A stretch of 48,652 bases of DNA from Thiobacillus denitrificans DSM 12475. GTDB taxonomy: Bacteria > Pseudomonadota > Gammaproteobacteria > Burkholderiales > Thiobacillaceae. The notes under the pieces are model-generated. The model saw nothing but the letters and a program-made list of their open reading frames with translations, ran no database searches and was not told the origin of the DNA. Below are positions 1-48,652 of this stretch, piece after piece (the stretch's first letter is position 1; every line of letters starts with the position of its first letter). The translations under genes were made by a program, and so were the position numbers. The stretch spans positions 1 through 48,652 of the forward strand of contig NZ_AQWL01000016.1 of the NCBI RefSeq assembly GCF_000376425.1, in the 5' to 3' direction.

Positions 1-95
1 AAACAGGCAACCGGAAGGTGGCGCAGCAGGAAGTGAGAGTGATGGTAGTGCCATCACCGAAACAGGCAACCGGAAGGTGGCGCAGCAGGAAGTGA
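1..95. repeat. 36-bp direct repeat with 59-bp period
   Basis: Bases 1-36 are identical to 60-95 (both begin AAACAGGCAACCGG and end CAGGAAGTGA). The period of 59 is not a multiple of three, so the duplication shifts the reading frame of any gene running through it. It lies at the 3' end of a gene that enters from the left. Confidence 0.9.
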
Positions 96-118
96 TGACT
101 TTAGACGGAGACATTTGA
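2..118 (+). CDS. 3' end of an upstream gene (partial)
   Basis: A frame open from the left edge ends in TGA at 116-118, overlapping the ATG of the next gene as TGATG. That is the coupling seen at other junctions of this operon. The visible 38 residues are hydrophilic and end VAQQEVMTLDGDI. Another open frame ends at 95, so the true frame is uncertain because of the 59-bp duplication inside it. No function can be assigned. Confidence 0.35.
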   Translation, partial: NRQPEGGAAGSESDGSAITETGNRKVAQQEVMTLDGDI

Positions 119-1167
119 TGGCAACACCGAAAACGAAGACGACCAAGTTCCCTACCTCGGCGGATTCGCCGTTCGAGGATGGGTATGACATTGCTGGGGA
201 GCGAGATGCTCTGAAGGATTTGGTCGAGGCGGAGGAACCGGACGAGAAAGATCCTCGCTGGGAGCGTTTCATGGACCTGCTCGAAAGGGAAGAGCGCCTG
301 CGGCAGGAACAGGCGAATCGCCAGCAACGCCAATACGCTGACCCGATCGTTCCAGATCATGAGGCACGCGCACTGAAGGCAATCGGCAGCCTCGTTGCTG
401 ATGAGACTGATGTGATGGCAATCCATACCAAGGAGGCCTATCGACTGTTCATCGGCAGGACGCGTGATGAAAGCCCGCGCGGCTACGGAATCACCAGCGG
501 GAAGAAGGTTGCAGCAGTGCTCCGGTCAATCTGGAACCTGTCGGCCAATGACAATCCCTATGCGGACTGGATTCTGGTGCAGGTGACGGATCGGGTCGGC
601 GAACTGCGCCAACAGCTTGAGCATGCCGGAAAGCATTTCCAGGACGATCTGGACAAGTTGCAGGCGCGTGGCCTGCGCGTGTCCGTATTGAAGAGTCGTG
701 CGCCAGTGGAAGTGGAACTGGGTTTCCGTAGTCCCTACGGCTACATGATCGTGGATCTGATCCTGGACTTTGACTGGTATGCGCGTGTGGTCAAGACGAT
801 GGTGCAGAAGAACCGGCTGGGCGACATCGAGGGGAAGGAAGACTTGTACCAGATGACCAAGCGGATTCGGGCGTTGTTTGAGTCCACCTTGCCCTACCAG
901 AAGTATCTCCTCCGTGAGGAGTTGCGCCTGCTATCCAGGAGCGATTTCCTCCCTGGCGCCAGCGATGAAGCAAGGAAGCGGGTTGAAGCAGCGGTTGGGA
1001 TATTCGGTGAGGTGCCGCAGCCGATCTTCACCGGTGAAATGCGACCGCGTCATAGCCGTCGTCGGGCGGATGTGAGTGAGGCAGAGATGCGATTGCTGGT
1101 GGATGTGGCGCAGGGAAAAGTGGATACGGCCGGAAGTGATCTGAACCAGGAAAACACGCTCCTATGA
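118..1167 (+). CDS. TIGR03761 / PFL_4669-family ICE protein (AcaB-like)
   Basis: A 349-residue soluble protein. I recognise it as the PFL_4669 family of integrating conjugative elements, related to the AcaB/DUF1845 group in which some members are transcription activators of conjugation genes. Signs are the acidic, charged N-terminus, the central stretch SPYGYMIVDLILDFDWYARV and the C-terminal part with RPRHSRRRADVSEAE. The start is ATG 118, with GGAG at 107-110 seven bases upstream; the TTG just before it is less likely. The stop overlaps the DUF3158 start by 4 bp (ATGA). Family assignment is firm from context; a regulatory role here is inference. Confidence 0.85.
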   Translation: MATPKTKTTKFPTSADSPFEDGYDIAGERDALKDLVEAEEPDEKDPRWERFMDLLEREERLRQEQANRQQRQYADPIVPDHEARALKAIGSLVADETDVMAIHTKEAYRLFIGRTRDESPRGYGITSGKKVAAVLRSIWNLSANDNPYADWILVQVTDRVGELRQQLEHAGKHFQDDLDKLQARGLRVSVLKSRAPVEVELGFRSPYGYMIVDLILDFDWYARVVKTMVQKNRLGDIEGKEDLYQMTKRIRALFESTLPYQKYLLREELRLLSRSDFLPGASDEARKRVEAAVGIFGEVPQPIFTGEMRPRHSRRRADVSEAEMRLLVDVAQGKVDTAGSDLNQENTLL

Positions 1168-1556
1168 GCGGTTTGTCATCAATCCAGATGGATAAAAGGC
1201 CTTTTAAGGGTAAGGGGGCGGATGAGTGGCTGGCGCGGCTCCATCGTGACTACCGGAAGGTCGTGTTTGAGATGGAGGAATTGTCCGAGCACTCGAAGGG
1301 TGCCGCAGGCAACGCCTGGTATGTGTATCTGCATCACCGGAAATCGACTGGGCAACGCTTCCTGATGTGGCGCAGCTTTGGCGTGAAGCATTTCCACCTG
1401 ACATGGGACAGCATCCAGCCCACGCTGGGCCGAATGACACGGTCACAGCAGGACTGGTTTGAGGACGTCAATGCGGCAGTGCGGTTGCTGAATGCGAAGG
1501 AGGTCGTGACCAGAAAGGCAATACGCATGGCACAGGAACTGAACATCGAGGATTGA
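1164..1556 (+). CDS. DUF3158 family ICE protein
   Basis: A 130-residue basic protein beginning MSGLSSIQMDKRPFKG. It matches the DUF3158 family, which regularly follows the TIGR03761 gene and precedes ssb in this class of ICE. It is coupled to the upstream gene by an ATGA overlap. Visible features are a charged alpha-helical N-terminal half, a central GNAWYVYLHHRKSTGQRF segment and no membrane segment or signal peptide. The family's biochemical role is not known. A DNA-processing role beside SSB and TopB is inference. Confidence 0.8.
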   Translation: MSGLSSIQMDKRPFKGKGADEWLARLHRDYRKVVFEMEELSEHSKGAAGNAWYVYLHHRKSTGQRFLMWRSFGVKHFHLTWDSIQPTLGRMTRSQQDWFEDVNAAVRLLNAKEVVTRKAIRMAQELNIED

Positions 1557-1620
1557 AGCAATGAAGTGGGTACGCCACCCCTTGGCGTGGATTATTTAAT
1601 CAAATGAAGGAGAAGAGGCA

Positions 1621-2007
1621 ATGAGCAATGAATTTCGTGGCACGGGCAATCTGGGCGACAACCCCACGCTGAAGACCGTCCTGGTCAAGGGCGAGGATCG
1701 AAAGGTCGCAGAGATCCGGGTTTTCTTCGACGAATACAAGCCGGATGGTCAGGGCGGTTTCGAGCAGTCGGGTGGGTTCTGGATGAATGCGTCGGTGTGG
1801 GACAAGCGCGGCGAAGATGTTGCCCAGCACCTGCGCAAGGGGGCACGTGTGCATATCGCCGGCCGCCTGGCCGAGCAGGAGTGGACAGACAAAGAGTCTG
1901 GCGAAGTGCGGAAGACGATGCAGCTCAATGCCGATGATGTCTATCTGTCGCTGTCTCGTCTGGAGGAAGTGAAATTCAGGCCGAAAGCGCAGGAAGTGGG
2001 TGCTTGA
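1621..2007 (+). CDS. ssb: single-stranded DNA-binding protein, ICE type
   Basis: A 128-residue OB-fold protein that binds ssDNA during element transfer or replication. It opens with FRGTGNLGDNPTLK, the SSB strand-1 signature, and carries the GGFWMNASVWDKRGEDVAQHLRKG core and RVHIAGRLAEQEW. It lacks the long Gly/Pro/Gln linker and acidic DDDIPF tail of host SSB, as usual for ICE and phage versions, so it may not recruit host partners in the normal way. The ribosome binding site GAAGGAGA is near 1606. The stop shares a base with the next ATG (TGATG). Confidence 0.9.
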   Translation: MSNEFRGTGNLGDNPTLKTVLVKGEDRKVAEIRVFFDEYKPDGQGGFEQSGGFWMNASVWDKRGEDVAQHLRKGARVHIAGRLAEQEWTDKESGEVRKTMQLNADDVYLSLSRLEEVKFRPKAQEVGA

Positions 2008-2336
2008 TGCGAACAGTCCCTTCTTTGCTGCTTTCATCCGTGCTCATGCTCAATTCCTCAGCATTTGCTGCTGAGCGTCACGAGCTGATGATGTGCAACA
2101 CCTATTCGGGTGGCGGAGGTGTCAGCGTCAAGGGCAGAACCCTCAAGTGCGAAGGCGAACCGGATGCTCGCGGCTACAGCAAATTCTTGACGACGAGTCT
2201 GACGGACCTGTACGGCCAGGGTTGGAGGGTTGAGTCCATGTCGGCCTACCCGGCGAGCTCGTCTGGGGAGGCGACGGTGATTTTCCTGCTGAACCGGACA
2301 ACGACATCCGGCCCCGCATTACCTGCCCAGAAATAG
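2007..2336 (+). CDS. small exported protein, unknown
   Basis: A 109-residue protein with a Sec-type signal peptide: MRTV, a hydrophobic core of about 15 residues (SLLLSSVLMLNSSAF) and a probable signal-peptidase site after AFA (residues 19-21). The mature part contains two cysteines and a Gly-rich segment, and no family is recognised. The start ATG 2007 is translationally coupled to ssb (TGATG). A periplasmic location is predicted; its presence in a DNA-metabolism operon suggests it belongs to the conjugation machinery, but nothing in the sequence proves that. Confidence 0.65.
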   Translation: MRTVPSLLLSSVLMLNSSAFAAERHELMMCNTYSGGGGVSVKGRTLKCEGEPDARGYSKFLTTSLTDLYGQGWRVESMSAYPASSSGEATVIFLLNRTTTSGPALPAQK

Positions 2337-2344
2337 GAGGCTTC

Positions 2345-2581
2345 ATGAGACATCCAACCCAGCCCGAGGAAAACATGATTGCAGCGGTGCTGCAATCGGT
2401 GTCGGAAGACGCGTGCCGCTATGGGATGGGCTCGGGATGTTTTCATGGGTTCGAGTTCAAGGCCATGAGGCTTGGGCGGCGTGGTCGGCCAGGTGCAATG
2501 GCAAGAGTGAAGATTGTGGTCAGTCAGGATGGCGAGGTGATCGAATCACGCTTACTCGATGTTCTGAATGAACCGTTGTAG
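2345..2581 (+). CDS. hypothetical protein
   Basis: A 78-residue protein starting MRHPTQPEENM with a strong AGGAGG ribosome binding site at 2336-2341. It is predicted cytoplasmic, with no signal or membrane segment; the middle is basic and Gly-rich (MRLGRRGRPGAMARVKI) and the C-terminus could form two short strands. It sits 8 bp after the exported protein in the same operon. I do not recognise a family. Confidence 0.55.
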   Translation: MRHPTQPEENMIAAVLQSVSEDACRYGMGSGCFHGFEFKAMRLGRRGRPGAMARVKIVVSQDGEVIESRLLDVLNEPL

Positions 2582-2606
2582 GCCGCGGCTGGGTTGAGTC
2601 TGGGAT

Positions 2607-2696
2607 GTGAGCCAGCACTATTTCAACACGACGTTTGACGGTGAACCCGTGACCGTCATTTTTGGATGGGACGCAACGGTTTGTTCAGGGAGGTGA
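2607..2696 (+). CDS. possible 29-residue ORF
   Basis: A GTG-initiated frame encodes MSQHYFNTTFDGEPVTVIFG and nine more residues before a TGA at 2694-2696, which overlaps the ribosome binding site of the next gene. It reads like the N-terminus of a longer protein cut short, so it may be a remnant. No good ribosome binding site is seen. This is a low-confidence call kept because it fills an otherwise empty gap. Confidence 0.3.
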   Translation: MSQHYFNTTFDGEPVTVIFGWDATVCSGR

Positions 2697-2700
2697 TGCA

Positions 2701-2985
2701 GTGATAGACAAGAACTGGCAGGAAATTGCCCCGGATCCCGATTGGGTGCGGCAGGAAGTAGCCCGCCTGAATGAGGCAGTCGATGAATTTGCCGGTGCCA
2801 TGAAGGCGAAGCTGTCGCAGAAAGCGCATGAGGGCTGGACCGGCTGGGACAAGCCTGAATCAGGCATCAAGATATGGAATGCCATGCTTGCCCAAGGCGC
2901 TGCGGTACCGCTGGCCCGTGGGCAGGAGGTGGACATTGCCAATCTGGCGATGATGCTATGGCGGATCAATGGGAGGGGGGAATGA
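2701..2985 (+). CDS. hypothetical ICE protein
   Basis: A 94-residue acidic, mostly helical protein (MIDKNWQEIAPDPDWVRQEV onward). The chosen start is GTG 2701 because AGGGAGG at 2687-2693 lies seven bases upstream; a longer version starting at 2662 would place that site inside the coding region. It ends in an ATGA overlap with the small membrane peptide gene. The family is not recognised. Helical content and position suggest a small accessory factor of the ssb-topB operon. Confidence 0.6.
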   Translation: MIDKNWQEIAPDPDWVRQEVARLNEAVDEFAGAMKAKLSQKAHEGWTGWDKPESGIKIWNAMLAQGAAVPLARGQEVDIANLAMMLWRINGRGE

Positions 2986-3071
2986 ATGCCCTTGCGATCT
3001 GGGGCCCGATGTTTTTGGCCGTGCTGGCATCTCTCATTGATGCGTCTGCGATTTCAGGATGGCTTGAGTGA
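2982..3071 (+). CDS. 29-residue membrane peptide
   Basis: Encodes a peptide with one hydrophobic segment (LAIWGPMFLAVLASLIDASA), likely a single inner-membrane helix. It has a GGGAGGGGGG ribosome binding site directly upstream, an ATGA overlap with the preceding gene and a GTGA overlap with topB, so it is translationally linked on both sides. The tight packing argues that it is real or serves as a coupling ORF for topB. Confidence 0.5.
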   Translation: MNALAIWGPMFLAVLASLIDASAISGWLE

Positions 3072-5491
3072 AGCTCTACCTCTGCGAAAAACCCTCACAG
3101 GGCAGAGAAATCGCCAGCCACATCGGTGCTCGGACACGCGGGGATGGATGCATTACTGGTAACGGTGTGTCGGTAACCTGGGGTATCGGCCACCTGGTTG
3201 AACAGGCGAAACCGGAGCACTACAACCCGTCATTGAAATTCTGGGACATCGCGCAATTGCCTGTGCTACCGGATGAGTGGCACATGGAGGTGAAGCACCA
3301 GACCCGTGATCAGTACAAGATCGTCTCGAAGCTGTTGAAGCAGGCAACTGAGGTTGTCATTGCCACCGATGCCGACCGTGAGGGCGAAGTGATCGCACGG
3401 GAGCTGATGCAACTGAACGGCTACCGCGGCAAGGTTTCGCGCCTCTGGCTTTCAGCGTTCGATGATGCGTCGGTGAAGAAGGCTCTGGCTAACATCCTGC
3501 CGGGCGAAAAAACGCTGCCGATGTATTTCTCCGGGATGGGCCGAAGCCGGGCGGACTGGCTGGCCGGGATGAATCTCACCATGGCCTTGACCAAGGCATT
3601 CGGTGCCGGCGGTAAAGACGGAACCTTGCATTGTGGTCGTGTACAGACGCCTGTGTTGGCTTTGGTGGTGCGGCGCGAACGGGCCATCGCCGCGTTCGTT
3701 CCAAAGGCGCACTTCGGGGTCAATGCGACTTTCCTGATGGGCGGGGCATCCGTACCGATGGCCTGGGTGGTGCGAGCGGCGCTTCTCGACGATGAGGGCC
3801 GTCTCGTCGACCGCGGAAGTGCAGAGGCGGTGGTCAGGCAGGTCGCAGGGCAGACCGGGAAGGTGAGCCATGTCGAGACGACACAGGAACGCGAAATCGC
3901 GCCGTTGCTGTACAGCCTGGGATCACTCCAGCGAGATGCCTCGGCGCGCTTCGGGATGAAGGCGCAGGCCGTACTCGATGCTGCGCAGGCACTTTACGAA
4001 AAACACAAGGCGACATCGTATCCACGAACGGATTGCGAATACCTACCACGCTCGATGCTGGCCGAATCGAACGAGACGCTGCAGGCTATCGGCGGAGCGA
4101 AGCCCGAGTTGGTAACACTGGCGACGGTTGCCGAGTCGGCGCTCAATGGTGCCGATGAGCGTTTCCGGGGCAGGGCCTTCAACAACAAACAGATCACTGC
4201 CCACCACGCGATCATTCCGACGCGAAACCCGAACATCGATGTGTCGGCCATGACCCCTACCGAGCGGACGATCTTCGACATGGTTTGTCGACGGTATCTG
4301 GGGCAATTCCTGGGGGATTACCAGTACAGCAAGACAGTGATCGAGGTGATCTGCGAGGGTGAGAAATTCAGGGTGAGCGGCAAGACGCCGCTGATCCCCG
4401 GCTGGCGGCAGACCCTGCCAGAGGTGACGAAAGCATCCACGGACAAGGACGATGACCAGGATGCGGCGGTGACGCTCCCGAAGGTAGGTGTGGGCGAGGA
4501 TGCCCGCAACCTGCGTTGCGAGGTGCAGGACAGAAAGACCTCACCGCCCAAACGTTACACCGAGGGCACGCTGTTGGCGGCGATGGAGTCGATCGACAAG
4601 GAGATCGAGGATCCGCGCTGGAAGGCAGTGATGAAAAACAAGGAGAAAGCGGGCATTGGAACGGATGCAACGCGTTCGGCCATTATCGAGGGGCTGTTCA
4701 AGCGGGACTACATCGTCGCCAAAAAGAAGGAGCTGCTGCCGACCGAGAAAGCTGTCGCGCTGATTGGACTGATCGAGGAGGTTTCGCCTGAAATTGCAGA
4801 TCCAGTCTTGACTGCTCAGTGGGAAGATCGACTGAGCCAGATAGAAAAGGGTGAGATCGAGCTGTCGCAGTTTGAACTCAGTCTTGGTGAGTGGCTGGTG
4901 CAGGTGATTGACGGCATCAAGCGTCAGAAGGGCAGGCGGCAGATCTCCGTGTCTGGAATACGCACACCGGACAAGGGTAGTGCGGTCGTGGCGTGCCCTA
5001 CTTGCGGCAAGTTAATGCGCAGAATTGATGGGCCGAATGGCTTCTTCTGGGGTTGTACGGCATACAGGGAAGGGTGCAAGTCGACGCTCCCCGATGTCGA
5101 CGGTAAGCCCGGATCCGCCAGACAGGCATCGATACCACAATTGCAGGCAGGGCCTTCCTATCCATGCCCCAGATGCCAGAAGCCCTTACGCCTGGTGAAA
5201 GGCCCCAAAGGGCCATTCTGGGGATGTACAGGCTACCCGGAGTGCAAACACACCCAGCCGGATGACGAAGGGAAGCCAGGCGTTCGAACTGACGAGGTGG
5301 CAGGAAAGGTTCAGCGACCCGAGGCGGCCGTGGCGCGAGGAACACCCATGCGTACCGCCAGGGCAGGTGCAGCCTGTCCGGACTGCAAGACAGGCTTGCT
5401 CGTCAGCAAAACCATGAAAGATTCCGGTAAGGCATTTGTGGGATGCAATCGCTTCCCGGCGTGCAGATTCTTCGCATGGCCAGAGAAATAG
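3068..5491 (+). CDS. topB: DNA topoisomerase III
   Basis: An 807-residue type IA topoisomerase that decatenates and relaxes DNA during element processing. The Toprim domain has EKPSQGR at residues 7-13 and the acidic metal motif DADREGE at 101-107. The catalytic tyrosine is Y318 in TSYPRTDCEYLP. The C-terminus carries three zinc ribbons, starting at CPTC 643, CPRC 700 and CPDC 770; E. coli TopB is shorter (about 650 residues) and lacks these Cys4 modules, while ICE and plasmid versions often have them. The start GTG 3068 overlaps the upstream peptide gene by 4 bp. All key residues are intact. Confidence 0.95.
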   Translation: MKLYLCEKPSQGREIASHIGARTRGDGCITGNGVSVTWGIGHLVEQAKPEHYNPSLKFWDIAQLPVLPDEWHMEVKHQTRDQYKIVSKLLKQATEVVIATDADREGEVIARELMQLNGYRGKVSRLWLSAFDDASVKKALANILPGEKTLPMYFSGMGRSRADWLAGMNLTMALTKAFGAGGKDGTLHCGRVQTPVLALVVRRERAIAAFVPKAHFGVNATFLMGGASVPMAWVVRAALLDDEGRLVDRGSAEAVVRQVAGQTGKVSHVETTQEREIAPLLYSLGSLQRDASARFGMKAQAVLDAAQALYEKHKATSYPRTDCEYLPRSMLAESNETLQAIGGAKPELVTLATVAESALNGADERFRGRAFNNKQITAHHAIIPTRNPNIDVSAMTPTERTIFDMVCRRYLGQFLGDYQYSKTVIEVICEGEKFRVSGKTPLIPGWRQTLPEVTKASTDKDDDQDAAVTLPKVGVGEDARNLRCEVQDRKTSPPKRYTEGTLLAAMESIDKEIEDPRWKAVMKNKEKAGIGTDATRSAIIEGLFKRDYIVAKKKELLPTEKAVALIGLIEEVSPEIADPVLTAQWEDRLSQIEKGEIELSQFELSLGEWLVQVIDGIKRQKGRRQISVSGIRTPDKGSAVVACPTCGKLMRRIDGPNGFFWGCTAYREGCKSTLPDVDGKPGSARQASIPQLQAGPSYPCPRCQKPLRLVKGPKGPFWGCTGYPECKHTQPDDEGKPGVRTDEVAGKVQRPEAAVARGTPMRTARAGAACPDCKTGLLVSKTMKDSGKAFVGCNRFPACRFFAWPEK

Positions 5492-5495
5492 CCGG

Positions 5496-5705
5496 ATGCG
5501 AATGATACACACCACACGGATCGAAATTCCCTGCGCTGAGCCGGTATGGCTGGTTGCCGAATGGCCGGACGGCACCTGGTGCGATCTCCATGAGCTGTCT
5601 GAAATGACTCACATGAGCGACGACTACCAGATTGTTCGAGTGCTGACGCACGACGAAGGATTCACCCCAATTAAAACGCAACGATGGAGCCCGAATTGCA
5701 AATGA
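5496..5705 (+). CDS. hypothetical protein
   Basis: A 69-residue protein (MRMIHTTRIEIPCAEPVWLV onward), chosen to start at ATG 5496 four bases after the topB stop. It is predicted soluble, with several Trp residues and alternating hydrophobic residues that suggest a small beta fold. It overlaps the S49 peptidase start by 4 bp (ATGA at 5702-5705). The family is not recognised. Confidence 0.5.
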   Translation: MRMIHTTRIEIPCAEPVWLVAEWPDGTWCDLHELSEMTHMSDDYQIVRVLTHDEGFTPIKTQRWSPNCK

Positions 5706-6625
5706 CAGAAAGTGAAATCCGCCACGCAGTGAGCGACGAGCTGGTGAGGGATGTGCTTCGTGAGCGCCGCTCAGAACGGCGCTGGAGACTGATCAAGCGC
5801 GGGATGATGGTCGCGGCCGGCGTGGTGTTCTTTGCCTTGTATCTCTTCGGCTACGCGAAGCAGATGGGATGGAAGATGATCCCCAACAACGAGATCACGG
5901 CGGTGATTCACATCGATGGGGAGATTTCCGCCGGCGCCACGGCCTCGGCGGAGAAGGTGGTTCCCTTGCTCCGGAAGGCCTTCGAGGCAAAGAACGTGAA
6001 AGCAGTGGTGCTGAGTATCGACAGTCCAGGAGGCGCTCCGGTTGAAGCCGAGCGAATTTACCAGTCGATCAAGGCTTTCAGAAAGAAGCATCCCAAACCG
6101 ATTGTTGCGGTGATCAACAACGTCGGTGCGTCGGCAGCCTACATGGTGGCGCTGCATACCGACAAAATCTACGCTGCGAATTATTCGCTTGTCGGATCCG
6201 TTGGCGCGGTTCTGACAGGTTGGGACTTCCACAAGGCGCTTGAGAAGCTCCAGATCAGCCAGCGGGTGTATGCCTCCGGCAATCTGAAATCCATGCTCAA
6301 TCCCTATATGCCCATGACGCCAGAAGCCGATCGCAAGGCGCAGGAAATGGTTCAGAAGATGGGCGAAAGATTCAAGGCAGAGGTTCAGGCTGCCCGGGGA
6401 AAGAAACTGCAGAAAGGAGTGGATTACACCACCGGCGAAGTCTGGGATGGGGTGCAGGCCAAGGAGATCGGGTTGATCGACGAAATCGGCACGCTTGATA
6501 CCGTGGCGAGTTCATGGGATAGGGCGGTGCATGATTTTGGGCCGCGCGCGCCAGGGGCGGGGTGGCTAAGCGGGATGGCCACTGGCCTTGAATGGCTGGC
6601 ACGCTTTCAGAATGGTTTGCATTGA
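5702..6625 (+). CDS. S49-family serine peptidase (SppA/SohB-like)
   Basis: A 307-residue membrane-anchored protease with one N-terminal transmembrane helix (about residues 35-52, MMVAAGVVFFALYLFG) followed by a single S49 domain. The nucleophile is S144 (NVGASAAY) and the general base is K196 (GNLKSMLNP), 52 residues apart as in single-domain archaeal SppA. SPGG (about 106-109) would form the oxyanion region. The start at ATG 5702 is preferred over 5684 because it forms an ATGA overlap. S49 peptidases recur in this ICE class. Removal of signal peptides or of entry-exclusion or pilus precursors is a guess. Confidence 0.85.
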   Translation: MTESEIRHAVSDELVRDVLRERRSERRWRLIKRGMMVAAGVVFFALYLFGYAKQMGWKMIPNNEITAVIHIDGEISAGATASAEKVVPLLRKAFEAKNVKAVVLSIDSPGGAPVEAERIYQSIKAFRKKHPKPIVAVINNVGASAAYMVALHTDKIYAANYSLVGSVGAVLTGWDFHKALEKLQISQRVYASGNLKSMLNPYMPMTPEADRKAQEMVQKMGERFKAEVQAARGKKLQKGVDYTTGEVWDGVQAKEIGLIDEIGTLDTVASSWDRAVHDFGPRAPGAGWLSGMATGLEWLARFQNGLH

Positions 6626-6704
6626 TCGCTACCGAGTGATGAAAAAATAATCGCGCGGTAAGGACGCTTGATCGGACTGAGATTTTGGGTGAAATGCTAA
6701 AGTC

Positions 6705-6727
6705 TTATCCACAGAAAATGTGGATGA
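6705..6727. promoter_or_regulatory. inverted pair of DnaA-box-like sites
   Basis: TTATCCACA (consensus DnaA box) at 6705-6713 and TGTGGATGA at 6719-6727 face each other across five bases, just upstream of the next gene. The pair could be a replication or initiator-binding site, or simply an operator dyad for that gene. Confidence 0.45.
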
Positions 6728-6745
6728 ATTGTCATGGAGCCGGAT

Positions 6746-7039
6746 ATGAGTAATGTGGTGGACCTTGCGGGGTTTCAGTGCCCGGTTGGCAGCATGGCCA
6801 TGCATTCCGTGTATGGCCTGGTTGAAGTCTTTTCCCAGGATGGGTGGATGCGTGGTGTGGTCTATGAACACCATGAAGAATTGAGCCTTGCCCATGAGAA
6901 TGATGACGTGGTTTTTGCTGAGCACATCGAGATGCGTGAGGCATGGGTTCATGTTCGCGAACTTACCGAGGCGGATCTTGCGAAAGACATCGAGAGCCTG
7001 CGCAAGCGTGGTCAATTTTTCTTCAATCCTGTCGACTGA
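6746..7039 (+). CDS. hypothetical ICE protein
   Basis: A 97-residue acidic soluble protein (MSNVVDLAGFQCPVGSMAMH onward). ATG 6746 is chosen over 6734 because GGAG lies six bases upstream. The N-terminal half resembles a small beta-barrel (MHSVYGLVEVFSQDGWMRGV) and the C-terminal half is helical and charged. It follows the S49 gene after a gap holding the inverted DnaA-like boxes, so it may have its own promoter. The family is not recognised. It is the last backbone gene before the cargo block. Confidence 0.55.
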   Translation: MSNVVDLAGFQCPVGSMAMHSVYGLVEVFSQDGWMRGVVYEHHEELSLAHENDDVVFAEHIEMREAWVHVRELTEADLAKDIESLRKRGQFFFNPVD

Positions 7040-7197
7040 AGTGAGATCGACGTGCTCCCGTACCCATCTTCCCCTTGACCGCATCCCGACGCTCAGATCC
7101 ACCAGAAGCGGATACACAAAGCAGTCTGTTCAGGGTTGATTTGGGCCGCTGATCATCAGTCCCAGTACGGCCAATTCCAGGCGGTCAGGTTTTAAAC

Positions 7198-7234
7198 CTT
7201 GACCATCCGAAACTTGACCATAAGACTTGACCAT
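7198..7234 (+). repeat. three CTTGACCAT repeats
   Basis: CTTGACCAT occurs at 7198-7206, 7213-7221 and 7226-7234, the last two sharing ACTTGACCATAAG with a 13-bp period. The rest of 7040-7322 shows no supported gene. The repeats could be iterons or regulator sites near the junction between backbone and cargo. Confidence 0.5.
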
Positions 7235-7322
7235 AAGGATGACTTCGTCATATGCGAGCGGCTTGATTAATGAGCTTGTCGGGAATGGAAAATTGAGCCC
7301 AGCAAGGGCTTGCGCCACATAC

Positions 7323-7338
7323 AATTATTTGTATAATT
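7323..7338. promoter_or_regulatory. palindromic promoter/operator of the toxin-antitoxin pair
   Basis: A perfect 16-bp dyad, AATTAT-TTGT-ATAATT, contains a consensus -10 hexamer TATAAT at 7332-7337. The toxin ATG lies only seven bases beyond, so a start at or near the A of ATG would give a leaderless message. Repressor binding by the downstream XRE antitoxin is the expected use of such a dyad. Confidence 0.55.
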
Positions 7339-7344
7339 ACGTTA

Positions 7345-7683
7345 ATGATAGATACTAAGCCTGTCGAGTTCCGGGGCAGCGCCCTCGATGATCTGCGCGC
7401 CTTCCCCATCTCGGCTCGGCGCGAAGCTGGACACCAAATCGACCTGGTACAGCAAGGCGGCGAACCGGAAAATTGGAAATCGATGACAACGGTAGGCCAA
7501 GGCGTGCGGGAAATCCGGATTCGGGACGAAGTCGGCGCGTACCGGGTGATCTATGTCGCCAAGTTTGCCGATGCCGTCTATGTGCTGCACTGCTTTCAGA
7601 AAAAAACGCAGAAAACCAGCAAGGTAGATATCGACTTGGCAGCGAAACGCTACCGGGATTTGTTGAAGGAGATAGAACAATGA
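7345..7683 (+). CDS. RelE/ParE-superfamily toxin (Gp49/HigB-like)
   Basis: A 112-residue basic protein of the phage Gp49-like/HigB group, predicted to be a ribosome-dependent mRNA interferase. Supporting segments are DDLRAFPISARREAGHQ, the RIRDEVGAYRVIYVAKF strand pair and VLHCFQKKTQKTSKVDIDLA, a typical basic C-terminal region. The toxin comes first and the antitoxin second, the order usual in this subgroup, with an ATGA overlap. There is no Shine-Dalgarno site and the -10 box ends eight bases before the ATG. It would stabilise the element. Length and motifs look complete. Confidence 0.85.
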   Translation: MIDTKPVEFRGSALDDLRAFPISARREAGHQIDLVQQGGEPENWKSMTTVGQGVREIRIRDEVGAYRVIYVAKFADAVYVLHCFQKKTQKTSKVDIDLAAKRYRDLLKEIEQ

Positions 7684-7961
7684 GCAATAAACGATTTTCC
7701 AGCGTGTGGGATGCCATCGAGGACACCCCCGAGGAAGCGGAAAACATGAAGCTCCGCTCGGTCTTGATGATGGCCTTGAAAAATCATATCGCCCGCGTCG
7801 GCATGAGCCAGTCGCAAGCTGCCAAGCTGTTCGGTGTGACGCAGCCGCGCGTCTCTGATCTCATGCGCGGCAAAATCGACTTGTTTGCCCTGGATGCCTT
7901 GGTCAACATGGCGACAGCCGCAGGCCTGCACGTCGAAATGCGTGTGCTGGAAGCTGCATAG
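7680..7961 (+). CDS. XRE-type HTH antitoxin
   Basis: A 93-residue partner of the upstream toxin. The helix-turn-helix is at about residues 42-64 (MSQSQAAKLFGVTQPRVSDL), followed by MRGKIDLFALDALVNMATAAG, the usual continuation in these short HigA-like antitoxins. It should neutralise the toxin and repress the dyad promoter at 7323-7338. Translation is coupled by an ATGA overlap. It appears intact. Confidence 0.85.
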   Translation: MSNKRFSSVWDAIEDTPEEAENMKLRSVLMMALKNHIARVGMSQSQAAKLFGVTQPRVSDLMRGKIDLFALDALVNMATAAGLHVEMRVLEAA

Positions 7962-8060
7962 GGCAAGTTGCAACGTTTGCCGGGCTTTATTTTCCGATTC
8001 CAAAATGAACCCTGCATGCAGAAAGTGGCTTCGTCTGCCTGGGGCGGTTGTCGCCCATGA

Positions 8061-8276
8061 AAAGACACTGACGAGGCGGGGGAAAGCGTTACTGGGCGGC
8101 AAGCAGCGGTCAAGCCGCCCAAGAAATTCAAGTTTGCGGGTCAACGTCTACCCTATGACCACAAACACCGACACGTCGCGGATAAAGGTGTCCCTTATGA
8201 GTTTAAGGACGCTTACCAGTTAATGGCCGCCTTTTTCACCGAAGTGGATCGTGTATTAAAGGAAGCAAAGCAATGA
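8061..8276 (+). pseudogene. TumE-like toxin, N-terminus lost
   Basis: A frame with no start codon, entered after a stop at 8058, ends in TGA at 8274-8276 overlapping the antitoxin ATG. Its last 50 residues (RLPYDHKHRHVADKGVPYEF and onward to EVDRVLKEAKQ) resemble the C-terminus of TumE/DUF6516 toxins, which normally precede a TumA-like antitoxin. The 5' part is missing near the repeated GGGGAAA-GCGTTACTGGGCGGC, a plausible breakpoint. It is not expected to make an active toxin. Confidence 0.6.
8078..8100 (+). repeat. direct repeat, copy 1
   Basis: GGGGAAAGCGTTACTGGGCGGC ending at 8100 recurs at 8769-8791 with one extra T. The two copies bracket the toxin remnant and the TumA-like gene. The last seven bases also pair with GCCGCCC at 8114-8120. 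Confidence 0.7.
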
Positions 8277-8623
8277 AAAAAATCGCCATCGGGATCATGT
8301 CTCAAGAGAAAATCCGCGAACGCATGCTGGCCATCGCCAAGGGCGAGTACAAACCCAAACCCGGCGAACCTAAAATCTGGTTCACCTCGATGAAATCCCT
8401 GGCTGAAGTCCTGAGCGACGATAATCGCGCCCTGCTCAAGACGATCCGTGATTTGCAGCCTGAATCCATCAGCGGTCTGGCCGTTATCACCGGCCGCAAA
8501 CCCGGAAACCTTTCGCGCACCCTAAAAACCATGTCCCGCTATGGGATAGTGGAAATGCGCAGGGAGAATCACCACGTGCGGCCCATTGTCATGGCAACCG
8601 AATTCCAAATTCTTGCAGCGTGA
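8273..8623 (+). CDS. TumA-like antitoxin (HVO_A0114-type HTH)
   Basis: A 116-residue DNA-binding protein with a winged helix towards the C-terminus (SISGLAVITGRKPGNLSRTL, then KTMSRYGIVEMRR). This is the pattern of the HVO_A0114/TumA family that partners TumE toxins. Here the toxin is truncated, so it is an orphan and may act only as a repressor or as an anti-addiction factor against related modules. The start overlaps the remnant's stop (ATGA). Confidence 0.75.
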   Translation: MKKIAIGIMSQEKIRERMLAIAKGEYKPKPGEPKIWFTSMKSLAEVLSDDNRALLKTIRDLQPESISGLAVITGRKPGNLSRTLKTMSRYGIVEMRRENHHVRPIVMATEFQILAA

Positions 8624-8768
8624 AATTTGGCGCTGCATCGTTACCCCTCAAGGCCACACGCCTAATCGATGGAATCCATCTTTGCGGTGTATCAGCTGAC
8701 GAGACATCATCTCGTGTAAAGCGGTTGCGACCGGCTCTAGTCGGCCAATCGGTCGTCACTGGCTGAGT

Positions 8769-8791
8769 GGGGAAATGCGTTACTGGGCGGC
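8769..8791 (+). repeat. direct repeat, copy 2
   Basis: GGGGAAATGCGTTACTGGGC plus GGC, the partner of the copy ending at 8100. The surrounding 8624-8912 region has no supported gene. Confidence 0.7.
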
Positions 8792-8912
8792 CGGTGTAGG
8801 ACTGTAAGCTGCCAGCTGTGAAATCGGCACGTACTTCTGTTGATCGGCCGAAGCTGCCGGTTAGGCTGACCGTTCCATATGTCAGGTCTTCGGCTCTAAG
8901 CAGTCAAAGCGC

Positions 8913-8980
8913 CGTTCAACGTAAAAGCAACCGGTGTTGCGCGGTTTTATCACGCAGCGTCCGAGTTGACTTCCGGGTTG
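8913..8980 (-). other. putative integron attC site
   Basis: Read on the minus strand, it runs from core GCCCAAC (8974-8980) to GTTGAAC (8913-8919). Between them are imperfectly complementary arms (CAACTCGG with CCGGTTG, and GCTGCGTG with CGCGCAAC) carrying an unpaired base. It lies just downstream of the minus-strand cassette gene ending at 8993, as an attC should. The outer cores are not fully complementary. Confidence 0.5.
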
Positions 8981-8992
8981 GGCGTGCAGTCA

Positions 8993-9424
8993 CTACTTGG
9001 CACCCTGCAAGAGGAACAAATCAAGAGGAATTCTTGACCAACTATCCTTAAAGAGTGGCTCTAGTGGTTCAAGCTCTTGGAGCGACCTTAGAGGCGTAAG
9101 CTTCTGCAATGATTTCAGTGGCTCCAATTTTGTGAGTTTGCTTACTGCCCCTTCGATAAACCCTACGCCACCACCTTGATGGTCTCGGACAATCCCATCT
9201 TTGAACCAACCAAGATGCTTTCCATTAAACCCATAAATTGTGGACTTCTCAAGATAAGCAACTGGAGTTCCATTCCAGAGAAATATTGTTAGCTCTTCGT
9301 TGGTGTCGATATAGGCAATTGCCGTGCCCTCACGATCGAAAAGGGTAATTTCACGGGCACACGCAACGGACGAAAACAGCAAGCAGAGGGTGATGAGCAG
9401 GAGTTTCAGTTTGTCAGGAATCAT
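8993..9424 (-). CDS. secreted 4-fold beta flower protein
   Basis: A 143-residue protein with a signal peptide (MIPDKLKLLLITLCLLFSSV, cleavage likely after ACA), then a beta-repeat domain of about 60 residues: ITLFDREGTAIAYID, TIFLWNGTPVAYLE, YGFNGKHLGWFKDGIV. These WNG/FNG-type repeats are those of the 4-fold beta flower domain. The C-terminus has Leu/Pro-rich repeats (LEPLKSLQKLTPLRSLQELEP). The start at 9424 has GAGG upstream and fits the signal peptide. The function of the domain is not established. It is probably in an integron cassette. Confidence 0.65.
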   Translation of the reverse strand: MIPDKLKLLLITLCLLFSSVACAREITLFDREGTAIAYIDTNEELTIFLWNGTPVAYLEKSTIYGFNGKHLGWFKDGIVRDHQGGGVGFIEGAVSKLTKLEPLKSLQKLTPLRSLQELEPLEPLFKDSWSRIPLDLFLLQGAK

Positions 9425-9431
9425 ATGGGCC

Positions 9432-9698
9432 TCATGGAAAGAATTTGGTCGCCACAATCAATTCGCCCGCAGGCGATATACAACCTGCCTGAATCATTTT
9501 TTCCGCAACTACCAAAATCTTCTTTCGATGGGTATGAAAGATCGGTACGTAATCATCAGCCCCATCTCCACCACAGTGATCATCAAGAGCCTCGCGCGAA
9601 ACAAAACACCTCACGTTCTTTCCATCAACCTTTGCGCGAAAAAAGACGCTCGATCTTTCTCCGGCCCAAACAACTTCATCGCCAAACTCAATGTGCAT
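9432..9698 (-). CDS. DUF1488-like protein
   Basis: An 88-residue soluble protein: MHIEFGDEVVWAGERSSVFF, then VDGKNVRCFVSREALDDHCGG, then a helical end. This order (beta strands, the S-x-EAL-DH stretch, C-terminal helix) resembles the DUF1488 family of small proteins of unknown role. It has an AAGGA ribosome binding site and lies 8 bp upstream of the beta-flower gene, likely co-transcribed with it. Function unknown. Confidence 0.55.
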   Translation of the reverse strand: MHIEFGDEVVWAGERSSVFFRAKVDGKNVRCFVSREALDDHCGGDGADDYVPIFHTHRKKILVVAEKMIQAGCISPAGELIVATKFFP

Positions 9699-9732
9699 CG
9701 CTTTTTCCTTTGCTTAGTGGAAGCGCCCAATG

Positions 9733-10149
9733 TTAAACGGCCACACATATTCCTGCCGTTACAAGCCCCCCGCCGACAAATGCGCAGACGGTAGACGCAA
9801 TCAGTAGCCCCCAAATGATGCTATGCCAAAGCTTCTGGCGTCCGGAATCTTGGAAGGCGTGATTGATGTATGTGTGATGGAAGAAGAAAACGATGGTGGC
9901 CAGGAATGCCCCTAAGAGGAAAAATGACAAAGCGCTAAGTGCATAGAGCTTGAAAGCAGGATAGATAGGCTTACCCACTAAAGCCTGAACAAAGGCAAGC
10001 ATTGCAACTACCGCACCTGCGTTTAGAACTCCGAGCCCCTTTGCTCCTTGCGAAATGAGATCGTGAAGGCGATCAATGGTTTTCATCCGTCGATCATGTT
10101 CAAGTTGTTGCCCAAGGAAAGCTTGCTGACTTTCACCACCACGTTCCAT
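9733..10149 (-). CDS. small inner-membrane protein
   Basis: A 138-residue protein with a charged N-terminus of about 40 residues (possible coiled coil, QQLEHDRRMKTIDRLHDLIS) and three predicted transmembrane helices: AGAVVAMLAFVQALV, YALSALSFFLLGAFLATIVF and IIWGLLIASTVCAFVGGGLV. GGGGG six bases before the ATG supports the start. The strong attC site at 10189-10248 lies just upstream, marking the cassette boundary. This design (cytoplasmic helix plus membrane anchor) is frequent among cassette and defence effectors, but no family is recognised. Confidence 0.6.
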   Translation of the reverse strand: MERGGESQQAFLGQQLEHDRRMKTIDRLHDLISQGAKGLGVLNAGAVVAMLAFVQALVGKPIYPAFKLYALSALSFFLLGAFLATIVFFFHHTYINHAFQDSGRQKLWHSIIWGLLIASTVCAFVGGGLVTAGICVAV

Positions 10150-10188
10150 TCATGTCCCCCTACGACAAAGTTTATGCGATGGCTTGAT

Positions 10189-10248
10189 GCCCAACGCCTT
10201 GGTTAAGCAGAGCCGCGAAGCCGCTTCGGTTTGAACGAATTGTTAAGC
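10189..10248 (-). other. integron attC recombination site
   Basis: On the minus strand it starts with R'' core GCTTAAC (10242-10248), continues AATTCGTTCAAACCGA, has a central palindrome AGCGGCTTCGCGGCT and ends with R' core GTTGGGC (10189-10195). Both RYYYAAC and GTTRRRY cores are present, the arms are imperfectly complementary and the length is 60 bp. This is the classic attC layout, oriented with the adjacent minus-strand genes. Confidence 0.85.
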
Positions 10249-10282
10249 GCTACCAACTGCCTTTTCTGGGCTTGGGGGCCAA

Positions 10283-10537
10283 TTAGCGTTCCGCTCTCTT
10301 CGTTTCAAGCTGCAACAGTGCAGCTTCTCGTAGGTTGGCCATCACCGGGTCCACTTCCCATTGGGTGTACTTTTCTATCAGGACAACCTGAGCCGAGTAG
10401 AACTTTTTCTCCATTGCTTCCAGCAACAGTGCCGTAATCAAGAAAGAATGCCTGACCGAGTCACTTTGACGCATCCGCTGATCGGCTTTGGTGATGAAAT
10501 TAGCTTCCGATTCTTTTTTTCTAAAGAGCCCGAACAT
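10283..10537 (-). CDS. cassette gene, hypothetical
   Basis: An 84-residue basic helical protein beginning MFGLFRKKESEANFITKADQ, with no membrane segment. An AGGAG ribosome binding site lies nine bases upstream. It sits between two attC-like sites and is the best-defined single-gene cassette in the group. The family is not recognised. Confidence 0.55.
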   Translation of the reverse strand: MFGLFRKKESEANFITKADQRMRQSDSVRHSFLITALLLEAMEKKFYSAQVVLIEKYTQWEVDPVMANLREAALLQLETKRAER

Positions 10538-10557
10538 TAGTCAATTCTCCTGTGGCG

Positions 10558-10631
10558 CGCCTAACAATTATTCACCAGACAGGTCGATCTGCATTATTGA
10601 AATTCGCAGAACATGCTGACGTGCCGTAAGG
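10558..10631 (-). other. attC-like site
   Basis: On the minus strand a canonical R' core GTTAGGC (10558-10564) ends a 74-bp stretch. The upstream end carries GCCTTAC, one mismatch from an R'' core, and an internal stem TCTGC/GCAGA is present. It starts just after the stop of the gene at 10646, where an attC belongs. It is weaker than the site at 10189. Confidence 0.5.
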
Positions 10632-10645
10632 CGAGGTGGTGCTCA

Positions 10646-11029
10646 TTAGCCGCCACATCGACAGAATGAAACCGGTCGATCACAAGCCTCGCAATTCCCT
10701 TCTTTAGCGCGATGGGTAATATTTTTAATTGTTTCATCGTAGGTTTTTTGGTCGGCGTATTCTCTTTGCCTTTGTTCGCGCTCTAACTTTTCTTGAGCAA
10801 GTATCACTCTTCTAGGAACCCCATACTCCTGCCCAAAAGAATCATTAAACCAAGGCGGCGGATTTGGCAGCGGTTTACTATCACTAACGGGTTGCTGCGA
10901 AAACGATGGGGCATAGACAACCCACTCTTCATTTCTTCGTTCAAGCTTTACGGGCTGCCCTGATTTTTGAGCGCACTGCTTTGCGTAGGATGCTGCTTGT
11001 TCGTAGATTTCGAAGAACGTATCAGCCAT
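10646..11029 (-). CDS. hypothetical protein with C-terminal Cys cluster
   Basis: A 127-residue soluble protein with a helical N-terminus (FFEIYEQAASYAKQCAQKSG), a short beta segment (KLERRNEEWVVYAP), a Pro-rich linker, a charged coiled-coil-like stretch (VILAQEKLEREQRQREYADQ) and a C-terminal CEACDRPVSFCRCGG that could bind one zinc. No family is recognised. Its stop is followed by an attC-like site, so it closes a cassette. Confidence 0.55.
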   Translation of the reverse strand: MADTFFEIYEQAASYAKQCAQKSGQPVKLERRNEEWVVYAPSFSQQPVSDSKPLPNPPPWFNDSFGQEYGVPRRVILAQEKLEREQRQREYADQKTYDETIKNITHRAKEGNCEACDRPVSFCRCGG

Positions 11030-11060
11030 ATCCGGTAATGCCTATGAAGGTCATGGAAAC

Positions 11061-11456
11061 TCACGCTGCGACACTAAAGATTACCCATGCAGACCAGTGG
11101 GCCGCGAATAGACTCGCAGCGAGAACTCCAGGAGTGATTAGATTTTCAATGAGAAGATTGAAAAATCCGACATTTCTATGCAGTGAAAGAAATAGCACGC
11201 CAACAATGAATCCAAAAATAAACGTGCCGATAGCAAACAATAACGAGAAAGTCCCAGTGAATAACAAACCTAATAATGAAAACCATGCGGCTAGAGAAAT
11301 TAGCACAATGAGCAGCTTATACAGTTGCCCAATCACGCCCATTTTGAATAAACCGGGTGGAGCTAATTGTGGATTCTCAAACCAAGTGGAAACTCCTTGG
11401 TATATCAATGGAGCAAGAGCGGGTGTCAGGAATGCAGCTGTGTAAATGGGATTCAT
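11061..11456 (-). CDS. membrane protein, hypothetical
   Basis: A 131-residue hydrophobic protein with about three transmembrane stretches: LYKLLIVLISLAAWFSLLGL, FSLLFAIGTFIFGFIVGVLF and VLAASLFAAHWSAWVIFSVA. It lies 31 bp upstream of the Cys-cluster gene with no attC between them, so the two may share one cassette. Function unknown. Confidence 0.55.
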   Translation of the reverse strand: MNPIYTAAFLTPALAPLIYQGVSTWFENPQLAPPGLFKMGVIGQLYKLLIVLISLAAWFSLLGLLFTGTFSLLFAIGTFIFGFIVGVLFLSLHRNVGFFNLLIENLITPGVLAASLFAAHWSAWVIFSVAA

Positions 11457-11519
11457 ATAATGTGCTTTTGTTTCACTACGTTTGAGGATATTCCGTTTTC
11501 ATCTTCCTACAGTTGGAAT

Positions 11520-13766
11520 TCATACCAGCGTAATGCCATTGAACCTCACCATCAATCCAGCAAGCTGATCAGGTGGGATAGCCCCAGACAGAGAGTGAAT
11601 CGACCTGGCTGCATGACGGGTCAGCTGGCATTCTGAACCAACCTGTTGAGTCGCCCAACTGATAAATGCCGCCCATACCTCATCGGTGTGCATGCCTTGC
11701 TTATCAATGTCGCGGATGAAGTCATGCAGTTGGTTCAACTCCGGCATCTTCTCGATTTTTCTGACGAAATTCGGGAAATCGTTCGGACGAATCAACTCGT
11801 GGTTAACAATTTCCATCAAATTATTCAGCAAGGCGATCAAGTGGGCAGAGTCGTGCGTTATGGCCATTTTCTTGCTGCCACGCTTCTTTCTGGGCGTTGG
11901 TGCGCCCAGTTGCCCCATGGGTCGAGTGGTACGTGCACGGCGCGATGTCATCACATTAGGCAAGTCGCCACCTTCGTGATCACAAAAATCTAGTGACATA
12001 TCCTCAGCATGAAGTACTGCCATGCACGATTGCGTGTGCACGACGCTGCCCCCCCCCCACCCAGCTGCCAGCATCTGCTTCACTTGCCTGATTTCTGGCA
12101 AGTTGTCAGCTTTATCCCCTTTGGCCCGTTCGTGCAGGATCAGGTAGTGAGTGTATTCGGTCGCCAAGTTGTACTGCACTGCCAGTTTTGCAAGTTGTTC
12201 ATTTGTCATTCGCATGGGGCGCCCCATCTCCTGTATACGCTTTGCAATTGCAATACGCGTCAGGCTCGCCGATTTTCCTTCCCAGGGTAAAACATGCACT
12301 ACCTCTTGAACACGGCGCTCCGCATCAAGTGAATAGGCAAGCTTTATATCGCCCGCAAGTGGTTGACTGAATGCCGCATAAATATGAAACGTTCCATCGT
12401 GAAATATTGCCTTGGGTAACAGAGTCGTCCAAAGAGGGGGAACAGGCCAGACCACTTGCAGACGCGTCGCGCGAGGCTGTCGCATGCGGGCGAACTGCCG
12501 TAGAACAACGGATTCGATATCCTCGTTAGGGGACACTGCTTCGTACGCGCCCTTGGTATCTTCAGCCAGCGTACGTAAGGTGGCATGGGACGGGCTGCTG
12601 CCCACTCCTACGATGAAGTATCTGAGATGGCTTTTTTGCGCCATGACGATCAGCGAATCTATTTGCCAAATTTCGCCATCCGTAATCAGGAGGACGTCAC
12701 CACCATCCCGCTCAGAAGGACGAGTTGTAGTCGCACGCAGCGCATCCTCCATCTCGGTCCCGCCCATGTCTGCTTCAAGCCCTATCAGTTCTTGGATTGC
12801 CCGGCCTTTATGGAAATCGTCGGAGGGCTTCATGTGCCCAAAGAGCAAACGATAATTTGATCCAAAAAGGGTGACGTCAAATTCGTCATCGGCCTTCAGG
12901 GTTTCGATGACCTTGATTGCCGCCTGTCGTGCCTGTGTGATGCTGTCTCCTGCCATTGAACCGGAGCAGTCAATTACCAAACGCAGGGACAGTGGGCGAT
13001 CTGTGTAGACATCTGGAATGGCAGGGCAGAAGGTGGCCATGGCAACCCATTGTTCATCATCCCGTACACATGAAATGTTTGAATAGCCGGCTCCATCCAT
13101 CATGAGAATGAAGTCCCGATCGAGCCAGCCCTTTTTTAGATTGAGACGGATGCCATGTTCGATGGCTGCCATGGTCAAATTATGGGAAGGCGAGGCCATA
13201 TCGCCCTTCGCCAGTTCGCCCAGCACATCGATAGCAAGGGTGAATGGATAGCCCGCGCCAATATCGACCCCTGGAATCTGGTGGGGCTTCAAGCCAGCGT
13301 ACTCCGGGTTCCCGTAACGCGGCGCGATGGCAGTTGGGATGACCAGCCTTAGTTGTCCCTGCTCACGGACCAAGGGTTCAGCATAGCGGTATCGAACCAC
13401 GGCTTCCTCACCGGCCATTAGGTTGCCAAGGTTAACGGTGTATAGATCCTCACTGGATTTCTCCAGCAGGATTGCAGTGTTGCCATCCTCGATGGCCTTC
13501 TCGTATTCCTGCTCGGCCTCTTTCCTCTCCACCGCGATGCCGGAGAGTTTTTTCCCGCCGAGTTCGAACTCGATATCCAGCAGAACGGCGCGAGCGGAAA
13601 GAGGGAACGTGTAGATCGCTTCGATGTTCTTGTCGTCGTCATTGCGGTAGCGCTGTTCCACTTCCAGTTCAAACAGCTCGCCTGAAATAACGCCTCGGGC
13701 TGTCACACCCAACAGGGGCATTTTTTCCCCGGCCAGGGTCTGCATGATCGCGAGTTCATTGCCCAT
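11520..13766 (-). CDS. VIT and VWA domain protein
   Basis: A 748-residue protein. The VIT domain occupies about residues 15-135 (LEVEQRYRNDDDKNIEAIYTFPLS region, like inter-alpha-trypsin inhibitor heavy chains). The VWA domain spans about 255-430 with an intact MIDAS: DxSxS at D266/S268/S270, Thr in MGGTEMED and Asp in LITDGE. A long C-terminal part contains a basic linker (GAPTPRKKRGSKKMAI) and a helical end. No signal peptide is seen, so it is probably cytoplasmic and binds a partner protein through a metal ion. AGGAG precedes the start, which overlaps the MerR gene by 11 bp. Its physiological role is unknown. Confidence 0.85.
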   Translation of the reverse strand: MGNELAIMQTLAGEKMPLLGVTARGVISGELFELEVEQRYRNDDDKNIEAIYTFPLSARAVLLDIEFELGGKKLSGIAVERKEAEQEYEKAIEDGNTAILLEKSSEDLYTVNLGNLMAGEEAVVRYRYAEPLVREQGQLRLVIPTAIAPRYGNPEYAGLKPHQIPGVDIGAGYPFTLAIDVLGELAKGDMASPSHNLTMAAIEHGIRLNLKKGWLDRDFILMMDGAGYSNISCVRDDEQWVAMATFCPAIPDVYTDRPLSLRLVIDCSGSMAGDSITQARQAAIKVIETLKADDEFDVTLFGSNYRLLFGHMKPSDDFHKGRAIQELIGLEADMGGTEMEDALRATTTRPSERDGGDVLLITDGEIWQIDSLIVMAQKSHLRYFIVGVGSSPSHATLRTLAEDTKGAYEAVSPNEDIESVVLRQFARMRQPRATRLQVVWPVPPLWTTLLPKAIFHDGTFHIYAAFSQPLAGDIKLAYSLDAERRVQEVVHVLPWEGKSASLTRIAIAKRIQEMGRPMRMTNEQLAKLAVQYNLATEYTHYLILHERAKGDKADNLPEIRQVKQMLAAGWGGGSVVHTQSCMAVLHAEDMSLDFCDHEGGDLPNVMTSRRARTTRPMGQLGAPTPRKKRGSKKMAITHDSAHLIALLNNLMEIVNHELIRPNDFPNFVRKIEKMPELNQLHDFIRDIDKQGMHTDEVWAAFISWATQQVGSECQLTRHAARSIHSLSGAIPPDQLAGLMVRFNGITLV

Positions 13767-14178
13767 CGATGTTCTCCTCTTGTATCACTCGGTATATCTC
13801 CCCAACCCGGCGCAAGAATTCCCGCAGGGCCTCAGGACTCATGTGCGCCCGTTCGGGGCTAACCACCACCTCAATTCCATCAGCCACCACGAGGTGGCTT
13901 CGAACTTCCACCGTGCCTGCTATAAGCGGCTTTACCGGAGGCATGTCGCTGTCCTTACCCGCCAGAAGTTCTCCGATGGCTTCCAGGCTCAGCCCAGCAC
14001 CCGTCCATTTCCGAATCAGCAATAGCTGCTCAACGTGATGGGCGGTGTACCAGGCACCGCGCTTTTCACCCTCGGGACGATCCAGTAAGCCCTTCTGGAC
14101 GTAGAAACGCACCGTGCGACGGGTCAATCCCGTAAGCCGGCATAGATCGTCGATGGAATGGCGTACTTCTTCGTGCAT
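13756..14178 (-). CDS. MerR-family transcription regulator
   Basis: A 140-residue protein with an N-terminal MerR winged helix (SIDDLCRLTGLTRRTVRFYV, then QKGLLDRPEG and ARHHVEQLLLIR-type wing). The C-terminal domain is about 60 residues and lacks the cysteines of metal-sensing MerR proteins. It is co-transcribed with and overlaps the VIT/VWA gene, so it most likely controls that pair. Upstream, AACGAC is repeated at a 12-bp spacing (about 14211-14226) and a TTGACA lies on the minus strand at 14237-14242; I could not place a convincing -10. The inducer is unknown. Confidence 0.85.
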   Translation of the reverse strand: MHEEVRHSIDDLCRLTGLTRRTVRFYVQKGLLDRPEGEKRGAWYTAHHVEQLLLIRKWTGAGLSLEAIGELLAGKDSDMPPVKPLIAGTVEVRSHLVVADGIEVVVSPERAHMSPEALREFLRRVGEIYRVIQEENIDGQ

Positions 14179-14486
14179 GGCAGTCGTATCAAACAGCGTT
14201 TGTGCTTATAACGACTGTAGTTAACGACATCACTTGTGTCAATAATTATTTTATGGACGGGCTCGAAAGCGCCAATTCGGCATCTTTGTAAGCGGACATT
14301 GGTGGATGTCCGGTTGAGGTAGGTCATGACTGGCCGGAATGGCCGAGGAAGCGACGGTGGGTCATCTAACCATAACCGGCAGATCATCGGCCCAAGCGGT
14401 CATCCATCCTGGTGATGGCACCAGCCGGTTCAGACTAAAAACCGACAGAATTAACTTCGACGCACTCACTCCAGGAAGGAGCAAAA

Positions 14487-14588
14487 ATGCACGGCTTCAA
14501 CAGCCCTTGTCGTGAATTATCCAAAGCACGCAAGATGTGGAGTCCATGTGCTGGCTCAGTTAGATACCATCGTCGGACAAGTAGTTGA
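14487..14588 (+). pseudogene. 5' remnant of a gene cut by the Detocs insertion
   Basis: A strong AGGAAGGAG site at about 14473-14481 precedes ATG 14487 and a frame that opens MHGFNSPCRELSKARKMWSP, then runs into the antisense of the dtcC 3' end and stops at 14588. This looks like the start of a plus-strand gene whose remainder was replaced. The rest of 14179-14486 shows no supported gene. Confidence 0.35.
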
Positions 14589-15801
14589 TCGCGAACTCGT
14601 ACAAGAAGGCGGCGCTGGTATGTGCTGCATAAGCGTGTGCCGTATCGGTTTTCTCTTCGTCACCAAAATCGCAAACCGACTTTATTGCAATACATTTGGG
14701 TCTAGGTTCCGGGGAGTATTCGGCGGCCGTGAATACGGCGTAGCTTTCCATTTCAATTCCAACCAGATTCTTGTGCTGCTCTCGGACGTCCTCCATGGTA
14801 GCCGAGGTTTGAAGTACAGACGCTCCACTCGCCATAGCATCAATTATCACCTTTGGAAGAGAATCTGGTTTTGCGCCTTGAAAATTCCCATGGATACGGG
14901 CAAGAAGGCCCGGCATCTCTGCGACAGTTCGAACGCCGACCCGCAGAGCTTCATCGAGCCGCCATTGATATGCCGCAGGACGAAATTGAATGAAGCCAGA
15001 CTGGCTGTTCTTAATCCATTTGCCGGCGCCCCAATCGAAACATGGATCCGCAACTAAGATGTCACCGATTTCTGTCTTTCCCCTGACCCCGGCACATATT
15101 CCAGCAATGGCGACAATACGCGGGCGAAAACTGTAGATCAGCTTACTCGCGGCAACGGCCGCCGCTGGCATACCCATCCGAGGAGCTGCGGTTGCAACGA
15201 TACTAAGAGCGCCCTTCGAACCGGCGAAGCGCCCAATGTAATAGCGAGCGTGATCATGGGCGACTTGGACTTCCGACCAATCGCCGTCAAGACCTAAGAT
15301 GCTTGATAGCTCTTCATCTTCTAATGCAACAAAGATTCCCAAGTCCGTATGGAATGAACTCCCGTCACTTACAAACGGTGGCTTCGCCAACTTCTGTAAA
15401 TATGCAATCGCCTCCTGTAGGGGCGCCCGCCATTCGCTATCGCCATAAGAAAAGCGAACCAACTTCCAAAGTGGAGACGAGAACTCTGTGGCGGCGATTG
15501 CGGCCGCGTCATCGTGCGCTGTGAGTCCAAAAAGATATGCCGGCGCTTTTGCCTGAGTACTCTCCTTGATGAACCTGAGTACGTCTAATCCTGCACCCAC
15601 CGCGATTCTACTTTCTGGACGCGGCGGCAGGTTTATGTCGAGTATGATCAGTTCAAAGCGCGTCTTCTTTATTGCCCGCTTCGCCGTTATTACGTCGGTC
15701 GCGTATTCAATGTTGTCATCAGCAATGCCAGGAACGGACAGCAACGCTTCGGCAATCAGTCGGCGCTTTTCCTGTTCATCATCCACGACAAGAATCTTCA
15801 T
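14560..15801 (-). CDS. dtcC: Detocs effector DtcC: receiver domain fused to nucleosidase
   Basis: A 413-residue protein. Residues 1-125 are a receiver domain (acidic D7 D8 in MKILVVDDEQ, phospho-acceptor D55 in LIILDINLPP). Residues about 150-405 are a PNP/MTAN-type nucleosidase domain: IVAIAGICAGVRGKTEIGDI, the ribose-binding VGIEMESYAVF and the catalytic-Asp region SVCDFGDEEKTD. In described Detocs systems the phosphorylated effector cleaves ATP into adenine and ribose triphosphate, starving an infected cell of energy. It is the last gene of the operon, coupled to dtcB by ATGA. The assignment rests on architecture and order; ATP specificity here is inferred. Confidence 0.88.
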   Translation of the reverse strand: MKILVVDDEQEKRRLIAEALLSVPGIADDNIEYATDVITAKRAIKKTRFELIILDINLPPRPESRIAVGAGLDVLRFIKESTQAKAPAYLFGLTAHDDAAAIAATEFSSPLWKLVRFSYGDSEWRAPLQEAIAYLQKLAKPPFVSDGSSFHTDLGIFVALEDEELSSILGLDGDWSEVQVAHDHARYYIGRFAGSKGALSIVATAAPRMGMPAAAVAASKLIYSFRPRIVAIAGICAGVRGKTEIGDILVADPCFDWGAGKWIKNSQSGFIQFRPAAYQWRLDEALRVGVRTVAEMPGLLARIHGNFQGAKPDSLPKVIIDAMASGASVLQTSATMEDVREQHKNLVGIEMESYAVFTAAEYSPEPRPKCIAIKSVCDFGDEEKTDTAHAYAAHTSAAFLYEFAINYLSDDGI

Positions 15802-16274
15802 TGGTGTTCCCTTCGACCCATAAATGCTTCAACAAGCCTTCCAAGGTCGGCTTGCCAGGTTAGACCACCTTGATCGTAGTAGACACTACCTAGAAATATA
15901 TCTGGGAAGTCTCTCGCACACCGCTGCGTTATCTCGTCAAAGCTCACCTCCTCATCGCCCTCACCAAAAGTTTCAAGTTGGGTGACGACGATAACTGCCG
16001 CCGAGATAGAACGATGCTTCATTTTGCACATCAAATCGTAGCCACCAAGCGGGCGCATCCTTCCCTCTCTGGCGTTGGGTTTGCGATCAAAGGTCGGAAT
16101 AGTCATGTCCAGAATAATAAGTTCAGGCCATGATGCATCTATTGCGCGCATCGCGCTTTGAAAACTCCCAAAGATATTTGTATCGCACGACCCCGAAAAC
16201 TCTTGGCAGAAGAAGGCCGAAATGCTGGCGGCCTTTATTGCACTGTCTTCGACTATGTGAACTATCAGGCTCAT
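15798..16274 (-). CDS. dtcB: Detocs stand-alone receiver DtcB
   Basis: A 158-residue single receiver domain with no output domain: acidic pair E9 D10 (VHIVEDSA), phospho-acceptor D56 (LIILDMTIPTF) and the beta-4 T/S position in IVVTQ. The usual beta-5 Lys is not evident in FLGSVYYDQ. In Detocs, DtcB is thought to drain phosphate from the kinase and prevent accidental effector activation. The start is ATG 16274, which overlaps the dtcA stop (ATGA); the TTG two codons upstream is less likely. Its stop overlaps the dtcC start in the same way. Confidence 0.85.
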   Translation of the reverse strand: MSLIVHIVEDSAIKAASISAFFCQEFSGSCDTNIFGSFQSAMRAIDASWPELIILDMTIPTFDRKPNAREGRMRPLGGYDLMCKMKHRSISAAVIVVTQLETFGEGDEEVSFDEITQRCARDFPDIFLGSVYYDQGGLTWQADLGRLVEAFMGRREHQ

Positions 16275-19200
16275 ATCCAAAGCCCGCCCAATGACAACCT
16301 AACGACAAATTCTCGATCATCAGTCACAGACAACTCAATTCTGTGTTGAACTCGCAGATCGAACTCTGCAATTCTCCAAACCTTAGAAAGTCCGGATCCG
16401 CCCTCTTTTCTGGCCATCTTTAGGGCTGAATCACGCTCGTATCGCCCCATTGCCTCAACCGCACTCTCCCGCCGTTCCATCAGTGAAACCTCGTCCCCCA
16501 GTTTGCTTTTGCATTCGAGGATCAAGGATTCATCTTGTCGTCTTGCCGAAATGAAAACTTCAGTCCTTTGCTCACCAAGGCCACTATGGAGAATGATGTT
16601 CTGCAAAAGAATGAATAGGATTTCGCACAATCCATCCAACATTCGCCCATCAATCTTTTCTCCTATGGTCAAATTCAAGACGGGATGGATGGGGTTCTGA
16701 ACGTAGCAGTTTGCAATTTGCTGAAGAGCTACGTGAGTGGCAACTTCAATGTCTAACGGGTCTCTGGAAAGGTCTGTCGGGCGCTGGAACCAGTCTGCAA
16801 CATCTTCAATCGCGATTTGGAATGCCGTCCGCGCTCTGGCCACTGCGTTGATGAATGGTGTTACGGTCGAATGCTCAATCTTCGACTCAACGCCTCGAAC
16901 CAATGTGTCAAAGGCACTTCCAATCTGCTTTGCTGCTGAGTTGAGCAAATCCGCTCTAATTGCATCGAGTGACCGCGTTGTCAGATGCCAGCAATGTGCT
17001 ATTAGTCGGTCTGCCAAATCGTTCAGCGTTGTATTTGGCGTGATCCCATCCATTAGACTCTGCGTTTCAGCAGGGCCAGCGTGAAAGTCAAACATCGCAA
17101 CGTCATCCCCTAAAAGACGGACATGCAACTTCCCTTTCAAGTACTCGAGAACAATCTCGTCGAAGCGTTGAGAAAATTTGGCAAGTTGCCTTTGCAACAG
17201 ATCGAAGTCCGAGACCGTGAGGTTTTGTAATTTCCGATGCCATGTTGAGGGTAAGACGTATTCTTTGTCTTTCTTGAGACACAGTAAGTCTTCAATGACC
17301 AGCGGCCTTCGCAGATGACCTTCGAAAGCCCCATGCCTAATAGAGGTGCTAACGTGTGTATCGAGGCCGTAAGCTGGATTCAGTGCAAACTCAGAGATAA
17401 CTTCAAGAAGCATTGCGTTAAAGAGTCCCTCGAGTTCTGATGCTGGGAGCTTTAAGGCCTTGAATTCTGGGTGCCCTTTGCTGCTAAGCATCTCGCTGAG
17501 ACGCTTGGACAGTTTCTCTGCCTGATACGCCAAAGAAGGAGAGCTCAACAGCTTGAGATAGCGGGCTAATGATTCGGCCAGACTTGCCTCTAGCACCTCA
17601 CGAATTCCAGCCTCATCAACATATATCTTGCTAGTCTGCATCTTGCACAAGAGGTTAGCGACTTCACTACCTCTTGTAATCGCGCGAATCTCCGCCTGGT
17701 AGGATGCAACATTCTGCGGGTCTACTTCTAGGAGAAGCTGGCAGATCGAAATTCTCTCTAAGTCAATTTCTTCGACAGAATCGAAACAGGTCGTGTCGTC
17801 CAGAACACGAGGCACGCAAATATAGCGAAGAAAGTAGATCAATCGATCCCGGTTGTAGCTGCTAACACGGTCCTGTAGAGCAGACGGTCGATCTACTCCC
17901 TCCGCTTCCATCACATTTTCATAGATGTTCGAAAGATCCCGCTCCAACTTGGCATTGCCATATCTGGTCGCAAGATGGAGAAGCACTGCTAAATCAATTG
18001 AACTTCGGGCGTTTTCGAAGTTGAGATACTGTCTTGCCAACGCCTCTAAGGGAAACGACTGGGCGCTAGATGGCGTTGTTAGGGCTTGGTCAATGGCCAG
18101 TTGAACGGCTTCGTAGAGTTGTCCGTTTGCATAGTAGGCCTTAAACAGGGCTCTCTTGGCAGCATGCGAAATGAAATCGATGCTTGAATCTATCGCCAAT
18201 GAATAATGAGAGGCGGCAGAGATGAAGTCACCAGTCCGGAGACGGATATGCCCCACATACATTGCCTGACGATACGATGGCAATAGCATCTCATTGCGCT
18301 CCACCGCCGCGACGTCGCCTGTTGTTAATGCACGTCGTAGCTTCAGTGCTGGAGAACTGGGGTGGGCGGCCGACAATTGAGCAAGCCAAGGGGCGCCACT
18401 GCAAACGCGGTCAAGTGCAGACGTGCTCCATGGGTTGTCAAGGGATCGGCTTAGTGCCATCGCCACGTCAAGATCACTTGGGGCATCAGCAGCGACATAG
18501 TCATTCGTCCGTTGGAGAAATGCCGTCACTTCAAGGGTGAGGGAGCGATCCGGACAAAGGAGGGCCAGCTTCTTCAGCGTTTGTCGGCTCTTAGAGGCAT
18601 CCGATGATAGGGAAGAGACGTCGTACATAAGCGCAACAATCTGGTCGCGCAGACATGACCTTCCGTCAATTTGTGGACGACATTCCAGAAATCCATAAGC
18701 GCGAGATAGCAGTTCCAACCCGTCGCACCCAGAGTCCAAGATATCTTGATAACGACCTTCTGTATACGCGTCGGCAGTTGCTAGAAACCCACATTGACTA
18801 GGAATGTATCCGTCGCGCAGCACCGCCATCATGCGCCGGATCGATAGATCGTCGATATCCCCCACCTGTTCAAGTGCCGACAAAACATGGCAGAGTTCTT
18901 CACGCTTGCTCTTGGCACAGGCATTTAGACACATTGCCACGAACGTCTCGAATCGATCAATTATTGGGTGAGGCTCTTCCACCGCAATTGGTAACCCGGA
19001 GTCTTCGATGGATGCGAATTCATATGGCAAGAGGTGAAGTCGAACGTAATCGCGAAGCCAGCGTATCTCTAAGACCTCTGCGAGTTCCGCCTCAAAACTT
19101 GAATAGGAAACATTGTCCTCGGCCCTCACACTTATGAAGTAAGTAATCCAGGCGACGAATTGATTAATCCCCTCCGTTGAAAGGACATCCTCAAGCAAGG

Positions 19201-19690
19201 TCTTCTGCGCTTGAAGTCCCTTCGTTACCTGACGTAACAGAAGCCGATTCCCAAGCAACCATAGTGAGAACCCAAAAGACTCCTGGATTTTGTCAATAAT
19301 GGCCTCAGCCCGGTCATAATCGCCATCCGCATAAGCCTTGTAATAGCCATCCCTCTGTTTAATGAATTGGTTTAACTCTTCCACGTATAAGGATAGGATT
19401 GAAGCACACCACAGCAATTCCCCTTCCGTGGATAATTCTTCAAGGCGCACAGTCTGCGTGACCGCTGACAATGAGAGCGGGAACGTCAGTGGTGTCAGCA
19501 GTGAACGATATATCGGCGACCGGCTTAGCTCACGCACGATCGTCGGAAAGTGCTTCGGCTTTACAACGGTCCGAGCAGTTGCCAGACCGTTCCGTAAGTT
19601 CTTTGTGCTATGAAGCGTCCGTCGAAATACTTGGAGCGGGCTTCCTCTCGATGAACCGTGAGAGTGATGTTTCAACTTTCTATCTGACAT
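16271..19690 (-). CDS. dtcA: Detocs sensor histidine kinase DtcA
   Basis: A 1139-residue protein without transmembrane helices. The long N-terminal part (about 1-880) is alpha-helical and repeat-like, in the style of TPR arrays (for example YKAYADGDYDRAEAIIDKIQ and HYSLAIDSSIDFISHAAKRA), and is the likely phage sensor. The C-terminus is a histidine kinase: candidate phospho-histidine H940 (IEHSTVTPF), N-box N1031 (LLQNIILHSG) and G-box GGSG at 1097-1100. ATG 19690 has GAGG six bases upstream and is preferred over GTG 19702. Autophosphorylation and transfer to DtcB or DtcC follow from the described system. The exact H-box residue is my reading. Confidence 0.85.
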   Translation of the reverse strand: MSDRKLKHHSHGSSRGSPLQVFRRTLHSTKNLRNGLATARTVVKPKHFPTIVRELSRSPIYRSLLTPLTFPLSLSAVTQTVRLEELSTEGELLWCASILSLYVEELNQFIKQRDGYYKAYADGDYDRAEAIIDKIQESFGFSLWLLGNRLLLRQVTKGLQAQKTLLEDVLSTEGINQFVAWITYFISVRAEDNVSYSSFEAELAEVLEIRWLRDYVRLHLLPYEFASIEDSGLPIAVEEPHPIIDRFETFVAMCLNACAKSKREELCHVLSALEQVGDIDDLSIRRMMAVLRDGYIPSQCGFLATADAYTEGRYQDILDSGCDGLELLSRAYGFLECRPQIDGRSCLRDQIVALMYDVSSLSSDASKSRQTLKKLALLCPDRSLTLEVTAFLQRTNDYVAADAPSDLDVAMALSRSLDNPWSTSALDRVCSGAPWLAQLSAAHPSSPALKLRRALTTGDVAAVERNEMLLPSYRQAMYVGHIRLRTGDFISAASHYSLAIDSSIDFISHAAKRALFKAYYANGQLYEAVQLAIDQALTTPSSAQSFPLEALARQYLNFENARSSIDLAVLLHLATRYGNAKLERDLSNIYENVMEAEGVDRPSALQDRVSSYNRDRLIYFLRYICVPRVLDDTTCFDSVEEIDLERISICQLLLEVDPQNVASYQAEIRAITRGSEVANLLCKMQTSKIYVDEAGIREVLEASLAESLARYLKLLSSPSLAYQAEKLSKRLSEMLSSKGHPEFKALKLPASELEGLFNAMLLEVISEFALNPAYGLDTHVSTSIRHGAFEGHLRRPLVIEDLLCLKKDKEYVLPSTWHRKLQNLTVSDFDLLQRQLAKFSQRFDEIVLEYLKGKLHVRLLGDDVAMFDFHAGPAETQSLMDGITPNTTLNDLADRLIAHCWHLTTRSLDAIRADLLNSAAKQIGSAFDTLVRGVESKIEHSTVTPFINAVARARTAFQIAIEDVADWFQRPTDLSRDPLDIEVATHVALQQIANCYVQNPIHPVLNLTIGEKIDGRMLDGLCEILFILLQNIILHSGLGEQRTEVFISARRQDESLILECKSKLGDEVSLMERRESAVEAMGRYERDSALKMARKEGGSGLSKVWRIAEFDLRVQHRIELSVTDDREFVVRLSLGGLWI

Positions 19691-20360
19691 ACCAATCCTC
19701 ACGGCTATTGGCGGGTGAAAGGTTTTCCACTCGGATTTCTGTTAAGGCGCGTGCATTGGTTAGACGGCGATCGTAAGCGACCAACATTGTCGCGAATACT
19801 GGCTATGCCGCTTCCTTACTGCATTAGGTCCGACATCCAAACTATGAACCGTTTAGTCTATCGCACCATATCAGCAATTATGACGCCAGTTTGCCGGGGT
19901 ACTTTTCCGCATGCGCAAGTTGGTGGGGCAGAAGTGAAATCGAGTGGCTGGCATAGTGGCCCCATATTGGTCTGATAGATATTTTCGGCATCCGCGGCCG
20001 TCCATCATCAGGAGCGGTATGTTGCACGTCGAGTTGTCGAAGGGGCACGGAGCATGTCATCAGCTCGGACCATTAAGAATCCAGTGAATCGAACCGCAAA
20101 AGATCAGGCTTGGCCTGTCCGGTATATTGCCGACAGCCATAGCGGACGTCCGTATGAGGCACCTATGGCGCCGAAGTGGCAGACCGCTTCGGCCGAAGAG
20201 CTGAAGTTCACGGACAGTTAGCGAACGGCAGGGCCCCCAGATAACCGATTGTCATGACGTTGAAGGATGGTGGCTCTTGAGCGACCAGGCTTGCGAGCCT
20301 GTTAATCCGCCCCGGCCAAGTATTGACACACCATTTGAAAATTGGCAACCTAAAGCCTGT
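19691..20360. other. intergenic region between Detocs and the leader array
   Basis: No conserved gene is seen. It should hold the Detocs promoter on the minus strand, but I could not place a convincing -35/-10 pair. A short plus-strand ORF at 20054-20221 is listed separately. The right-hand boundary of the cargo block probably lies here. Confidence 0.4.
20054..20221 (+). CDS. possible 55-residue ORF
   Basis: ATG 20054 to TAG 20221 encodes MSSARTIKNPVNRTAKDQAW and 35 more residues, hydrophilic and basic at the start. AGGGG lies about eight bases upstream. No family is recognised; this may be a fragment left by the cargo insertion. Kept at low confidence. Confidence 0.3.
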   Translation: MSSARTIKNPVNRTAKDQAWPVRYIADSHSGRPYEAPMAPKWQTASAEELKFTDS

Positions 20361-20555
20361 TTTGTTGGCTCATGCAGCCCGATTGGCTTCCCGTAAGGAG
20401 CCGCCTTTTGCCGCAAGGCGCGCATAAATGCCGTTCAGTTCCTGAAAACGGCGGGTCTTCGGATCTGGAATTCCATCGCAGTTCAACCACCCCATGGGGA
20501 GCCACGCTCCCTTTGGGGAAAGTGCTCCCCTTTTTTATTTTTTGAGGAGAGCATT
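20361..20555 (+). promoter_or_regulatory. repeat leader R1 (type A)
   Basis: The 5' leader of the DUF3577 gene. Hairpins: GGCT-CATGC-AGCC; GCCGTT/AACGGC (20430-20452) with conserved loop CAGTTCCTGA; GGTC-TTCG-GATC; and the distal stem in which GTGCTCCCC pairs with the ribosome-binding GGAGAGCA. A conserved RNA motif named after DUF3577 has been described; identity with it needs a covariance search. Confidence 0.75.
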
Positions 20556-21002
20556 ATGTCTGAATCCAAATTCTACGATCTTCATGTCACTGGCCTTGGC
20601 TACTTGAACCGTGTTCGCATGGTCAAGCCCAACAAAGGTGAAACGTTCCTCGCTTGCTCCATTTCCGCTCTCCGTGGTGAGTGGAACAAGGACGGCTCGA
20701 TCAAACCTGAGTCGACTAAATTCGACGTGCGGGTTTATGGTCAGGACGCGATCAAGGCGATCGAGGTGCTCAAGCCGCATGGCGATGAGAAACGGAAAGT
20801 AATGATCCAGTTCAAGCTGGGTGACATCTACCCTGAAGTGTTTGTCTACGAAAAAGACGTGGGCACGCGCAAGAAGGGTGATACCGGTGTGATGATCAAG
20901 GGCCGCTTGCTCAAGATCACCAATGCCTGGGTGGATGGTAATCCGGTTGTTCTGCCTGCAGGCTCTTCGCAACAGCAAGAGGCTGCAGCAGGCGGCCAGT
21001 AA
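20556..21002 (+). CDS. STY4534-family ICE replication protein (DUF3577)
   Basis: A 148-residue soluble protein (MSESKFYDLHVTGLGYLNRV onward, with FDVRVYGQDAIKAIEVLKPH and VFVYEKDVGTRKKGDTGVMI). It matches the DUF3577/STY4534 family found in ICEs of this type and annotated as a replication protein. The predicted all-beta core and KGRLLKITNAWVDG segment recall OB-fold ssDNA binders; the C-terminus is a short Gln/Ala/Gly tail. GAGGAGA supports ATG 20556, but that site is inside the R1 hairpin. Molecular function is not established beyond the family name. Confidence 0.85.
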   Translation: MSESKFYDLHVTGLGYLNRVRMVKPNKGETFLACSISALRGEWNKDGSIKPESTKFDVRVYGQDAIKAIEVLKPHGDEKRKVMIQFKLGDIYPEVFVYEKDVGTRKKGDTGVMIKGRLLKITNAWVDGNPVVLPAGSSQQQEAAAGGQ

Positions 21003-21053
21003 CGTCCAGCTTCACAAACCCGACCGGGGAGTTTCACGCTCCCTGCCGGGTGT

Positions 21054-21095
21054 CGTGGACTCCCCGGTTTTCATTTTGAAAACCAGGAGTCCACG
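21054..21095 (+). promoter_or_regulatory. 18-bp hairpin hiding the ribosome binding site
   Basis: CGTGGACTCC (21054-21063) pairs perfectly with GGAGTCCACG (21086-21095), and inside it GGTTTTCA pairs with TGAAAACC around a TTT loop. The AGGAG of the next gene is in the 3' arm and the ATG follows immediately, so translation should need the stem to open. Confidence 0.85.
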
Positions 21096-21197
21096 ATGAA
21101 AGAAGCTTTTCTGAATGTTCTGTTCGATTTGCGCATCATGAGTCTGTGCGTGGTGGTGTCACAAGTCATCGCCTTGGCGAGCACTCTGTCGAATTGA
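21096..21197 (+). CDS. 33-residue membrane peptide
   Basis: ATG 21096 to TGA 21197 encodes MKEAFLNVLFDLRIMSLCVV and 13 more residues (VSQVIALASTLSN), which together form one hydrophobic helix. GGAG is six bases upstream and lies in a perfect stem. The dedicated regulatory leader argues that this small ORF is real. It could be a membrane peptide; toxicity is possible but not shown. Confidence 0.5.
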   Translation: MKEAFLNVLFDLRIMSLCVVVSQVIALASTLSN

Positions 21198-21214
21198 TGG
21201 AGTCAATCTGAAAA

Positions 21215-21280
21215 CCTCCTGCGTGGGGTTTTCACCAGAGGGCCAACCCTCCGGTGAAAACCCCGCAACCAACCAGGAGA
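21215..21280 (+). promoter_or_regulatory. long hairpin leader with paired ribosome binding site
   Basis: GGGGTTTTCACC (21225-21236) pairs perfectly with GGTGAAAACCCC (21253-21264), and inside it GAGGG pairs with CCCTC around CCAA. Outside, CTCCTG (about 21216-21221) can pair with the ribosome-binding CAGGAG (21274-21279). The sequence is unrelated to the R family but has the same design. Confidence 0.8.
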
Positions 21281-21285
21281 CATCC

Positions 21286-21462
21286 ATGAATCACCAACTT
21301 TCACTAAATTTCCTTCAATTGATGGCCAAGGCTGAAGTACCGATCGAGGACGCCAGGTGGTTTCACTGCATCGCGCGTCGTCGGGGTTTGCTTCGTGAAC
21401 GGGATGTACTCCGGTTCCGTCGCATCCAATCCATCCTGGCTGATAGAATCTGTTTCGGTTGA
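21286..21462 (+). CDS. hypothetical small protein
   Basis: A 58-residue basic protein (MNHQLSLNFLQLMAKAEVPI onward, then RRRGLLRERDVLRFRRIQSI). It is Arg-rich and helical and could bind nucleic acid. ATG 21286 follows CAGGAGA at the base of the long hairpin. A perfect terminator follows 7 bp after the stop, so this closes a transcription unit. The family is not recognised. Confidence 0.5.
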   Translation: MNHQLSLNFLQLMAKAEVPIEDARWFHCIARRRGLLRERDVLRFRRIQSILADRICFG

Positions 21463-21469
21463 TCGAAGG

Positions 21470-21492
21470 AAACGCCCAGCCTCTGGGCGTTT
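21470..21492 (+). terminator. intrinsic terminator
   Basis: AAACGCCCAG-CCT-CTGGGCGTTT: a ten-bp perfect stem with a three-base loop, ending in TTT. It can work in both directions. Confidence 0.8.
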
Positions 21493-21977
21493 ACCCAAGC
21501 GGGCCATGCCCGTTTCGGTAAACCCCGTTTCTCGTTTGCTGAGTACAGCAGGATTGGCGCCCTAAGCGCTGGCTTTTAGTCCGGGCAGCCCCTCATACCG
21601 GATTGGGATTCCTCCGCAGTTTCCCAGGGGTTACATTGGCGACGGATGCATCCCCATCTGCTTGCCTCATCCCTGAGACGGTCCGATAACCCGTCTTCCC
21701 TACACCCGCCAGAAGGCTTGCCCGAGACCAGGTTTCGGGCAAGCCCTCTGGGCATCGATCAGATCATGGGTTGTGACGGCCAGAACGGTCACGGCATTTG
21801 CGGTTTGCCGCATCCAAAAATTTGCGCCGAGCCCCTCAGTGCGGCGCGTCGCTTCCTATATGGAAGAGTTGAGCAGGGGTTCCATTACCAACCATATTGA
21901 ATCATGACCAACCCATCCTGCCCCGCAAGCGGGGTATCCAGGAGAACTGGCCATCTTGGATAAGCCGTTTGCCAAAG
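21493..21977 (+). other. 485-bp gap with structured elements, no gene
   Basis: No supported ORF. An 11-bp stem GGCTTGCCCGA/TCGGGCAAGCC spans 21715-21745. CCCCGC-AA-GCGGGG is at 21921-21934, followed by CCAGGAG with no close ATG or GTG, as if a leader has lost its gene. CATCCCTGAGACGG near 21668 resembles the conserved R-element loop, so this may be a decayed leader. Confidence 0.5.
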
Positions 21978-22162
21978 TTTCACTGCTGGCTGTCAGTATC
22001 AGCCCGATCGATGCGCGTTATGCATCGCCCATTAAAGCCGTTCAGTTCCTGAAAACGGCGGGTCTTCTGACCTGGAATTCCATCGCAGTTCCACCCCATG
22101 GGGAGTCACGCTCCCTTTGGGGAAAGTGCTCCCATTTTTTTCTGATTCTTAAGGAGAGCACT
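21978..22162 (+). promoter_or_regulatory. repeat leader R2 (type A)
   Basis: The leader of the DUF3275 gene, with GGCTG/CAGCC, CGATGC/GCATCG, GCCGTT/AACGGC with loop CAGTTCCTGA, GGTC-TTCT-GACC, and AGTGCTCCC pairing with GGAGAGCACT next to the ATG. Compared with R1 the third stem keeps pairing (GATC becomes GACC), which supports RNA structure. Confidence 0.8.
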
Positions 22163-22735
22163 ATGTCTATTCGCATCAATGGAACGCTTGTAATCAAGGA
22201 AATCAAAGGTGCCAACGGCAAGTTCTGCGTAGGCGACCTGACCACCCCGATCGGAGAATTCAAGGTCAAGGAGCCCATCCTCGATCAGTTTTCTGAAGGC
22301 CGATACGAGGGTGAGTTTCTCGTCGATAACTTTTACCTCAGTTCGTATATTTGGCGCGGGAAATCGACCACCGACATCCGTGCGAAGGTAATGGAAATAT
22401 TCCTGGACACGGTTGATGAGGGAAAGATTGAGGACGTGCCGACCGAACCCGATCCAATCGCCACAGAATCCACAGCGGCAGCGAATCAAGCCGGTCCATC
22501 CGATATTCCTGTTCCAGCTGCGCTGGTTCAGGAGCATGAAAACCAGGATCCGGTTTTCCAGGAGTTGCTGGAATTGTTTGGGGCCGATCTTGCCGACCTT
22601 GTCTGGGTTAGCAAGGACGTGAAACTTGACCCCACTGTGGATCGAGCTGTCTTCCGCAGTCAGCGTGACCGTCTGAAGGAGATGGGCTACGTGTTCGATG
22701 CAAAAACCCAAGGATGGTCCAGGAAGGAAAAGTAA
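22163..22735 (+). CDS. DUF3275 family ICE protein
   Basis: A 190-residue protein. The N-terminal part (MSIRINGTLVIKEIKGANGK, then VGDLTTPIGEFKVKEPILDQ and EGRYEGEFLVDNFYLSSYIW) matches the DUF3275 family, a beta-rich domain that recurs beside DUF3577 in ICEs. A disordered Pro/Ala/Thr linker (about 95-125) separates it from a C-terminal domain that ends ALVWVS-type and GYVFDAKTQGWSRK. The start ATG 22163 follows AAGGAGA in the R2 hairpin. Role unknown; an accessory role with ssDNA is a guess from the neighbourhood. Confidence 0.8.
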   Translation: MSIRINGTLVIKEIKGANGKFCVGDLTTPIGEFKVKEPILDQFSEGRYEGEFLVDNFYLSSYIWRGKSTTDIRAKVMEIFLDTVDEGKIEDVPTEPDPIATESTAAANQAGPSDIPVPAALVQEHENQDPVFQELLELFGADLADLVWVSKDVKLDPTVDRAVFRSQRDRLKEMGYVFDAKTQGWSRKEK

Positions 22736-22737
22736 TC

Positions 22738-23076
22738 ATGAAATCGAGCATGCCTCCTCCGGCTGAGATTATTGCCATCACAGTTGACAATTTCCGTGCC
22801 CAACAGGCTGAGGATGTTGTCAACGATGTGTTCCTTCAGGCAGAGCAGATTCTGCGAAGTTTGGGGGATACGGGCGGTGGAAGAGCGTTGGCCAGGCTCA
22901 TCAAGGCGTTGCACGGTGAAGGTGGGTTGAAATTCAATGACCTCCTGCCCCTGGACAGTGGGAACCGCTCGATCGCGTTGGCACTCATCAAGGAATTTCT
23001 GGATGAGTGCCGTTCATTTGATGAGTGGGAGTCACTGGCCGAATTGGCTGATCGTTGCGTATTTCATGGGATGTAG
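22738..23076 (+). CDS. hypothetical helical protein
   Basis: A 112-residue acidic all-alpha protein (MKSSMPPPAEIIAITVDNFR onward). ATG 22738 is two bases after the DUF3275 stop with AGGAAGG ten bases upstream, so the two genes form one module under leader R2. No signal or membrane segment is seen and no family is recognised. Confidence 0.6.
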   Translation: MKSSMPPPAEIIAITVDNFRAQQAEDVVNDVFLQAEQILRSLGDTGGGRALARLIKALHGEGGLKFNDLLPLDSGNRSIALALIKEFLDECRSFDEWESLAELADRCVFHGM

Positions 23077-23098
23077 TGCCATGAAGCGGAGTTTCATG

Positions 23099-23230
23099 AA
23101 AGTTTGAGTCCGGTCAGTCCCTGAAACCGGAACGCCTCGCAAGAGGCCGGGATTTAATTTCATCAACCACCCCATGGGGAGTCACGCTCCCTTTGGGGAA
23201 GGTGCTCCCCTATTTTTTAAGGAGAGCAAT
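23099..23230 (+). promoter_or_regulatory. repeat leader R3 (hybrid B/A)
   Basis: Upstream it has the type B stem TCCGGT/ACCGGA with loop CAGTCCCTGA and GCCTC-GCAA-GAGGC (GNRA loop). Downstream it has the type A end CCCCATGGGG, GGTGCTCCCC and AAGGAGAGCA. It is a natural recombinant between the two leader types. Confidence 0.8.
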
Positions 23231-23755
23231 ATGTTATTTGGCCTTGGCATTACCGTCACAGAAGCTGCTCGCCAGCTTGGCATCAAGGACCCCGATGGTT
23301 ACGGGATTATCCTGGCGACTACAGACGTTGAGTATGTGGATGCAGCAGAAGCCTTCCAGGCGTTGTGTGGCGAACAGTGCCACCTTGAGAGGGAGGACTT
23401 CGAGGCTGCAATTGATAGGCAAATGAAAAATGGCCGACTTGCAATGGGCTTCCTGTTCATCGGAATGGCCAGGATCGATACCGGTACGAAAAAACCTGTT
23501 CCCGGTACTGAGGCCTATGGAGTCGTGTGCCTGCCTGGTCAATTCGGCTGGGTAAAAACACAGGACGCGCTTCCGGGCGAGCAACAGCCAGTGGTCGTGA
23601 TCGCTGCGTCAGGGGTGATGTCGTTCGGGCGGATGATCGAGGGGCGGTTCTGCGAGTATCACCCTGACGTAGACCGCTTTGTTGACAGTGAAATGGAATG
23701 GGGCGGAACACGGGGTATCCAGCAATGGATGCCGATCGATCGACCTCTGTCCTGA
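23231..23755 (+). CDS. hypothetical ICE protein
   Basis: A 174-residue soluble protein (MLFGLGITVTEAARQLGIKD onward). The N-terminus could hold a short helix-turn-helix-like stretch (TVTEAARQLGIKDPDGYGII) and the rest is mixed alpha/beta and acidic. ATG 23231 follows AAGGAGA of leader R3. It is the only gene of its module, closed by a strong terminator. The family is not recognised. Confidence 0.6.
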   Translation: MLFGLGITVTEAARQLGIKDPDGYGIILATTDVEYVDAAEAFQALCGEQCHLEREDFEAAIDRQMKNGRLAMGFLFIGMARIDTGTKKPVPGTEAYGVVCLPGQFGWVKTQDALPGEQQPVVVIAASGVMSFGRMIEGRFCEYHPDVDRFVDSEMEWGGTRGIQQWMPIDRPLS

Positions 23756-23764
23756 TTTTCTTTT

Positions 23765-23787
23765 AAAGCCCCCACCCGGGGGCTTTT
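23765..23787 (+). terminator. intrinsic terminator
   Basis: AAAGCCCCC-ACCC-GGGGGCTTT followed by T. It ends the module of the gene at 23231 and directly abuts leader R4. Confidence 0.85.
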
Positions 23788-24035
23788 CTCGAACGCGCGG
23801 GCTTATGCCGGCGTGCTGGAGAAAGGCTCCGGGCCTTTGAAGTGTTTCACTGCTGGCTGTCAGTATCAGCCCGACCGATGCGCGTCATGCATCGCTTATG
23901 AGTCCGGTCAGTCCCTGAGACCGGAATGCCTCGCTGCTCCCACAATGGCATGGAGGCCGGGATTCAATTCATCAACCCAGCGGGGCGTTTTCACTCCCTC
24001 TTGGGGAGTATGTCCCTTCATCGAAGGAGAAAGGT
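23788..24035 (+). promoter_or_regulatory. repeat leader R4 (type B, variant end)
   Basis: It contains the full upstream set: TTCTCGAACGCG...GGAGAA hairpin, GGCTG/CAGCC, CGATGC/GCATCG, CCGGTC/GACCGG and a GCCTC...GGAGGC stem. The distal part differs: ACTCCC/GGGGAGT, then CCTTC-ATC-GAAGG, whose 3' arm overlaps the AAGGAG of the next gene. Confidence 0.75.
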
Positions 24036-24233
24036 GTGTGCGGTCAACTGGCAAGACGGTGGTGCAAACTGGAGCTGCCGCTTCAAGTGCTTCAAAGTAA
24101 TTCGGGCTTCTATATCGGCACGGCCGATGGGGATGACCCCGTTTCAAAAGAGAGCGTTGAGTATTTTCAGACGCATGCCGCTGCTCAACAGGCACTGCAG
24201 GATGGTACCTGGACGCAGGACGTATTTCTTTAA
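24036..24233 (+). CDS. hypothetical small protein
   Basis: A 65-residue protein with a GTG start at 24036, five bases after AGGAGA. The sequence (LQVLQSNSGFYIGTADGDDP, then SVEYFQTHAAAQQALQDGTW) looks like a small alpha/beta fold with two strands and a helix. No family is recognised. It is the sole gene between leaders R4 and R5. Confidence 0.5.
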   Translation: MCGQLARRWCKLELPLQVLQSNSGFYIGTADGDDPVSKESVEYFQTHAAAQQALQDGTWTQDVFL

Positions 24234-24247
24234 GCAATTGCTGCTGC

Positions 24248-24441
24248 AGCGTTTCTCTGCTGGCTGTCAGTTACAGCCCGACCGATGCGCGTCATGCATC
24301 GCCTTATGAGTCCGGTCAGTCCCTGAGACCGGAACGCTTCTACGGAAGCCGGGATTCAATTTGTTATTTCAACCCAGCGGGGTGCAACCACCCCGCACTG
24401 GGTTCGGCTGCCTCCGCGTTTTTATTTAGGAGAGCAGCGCT
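24248..24441 (+). promoter_or_regulatory. repeat leader R5 (type B)
   Basis: GGCTGT/ACAGCC, CGATGC/GCATCG, TCCGGTC/GACCGGA, GCTTC-TACG-GAAGC (UNCG loop). Then a long stem begins AACCCAGCGGGGTG and pairs with CACCCCGC-A-CTGGGTT. Last, GCTGC-CTCC (24407-24415) pairs with GGAG-A-GCAGC (24429-24438), covering the ribosome binding site. Confidence 0.85.
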
Positions 24442-25398
24442 ATGAATTACCGTACCCGCAAGGTATCCGAGATTGACGTGGATGGATTGACCGCCGAATT
24501 GAGCTTCGAGCCTTCCTGCGTCATGAGCTACATGGAACACAAGATCGAAAAACAGGGTGGACTGGTCGCAGTTGGCTATCTTGTTGACGATCATGATGTG
24601 GAAAATCCCTTAGACGACTGTGACGGAATGGGACATATTTATTCTTCGCACCGTCATTCTGGCCAGCACGCCAAGATGCAAGCCGTACTTGGCCTGGACT
24701 CGGACTGGCAACGTGATTTATCCCTTCGAGTGGTCGAGCGTGAGGCGGAGTCTGCCTTGATGGAGTTGGTCAGAACCAGGCTCCAGGTCGATCTGGTTGC
24801 TTTCATCCTTGAGTGCGCCAATAACAATGAAATGAGCCGCGATCAGGCGATTGAGTACTTCGTCGTGGACTTCACAGGCCAGCTTCCCTATCACCGGGAA
24901 ACCTGGCTTACTGAAAAAGTGCGTGAGCTCGTCACCTGGAATAGCCTGCTTGATGATGCTTGGCAATTAGCCAGACTGTCAGGCCAAGTAGGCGATCCCT
25001 ACACAGTCATGCTTGATTGTTATGAGCATGGTGACCAGGTTTGGTCGGTGACAGGCTCTGGACCGCAATGCCTCTTTGATACGGCTCGGGGTGCCGGTGT
25101 TTGGGTGCCCGATCAATGCCTTCGTGATGAGCTGGACTCGATCAAGACCAATGAAGGAATTGAAGCGGCGCGCACCAAGGCAGTCGAGTTTGCGCTTCAG
25201 GCACTCGGGTCGTATAACTCCTGGCTGGCGGGTGACTGTTACGGGGTGGCGGTCGATGTATTTTTGACCGAGGGTGATCGCCTGAAACTGATCGACGAGT
25301 CTGCTGTATGGGGCTATGTCGGCAGAAAATGGGCGGAAGAATCACTATCTGAGGAGGTTAGGGCAGTGCTTGGCAATGCTGTCCTTAAAGCTGCATGA
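24442..25398 (+). CDS. hypothetical ICE protein
   Basis: A 318-residue acidic soluble protein. Notable segments are DDCDGMGHIYSSHRHSGQHA (His/Asp/Cys cluster, about residues 58-77), ECANNNEMSRDQAIEYFVVD and a C-terminal CYGVAVDVFL...WGYVGRKWAEE pair typical of uncharacterised plasmid and ICE proteins. There is no membrane segment. ATG 24442 follows AGGAGAGCAGC. It overlaps the next gene by 4 bp (ATGA). The function is not recognised; the His/Cys cluster may bind metal. Confidence 0.6.
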   Translation: MNYRTRKVSEIDVDGLTAELSFEPSCVMSYMEHKIEKQGGLVAVGYLVDDHDVENPLDDCDGMGHIYSSHRHSGQHAKMQAVLGLDSDWQRDLSLRVVEREAESALMELVRTRLQVDLVAFILECANNNEMSRDQAIEYFVVDFTGQLPYHRETWLTEKVRELVTWNSLLDDAWQLARLSGQVGDPYTVMLDCYEHGDQVWSVTGSGPQCLFDTARGAGVWVPDQCLRDELDSIKTNEGIEAARTKAVEFALQALGSYNSWLAGDCYGVAVDVFLTEGDRLKLIDESAVWGYVGRKWAEESLSEEVRAVLGNAVLKAA

Positions 25399-25649
25399 AC
25401 CCTATATCTGATATTCCCCTATGGGCATTTGAGTGGGCCGGCGCATTTCTTGGTCTGACTGGCGCTGCATTGCTCTCACTCAATGTAAGAGCAAGCCGCT
25501 TCGGCTGGCTGCTGTTCCTGCTGTCCAACGGTGCCTGGATTGCTTATGGAATCAAGGTTGGCGCGCATGGACTGGTTGTAATGCAAATCGGCTTCACACT
25601 CACAAGCCTGATGGGTGTTTATCGCTGGCTGGTGGCAGCAAAAATGTAG
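25395..25649 (+). CDS. small membrane protein (three helices)
   Basis: An 84-residue protein with three hydrophobic helices: WAGAFLGLTGAALLSL, FGWLLFLLSNGAWIAYGIKV and GLVVMQIGFTLTSLMGVYRW. The layout (three helices, a SNGAW-like kink) resembles half-transporters of the SemiSWEET or PnuC-like type, but the match is structural only. It is coupled to the upstream gene by ATGA. Confidence 0.6.
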   Translation: MNPISDIPLWAFEWAGAFLGLTGAALLSLNVRASRFGWLLFLLSNGAWIAYGIKVGAHGLVVMQIGFTLTSLMGVYRWLVAAKM

Positions 25650-25678
25650 TTTCAAGTGAATTCCGCTCAATGCGGCTA

Positions 25679-25741
25679 CCCGGAGGGTGCAATCCCCTCC
25701 GGGGGATTCCCCTCCTTTTTTTGATTGAAAAGGAGAAGGAA
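25679..25741 (+). promoter_or_regulatory. double-hairpin leader, non-R sequence
   Basis: CCCGGAGG/CCTCCGGG (25679-25703), then CTCCTTTT (25712-25719) pairing with AAAAGGAG (25728-25735), which contains the ribosome binding site of the gene at 25742. It has the same two-hairpin design as the R leaders with unrelated sequence. Confidence 0.8.
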
Positions 25742-25969
25742 ATGGATGCAAACGAGCACACGCAGTTCTATCTTGACCAACTCAAACCTTTGGTTGGCGG
25801 GGTCATAGAGGATGCCGTTCGTACTGACGGGGATGAGTTCGGCGACGAGTTTTTCGGACTGTCCATCAGATGCAAGGATGGCGAAGTCAGGCGTTTGATC
25901 ATCCTGGCGGACGATGAAGGCAATGGCCCTGGCAGCTTCGAGATTGTTGAAGGAGAGAGCCATGGCTGA
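25742..25969 (+). CDS. hypothetical small acidic protein
   Basis: A 75-residue strongly acidic protein (MDANEHTQFYLDQLKPLVGG onward, then DEFGDEFFGLSIRCKDGEVR). It has an N-terminal helix and a C-terminal beta sheet, and the size and charge recall DNA-mimic or anti-restriction proteins, though there is no sequence proof. ATG 25742 follows AAGGAG. It overlaps the next gene by 8 bp. Confidence 0.5.
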   Translation: MDANEHTQFYLDQLKPLVGGVIEDAVRTDGDEFGDEFFGLSIRCKDGEVRRLIILADDEGNGPGSFEIVEGESHG

Positions 25970-26324
25970 GCCTTCGATTGCTACAGCGTTGCGCTGCGCA
26001 CTGGCTGACCTTGAAGCCATCATGCCGGAATATGATCCAGAGCATGAGCACTCTGCCTGGGAGACCCTTACCGAACTGCGGACATTGGTTGATTCTGAAG
26101 AACGTCTCCAGGCGGCAGATCGGTATGACCCAGCCACTCAGATTGTGATTGTCTGGTCGGTCGAAGATGTATTGGAAGTTCGTCCCGATCTGGCAGAAGA
26201 GCAGGCCATTCAGGTTCTACGCTTGGTCGAGAAGCATCATGACGCGAGTATTGGCGTCAACTGGGAAACACTGGAGAGCTTCGCATACGATCTATTCGGT
26301 GAAGCACCGACAGCGCCGGAATAG
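25962..26324 (+). CDS. hypothetical acidic helical protein
   Basis: A 120-residue acidic protein (MAEPSIATALRCALADLEAI onward). The second half (VWSVEDVLEVRPDLAEEQAI, then RLVEKHHDASIGVNWETLES) resembles a recurring plasmid and ICE segment in which two helices are followed by GINWE. ATG 25962 follows AGGAGA. It ends the module; a terminator begins 10 bp later. Function unknown. Confidence 0.55.
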   Translation: MAEPSIATALRCALADLEAIMPEYDPEHEHSAWETLTELRTLVDSEERLQAADRYDPATQIVIVWSVEDVLEVRPDLAEEQAIQVLRLVEKHHDASIGVNWETLESFAYDLFGEAPTAPE

Positions 26325-26334
26325 TTTTTCCCTT

Positions 26335-26353
26335 GCCCCCTCCGGGGGCCTTT
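26335..26353 (+). terminator. intrinsic terminator
   Basis: GCCCCC-TCC-GGGGGC followed by CTTTC. The T run is short. It sits at the head of leader R6, as at the other module junctions. Confidence 0.65.
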
Positions 26354-26606
26354 CTCGAACGCGCGGGCTGATGCAGGCGTGCTGGAGAAAGGCTCTGGGT
26401 CTTTGAAGTGTCGCACTGCTGGCTGTCAGTTACAGCCCGAATGATGCGCGTCATGCATCGCCATATGAGTTCGGTCAGTCCCTGAGACCGGAACGCCTTG
26501 ATGTCCCCACAAGGGCATGGAGGCCGGGATTCAATTCATCAACCCAGCGGGGTGCATCCACCCTGCAAGGGGTTCGGCTGCCTCCGCGTTTTTTTAGGAG
26601 AGCAAC
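26354..26606 (+). promoter_or_regulatory. repeat leader R6 (type B)
   Basis: The full-length copy includes the TTCTCGAAC...GGAGAA hairpin, GGCTGT/ACAGCC, ATGC/GCAT, CGGTC/GACCG with loop AGTCCCTGA, a GCCT...AGGC stem with CCC-ACAA-GGG tip, GGGGTG/CACCC, then GCTGCCTCC facing GGAGAGCA before ATG 26607. Confidence 0.8.
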
Positions 26607-27320
26607 ATGCATGGTGATGTTGAGACTTGCGCTGACCTATCCGCCGAGCAGGCGGCCATGAAGAAATTTCTCGTTGAGTATGAATTGCCTTACGTGCATT
26701 TGGTGCGTGTGGGCATCCAGGCCAAGAACGAGGGATCCGCAATTTCGATTGCCAATCGGGCCTTCACTGATTGCACGCTTTGGGACAACACGCCCGAAAT
26801 GCCCTTGCTGTACGACGACTATGAAGAAACCGGGGATTCTGGTGACGTTCTGGAATTCAAGGTTGTTGGCGAATATCAGGAATGGCCCGAGCCTGAGGTG
26901 TGCGTCAAGATTGTTGAGCGTGATGCGGCTGCCAGGCGTGCGTGCGAGTACCTGATCGCCGCGCATGAATGCAGTAACTCCGTATCTGTTCGCGAGGCAC
27001 TCTTTCAGTCTGCACTTGAGGAAGCGCATGCAGCGATGCCTCACCTCTCAGGTTCAACCAGCTCAAGTAATGGCACCGCTGAATCGGAAGCGAAACCAAC
27101 GGTTGTGGCGGGGATTGAAGGCGGAATCGTTCAATGGATGGCATCGGATCAACCCATGCGCTACCTGGTCCTCGATGCCGACACGGTTGGTAACGACAGC
27201 ATGGACGTCACGATGGAGAACGGCAGCATTGCAGAGGTCATCCGGACTTCTTCCACAGTGCTTGCAGATCACCTTCCTGAGTGGGTGACGAAATTGGTGG
27301 AAGAAGTCGAAGGCCAGTAG
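26607..27320 (+). CDS. hypothetical ICE protein
   Basis: A 237-residue acidic protein. Residues 20-60 (FLVEYELPYVHLVRVGIQAK, then AISIANRAFTDCTLWDNTPE) look like a small alpha/beta domain that recurs in plasmid accessory proteins; a low-complexity Ser/Thr/Ala linker (about 148-165) leads to a second domain (VQWMASDQPMRYLVLDADTV). No membrane or signal segment is seen. ATG 26607 follows AGGAGAGCAAC. Function not recognised. Confidence 0.6.
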   Translation: MHGDVETCADLSAEQAAMKKFLVEYELPYVHLVRVGIQAKNEGSAISIANRAFTDCTLWDNTPEMPLLYDDYEETGDSGDVLEFKVVGEYQEWPEPEVCVKIVERDAAARRACEYLIAAHECSNSVSVREALFQSALEEAHAAMPHLSGSTSSSNGTAESEAKPTVVAGIEGGIVQWMASDQPMRYLVLDADTVGNDSMDVTMENGSIAEVIRTSSTVLADHLPEWVTKLVEEVEGQ

Positions 27321-27353
27321 CAAAGCGGTAGATCAAATTTTTCTTAACCCTAT

Positions 27354-27403
27354 CGGGGCATCCCCGTCAGGGGGTGTCTCCGGATTGTTGCTAGGAGATG
27401 CAA
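27354..27403 (+). promoter_or_regulatory. double-hairpin leader, non-R sequence
   Basis: CGGGG-CAT-CCCCG (27354-27366), then TCTCC (27377-27381) pairing with GGAGA (27394-27398), the ribosome binding site of the gene at 27404. It is shorter and weaker than the others but has the same order. Confidence 0.6.
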
Positions 27404-28066
27404 ATGGAAATGATGAATGTGAAAATCTATGTGCTCTGCCGCGATGCGGGCGGATCGTCCGATTTTTTTGTGACGGATGTTTGCTTGTCCAGATCGTCGT
27501 ATGACATTGGCGAGCACTACGACGTCGCCATTAAGCGTGCGGAAGAGGCCGGCTATGAAACGCCGATGGAAGCCTTCGATGAGTTCGAGCCTGCCGGCAA
27601 GTCGCTTGCACGGCTTCAATCCATGCAGACAGTCGAGGCCATTGGGGAAGATGTTCCAACGGTCCTGGTATGGCTGGGCGAAGGCGGTGTCGAGGAGTTG
27701 ATCGCGGATTTCCAGCTGCGCTACGTGGTTGTCTCAACCGATACTGAGTATGCGGACGATGACTGTTTGCATGCAATCAACACGGGCAATGAGATTCACG
27801 AAGCCCTTTGTCATACTGGGGTCGGCACCGTAAAGCAGCACGAGGCCGGTTTCGTTTGGAACCAGGTGCGACGGCTTGCTGAACCTGCTTTGTGGCAGCC
27901 GGTTGATTACAGTGATCTGGATACCCTGCCTGCGGATTTGATTAATCCACTGGGGATCAGCACACCCGACAAGGCCACGGCTCAGTTGGGAAGTTTGCAG
28001 GATGCGGTTGTGAAGCATCGCAGGCGTTGCCGGAAAGCGCTCGGGATGGATGAGGTGCTCAAATGA
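27404..28066 (+). CDS. hypothetical ICE protein
   Basis: A 220-residue acidic protein (MEMMNVKIYVLCRDAGGSSD onward). The start ATG 27404 is chosen over 27398 because AGGAG (27393-27397) is six bases before it. The C-terminal third (KRRRRC-like basic helix, VKHRRRCRKALGMDEVLK) contrasts with the acidic body. It overlaps the cytosine methyltransferase by 4 bp (ATGA), so the two are co-translated. The family is not recognised. Confidence 0.6.
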   Translation: MEMMNVKIYVLCRDAGGSSDFFVTDVCLSRSSYDIGEHYDVAIKRAEEAGYETPMEAFDEFEPAGKSLARLQSMQTVEAIGEDVPTVLVWLGEGGVEELIADFQLRYVVVSTDTEYADDDCLHAINTGNEIHEALCHTGVGTVKQHEAGFVWNQVRRLAEPALWQPVDYSDLDTLPADLINPLGISTPDKATAQLGSLQDAVVKHRRRCRKALGMDEVLK

Positions 28067-29472
28067 AGCACTATCTCATCACCTCAATTGGCGAAAACAA
28101 AGGTGCTCCGCGGGTGTGGCTTCAAGGTTCCAATCTGGATCATGTTGGATTCAAGCCCGGCACTCGATTCGACATCAAGCTGGATGACGCGAGACTGGTG
28201 CTCACTCGATCTGACCAGGGCATTCGTGTGGTCTCGCGGAAACGGCGAGGCGAAAGCGAGTATCCGGTCATCGACATCAATAGCTGGGAACTGCTGGAGA
28301 TGTTCGAGGGAATGAGCGCGGTACGGGTGGTGATGCTGGAGGAGGAAATCCATATCCTTCCGCTTGCATCCGAGCTGCGTCGCCAGGAGAGAGTCGAGCG
28401 AACTGCCGCCAGGATGGGGCAGGGTGACCCGCTGGAAATCGGGTCGCTTTCCCATGGCGGCGGCATCATGTGCCATGCGATTCATGCGGGGTTATACCGC
28501 GAGGGGCTGGACTCAAGGCTGATTTTTGCCAATGAGATCAGACCTGAGCTGCTCGATCATGCCAGGGAAGCCAATGATTGCTGGGAATCCGACACCGTAG
28601 GCATCGCGGCTCCCATGCAGGAACTGGCCTTTGATCGCTGGGCCATGGCCAAGCTTCCAGGCGTGGATATTCTGGAGGCCGGGATTCCATGTTCTGGTGC
28701 CAGCCTCTCCGGACGCTCCAAGCGCAAGCTTGGCGTGCCGGAGGATCATCCCGAGGTAGGTCATCTGGCTGTTGCCTTTCTTGCGATCGTCGCAGCGGTC
28801 AACCCGTTGGTGGTGGTTCTGGAAAACGTGCCCCAGTATCGGGATACGGCCAGCGGCGCCATCATCCGATCGCAGTTGCGAGACCTCGGCTACGCAGTCC
28901 ATGAAGTGGTGCTGTCCGGCGAGTCCTTCAATGCAGTCGAGGATCGTAAGCGCTATTGCATGGTGGCCATGACCAATGGGGTGAGCTTTTCGATGAACGA
29001 CCTGGCGGTGCCGGAAAGAATCCCGGTCACCCTTGGAGATGCGCTGGATGAGGTCGACGACGACGACCCAAGGTGGTCGACCATGCCGGGTTTGAAAGCC
29101 AAGCAGGAACGCGACAAGGAGGCCGGCAAGGGATTCATGATGCAGGTTTTCGATGGAGCTTCTACCCGGATCGGGACTATCACCAAGGGTTACGCCAAGG
29201 TGAGAAGCACCGACCCAAAGATCCGCCACCCGCGCAACCCTGACCTGCTACGTCAGTTGACCGCAGGGGAGCACGCCCGGGTAAAGCAAATTCCCGAGCG
29301 TCTGATCGATGGGCTTTGCGAAACAACTGCTCATGAAGTCCTTGGCCAGTCGGTGATATATGGGCCGTTCATGGCGATCGGCGCCTTGATTGCAAGCGCG
29401 CTCAAGCGCTGGGCAATCGAGGGGCCAAGCGGTTGCCAACAAGGCGATGCAGCACTGATTGCTTGCGGTTAG
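28063..29472 (+). CDS. C5 DNA cytosine methyltransferase, atypical
   Basis: A 469-residue protein. An unrecognised N-terminal domain of about 120 residues precedes the C5-methyltransferase fold. The catalytic motif IV is GIPCSGAS with C210, motif VI is ENV at 254-256 (LENVPQY) and motif VIII is DRKRYCMVA. Motif I is unusual: SLSHGGGIM replaces the normal FxGxG. The C-terminus has a motif X-like GPFMAIGALIASAL. No restriction partner is adjacent, so it is probably an orphan or anti-restriction methylase protecting the element. It is coupled to the upstream gene and followed by a terminator. Confidence 0.8.
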   Translation: MKHYLITSIGENKGAPRVWLQGSNLDHVGFKPGTRFDIKLDDARLVLTRSDQGIRVVSRKRRGESEYPVIDINSWELLEMFEGMSAVRVVMLEEEIHILPLASELRRQERVERTAARMGQGDPLEIGSLSHGGGIMCHAIHAGLYREGLDSRLIFANEIRPELLDHAREANDCWESDTVGIAAPMQELAFDRWAMAKLPGVDILEAGIPCSGASLSGRSKRKLGVPEDHPEVGHLAVAFLAIVAAVNPLVVVLENVPQYRDTASGAIIRSQLRDLGYAVHEVVLSGESFNAVEDRKRYCMVAMTNGVSFSMNDLAVPERIPVTLGDALDEVDDDDPRWSTMPGLKAKQERDKEAGKGFMMQVFDGASTRIGTITKGYAKVRSTDPKIRHPRNPDLLRQLTAGEHARVKQIPERLIDGLCETTAHEVLGQSVIYGPFMAIGALIASALKRWAIEGPSGCQQGDAALIACG

Positions 29473-29477
29473 TTTTT

Positions 29478-29500
29478 GCCCTCCCTCCGGGGGGGCTTTT
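29478..29500 (+). terminator. intrinsic terminator
   Basis: GCCCTCCC-TCC-GGGGGGGC with one G-T pair, then TTTT. It closes the methyltransferase module and abuts leader R7. Confidence 0.75.
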
Positions 29501-29752
29501 CTCGAACGCGCTGGCTGCGGCCGGCGTGTTGGAGAAAGGCTCCGGGACTTTGTAGTGTTTCACTGCCGGCTGTCAGTTTCAGCTCGACCGATGCGCGTCA
29601 CGCATCGCCTTATGAGTCCGGTCAGTCCCTGAGACCGGAACGCCTCGATGCTCCTACAAGGGCATGGAAGCCGGGATTCAATTCATCAACCCAGCGGGGT
29701 GCATCCACCCCGCAAGGGGACGGCTGCCTCCGCGTTTTTCAGGAGAGCAGCA
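29501..29752 (+). promoter_or_regulatory. repeat leader R7 (type B)
   Basis: A full-length copy: TCTCGAACGCG...GTGTTGGAGA hairpin, a GGCTGT stem, CGATGCG-CGTCA-CGCATCG (stem lengthened to seven by T to C), TCCGGTC/GACCGGA, a GCCTC stem, GCGGGGTG/CACCCCGC, and GCTGC-CTCC facing GGAG-A-GCAGC before ATG 29753. Confidence 0.85.
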
Positions 29753-30376
29753 ATGAGATGTATCAACGAACAACTGACCAAGGCAAACGACTGTTTGCGA
29801 TTTGTGGCCGATGATCTGCGTGGCGCACTGGCTGACGCCAACGCAGTGCAAGCACTTGTGCTGTTGCCGCTGATCGCCGACACGACCAGACTGGCGCAGC
29901 AGGTCAGCGCACTGATCGAAGCGATGGGGGCTTGCGAAAGTGAAGCGCAGCATAGGCTCGACTGGGACCTGATCGGGAAAGTGATGGCGAAGCACGGTAT
30001 TTCGGGTGACATCGCACCACTCGAATCAGAAAGCGGGTTCATTGCCAGGCTTCTTGATGAAGCATGTTCCAGAACCTTGCGGGCTGAACATTCGATTGCA
30101 GAAGGGGACAGCTTGTTATCCATCGAAATGAAACGCCATGTCCTGCATCTCGACGACCTGGAAGAGGCGGTGTCCTTTTACGCAGATGATATTGAACCTG
30201 GGCAAGGTGGCGTTCTTCAAGGAAAGCTGAGGGACTTTTCCGGATGTACCCATGTGTCGTTGATTCGGAGTGACTGGATCACCGTGGCAGCCAGTCTGCG
30301 GTATGCAGACAATCACAGCGCGGCGGCATATATCGAGGAAATTATCGATGCAGGCGCTGGCGATTCAGTAGGGTGA
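29753..30376 (+). CDS. hypothetical ICE protein
   Basis: A 207-residue protein (MRCINEQLTKANDCLRFVAD onward). The first half is alpha-helical, and the second half (LEEAVSFYADDIEPGQGGVL, then DFSGCTHVSLIRSDWITVAA) is mixed. ATG 29753 follows AGGAGAGCAGCA; the open frame extends upstream through the leader, but those codons lie in the conserved repeat. Sole gene of its module. The family is not recognised. Confidence 0.55.
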   Translation: MRCINEQLTKANDCLRFVADDLRGALADANAVQALVLLPLIADTTRLAQQVSALIEAMGACESEAQHRLDWDLIGKVMAKHGISGDIAPLESESGFIARLLDEACSRTLRAEHSIAEGDSLLSIEMKRHVLHLDDLEEAVSFYADDIEPGQGGVLQGKLRDFSGCTHVSLIRSDWITVAASLRYADNHSAAAYIEEIIDAGAGDSVG

Positions 30377-30420
30377 TCCAGACCTTGTCAAGGTTATTGA
30401 AACGCGCATAATAAAATAGT

Positions 30421-30600
30421 TATGCCTGCTAGCTGTCAGTTTCAGCCCGACCGATGCGCGTCATGCATCGCCATTGAATGCCGTTAAGTTCCTGAAAACG
30501 GCGGGTCTGCGGATCTGGAATTCCATTGCATTTCAACCACCCCATGGGGAGTCACGACTCCCCTCCGGGAAAGTGCTCCCCTTTTTTCCAGGAGCACGCC
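30421..30600 (+). promoter_or_regulatory. repeat leader R8 (type A)
   Basis: GCTGTCAGTTTCAGC, CGATGC/GCATCG, GCCGTT/AACGGC with loop AAGTTCCTGA, GGTC-TGCG-GATC, CCCCATGGGG, then GTGCTCC pairing perfectly with GGAGCAC (seven bp) next to ATG 30601. Both arms differ from R1 and R2 yet still pair, which is compensatory change. Confidence 0.85.
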
Positions 30601-31272
30601 ATGCTTTACAAAATATCGGAACTCTCTGACCTGTATGCGGATGCTTGCATCCGGGACGAATCTGGCGAGTTGATGTTCCTCTCCCTGTACGGTCGGGACA
30701 CTGCGATTCAGCAGCTTCTCGCCGCATTCACCCTGAAGGAAAGCTGCGGAGGCTTGTCTGGTTTCCGCCTCACGCCAGTCAATGACGGCGATGGCCGCTC
30801 GGTCGAGCAGGTCCATGTACGCAGTCCGGACCGGCTCACAAAATTCAGCGGACGATTACCCAGGGACAACCTCTTTGGGAACCTTGTCCATACCTGGATA
30901 TACGATGCAGCCCTGCTAAAGCCTGACAGGTCTACCAAGACCGCGTGGTTCATGCTGGACGAGCCATTTACACCGGAAGCAAGGCCTCGATTGCTGCAGG
31001 GGATATGGTCTTTGTACAAGACCCTCTCACCTGTTCCGTTACTCGATAGCTGGAGGGACGTAGTCATACGGGCAACCCATGCCGAGTGCGTGAGTTTTCT
31101 TGAAGACAGCGACCATCCACCGATCGGGAAGGTAACTGCAGCCAAAGTCATGTTGACCGAATCATTTTCGGACGACGTGTCGAGAATGGTTCAGGCAGGC
31201 ATGATCGGCCTGAATGGCGAGGAAGAGGCTTACCTCGAACAGGCTCGAAGCGCCAACGCCATGGCTGCGTAG
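30601..31272 (+). CDS. hypothetical ICE protein
   Basis: A 223-residue soluble protein (MLYKISELSDLYADACIRDE onward). Segments include LYGRDTAIQQLLAAFTLKES and a central WFMLDEPFTPEARPRLLQGI. It appears to be a single mixed domain without motifs I can name. ATG 30601 follows CCAGGAGCACGCC. The family is not recognised. Confidence 0.6.
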   Translation: MLYKISELSDLYADACIRDESGELMFLSLYGRDTAIQQLLAAFTLKESCGGLSGFRLTPVNDGDGRSVEQVHVRSPDRLTKFSGRLPRDNLFGNLVHTWIYDAALLKPDRSTKTAWFMLDEPFTPEARPRLLQGIWSLYKTLSPVPLLDSWRDVVIRATHAECVSFLEDSDHPPIGKVTAAKVMLTESFSDDVSRMVQAGMIGLNGEEEAYLEQARSANAMAA

Positions 31273-31284
31273 CATCAGCGATTT

Positions 31285-31351
31285 ATCAACCCAGCGGGGT
31301 GCAACCACCCCGCAAGGGGATGGCTGCCTCTGCGATTCTTTGGAGGGTCGT
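31285..31351 (+). promoter_or_regulatory. short repeat leader R9 (distal half only)
   Basis: Only the last part of a type B leader is present: CAACCCAGCGGGGTG pairing with CACCCCGC, then GGCTGCCTCTGCG and TTGGAGGG before ATG 31352. The upstream hairpins and a terminator are absent, so this gene is probably co-transcribed with the one at 30601. Confidence 0.75.
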
Positions 31352-31570
31352 ATGGTGGCTATCAGCACCTATCAGATCACCCGCCGTGAGGCAGGAATGT
31401 ACGAAGTTCGCCTTCTGGTGGACGGCACCCCATGCCCAGGGCGAATTGGCATGCTGAGCGGGCGTCCAGGGCATTGGGAAGCAGAGTGGGTGGATGGCTC
31501 CCGCATTGGATCATTCAGAACACGCCTGGAAGGTGCCAAAGCACTCGAAAACTACAGATACTTCGTTTGA
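31352..31570 (+). CDS. hypothetical small protein
   Basis: A 72-residue basic protein (MVAISTYQITRREAGMYEVR onward, then RPGHWEAEWVDGSRIGSFRT), predicted as a small antiparallel beta fold with a C-terminal helix. TGGAGGG precedes ATG 31352. It is followed by a terminator. The family is not recognised. Confidence 0.55.
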   Translation: MVAISTYQITRREAGMYEVRLLVDGTPCPGRIGMLSGRPGHWEAEWVDGSRIGSFRTRLEGAKALENYRYFV

Positions 31571-31585
31571 GACATCTGGCAATAT

Positions 31586-31609
31586 GCCCCGCCAATTCGG
31601 GGGGCTTTT
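31586..31609 (+). terminator. intrinsic terminator
   Basis: GCCCC and GGGGC arms around GCCAATTCG (with two more C-G pairs inside), followed by TTTT. It closes the unit 30601-31570 at the head of R10. Confidence 0.7.
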
Positions 31610-31863
31610 CTCGAACACGCGGGTGAAACCGGCGTGTTGGAGAAAGGCTCCGGGCCTTTGTGGTGTTTCACTGCTGGCTGTCAGTTACAGCCCGACCGAT
31701 GCGCGTCACGCATCGCCTTATGAGTCCGGTCAGTCCCTGAGACCGGAACGCCTCGATGCTCCCACAAGGGCATGGAGGCCGGGATTCAATTCATCAACCC
31801 AGCGGGGTGCATCCACTCCGCAAGGGGACGGCTGCCTCCGCGTTTTCATTTAGGAGAGCAGCA
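31610..31863 (+). promoter_or_regulatory. repeat leader R10 (type B)
   Basis: The first hairpin is AACACGC-GGGTGAAACCG-GCGTGTT with a perfect seven-bp stem and GAAA in the loop, where other copies have AACGCGC facing GCGTGCT or GCGTGTT. The remaining stems are as in R7, ending in GCTGC-CTCC opposite GGAG-A-GCAGC before ATG 31864. Confidence 0.85.
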
Positions 31864-32028
31864 ATGGTATTTCCCAAAACGATTCAGTGGCGCGGACAGA
31901 CGTATCAGGTGCCGTCAATGTCCGAAATCGAGGAGTGGGTGCTCGATTCGGTATGTGAAACCCCGGAAGGGGATTGTGTCGAGTCCGACCACCCAGATAG
32001 CTGGCTCAGCCTTCTGGGCATTATCTAA
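31864..32028 (+). CDS. hypothetical small protein
   Basis: A 54-residue acidic protein (MVFPKTIQWRGQTYQVPSMS onward, then EEWVLDSVCETPEGDCVESD). AGGAGAGCAGCA precedes ATG 31864. The C-terminus (DHPDSWLSLLGII) resembles the tail of other ICE hypotheticals. It is the first gene of a module that includes the methyltransferase at 32270. Confidence 0.5.
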   Translation: MVFPKTIQWRGQTYQVPSMSEIEEWVLDSVCETPEGDCVESDHPDSWLSLLGII

Positions 32029-32039
32029 ATGGGATCATC

Positions 32040-32273
32040 ATGATGAGAGAAGCGTTCTCGGAGTCTGAGGTGAACCTGATTGTCCAGGGGCTGGATTTGC
32101 TCCTTGCAGAAAAGCAGGAAGCACACAGGTGGGCGGATGAGTCGTACCGCTACGGTGGCAGCGAAATTGCTTACACAGAAAGCGACTTCGGCATCCCGCA
32201 AATCATTGCACTGCAGGGAAAAATCGACGGGGCTATGGTGTTGGATGAGCCGGAAAGCGAGGTGTCGGCATGA
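32040..32273 (+). CDS. hypothetical small protein
   Basis: A 77-residue acidic helical protein (MMREAFSESEVNLIVQGLDL onward, with GGSEIAYTESDFGIPQIIAL). Either ATG 32040 or 32043 could be used; no clear ribosome binding site is seen. Its stop overlaps the next ATG (ATGA), so the genes are coupled. The family is not recognised. Confidence 0.55.
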   Translation: MMREAFSESEVNLIVQGLDLLLAEKQEAHRWADESYRYGGSEIAYTESDFGIPQIIALQGKIDGAMVLDEPESEVSA

Positions 32274-33367
32274 GCCTCATCTATCCTCGTTTGGCCCAGA
32301 ACTTTATCAAGAATGGATATTTCCCGACGGACGAGGTGACGCTGGCCCGGATTCTCCAGACGCTCGACATTGGTGGTGGGCAACTGCGTATTCTTGACCC
32401 GTGCTGCGGCGAAGGAACGGCATTGGCTGAAGTTAAGCACCACCTGGTTCAATGCGGAGCATCTGTCGTGGCCAATGGCATCGAGTTCGATGCGGAGCGT
32501 GCGTGGCATGCCAAGGGGATACTGGACACAGTCGCGCACAGTGATGTGAACGATGTGTTTGTGTCTGCCAGAAGTCAGGGTTTGCTGTTCCTGAATCCAC
32601 CGTATGGCGATGTCGTATCGGACAAGGCGGCTACGGGAGATCGTTCCCGGGGTGATCGTCTTGAGAAGGTGTTCTATCGCAAGACGGTTGCCTGGCTGCA
32701 GTTCGGCGGTGTCATGGTGCTCATCGTTCCGCACTACGTTCTGGACAAGGAGTTCTCCGGAATGATTGCCCGGCACTTCGAGCAGGTTCAGGTATTCATG
32801 GCGCCGGAAACACGATTCAGGCAGTGCGTCGTGTTTGGCGTCAAGCGTCGTGCAGACGGAGCGGATCCAGGCGTGCAGAAGCTGCTTGAGGCCTGTGGTC
32901 GCGGGGAAGTGCCAGCCGTATTGCCGGAGTATTGGCAAGGTGAGCAGTTCCTGGTTCCACAGATCAAGGAGGCCGAAGCACGCTTCACGTCAATTCGCAT
33001 TGACGGTCCCCAGCTCCAGGCTGAGCTTGAGCGTGTTCGCAAGAATACGCTCTGGCCGATGTTCGGGACGCACTTTGTGCGTGCTGGCGACACGCACCGC
33101 CGGCCCTTGCGCGCGCTTTCAGACTGGCATTTGGCGCTGGCGCTGGCAGCAGGACAAATCTCGGGTGTGGTGGAGTCTGGCAATGGAAGGCGTCTCCTGA
33201 TCAAAGGTGACACCTTCAAGGAGCGTGATCTCAAGACGACATTCGAGACCCGGGCCGATGGGTCCGTGTCAGAAATCCTGACCTATACGGACAAGTTTGT
33301 GCCAAGCATCACCGGCATCGACTTCACCCCGGGTCCGGGTTTTGGGACAGTCGTTTCGATTCGTTGA
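32270..33367 (+). CDS. DUF6094-type class I methyltransferase
   Basis: A 365-residue protein with an N-terminal Rossmann methyltransferase domain: SAM motif I DPCCGEGTAL (D43) and motif IV NPPYG (N109), the pattern of amino-group DNA methyltransferases (N6-adenine type). The C-terminal third (RRPLRALSDWHLALALAAGQ, then GRRLLIKGDTFKERD) matches the DUF6094 proteins common in ICEs and plasmids next to a large helicase. A target-recognition domain is not evident. A role in modifying or protecting element DNA is inference. It is coupled to the upstream ORF by ATGA. Confidence 0.8.
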   Translation: MSLIYPRLAQNFIKNGYFPTDEVTLARILQTLDIGGGQLRILDPCCGEGTALAEVKHHLVQCGASVVANGIEFDAERAWHAKGILDTVAHSDVNDVFVSARSQGLLFLNPPYGDVVSDKAATGDRSRGDRLEKVFYRKTVAWLQFGGVMVLIVPHYVLDKEFSGMIARHFEQVQVFMAPETRFRQCVVFGVKRRADGADPGVQKLLEACGRGEVPAVLPEYWQGEQFLVPQIKEAEARFTSIRIDGPQLQAELERVRKNTLWPMFGTHFVRAGDTHRRPLRALSDWHLALALAAGQISGVVESGNGRRLLIKGDTFKERDLKTTFETRADGSVSEILTYTDKFVPSITGIDFTPGPGFGTVVSIR

Positions 33368-33379
33368 ATTTTTTCAAAC

Positions 33380-33442
33380 CCCCTTGCGGGGAACATTCCC
33401 GCAAGGGGTGTTCCCCTCTTGGATTATTCGAGGAGGAACACC
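33380..33442 (+). promoter_or_regulatory. double-hairpin leader, non-R sequence
   Basis: CCCCTTGCGGG (33380-33390) pairs perfectly with CCCGCAAGGGG (33398-33408). Next, GGTGTTCC-CCTC (33407-33418) pairs with GAGG-A-GGAACACC (33430-33442), enclosing the ribosome binding site immediately before ATG 33443. The two stems share two bases, so they partly compete. Confidence 0.9.
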
Positions 33443-33982
33443 ATGCGTTTATTTGAAGACAACATTCAGATTGAAATACCCGGACGGCCGACTCCATCGG
33501 CCCGTTCTCCCGAGGCAGACCCCCGCCTTGACGGAAAAGTGAACTCTGTCAGTCGACGTGATGCAGTTGAAGCATTCCTTCGTCTTCGGCTGTTCATGCC
33601 AGAGAGACAGAAGCAAATCGTGGCCACATGTATGAATGGAGAAGAACGGCAGTTTTTTTTCGACAAAATGGTTGAGATTGCGGCCACTGTCGAAGGCATG
33701 CCGGTAACGTACCAGCAAGATGGCAAGGGCGACGAGGCCATTGCACACCTTCACTATTTTCTGGGTGATTGCCATTGGTACATCACCGAGAAGGACAGGG
33801 AAGGGGAGGTCGAGCAGGCTTTCGGATATGCCATCCTGCACGGTGACTTGATCAATGCCGAGTATGGATATATTCCGATTACAGAGCTTGTTGGTACAGG
33901 TGTCGGCGCCGAGTTGGATTTCCACTTTAAGCCCATCCCCATGACTCAGATCAAGCAGTCGCTGGAGGATCGGTATGGATGA
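33443..33982 (+). CDS. DUF2958-like protein
   Basis: A 179-residue protein. Residues about 95-175 (HYFLGDCHWYITEKDREGEV, then EYGYIPITELVGTGVGAELD and FHFKP) follow the DUF2958 pattern seen in plasmid and ICE proteins, in which a Trp-Tyr strand is followed by GY-x-L-x-EL and a C-terminal DxHF. The N-terminal part is charged and less conserved. ATG 33443 lies at the base of a strong hairpin. The biochemical role of the family is unknown. Confidence 0.65.
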   Translation: MRLFEDNIQIEIPGRPTPSARSPEADPRLDGKVNSVSRRDAVEAFLRLRLFMPERQKQIVATCMNGEERQFFFDKMVEIAATVEGMPVTYQQDGKGDEAIAHLHYFLGDCHWYITEKDREGEVEQAFGYAILHGDLINAEYGYIPITELVGTGVGAELDFHFKPIPMTQIKQSLEDRYG

Positions 33983-34013
33983 TTCTTCGCAGGCAATGTT
34001 CTGATTCTTAACC

Positions 34014-34031
34014 GCCCCTCCGGGGGCTTTT
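34014..34031 (+). terminator. intrinsic terminator
   Basis: GCCCC-TCCG-GGGGC followed by TTTT, at the head of leader R11. The stem is short but GC-rich, and its position matches the other modules. Confidence 0.65.
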
Positions 34032-34285
34032 CTCGAACGAGCGGGCTGATGCCGGCGTGTTGGAGAAAGGCTCCGGGCCTTTGTGGTGTTTCACTGCTGG
34101 CTGTCAGTTACAGCCCGACCGATGCGCGTCACGCATCGCCTTATGAGTCCGGTCAGTCCCTGAGACCGGAACGCCTCGATGTCCCCACAAGGGCATGGAG
34201 GCCGGGATTTAATTCAATTCAACCCAGCGGGGTGCATCCACCCCGCAAGGGGATGGCTGCCTCCGCGTTTTTTAGGAGAGTCGTC
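34032..34285 (+). promoter_or_regulatory. repeat leader R11 (type B)
   Basis: A full set of upstream hairpins, near-identical to R10 and R7, with GCGGGGTG/CACCCCGC. The last stem is weaker: CTCC still pairs with GGAG, but GTCGTC replaces GCAGC. This leader serves the helicase, so it may be relaxed in regulation. Confidence 0.8.
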
Positions 34286-36592
34286 ATGGAAGCAGTCATT
34301 GAAGTATCGCAGCAGGAAGTCATTCCTTTGAGCGATTTCATTCACGAGTTCGGGGAAGGGCTACTGAGCGCGGTTCAGCAGCAGAATCCGCCAATCTACG
34401 ATGGTGTGCCGAATTCCAGGCATGCCATCCTGATGGAAGCGTTGCTTCGCAAGCCTTTTCCGCCTCAGCAGGATGCAGTTCAGGCTGTAACGCGCCTTCT
34501 GGTCGACGAAGCCCAGCCCGCAGCGATCATCAACGCTGAAATGGGTACGGGTAAAACCATGATGGCGATTGCCGCCGCGGCAGTCATGCACGAGGAGGGC
34601 TATCGCCGCACATTGGTGATCGCGCCACCGCATCTTGTTTACAAGTGGCGGCGCGAAATCAAGGCGACGGTGCCTAATGCCCGGGTCTGGATTCTCAACG
34701 GCCCAGACACGTTGCGCAAACTCCTGCAGTTACGGGAGTTGCGTGAGAAGCCGGTCGTTCCAGAGTTCTTTGTCATGGGACGTGTGCGCATGCGCATGGG
34801 ATTCAACTGGAAGCCGGCCTACACCCATAAGCGGACTATCGTGGGTGAGGGCCAGGACAAGCAGGTGAGAACCTATGCATCCTGTCCGAAGTGCGGCGCA
34901 TTGCTGGTGGATGACGAGGGCAACCCATTGCCAGCGAGCTTGGCTGAAAGCAGGCTTAATCAGACGCGATCCTGTTGCACCAATCAGCAGTCGGTGAAGC
35001 GGGTAGTGGATGGCGCGCTGTTGGAAGACAGGGTGTCATGCGGAGAACGTCTTTGGACGCTGGTGTCGAAACGTGGAAACACCCAATCCCGGCGTGAGCT
35101 GGTTATGGAAAGCCTGCGTCAGATACCGACCATCGGTTCCAAAACTGCCGACAGGCTGCTGGATCGGTTCGGTGAGGACATGTTGTCCGGGATGCTTGAG
35201 GACAACGTCTACGAGTTCATCAATTTGATGGACGACAAAGGCGATCTGTTCTTTACAGACCGGCAGGCGCGCAGAATGGAGCGTGCGATGGCCAACACCG
35301 AGTTCTCCTTCGGGCAGGGCGGCTACCAGGCAACCGAGTTCATCAAGCGCTACCTTCCGCAGGGATACTTCGGCCTTCTCGTGGTGGATGAAGGGCACGA
35401 GTACAAGAACGAGGGATCCGCGCAAGGGCAGGCGATGGGTGTTCTTGCACGCAAGTGTCAGAAAACTCTGCTCCTGACCGGCACCCTGATGGGCGGCTAT
35501 GCCGACGATCTGTTCTATCTCCTGCACCGGCTTAACCCGGGTCTGATGATTGAGGACGGTTTTGGCTACAACAACCGCAATTCGCTTGGGCCTGCCGGCA
35601 TGTCGTTCATGCGCGATCACGGCATCCTGAAGGACGTGTTCAAGGAGACTGAAAGCGAGTCGCATCGCACGGCGCGGGGCAAGAACATCACGCACCGCAC
35701 CTCCAAGGGACCAGGATTCGGCCCGAAGGGCATCATGCGCTATGTGCTGCCACAGACGGTGTTCCTGAAGCTCAAGGATATAGGCGGCGATGTTCTGCCG
35801 CCTTACCGAGAGCATTTCACGGAAGTCCCTATGACGGAGGCGATGTCCGGGATTTACCGCGAGTTGAGCATGAGCTTGCGCGAAGATCTCCGTGAGGCGC
35901 TCAGGAAGGGCGACACCAGCTTGTTGGGCGTTGTCCTGAATGTGCTGCTGGCCTGGCCGGATACGTGCTTCCGTGACGAGCTGGTTCGCCATCCCCGATC
36001 GAAGCAGCAACTCGCTTTCGTGCCGGCGTTGATGAGCGGCACCGAGGCAAGTCCGAAAGAGCTGGAACTGCTGCGTATTTGCAAAGCGGAGAAGACGCGA
36101 GGCCGGAGGATTCTGGTGTACTCGACCTACACCGGCACTCGTGACACCACCACCCGACTGAAAAACTTTCTTGAAAAGGAAGGTTTCAAGACAGCGGTGT
36201 TGAGGGCAAGCGTCGATGCGTCAAAGCGGGAAGATTGGCTGTTTGATCAGGTTGACCGCGGTGTGGAGGTGATCATCACCAACCTTGAGCTGGTCAAAAC
36301 CGGGCTCGACATGCTGGAATTCCCGACCATCGTGTTCATGCAAAGCGGTTACAACGTCTATACCCTGCAGCAAGCCTCCCGTCGCAGTTGGCGGATCGGC
36401 CAGAAGCAGGACGTGGATGTGCATTTTCTGGGCTATGCAGGATCGGCCCAGATGGGATGCCTGGAACTCATGGCAAAGAAGATCGCCGTGTCTCAGTCAA
36501 CATCTGGCGACATGCCGGATTCCGGCCTGGACGTCCTGAATCAGTCGGGGGACAGCATTGAAGTCGCCCTGGCCAAGCAGCTGCTTGCTTGA
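34286..36592 (+). CDS. SNF2/DEAD-type helicase
   Basis: A 768-residue superfamily 2 ATPase: Walker A AEMGTGKT with K90, Walker B VVDEGHEY with D368/E369 (DEGH), and motif VI RRSWRIGQ at 699-706, the Swi2/Snf2 signature QASRR-x-WRIGQ. Between Walker A and B there is an insert of about 200 residues with a Cys-rich stretch (CPKCGALLVD and a downstream CC...C set) that may bind zinc and a helix-hairpin-helix-like segment (QIPTIGSKTADRLLDRFG). ATG 34286 follows AGGAGAG of R11; the open frame runs further upstream only through the repeat. It probably remodels DNA during transfer or replication. Confidence 0.85.
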   Translation: MEAVIEVSQQEVIPLSDFIHEFGEGLLSAVQQQNPPIYDGVPNSRHAILMEALLRKPFPPQQDAVQAVTRLLVDEAQPAAIINAEMGTGKTMMAIAAAAVMHEEGYRRTLVIAPPHLVYKWRREIKATVPNARVWILNGPDTLRKLLQLRELREKPVVPEFFVMGRVRMRMGFNWKPAYTHKRTIVGEGQDKQVRTYASCPKCGALLVDDEGNPLPASLAESRLNQTRSCCTNQQSVKRVVDGALLEDRVSCGERLWTLVSKRGNTQSRRELVMESLRQIPTIGSKTADRLLDRFGEDMLSGMLEDNVYEFINLMDDKGDLFFTDRQARRMERAMANTEFSFGQGGYQATEFIKRYLPQGYFGLLVVDEGHEYKNEGSAQGQAMGVLARKCQKTLLLTGTLMGGYADDLFYLLHRLNPGLMIEDGFGYNNRNSLGPAGMSFMRDHGILKDVFKETESESHRTARGKNITHRTSKGPGFGPKGIMRYVLPQTVFLKLKDIGGDVLPPYREHFTEVPMTEAMSGIYRELSMSLREDLREALRKGDTSLLGVVLNVLLAWPDTCFRDELVRHPRSKQQLAFVPALMSGTEASPKELELLRICKAEKTRGRRILVYSTYTGTRDTTTRLKNFLEKEGFKTAVLRASVDASKREDWLFDQVDRGVEVIITNLELVKTGLDMLEFPTIVFMQSGYNVYTLQQASRRSWRIGQKQDVDVHFLGYAGSAQMGCLELMAKKIAVSQSTSGDMPDSGLDVLNQSGDSIEVALAKQLLA

Positions 36593-36603
36593 TTACGTAT
36601 TGC

Positions 36604-36629
36604 AGCCACCCTTCGGGGTGGCTTTTTTT
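36604..36629 (+). terminator. intrinsic terminator
   Basis: AGCCACCC-TTCG-GGGTGGCT followed by TTTTTT: a perfect eight-bp stem with a UUCG tetraloop. It ends the backbone block before the minus-strand restriction operon. Confidence 0.95.
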
Positions 36630-36645
36630 ACGTCTGAGCCGTTAT

Positions 36646-37356
36646 TCATAGAAGTGCTATTTCCAACCGCTGTTTGCGTTTTTCCCAATCCGGCATCACC
36701 TGCCCGAGCAGGCGAAAAAAACTGGCGTTGTGATCACGGTGCTTGAGGTGGCAAAGTTCATGGGCCACCACATACTCGATGCAAGCTCGAGGTGCTCGAA
36801 CCAGATTGGCGTTCAGCGTCATCGTTCCGGCCTGCGACAAGCTGCCCCAGCGCGACTGCATTGCCCGTACGATCAGACGTGGCCGCTGGTGTCCCTTGAA
36901 ACGGGGTACCAATTCATCCAGCACATCCATGTAAGTCTTCCGGGCATGATCAAGATACCAACGGTGCAACAGTGCCTTCACGCGATCAGAATCAGCCTTG
37001 CCTGGCATTGTCAGCACCAGATGACCGCGACTCATCTTCACTGGAGCTAATTCCCCGGTCACGACCGTCAGCCGATATTGCCGCCCAAGGTAGAGATGCG
37101 TTTCCCCACTCACATACTGCCGTGCCGGCGTTCTCGGGCTGTAGCGCTGAAAATTGGTCAGTTGCTTGCTGATCCATGAGGCACGTTTGCCAACTCTGGC
37201 ATGGATCGTCTCGAAATCGCAGTCGGCAGGCGCGCGAACGACTACAGACAAGTCAGGGTGTACCTCGATCCCGAGCGTGCGACGCGTCGGCAGGAATCGA
37301 ATTTCGTAGCCGATGGTTTCAGTGCCGAAAATAATCTCTTGCCGCACCTTCTTCAC
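36646..37356 (-). CDS. YgjP-like (DUF45) metalloprotease
   Basis: A 236-residue soluble protein with HELCHLKHRDH near residue 200, the zinc-binding HExxH plus downstream His of the YgjP/DUF45 (SprT-like) family, and the usual QSRWGSLSQAGTMTLN stretch before it. Such genes often sit next to hsdR. GTG start (37354-37356) overlaps the hsdR stop by 4 bp. It is the last gene of the operon. The substrate is unknown; processing of a restriction component or a DNA-protein adduct is speculation. Confidence 0.85.
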   Translation of the reverse strand: MKKVRQEIIFGTETIGYEIRFLPTRRTLGIEVHPDLSVVVRAPADCDFETIHARVGKRASWISKQLTNFQRYSPRTPARQYVSGETHLYLGRQYRLTVVTGELAPVKMSRGHLVLTMPGKADSDRVKALLHRWYLDHARKTYMDVLDELVPRFKGHQRPRLIVRAMQSRWGSLSQAGTMTLNANLVRAPRACIEYVVAHELCHLKHRDHNASFFRLLGQVMPDWEKRKQRLEIALL

Positions 37357-40300
37357 GTCTGCATCCGGTGCCTGGCCAATTGCATCGATCGATTGATGAT
37401 CTCGTCCATTTCCTCGGTAGTCAGGGGGATGCCCCGCTCATTCCGGATTTGGTCATAGAGAAAGTCGTCCATCTCGTTCATCGCCCGGCGCTGCGCATCC
37501 AGGTTGTCCCAGAATCCCACGACCCGGTTTCGCTCGACGATGGCCCAGATGCTGACCGCCGCCTCTGCCGCCACTGCCTTTGCCTGCGTGGCATCCGCAA
37601 CATGCCGACCGAAATACGGCTCCAGGACACCGAAACAGGCAATTGCGTGATCGTTGCCGTGTAGGACAGCTGGTACATCATCCGTCTTGCGATTGACCAC
37701 CGCATCCTTGATCTCGCTGGCCCGTTTCAGATACTCCAGATCGGAAATCCGCCCGGCTCGGTAATCGTCGATAGCCTGCTGAATCAGCTTGGAGAATTTC
37801 TCGAAGAAGGCGGGGTCTTCGTCCAGGTGCTCGGTGATGGCGCGTTTGGTAGCGTGGGCGATCATGTCCGCCTTGGCGGCAGTCGGCTTGCCATGGCCTT
37901 GCTCTTCCACGATTTGCTGGAAGGCCGCGCTATCGAAAATGTTGACCGGTTCATTGAGCCTCAGCACCTCGTTGGCCGAGATATGGGTGTCGAGCAGCTT
38001 TTGGATCTTCGGTTCGTAGTCACGGTAGTCGATGGACTCGGCATAGCGCAATTTCACCGCCGCCTTCAGATTGGTGAAGCGCTTGAGGTCTGTCTTGTAA
38101 GCCTTGAAACGGTTCTCCGGGGTTGTGGTGATAAATTCCTCGGAAGACATGGCGATAGCCAGCGTCTTGGCGTAGGCCGAGAGCCGTTCGTAAAAGTTTT
38201 CACGGATTTTTTCGTCGGCCAGCAGTTGCTCGAAGGCTTCCTCATCCTGCCGGTTGGCCACGGTTTTGAACACATCCCACAACTCGGCGTGGCGCTGCGG
38301 CAGTTGGCGCACCTCGTCGTTGATGCTGGTCAAGGCTCCGGCGAGATCACCCTCTTCGAAACCCTCCAGTGCGCTGTAGGTGGTCAACGCCTGATCGAGT
38401 TCGCCCAGCACACCGGCGTAGTCGATGATGTAACCGAACTCCTTGGGCTTGGCTCCCTCATCATCGTCGTAGAGACGATTGACGCGGGCAATGGCCTGCA
38501 GCAGGGTGTGTTCTTTCAGCTTGCGCGTAAGGTACAACACCGTGTTGCGCGGCGCGTCGAAGCCGGTCAGCAGCTTGCTGACCACAATGAGAATCTCCGG
38601 GTCGCTGCCGTGCTTGAAGGCATTGATGATCTGCGTCTCGTAAGCCTCGGCATCGCCATAACGCTTCATCATGCGTTGCCAGAAGGCGACCACTTCATCG
38701 GTGGATTCGTCGTCGTCCACGTCGTCGAAGCCTTCCCGCTCGTCAGGCGCAGAGATGATGACCTCGCTGCTCACTTCACCGATATCATCCAGAAAAGCCT
38801 TGTACTTCAGCGCCGCTAACTTGGAGGGTGCCACCAGCTGTGCCTTGAAACCCGTGCCCTGCCAGTTCTGCTGGAAATGCGTGCTGATGTCGAAGGCCCG
38901 CATATAGATGACCTGATCGGCCTTGTTAAGCATCTCTGCCCGCGCGTATTTCTTCTTGAGATCGGCCTTCTGCGCCGACGTCAGCCCCTCGGTGTGGCGC
39001 TCAAACCAGACATCAATCGCCGCTTTGTTCTGCTCAATCTCCACCAGACGCCCTTCGTAGAGCAAGGGCACGATGGCGCCGTCCGACACCGCCTGGTTGA
39101 TGGCATAGGTATGGATGATGCCGCCGAAGCGCATCACGTCGCTTTTCTCGCGCTTCAGTAACGGCGTGCCAGTGAAGCCGATGTAGCAGGCGTTCGGGAA
39201 CATCTGCCGCATCCGTGCTGAGAACATGCCCAGTTGCGTGCGCTGGGTTTCATCCACCAGCACAAAGATTTCCGTGGATTCGTCCTGGAACTTGCGTGTG
39301 GACAGCGCCTTGTCGAACTTGTGGATCAGCGAGGTGACGATATGCGCCTTGTTCTCGGCCACCAACTCCACCAGATGTCGCCCCGATTCAGCCCGATCCG
39401 GCGTCAGACCGCAGGCCGCGAAGGTGTTGCCGAGTTGCTTGTCGAGATCGACCCGGTCAGTGACCAGCACGATGCGTGGCGTGCGGATATCGAGATCGAG
39501 TACCAACGCCTTGGCCAGCATCACCATCGTCAGCGACTTGCCCGAGCCCTGGGTGTGCCAGACGATGCCGCCGGCCCGTCGCCCGGCATCGTCGCGCTGC
39601 TTCATCCGCCCAAGAATGCGCTCCACCGCGAAGAACTGCTGATAGCGGGCAATCTTGCGCCGCCCGCCATCGAATACCGTGAACTGTAGCGCCATGCGCA
39701 GCAGACGCTCGGGCCGGCACAGGGCGTAAATCGTGCGGTCCTGTTCGGTCAGAGCCCGACGCACCAGATACTCGGCATCGGGTTCGCGCACGCCAAAACC
39801 TTCGGCCAGCAACTCATAAAGCCCAGCCTTCGCCTCCTGCGGTAAGGCTTGGTCGAGCACCGCGCGCAATGCCGCACCGTCCTCGTCCTTCTCTTCCTGC
39901 TCCTCGCGCCACACCGCCCAATACTTGGCCGCCGTGCCCACGGTGGCATATTTGCAGTGGTTCTTATTGGTAGCGATCACCAACTGGGCGTAAGTGAACA
40001 GCGTCGGGATGTACTCGTCGCGCTGGTTGCGGATCATCTGTGACACCGCCTGCGCCACTTCGGTATTGGGCGATTTGCACTCGATCACCGCAAAGGGGAT
40101 GCCGTTGACGAACAGCACGATGTCCGGCCGAGCCGTCTCGTGGCTGCGGGTGCGCTCCACCGAAAATTCGGCGGTGACGTGATAGACGTTGTTCTCCGGA
40201 TTCTTCCAGTCGATGTAGTTGAGCGTGAAGCTGCGCACGTCGCCTTCCACCGACTGCTCCAGCGCCACGCCCAGCGTCAGCAAGTCATAGACCGCTTCGT

Positions 40301-40577
40301 TGGTTTTCAGCAGGCCGTCGTACTTCACGTTCTTCAGCCGCTGAATGGCGCTTTGGATATTTTCCTCGCTGAACAGATAGTTCTCGCCCTTGTGCTGGAT
40401 GCGATTGATGCGCTTGAGACTCTCGCGCAACACCTCTTCCAGCAGCACGTTGGAAAGACGCCCGCCACGCATCGCGAGTGCCTGCTCCGGCGTCAGATAG
40501 CGGTAGCCGAGATTGGCAAGCAAATGCAGCGCGGGGATTTGCGAGAGGTGTTTCTCATCGAAGCGGAAAGCAGTCAT
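37353..40577 (-). CDS. hsdR: type I restriction endonuclease, R subunit
   Basis: A 1074-residue motor and nuclease subunit. The N-terminal PD-(D/E)xK nuclease has D152 (RPDIVLF) and E166-C-K168. The SF2 motor has Walker A TQGSGKS with K347, DETQ as the DEAD-box equivalent (VLVDETQRTQ) and a motif VI region near TLLQAIARVNR. A C-terminal helical domain contacts the methylase. It cuts unmodified DNA after translocation, as part of an R2M2S1 complex. ATG 40577 is preferred over 40592: GGGGGAG lies upstream and it forms an ATGA overlap with the DUF4917 gene. All key residues are present. Confidence 0.93.
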   Translation of the reverse strand: MTAFRFDEKHLSQIPALHLLANLGYRYLTPEQALAMRGGRLSNVLLEEVLRESLKRINRIQHKGENYLFSEENIQSAIQRLKNVKYDGLLKTNEAVYDLLTLGVALEQSVEGDVRSFTLNYIDWKNPENNVYHVTAEFSVERTRSHETARPDIVLFVNGIPFAVIECKSPNTEVAQAVSQMIRNQRDEYIPTLFTYAQLVIATNKNHCKYATVGTAAKYWAVWREEQEEKDEDGAALRAVLDQALPQEAKAGLYELLAEGFGVREPDAEYLVRRALTEQDRTIYALCRPERLLRMALQFTVFDGGRRKIARYQQFFAVERILGRMKQRDDAGRRAGGIVWHTQGSGKSLTMVMLAKALVLDLDIRTPRIVLVTDRVDLDKQLGNTFAACGLTPDRAESGRHLVELVAENKAHIVTSLIHKFDKALSTRKFQDESTEIFVLVDETQRTQLGMFSARMRQMFPNACYIGFTGTPLLKREKSDVMRFGGIIHTYAINQAVSDGAIVPLLYEGRLVEIEQNKAAIDVWFERHTEGLTSAQKADLKKKYARAEMLNKADQVIYMRAFDISTHFQQNWQGTGFKAQLVAPSKLAALKYKAFLDDIGEVSSEVIISAPDEREGFDDVDDDESTDEVVAFWQRMMKRYGDAEAYETQIINAFKHGSDPEILIVVSKLLTGFDAPRNTVLYLTRKLKEHTLLQAIARVNRLYDDDEGAKPKEFGYIIDYAGVLGELDQALTTYSALEGFEEGDLAGALTSINDEVRQLPQRHAELWDVFKTVANRQDEEAFEQLLADEKIRENFYERLSAYAKTLAIAMSSEEFITTTPENRFKAYKTDLKRFTNLKAAVKLRYAESIDYRDYEPKIQKLLDTHISANEVLRLNEPVNIFDSAAFQQIVEEQGHGKPTAAKADMIAHATKRAITEHLDEDPAFFEKFSKLIQQAIDDYRAGRISDLEYLKRASEIKDAVVNRKTDDVPAVLHGNDHAIACFGVLEPYFGRHVADATQAKAVAAEAAVSIWAIVERNRVVGFWDNLDAQRRAMNEMDDFLYDQIRNERGIPLTTEEMDEIINRSMQLARHRMQT

Positions 40578-41659
40578 ACGCTGCTCCCCCATACATTCGC
40601 TGAGGCGGCGTCAAAAAAGGTAACGACCAAGGGCACATTTCTCTCACGCTGCCTCACCACGGCATTTACCCGTTCACGAAACGATCGCTTGTTTTCGTCA
40701 TCCAATGATCCTTGGACGCTCACAAAAAGATGCGCCACCTTGCCGTCAGATATTTTCCGGAGTACATGGTTGTCATTGTCCGAAAATGAGTGGCCAAAAA
40801 TAAATAGCGCATGATCTTTCTGCTCCATTTGTGCAGAAAAGCTCTTGTAGGAGTGGTACAAGTACGCGCTATGTTTGATCTTGGTCAGCTTCTGTTCACT
40901 GCTACCTTCAGCGACAAATAGTGGAAACATATCGTGCTCCATCGCTAATCTGGCCTGAGTGAGAATAGGTACGCCTTTGTCTCGCCATGTATATTTCTTG
41001 AGCTCACTGCCAGAATCGAACAGATGGATAGCACCGTGAAGATAGTGGATTCGTTGATCGCGGGCACTCGTCTCACCTTGCCATGTAACGTAGTCGGTGA
41101 AGTCGCCCACTCCACCACGCCCAAAGCCGTCGTTGATCGTTAACGACAAAGGGTCGCTGAACGGTTGATCCTCGTGCAGTGTTACCCAATACAGCAAGAG
41201 ATCGTAGTTGACTGTGTAAACTCGACCGTCGTTACTGGCGTTGAGAAAATGGGACAAAAACTGACGACATGACCAAAATTTTTCGTCAACAATATGGTTA
41301 GGAATTTCGGGGTGATTGTCTGCAATAGTTCGTACCAGCGCTGTCTTCAATTCACCTGCTTGGCAGTGCATCTTGTCGGCTGTGTGTTGTGCCGCTGGTT
41401 CAAATACGGGTAACGTCTTGGCGGCATCTTCCAAGGCACGGATCACCTCTTCGAAATCCTTGGTATCAAACACTTCGAACATCCGCGCTGCCTCTGGAAT
41501 GGCGAGGAAATGGGTTTCCCGGGCTTGCTCATACAACGAGCGGTAGGTGAAAATGCTTGGGTCACAGGCAATGCTGAAGCCGTTTCCCAGTAAGAGATGG
41601 CGCTTTTTATATAGGTCAGCCATTTCGAGTGCCGTTTGAAACGAAACCACTTCAGTCAT
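40574..41659 (-). CDS. DUF4917 protein with SIR2-like motifs
   Basis: A 361-residue soluble protein of the DUF4917 family. Four motifs in order are those of SIR2-like NAD-binding proteins: LLGNGFS at 23-29 (dinucleotide loop), N151-Y152-D153 in YTVNYDLLLYW, LHG at 207-209, and GHSFSDND at 289-296. SIR2-like domains in defence systems often act as NADases. The gene is wedged between hsdS and hsdR with ATGA overlaps on both sides, so it is made with the restriction system. An effector role triggered when restriction fails is inference; catalytic activity is untested. Confidence 0.75.
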   Translation of the reverse strand: MTEVVSFQTALEMADLYKKRHLLLGNGFSIACDPSIFTYRSLYEQARETHFLAIPEAARMFEVFDTKDFEEVIRALEDAAKTLPVFEPAAQHTADKMHCQAGELKTALVRTIADNHPEIPNHIVDEKFWSCRQFLSHFLNASNDGRVYTVNYDLLLYWVTLHEDQPFSDPLSLTINDGFGRGGVGDFTDYVTWQGETSARDQRIHYLHGAIHLFDSGSELKKYTWRDKGVPILTQARLAMEHDMFPLFVAEGSSEQKLTKIKHSAYLYHSYKSFSAQMEQKDHALFIFGHSFSDNDNHVLRKISDGKVAHLFVSVQGSLDDENKRSFRERVNAVVRQRERNVPLVVTFFDAASANVWGSSV

Positions 41660-42954
41660 TGGTTGGCCTCCTCAGGTACTTTCACTCGCCATTGGCCGGT
41701 GAGAAGCTTTTGCATCAGGCCGCGTTTCTGTGTTTTGAGGGCTTTGACCTCGGCTTGCAACAGAGCAATTTCCCGCTTGGCATCGTCAAGCACGGCATTG
41801 ATTTCCCGTTGCTCATTGAGCGGCGGTAGCGGAATTTGAATGCGGGCGAAGTCTTTCCAGCGCAAGCTACCGCGCCTATCCACGGAGGAGTTGGTATTCG
41901 CCGCAAAAATCTGGCGCAACTTTTCAGTCTTGAGCAGCTTGTATAAATAACCGTCGTCGATCATCTTGGCATCGGCTTGAAAAACCGTGTAGATCGGGCT
42001 GACCAATCCAGCGGGCACCGAATCCTGATACCCGATGGAGCCTTCCTCGATATGGTTAGTTGCGTAGGCAAATTGGCCGTGCCTGACAACCTTGTATTTC
42101 GAGGTGTCATGGCTGAACACCTGTTTGTCAAAATATGTGAGCGAATCGACCAGCCCGTCGTATTTGGTACAGGAAAGGACCGGCAAATCGCTGTCGTTAC
42201 TATTTAGCGCTGACACCTCCCGGGCGGCCTTGCCGATCTCCATGACCTGCCAGTCGCTTGGGGCGGAGAACCAATGAAGGGTCCTTGTGGTCTTGGTATT
42301 GCGCTGTCCAAAGCGAGCGTGGCCGAACAGCAGGTGATTCGATAGAGCCTCATTTCGTCGCCGATTCGACGCAATCAGTTGTTCGGTTTTTTCAATCGCA
42401 GCATCCCACGTCCCTAGTATCGCAGCCAAACGTCGCTGCTCGGCCAGTGGAGGTAAAGGCAAAATGAATCGTCCAAGCTCGCTGGTATTGATGTGGAGCA
42501 TGGAGGACCCAACTTCCAAACCACGCAACCGCGCCTGACCGATTTCAGAGTTAACGTAGTGACAAACAAAGTACGGGTCGACCTTGTTTCGCTGAAAGCG
42601 ATTTATGATCAGAGCGTGGCAATTTGAACCTGCGGCTGCTGGCGGAACAACCGCTGCGGTACCGATATGGCCAGATTGAACTACCAGAAGATCACCTTCA
42701 CGAAGGCAGCTCTTCTGATTCCTCTCGTGAAACTCCTTGGTAACCCAAGTGGCATTCATGAAATCAATTTTGTTCGGCCTTACGTTGAAGCCCTGGAGAT
42801 ATCTAACTCCAATTTCCGGGTCGTCTGTTTGATATGGCAACGAAGGGCCAACGTAGCCGTTTGTAAGTAGCTCAGTGACCTCATCAATAAATACCTGCTG
42901 CCAGTCGTCGGGGCATTGCCCCACGAGCAAAGGCGTGAGCCTTCCCAAAGTCAT
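41656..42954 (-). CDS. hsdS: type I restriction specificity subunit
   Basis: A 432-residue DNA recognition subunit with two target-recognition domains, each followed by a conserved coiled-coil region: PLPPLAEQRRLAAIL with DAAIEKTEQLIASNRRR in the middle, and PLPPLNEQREINAVL with a long C-terminal coiled coil. The two domains read the two halves of a bipartite site; the site cannot be predicted. Coupled to dinD and DUF4917 by ATGA overlaps. It appears complete. Confidence 0.92.
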   Translation of the reverse strand: MTLGRLTPLLVGQCPDDWQQVFIDEVTELLTNGYVGPSLPYQTDDPEIGVRYLQGFNVRPNKIDFMNATWVTKEFHERNQKSCLREGDLLVVQSGHIGTAAVVPPAAAGSNCHALIINRFQRNKVDPYFVCHYVNSEIGQARLRGLEVGSSMLHINTSELGRFILPLPPLAEQRRLAAILGTWDAAIEKTEQLIASNRRRNEALSNHLLFGHARFGQRNTKTTRTLHWFSAPSDWQVMEIGKAAREVSALNSNDSDLPVLSCTKYDGLVDSLTYFDKQVFSHDTSKYKVVRHGQFAYATNHIEEGSIGYQDSVPAGLVSPIYTVFQADAKMIDDGYLYKLLKTEKLRQIFAANTNSSVDRRGSLRWKDFARIQIPLPPLNEQREINAVLDDAKREIALLQAEVKALKTQKRGLMQKLLTGQWRVKVPEEANQ

Positions 42955-43796
42955 TTCTTCTTCTCCAGCTTCTTCTTCGCGCTCTCAATCTGCTGAATGC
43001 TCTTCTCCGGCGTCGGCAACGCCTCGGGCATGGTGCCGCCCAGCTCGTCGATGGTCTGGCGTACTTTCTTGCCGACCTCGAAGTGAGTCTGGTTGGCCTT
43101 CTGCTTGCCGCGCACCTGGTCACGGCGCAGCTTCTCTTCCGTTTGCGTGGCGCGGAACAGGTTGGCGGCGAGTTCGGTGCTGCCCATGTGGTCGAGAATT
43201 TTCTGGCTTTTCTTCAGGCCCTTGATGGTGTGGATGTCCTTCGCGCCCCGGCCGCCATAGAGGCCTTTGTAGCCGTGGTCCTGGAAAATGGCATAGTCAA
43301 TCGGCGTTTCGACGCCGGCGTCCTTGGCCGCAGCGGCAAGGTGCTTGTTATGCTCGGCTAGTTCGTTACGGATGGCCAGCCGCTTGTCATTCTCCGACAG
43401 CCGGGCGAAGGCTTCGTTATCGTTCAATTCCTGCCGGCGTGTCTGCAGGGCGAAGTAGGTCTGTCCATTGGCGATGACCGGCTTGGACGGGTCGCCGTTC
43501 TGCACGATGAGATAACAGGCGTAGCGGGAAAGCCTGTAGTCCTCGATTTCACGCTTGGCGCCTGAGCCGATATCGACCATTTTCGCCGTTTGGGAAAAAT
43601 GGTCGTCGACCTCATTACCCGACTGGCGACAGGCCTCCATCGATTTTTCGATTACGCGCTTGAATTTGTCCCAGGCTGCATATTCCAGCAGTGGCTGTAA
43701 ATCCCGTGCTACCCAGTATTCATTGCCTTCGGCATCGAACTGGCGGATTCCCTCGAAGGTCTCATGGTGCTGCTCGACAACGCGCTTCTCTGTCAT
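42951..43796 (-). CDS. dinD: DinD-like DNA damage-inducible protein
   Basis: A 281-residue protein of the DinD family: N-terminal domain MTEKRVVEQHHETFEGIRQF and EYWVARDLQPLLEYAAWDKF (Bro-N/antirepressor-like), then SRYACYLIVQNGDPSKPVIA and a Lys-rich C-terminus. E. coli DinD is SOS-induced and inhibits RecA filaments. Here the gene sits between hsdM and hsdS, a known companion position in type I systems. The start is ATG 43796, overlapping the hsdM stop (ATGA). It may limit repair of restricted foreign DNA or protect the cell from its own cuts; both are inference. Confidence 0.88.
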   Translation of the reverse strand: MTEKRVVEQHHETFEGIRQFDAEGNEYWVARDLQPLLEYAAWDKFKRVIEKSMEACRQSGNEVDDHFSQTAKMVDIGSGAKREIEDYRLSRYACYLIVQNGDPSKPVIANGQTYFALQTRRQELNDNEAFARLSENDKRLAIRNELAEHNKHLAAAAKDAGVETPIDYAIFQDHGYKGLYGGRGAKDIHTIKGLKKSQKILDHMGSTELAANLFRATQTEEKLRRDQVRGKQKANQTHFEVGKKVRQTIDELGGTMPEALPTPEKSIQQIESAKKKLEKKK

Positions 43797-45352
43797 ACGC
43801 TCAGTTCCTTGAGGTAGGTTTTCATCTTGGCGCGCACTTCGGCCAGCTCCGCTTCCAGGCATTCGATGTCCTGCTCCACGGCAGCCACGTCGATTTCTTC
43901 CTCTTCCTCGAAGGTGTCCACGTAGCGCGGGATGTTGAGGTTGAAGTCGTTCTCGGCGATCTCGGCAAGCGGGGCGACGTAAGCGTATTTGTCGACGTTC
44001 TGGCGCGCATCGAAGGTGGCGACGATTTTGTCCAGGTGCGAGTCGAATAGGGCGTTCTGGGTCTTGGCGGCCTGGAAGTCGCGGCTGGCGTCGATGAACA
44101 GTACGTCGCGGCAGGCTTCGCGCTCGCCGCCCTTTTCCCGCGCCCGGTCAAAGACCAGGACGGCGACCGGGATGGATGTGGTGGGGAAGAGGTTGCCCGG
44201 TAGACCAATGACGGCATCGAGCAGGTTGTCCTCGATCAGCTTCTGCCGGATGCGGCCTTCGGCGCCGCCGCGGAACAGCACGCCGTGAGGTACCACTACC
44301 GCCACGCGACCGGCCTGCGGCTGGGCGGTTTCGACCATGTGGCTAATGAAAGCGTAGTCGCCCTTCGACTTGGGCGGAACGCCGCGCCAGAAGCGGTTGA
44401 AGCGATCCGACTCGGCATGCTCGGAGCCCCATTTGTCGAGGCTGAAGGGCGGATTGGCAACCACCACGTCGAAGTGCATCAGGCGATCGGCTTCGATCAA
44501 TGCCGGGCTGTTGAGGGTGTCGCCCCATTCGATGCGCGCGGAGTCCTTGCCGTGCAGGAACATATTCATGCGGGCCAGCGCCCAGGTGCTGCCGTTCACT
44601 TCCTGGCCGAACAGGGCGAAATCGCGGCTGCCGGTTTCTTCTACCAGTGCCGCCGCCTCGATCAGCAGGCCGGCGGAACCGCAAGCCGGGTCGCAGATGC
44701 GGTCGCCGGGTTTGGGCTTGGTCAGGCGGGCGAGCAGGCGGGATACCTGCTTGGGCGTGTAGAACTCGCCGGCTTTTTTGCCTGCATCGGAAGCGAAACG
44801 CTCGATCAGGTAGATGTAGGCGTTACCAATCACGTCCTCGGAAACGCGGGAGGGACGCAGGTCGAGCTTGGCGAAATCCTCCAGCAGGTTTTTCAGGCGA
44901 CGGTTGCGATCCTTGGTCTGGCCGAGGTTGGCTTCAGAGTTGAAGTCGATGTTGCGGAACACACGGTCAAGCTTGGCCTTGTTGGCATCCTCGATGCCGT
45001 CGAGCACGATGTTGATCAACTCACCAACGTTGGCCGCGTTACGGCGCTCGTAAAGGCTGTTGAAATCACCGGCGAAACGTTCAATAACCTCACCGGTCTT
45101 TTCATCCTTGAACTCGACAAAAGGCAGCGTGAAACGCTCGCGATCCAGCTTGCGCCGGATGCGCTCGTCGTCGTCGCCGTACTGCTGACGATAGGTGTCG
45201 TAGTGGTCTTGCCACAGGTCGCTGATGTATTTGAGGAACAACATCACAAGGATGTAATCCTTGTATTGGGCCGGATCGACAACGCCACGAAATGTGTCGC
45301 AGGCGGCCCAGGCGGCCGAGTTGACTTCTTGTTGTGTGATCTTGCCGTTCAT
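43793..45352 (-). CDS. hsdM: type I restriction methyltransferase, M subunit
   Basis: A 519-residue N6-adenine methyltransferase. An N-terminal helical HsdM domain (MNGKITQQEVNSAAWAACDT, then VDPAQYKDYILVMLFLKYIS) precedes the catalytic domain with SAM motif DPACGSAG (D221) and motif IV NPPF (N300). It ends in a Glu-rich coiled coil that contacts HsdS. ATG 45352 has AAGGAG seven bases upstream; the longer open frame has no such site. First gene of the tightly coupled six-gene series. Confidence 0.95.
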   Translation of the reverse strand: MNGKITQQEVNSAAWAACDTFRGVVDPAQYKDYILVMLFLKYISDLWQDHYDTYRQQYGDDDERIRRKLDRERFTLPFVEFKDEKTGEVIERFAGDFNSLYERRNAANVGELINIVLDGIEDANKAKLDRVFRNIDFNSEANLGQTKDRNRRLKNLLEDFAKLDLRPSRVSEDVIGNAYIYLIERFASDAGKKAGEFYTPKQVSRLLARLTKPKPGDRICDPACGSAGLLIEAAALVEETGSRDFALFGQEVNGSTWALARMNMFLHGKDSARIEWGDTLNSPALIEADRLMHFDVVVANPPFSLDKWGSEHAESDRFNRFWRGVPPKSKGDYAFISHMVETAQPQAGRVAVVVPHGVLFRGGAEGRIRQKLIEDNLLDAVIGLPGNLFPTTSIPVAVLVFDRAREKGGEREACRDVLFIDASRDFQAAKTQNALFDSHLDKIVATFDARQNVDKYAYVAPLAEIAENDFNLNIPRYVDTFEEEEEIDVAAVEQDIECLEAELAEVRAKMKTYLKELSV

Positions 45353-45375
45353 CCGCAACTCCTTCGATGTTTGGA

Positions 45376-45403
45376 AAGGGCGGGAGAGGTTCCTCCCGCC
45401 CTT
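45376..45403. promoter_or_regulatory. perfect 11-bp hairpin before hsdM
   Basis: AAGGGCGGGAG and CTCCCGCCCTT (loop of six) lie between the DUF2188 stop and the hsdM ribosome binding site. No T run follows on the minus strand, so it is more likely an mRNA processing, stabilising or attenuating element than a full terminator. Confidence 0.7.
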
Positions 45404-45407
45404 GGTC

Positions 45408-45650
45408 TTAGCCGGGGATATTTTTTGGATCGTGTCCGTGGCTATCCGACTGTGCAATCTTTCCATCCAGATTCTTGATCTTCAGCTCAGACCCTTCGCG
45501 CTGGCTCATTTGCCGGGCGGCATCGATGGCTTCCCGCTTGGTGTCGTGATGTGAACCTGCGCGGCTTGCGCCGGCTTTCTTGTTGTCCCAGCCACCTTGG
45601 GGGTTCGGCTGAACAAAACGGGTGTTGCTAGGTGAAGGCGTTTTTGCCAT
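45408..45650 (-). CDS. DUF2188-like small protein
   Basis: An 80-residue basic hydrophilic protein: RFVQPNPQGGWDNKKAGASR, then HDTKREAIDAARQMSQREGS, then ELKIKNLDGKI. This V-x-P-x-x-GGW...T-K-x-EAI-x-A-R pattern is that of DUF2188. Such proteins are often found at the head of type I restriction or stress loci. It lies between the half-size specificity gene and hsdM and probably shares their transcript. Function unknown. Confidence 0.75.
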   Translation of the reverse strand: MAKTPSPSNTRFVQPNPQGGWDNKKAGASRAGSHHDTKREAIDAARQMSQREGSELKIKNLDGKIAQSDSHGHDPKNIPG

Positions 45651-45733
45651 GATGGATACCTTATACGTTGCGTTTCATAACGTGCCGGTCCGGGTATTGC
45701 GAGTACCTGGGTCGGCGCCTGGCCCACTTGAGT

Positions 45734-46303
45734 TCAGTGGGCATCCTGAGCTTTACGCATCAGAATTCCATCGATCAGCGCCTTACGCCGATCCATTAAT
45801 TCGGTTGTGATCCTTGCCTCCTGACTGGCAAGCTGTCCGATTTCGACGATTCGTCGCTGAGTCTCCAACGGTGGGACTGAAATCACCAACTGCTCTAGTG
45901 CTGCCTTGCTGATCATTCGCACCGAAGTTCCCTCGGCCTGCGCCGCCAACGTAGCTTGAACTGCCGGTAGGTTGATATACCAGAGGAGGTATGCGGGCAG
46001 CACCTCGATGGGCCGAATCAACAACATGGGAGCAGCAAGGACCGCCGGCCCCACGTCAGCCGAAACTAGCGCCACTGAGTTAGTCCGCCCACGTGAGCGA
46101 AATACCAAGTCGCCCCGTCTGATCAGGTGATGCTCGTTGAAATCCGGCAGATCCACCCGAACCGCATCTTCCACGTGCAGCAAGCTGGCGTCGTCTATGT
46201 CCTTCATCTGCACAACGGCGATGGCTCCCGTCGCGTCGTGCTCAAGGCGCGACCGGAACGGGTAACCCATGCGAATGCTTGTTACTTGCCCCAGCTTCGT
46301 CAT
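45734..46303 (-). CDS. half-size HsdS-like protein (one recognition domain)
   Basis: A 189-residue protein with a single target-recognition-like domain and one conserved region (ISVPPLETQRRIVEIGQLAS, then RITTELMDRRKALIDGILMR coiled coil). Normal HsdS proteins, such as the one at 41656, have two such halves. Half subunits can dimerise to read a symmetric site, so this may be an alternative specificity subunit or a remnant. ATG 46303 is chosen because it follows a strong promoter by about 30 bp. It is the first gene of the operon. Confidence 0.75.
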   Translation of the reverse strand: MTKLGQVTSIRMGYPFRSRLEHDATGAIAVVQMKDIDDASLLHVEDAVRVDLPDFNEHHLIRRGDLVFRSRGRTNSVALVSADVGPAVLAAPMLLIRPIEVLPAYLLWYINLPAVQATLAAQAEGTSVRMISKAALEQLVISVPPLETQRRIVEIGQLASQEARITTELMDRRKALIDGILMRKAQDAH

Positions 46304-46337
46304 GTTAGTAGTAAAGGCATTTCTGGATAATGTAGAA

Positions 46338-46366
46338 ATTCTAGGCCACCAGATTATCGGTGTCAA
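46338..46366 (-). promoter_or_regulatory. sigma-70 promoter of the restriction operon
   Basis: On the minus strand a perfect -35 TTGACA (46361-46366) is followed by a 17-bp spacer and -10 TAGAAT (46338-46343, five of six bases). Transcription would start about 28 bases before ATG 46303. Confidence 0.85.
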
Positions 46367-46521
46367 CAGTCGTAATCGCTTTTCTGGTTTATTATCTAGC
46401 TGCCTGATCGATCAGCACGATTATTTTGGTATGTGGTGTGTCCTTTATCACTCAGCTTTGCATGCCTGCCGGCAACCCCCAAGCGCAAGCCAAAGCCCCC
46501 AGGAAACCTGCCAAGAGCAGC

Positions 46522-47499
46522 TCAGCTCGATCTCGTTGACCGAAGCAAGGTTCGACTTCCACCAGGATCGTTGGACGATGTCGTGGCCTTGTTCCTGGGG
46601 TGGGACTTTGCGTGAAGCGTGACCATTCGTTTGGTGGCTACGAATGTGTAAATCTGGGTCGTGCTGATACAGGTATGTCCCAGCAGCTCCTGGATCACCC
46701 GCAAATCTGCACCGGCATCCAGCAAGTGAGTGGCAAAGGCGTGCCGGAGGCTGTGAGTACTGAGGGGTCTTTCGATCCCCTTGTTTGAGGCGTGCTTCTT
46801 CACCACCAGGCGGAGTACGCCCGTGCTTATTTTCTTCCCGCGAACCGAGAGGAACACATGATTGCAAAGGTAGTTCCGTCTCAGGGCGGGTCTTGACCTA
46901 CTCAGATACAGATCGAGCCAGAATGCAGCCTCTTCACCAAACACCACCAGCCGCTCCTTGTTTCCTTTTCCACAAACTCGAATCACACGGTTTTTGAAAT
47001 CAAAGTCTTCGAGCTTGAGATCAGATAGCTCGGTGGCTCGTATACCGGTCGCATAGAGCAATTCGAGCATGGCCTTGTCACGCATGCCTTGGTGAGAATT
47101 GAGATCGGTAATATCAAGCAGTGACGCCATCTCATCCTGTGTCGGCGTGTTCGGGAGGCGGTGGGGTATTTTGATCTTGCCAAGCCGCATGGTCGGGTCC
47201 TGCGCAACCTGCCCATTGGTCGTGAGATATTGGTAAAACCGACGAAGCGAAGTGGTATAGCGAGCCACGCTCCGAACGCTGACCTTTCTCTCCAGCAGGC
47301 TTGCCAGCCACGCCTCAATGTCCTGATTGTGGACCTGGAGTAGCGTCTTCCCATTATGCTGGGTCAGCCACGATCCGAAATTGATCAGATCCGCCCGATA
47401 AGCGTCGATGGTCCTGTCGGCGAGACCATGAACAAGCCATAACTCATTGCTGAACTGCTCCACGGATGGGAGCAGGGATTTAGATTTTGCGGAACCCAT
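46522..47499 (-). CDS. tyrosine recombinase (XerC/D-like)
   Basis: A 325-residue site-specific recombinase. The N-terminal SAM-like core-binding domain is at about 10-95 (YRADLINFGSWLTQHNGKTL), and the catalytic domain has R154 (TGIRATEL), a Lys in GKGNKERLV, H249 and R252 (HSLRH), H275 (LLGH) and nucleophile Y284 (TQIYTF). All catalytic residues are present. A Ser/Arg-rich tail of about 35 residues follows the usual XerD end. It may move the restriction island or act on cassettes, but it is not an IntI: the integron-integrase insert is not visible. No att site could be assigned. Confidence 0.9.
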   Translation of the reverse strand: MGSAKSKSLLPSVEQFSNELWLVHGLADRTIDAYRADLINFGSWLTQHNGKTLLQVHNQDIEAWLASLLERKVSVRSVARYTTSLRRFYQYLTTNGQVAQDPTMRLGKIKIPHRLPNTPTQDEMASLLDITDLNSHQGMRDKAMLELLYATGIRATELSDLKLEDFDFKNRVIRVCGKGNKERLVVFGEEAAFWLDLYLSRSRPALRRNYLCNHVFLSVRGKKISTGVLRLVVKKHASNKGIERPLSTHSLRHAFATHLLDAGADLRVIQELLGHTCISTTQIYTFVATKRMVTLHAKSHPRNKATTSSNDPGGSRTLLRSTRSS

Positions 47500-47639
47500 T
47501 TATTTTGCCTTTCTTGGTTTAACCCCTTCGGCTCCGCAACTGCAGGGGGAAATTTTCAGCTTATTATTTTCGCCGCCACTCCCATGACGGTATTGCATTC
47601 AAGTTAGCCCATCCCGTGTGCATTCCTGAATCGTTTTCT

Positions 47640-47661
47640 GATCGTGCCTGGAGGCACGATC
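47640..47661. repeat. perfect inverted repeat
   Basis: GATCGTGCC-TGGA-GGCACGATC, nine-bp arms, between the recombinase and the DUF6088 gene. It lacks a T run. Candidates are a recombinase core site or an mRNA hairpin. The rest of 47500-47850 shows no gene. Confidence 0.6.
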
Positions 47662-47850
47662 CACAACAGACAGCAAATTTTAGTATTTCCTGACGTGCCA
47701 TGCCAACCCCAGCTTGATGAGCAGGTTGGTATAAGACTCTTCGTGCTTTCTGACGTCTAACCTCAAGGGCTGTTTTCATTTAAGGCAACGTGGCAGGCTT
47801 CTTCTGCCGACTTGCCTTCCTGCTTGTTCGATCATTCCTGGCCTTACCGA

Positions 47851-47880
47851 TGTCCGATATATGTATACAATTAACGGACA
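47851..47880. promoter_or_regulatory. dyad operator before the DUF6088 gene
   Basis: TGTCCG (47851-47856) and CGGACA (47875-47880) flank GTATAC at the centre; 22 of 30 positions are symmetric. It ends 11 bp before the ATG and overlaps an AT-rich promoter-like stretch, as expected for an autorepressed antitoxin. Confidence 0.6.
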
Positions 47881-47891
47881 TGGAGCCAGTC

Positions 47892-48428
47892 ATGCTCAAC
47901 CCGACGCCCGTCATCAAATTACAGGTGAGGCAACGTATCAACCAGGCCCCGGCAGCCAAAGTGTGGACGCCGGTGGATTTTCTCGACCTGGGTAGCCGCG
48001 ACGCGGTGGACAAAACGCTCCAGCGCATGGTCGCCAGCAATGATCTGCGCCGCATCGACCGAGGACTGTACGACCAGCCCCGGATGAATTCACTCACCGG
48101 CCAGCTGACCGCCCCTGATTATCGCAGCGTGATCGATGCCGTCGGTCGTCGCGACCAGGTACGCGTACTGATTGATGGGATGACCGCCGCCAACGATCTG
48201 GGCCTGACCAATGCGGTGCCGGGGCAGGTCATTGTGCATACCGATGGCCGACTGCGACCGATCCAATTGGGAAAATTGACCCTCCAGTTCAAACTGACGG
48301 CGCCAAGCAAGCTCTACTGGGCAGACCGTCCAGCTATGCGAGTGGTGCAAGCCCTGTACTGGCTGCGCGATGGTCTGAAGGGGGGTCTCCTCGTTTTCAG
48401 TGCAATAAGTGACGGTACGAAAAGCTAG
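47892..48428 (+). CDS. DUF6088 / AbiEi-like antitoxin with altered C-terminus
   Basis: A 178-residue protein. The N-terminal winged helix (WTPVDFLDLGSRDAVDKTLQ, then RMVASNDLRRIDRGLYDQPR) and the following domain (YRSVIDAVGRRDQVRVLIDG) match DUF6088/AbiEi antitoxins. After ALYWLRDGLK the sequence departs from the family and stops at SDGTKS, so the C-terminal end seems replaced or frameshifted. No partner nucleotidyltransferase gene follows in the window. ATG 47892 has GGAG six bases upstream. Probably a decayed type IV toxin-antitoxin locus that may still repress its dyad. Confidence 0.75.
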   Translation: MLNPTPVIKLQVRQRINQAPAAKVWTPVDFLDLGSRDAVDKTLQRMVASNDLRRIDRGLYDQPRMNSLTGQLTAPDYRSVIDAVGRRDQVRVLIDGMTAANDLGLTNAVPGQVIVHTDGRLRPIQLGKLTLQFKLTAPSKLYWADRPAMRVVQALYWLRDGLKGGLLVFSAISDGTKS

Positions 48429-48524
48429 CACTGGCGCGGAGGTGGTGTTGGTAGATCGTTGATTTCATTGACTTTCCTGTTCACTTTCAAATCTGCGATT
48501 CGTGGCGTCAAACCGTGGTCGGTT

Positions 48525-48652
48525 TCATCCATTGGTGCCAGTTATCGATGCATTTGGCCGCGAAGGCAGGATTTGGTCAGCATAGCGGTCAACCGGGAAG
48601 CGAAACACACCCCGCAAGTTGATGCTCTCCAGCCTGGTGGGCGCAATCTTCC
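48525..48652 (-). CDS. 3' end of a gene entering from the right (partial)
   Basis: A minus-strand frame open to the window edge ends in TGA at 48525-48527. The last residues are LRGVFRFPVDRYADQILPSR and then PNASITGTNG. The composition looks protein-like, but the fragment of about 42 residues is too short to name. The interval 48429-48524 is empty. Confidence 0.35.
   Translation of the reverse strand, partial: KIAPTRLESINLRGVFRFPVDRYADQILPSRPNASITGTNG

Follow-up and report, generated by a model that had tools for sequence, protein, structure and literature searches.

Gene control in ICEs has been described mostly at the level of promoters. Several structured RNAs resemble the leaders reported here, the closest being the radC RNA (RF01754), which was listed as a candidate in 2010 (PMC2864571) and for which no function was found in the literature searched. 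STAXI, as described in the same paper, likewise has tandem pseudoknots near genes of DNA-handling proteins, its pseudoknot being repeated two or three times, whereas most of the leaders carry two pseudoknots of different type; the leaders have no Rfam match to STAXI, and the likeness was judged from its published description. In T4 gene 32, which encodes an SSB, the operator is likewise a pseudoknot located 5' of the region where translation starts, and it serves autogenous repression (PMC535899), but the ribosome binding site (RBS) region is described there as little structured, whereas here the Shine-Dalgarno sequence (SD) can sit in a hairpin and the leader is common to ten genes. A standby pseudoknot upstream of a sequestered RBS, similar to the present arrangement, is described for tisB (PMC7708055); there it serves one gene, for a type I toxin, and not a shared leader set of the kind described below.

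The leader array

The window (the whole stretch of Thiobacillus DNA that was analysed, 48,652 bases) contains part of a probable ICE with an array of ten leader cores (R1 to R8, R10, and R11). An eleventh copy, R9, consists of the tail only, and every copy lies immediately 5' of a gene (Table 1). The initial annotation had placed a common leader before eleven gene starts, and direct-repeat families, alignment, and blastn bear out all of them. A blastn search of the leader against its own genome gave 10 matches, every one inside the window; AGT(C/T)CCTGA occurs 10 times in the window, always on the forward strand and within leaders; and a covariance model trained on the window copies and their relatives recovers the same 10 cores there. 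A sigma-70-like site is located at 30385-30412, just upstream of R8.

Table 1. Leaders, coreless tails, and the candidate regulator gene in the window
Feature	Position	Strand	Composition	Followed by
R1	20361..20555	+	class 2 core, then tail; P3/pseudoknot 20428-20472 (alignment, orthologues)	DUF3577 gene (20556-21002)
DUF3577 / STY4534-like protein	20556..21002	+	predicted SSB-type OB fold; candidate regulator	
Coreless tail-type leader	21011..21095	+	A CCGGGGAGT, B, C GGAGTCCACGA	33-codon ORF at 21096
R2	21975..22162	+	class 2; pseudoknot AGTTCC/GGAATT	DUF3275 gene 22163-22735
R3	23107..23230	+	P3/pseudoknot core and tail only	23231-23755
R4	23766..24035	+	class 1, with 5' stem; SD hairpin weak	GTG-start gene 24036-24233
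R5	24236..24441	+	class 1; variable stem capped TACG	24442-25398
R6	26328..26606	+	class 1, with 5' stem	26607-27320
R7	29475..29752	+	class 1, with 5' stem	29753-30376
R8	30395..30600	+	class 2	30601-31272
R9	31286..31351	+	tail only, no core	31352-31570
R10	31583..31863	+	class 1, with 5' stem	31864-32028
Coreless tail-type leader	33370..33442	+	A GGGGAACA, B TGTTCCCC, C GGAGGAACACC	33443-33982
R11	34006..34285	+	class 1; P3/pseudoknot 34146-34209	SNF2-like helicase 34286-36592

The array is real, but the alignment differs from the annotation in several hairpin details. The TCTCGAAC...GGAGAA stem, thought to be common to all copies, is present in only five of the eleven (R4, R6, R7, R10, and R11); the supposedly fixed order of hairpins holds in part, R3 being without the GGCTG and CGATGC hairpins and R1 having other sequences there; and R9, regarded as a short copy, has only the distal part. 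Of two stems said to change on both arms, TCCGGTC/GACCGGA versus GCCGTT/AACGGC genuinely does so, whereas AACACGC/GCGTGTT (R10) versus AACGCGC/GCGTGTT (R7) is a one-sided replacement of A-U by G-U that is not compensatory, and the same stem has a mismatch in R4, R6, and R11 as read from the alignment. The stable tetraloops proposed for the variable stem are found as 13 GNRA and 4 UNCG caps in a set of 24 distinct short stems of this kind, taken from the window and relatives, long stems being excluded. Whole-leader folding of two leaders beat all 200 shuffles in both cases (z -5.2 and -4.6).

Pseudoknots of the core

The core usually proceeds from an H-type pseudoknot through a hairpin to a three-stem pseudoknot, the loop pairing of which reaches beyond the adjacent capped stem. 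In this last element, overlooked by the initial annotation, the hairpin loop AGT(C/T)CC pairs with GG(G/A)ATT past the variable stem. With strand ends picked using a five-word list, the loop helix is paired in 168 of 168 cells of 28 chosen sequences, including 33 double-change cells, and is equalled by none of 2000 shuffles; in a pseudoknot-blind parse of 26 distinct cases, none of 20000 swaps of the 3' strands was as good as the native combination. Pairs of the G-U type occur within the helix. The upstream H-type pseudoknot of 15 type i leaders has 74 of 75 pairs in its loop helix (0 of 5000 swaps as good) and 57 of 60 in its first stem (227 of 5000).

Some individual leaders parse differently. 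The pseudoknot parses of L047 and L066 are unconvincing (24 of 100 and 12 of 40 shuffles as good, respectively), and the parser found no pseudoknot in L053. For L052 a pseudoknot emerged only when the stem rule was relaxed (1 of 100 shuffles as good), and in L135 a different parse ranked best, with the expected GATTCT/AGAATC second.

Pairing of the tail with the Shine-Dalgarno sequence

The leaders end in three arms, of which C comprises the SD and spacer, and B is able to pair with C or with A. This SD-hiding tail, likewise overlooked before, is present also at coreless heads, for example those of 21096 and 33443, so that core and tail may work apart. When each anti-SD was chosen without reference to its own partner, 34 distinct spacers gave -179.2 with their own anti-SD flanks versus -115.8 +/- 9.0 with swapped ones (0 of 20000). 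The A:B pairing gave -497.2 versus -428.0 +/- 12.0 (0 of 20000; within-group swaps, 1 of 20000), the start of the 33-codon ORF (21096) being placed 1-2 nt off in these tests and in the tail folding. At least 3 of the 4 SD bases are paired in the predicted folds of 40 of 43 heads, and the probability of the SD being unpaired is 0.15 in leaders versus 0.395 in 156 chromosomal ORFs. Plain duplex energy between the SD arm and the DNA upstream of it does not by itself distinguish the leaders from chromosomal controls (p=0.69). The SD and spacer pair specifically with an arm upstream of them, and a second pairing excludes this one, as expected of an SD-sequestering switch. A U-rich stretch lies between B and the SD in 36 of 43 heads, where it also follows A:B. 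The SD hairpin is weak or absent at R4, R6, 21286, and 27404.

Genes behind the leaders and relatives in other elements

The product of the gene behind R1 matches Pfam PF12101 (E 2.9e-38) and scores 121.6 bits against NCBIfam NF040584, under the cut-off of 160. Its predicted structure (pLDDT 84) has SSBs (ssDNA binders) as best PDB matches, with modest TM-scores (best query TM 0.49); by predicted fold only, one of the genes behind a leader would code for a protein like SSB, as in regulation of the gp32 type. The genes heading the modules, previously considered otherwise unrelated, are not wholly so: DUF3577, methyltransferases, and the SNF2-like helicase, together with radC in four related loci, point to ICE DNA processing.

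The covariance model places relatives of the leader no more than 330 nt ahead of DUF3577 in 33 of the 44 loci (E<=0.05), or in 28 of 39 once the five Thiobacillus-type loci are set aside; relatives also stand before Pfam RadC genes in four loci (L081, L097, L087, and L116). The association with DUF3577 was counted on these protein-anchored loci instead of the class-wide search, which scored 11 candidates per genome and found a match in at least 2 of 369 genomes, own genome included, a count that is no measure of absence. Neither window DNA 20200-24500 nor one type ii leader matched any of the plasmids searched, and a search of viral contigs with one leader pattern gave 0. Among 29 cores, 23 are most similar to another core of their own element. 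Likeness of cores within one element could arise from duplication alone.

Relationship to the radC RNA

At gathering score, neither the window nor seven relatives of the leader matched Rfam 15, and at E<=10 positions 20000-34500 gave only unrelated weak matches. A previously described RNA named after DUF3577, as mentioned in the initial annotation, was not confirmed by Rfam 15 or by any open-access paper containing both 'DUF3577' and 'RNA motif', nor did open-access titles and abstracts yield a description of the array. The radC RNA model has 0 matches in the window at gathering (40 bits), none in 20000-34500 at E<=10, and 12 in the whole genome at E<=10, none of them on the window's contig; four copies above cut-off lie elsewhere in this genome, in a second DUF3577 region on contig C1. 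Because of these four, the reuse of one leader across many genes, which had been singled out as the standout feature, is real but not unique in having several copies per region.

On contig C1 the radC RNA, like the leaders, is found ahead of DUF3577 and of a gene whose product is homologous to the 24036 protein (tblastn), and, like the leaders' relatives, ahead of a RadC-like gene (by eye); conversely, R1 and the relatives occupy the position of radC RNA, before DUF3577 and radC genes. Three of the four copies parse as two tandem three-stem pseudoknots of the same plan (best unit better than 40 of 40 shuffles), a parse made here rather than Rfam's structure, and by eye these radC RNA leaders continue into a tail that resembles the SD-pairing one of the window. 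The window leaders differ in having one three-stem pseudoknot after an H-type one, and other loop sequences. Since some of the C1 copies precede homologous genes and three contain tandem pseudoknots built alike, the leader appears to be a diverged relative or look-alike of the radC RNA, deployed as an element-wide set.

Proposed regulation and alternatives

The proposal that selected structure controls a regulon is supported in part: selected RNA structure in an element-wide leader set is well supported, and many genes of the element are probably switched together at the RNA level, judging from ten folded leaders with an SD-hiding stretch and relatives before the same genes elsewhere. The sequence evidence leads us to prefer, at a probability of about 0.65, a switch that acts in cis by hiding the SD and is coupled to the pseudoknot. 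Each copy would be the 5' leader of an ICE mRNA, with a sensor part (the pseudoknots) and an output part (A-B-C); by established logic B:C would block translation, and A:B would free the SD, or end transcription via the U-run. We infer that an element-specific trans-acting factor may bind the pseudoknots and set the balance of A:B and B:C for all leader-bearing genes, the ICE DNA-processing genes thereby being expressed only when needed (replication, transfer, and establishment). DUF3577 is a candidate for this factor, though an improbable one: the SSB-like protein would act in the manner of T4 gp32, which represses its own mRNA, and repression would be lifted once the protein loads onto ICE ssDNA. 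Somewhat more speculative is the generalization that DUF3577/radC-type ICEs possess an RNA-level regulon with element-specific pseudoknot operators on up to ten genes, which would be read by DUF3577 such that ssDNA opens the SD switches jointly, the radC RNA being one dialect.

The leaders might alternatively act on transcription, the pseudoknot, alone or via a factor, letting RNA polymerase pass terminators between modules, with A:B as an intrinsic terminator (processive antitermination or attenuation). Terminator-like sites in 20000-36700, both strands, number 30 versus 16.0 +/- 4.0 expected, several being overlapping versions of one stem; five leaders open with a G+C stem and then CTTT or TTTT, three of them among these sites; the U-rich stretch after B (36 of 43) would suit a terminator; and promoters are not in excess between modules (7 sites versus 7.4 expected). 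The specific retention of B:C pairing with the SD and spacer nevertheless asks for a translational explanation, and we consider this transcriptional reading improbable. Less probable again is ribosome standby, in which the pseudoknot and U-rich loop would recruit 30S/S1 to a point upstream of an SD that is always hidden, with no switching factor: the U-rich loop does adjoin the SD, and tisB mRNA, whose RBS is sequestered, is described as depending on its pseudoknot for translation (PMC7708055), but the retained A:B alternative and the likeness of cores within elements suggest regulation over constant loading. That the selected molecule is folded ssDNA, acting on the transferred strand as a promoter or protein site, would fit the resemblance of the headed genes to ICE DNA-processing genes and was also suggested for STAXI (PMC2864571, in its description of that motif); it is very unlikely given that tail geometry tracks the SD and start codon and that the pseudoknot makes use of G-U type pairs. 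RNA is favoured over ssDNA because of the pairing between the tail and the SD with its spacer, and because GNRA or UNCG caps are present on 17 of 24 short variable stems.

A covarying leader common to ten genes points to an RNA layer that would coordinate ICE replication, protection, and transfer, and the array suggests a role for the radC RNA. Leader relatives are present in elements of beta- and gammaproteobacteria (as labelled in the records), and sequence-based models can miss such relatives because the letters of the pseudoknot differ between elements while pairing is kept. The radC RNA is found also in L111, before DUF3577, and on a Pseudomonas veronii plasmid (L136), where, among four gene heads, a clear SD hairpin is present at the DUF3577 head only.

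Pseudoknot of the leader core

The initial annotation had claimed an array of about eleven repeated structured leaders. Repeat families, an alignment and a loop-motif search show all eleven where it placed them, though details of its description needed correction. The leaders are an RNA with a pseudoknot and a probable switch over the Shine-Dalgarno (SD) sequence, with no Rfam match in the searches made. In every one of the ten that have a core (R9 is a tail only), the loop sequence AGTCCC or AGTTCC is complemented by GGGATT or GGAATT beyond the variable stem. The six-position pairing is complete in 32/32 distinct rows from 33 Thiobacillus cores, the single variable position being altered on both sides, and remoter leaders show further paired letter changes (AGTCCA/TGGATT, AGTCCT/GGGATT, ATCTCC/GGAGAT or GGAGGT, ATTTCC/GGAGAT, GTCTCC/GGAGAT).

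Among 28 sequences picked out of 94 collected cores, which are related and so not independent, the pseudoknot is paired in 168/168 cells (33 with double changes) and hairpin P3 in 166/168 (39 with double changes); none of 2000 shuffles, whether of columns or of entire strands, paired as well. The 3' strand end in this set was chosen with a five-word list, though without matching to each loop. In a selection-free test, P3 and the variable stem P4 were parsed in 36 leaders with the pseudoknot disregarded: one parse failed (locus L083), P4 was misplaced in five (R4, R6, R7, L116_11179 and L116_15937), and the expected strand followed P4 in the remaining 30. With all 35 parses, misplaced ones included, collapsed to 26 distinct cases, own pairing scored -181.0 vs -138.4 +/- 7.7 when swapped (0/20000 swaps as good).

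Fifteen leaders of the type i subgroup have an additional H-type pseudoknot at the 5' end, which in that form is absent from R1 and R3. Its loop helix forms 74/75 pairs (0/5000 swaps as good); its first stem (57/60 pairs) is weakly supported, because 227/5000 swaps were as good.

Tail and probable SD switch

Reading from the pseudoknot towards the start codon, hairpin H5 comes first and arm B second. Next is a stretch that is mostly rich in U (in 36/43 tails, the part from B to the SD contains an 8-mer with five or more T), and last arm C, comprising the SD and its spacer. The 43 tails, many of them related, comprise 38 leader tails including R9 and five gene heads without a core. In 40/43 the best fold pairs at least three of the four SD bases, the exceptions being R9, L078_11166 (which has no GGAG) and 27404. 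Spacers vary widely (GACCATC, AGCAC, GATC, GATAT, AACACC, TCCACGA), and the 34 distinct ones match their own B arm (-179.2 vs -115.8 +/- 9.0 swapped; 0/20000). The alternative A:B pairing is likewise specific (-497.2 vs -428.0 +/- 12.0 swapped, 0/20000 as good; 1/20000 with swaps confined within four groups; n=41); B was picked by its fit to C, which biases the B:C figure of that test and leaves the A:B figure unbiased. At 16 starts, of which one was misplaced by 1 nt, the SD is unpaired at 0.150 vs 0.395 in 156 chromosomal ORFs (p=2e-5). Counting against the switch, the simple duplex energy between the SD arm and the DNA upstream of it did not differ from that in these ORFs (p=0.69). Any mechanism beyond this switch in cis we infer.

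Distribution

The leader RNA extends beyond the host genus. Among 61 genomes, matches were found in the genome itself and five others. They occur in 4/36 genus-mates: G016, G029 and G032 carry 8, 10 and 8, and G013 a single match at a contig end. In G056, of another family, the sole match is a 58-base tail. A covariance model built from the 33 Thiobacillus cores gave 95 matches at E<=1 in 51 loci (L121 left out), 90 on the + strand and 75 at E<=0.05. A match lies within 330 nt upstream of DUF3577 in 33/44 loci (E<=0.05) or 38/44 (E<=1), and in 28/39 or 33/39 without five Thiobacillus-type loci (L073-L077), three of which contributed sequences to the model. Of the six unmatched loci, L085, L086, L091 and L113 have a leader visible by eye, L111 has a radC RNA instead, and L105 has neither leader, by model or by eye, nor radC RNA. 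Seven matches lie in locus L078, six of them at E<=1.1e-6 and the other at 0.022, and five in L116; in one or both of these loci, leaders precede homologues of the window genes starting at 20556 (DUF3577), 24036, 26607, 30601 and 34286. In L081, L097, L087 and L116, an extra copy precedes a gene encoding a Pfam RadC domain.

Relation to radC RNA and a candidate factor

The leader RNA is either kin of the radC RNA (RF01754) or a parallel to it. On contig C1, elsewhere in the same genome, four RF01754 matches exceed the cut-off; the region that holds them, with its own DUF3577 gene, is probably a second ICE. The genes that follow these RNAs are a homologue of the 24036 protein, an unassigned gene at 16.3 kb, DUF3577 and, judged by eye, a radC-like gene. 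Two tandem pseudoknots on the plan of the window leaders could be parsed in three of these RNAs, the best unit beating 40/40 shuffles; the fourth gave no such parse. Results for DUF3577 leaders of other ICEs were mixed: shuffles were as good in 0/100 for L055, L057 and L060, 1/100 for L052, 2/100 for L050, 5/100 for L044 and 24/100 for L047, and no pseudoknot was parsed in L053. ICEHin1056 has similar tails at four gene heads, with good pairing in three; in its DUF3577 leader, GATTCT/AGAATC may form a pseudoknot, and an arm pairs perfectly with the SD (ATGTTTCTCC/GGAGAAACAT). In a Pseudomonas veronii plasmid, two radC RNAs above cut-off lie upstream of a DUF3577 gene.

Mean core identity is 0.843 within an element (74 pairs), 0.791 for the same gene across elements (35 pairs) and 0.770 for other pairs (297), and the nearest neighbour of a core lies in its own element in 23/29 cases. 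This likeness fits an element-specific factor, but recent duplication as well. DUF3577 has a predicted OB-type fold (pLDDT 84, pTM 0.71) whose best PDB matches are single-stranded DNA-binding proteins (SSBs; 4dam, E 1.7e-4, query TM 0.49), and the SSB gp32 of phage T4 controls its own mRNA via a pseudoknot (PMC535899); DUF3577 may on these grounds be considered a candidate leader-binding factor, and no more.

Element setting

The window, contig C16 in a genome of 3.6 Mb, has a gene content that fits an ICE: an AcaB-family gene and a topoisomerase lie at the left and an integrase near the right end.

Coordinates of features in the window and in compared sequences
Feature	Sequence	Coordinates
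Leader array	window	20361-34285
Long span without clear gene, between DUF3577 and DUF3275 modules	window	21460-21950
HsdR, S and M genes of type I restriction-modification, with one DUF4917/SIR2-like and one Bro-N gene in between	window	36646-45466
Poor covariance-model match (E 0.067)	L073	10983-11081
Probable second ICE (L117-L120), carrying four radC RNAs	C1	about 14-61 kb
DUF3577 leader	ICEHin1056 (L135)	5655-5985
radC RNA	P. veronii plasmid (L136)	8781-8926
radC RNA	P. veronii plasmid (L136)	9404-9551

Set against 100 shuffles, the 21460-21950 span has the better fold (z -5.5). It shows 78% identity over 341 bases in L078 and two shorter matches in L116, and its Thiobacillus orthologues hold the poor model match exemplified by L073; it is possibly a long noncoding RNA or a replication or transfer site.
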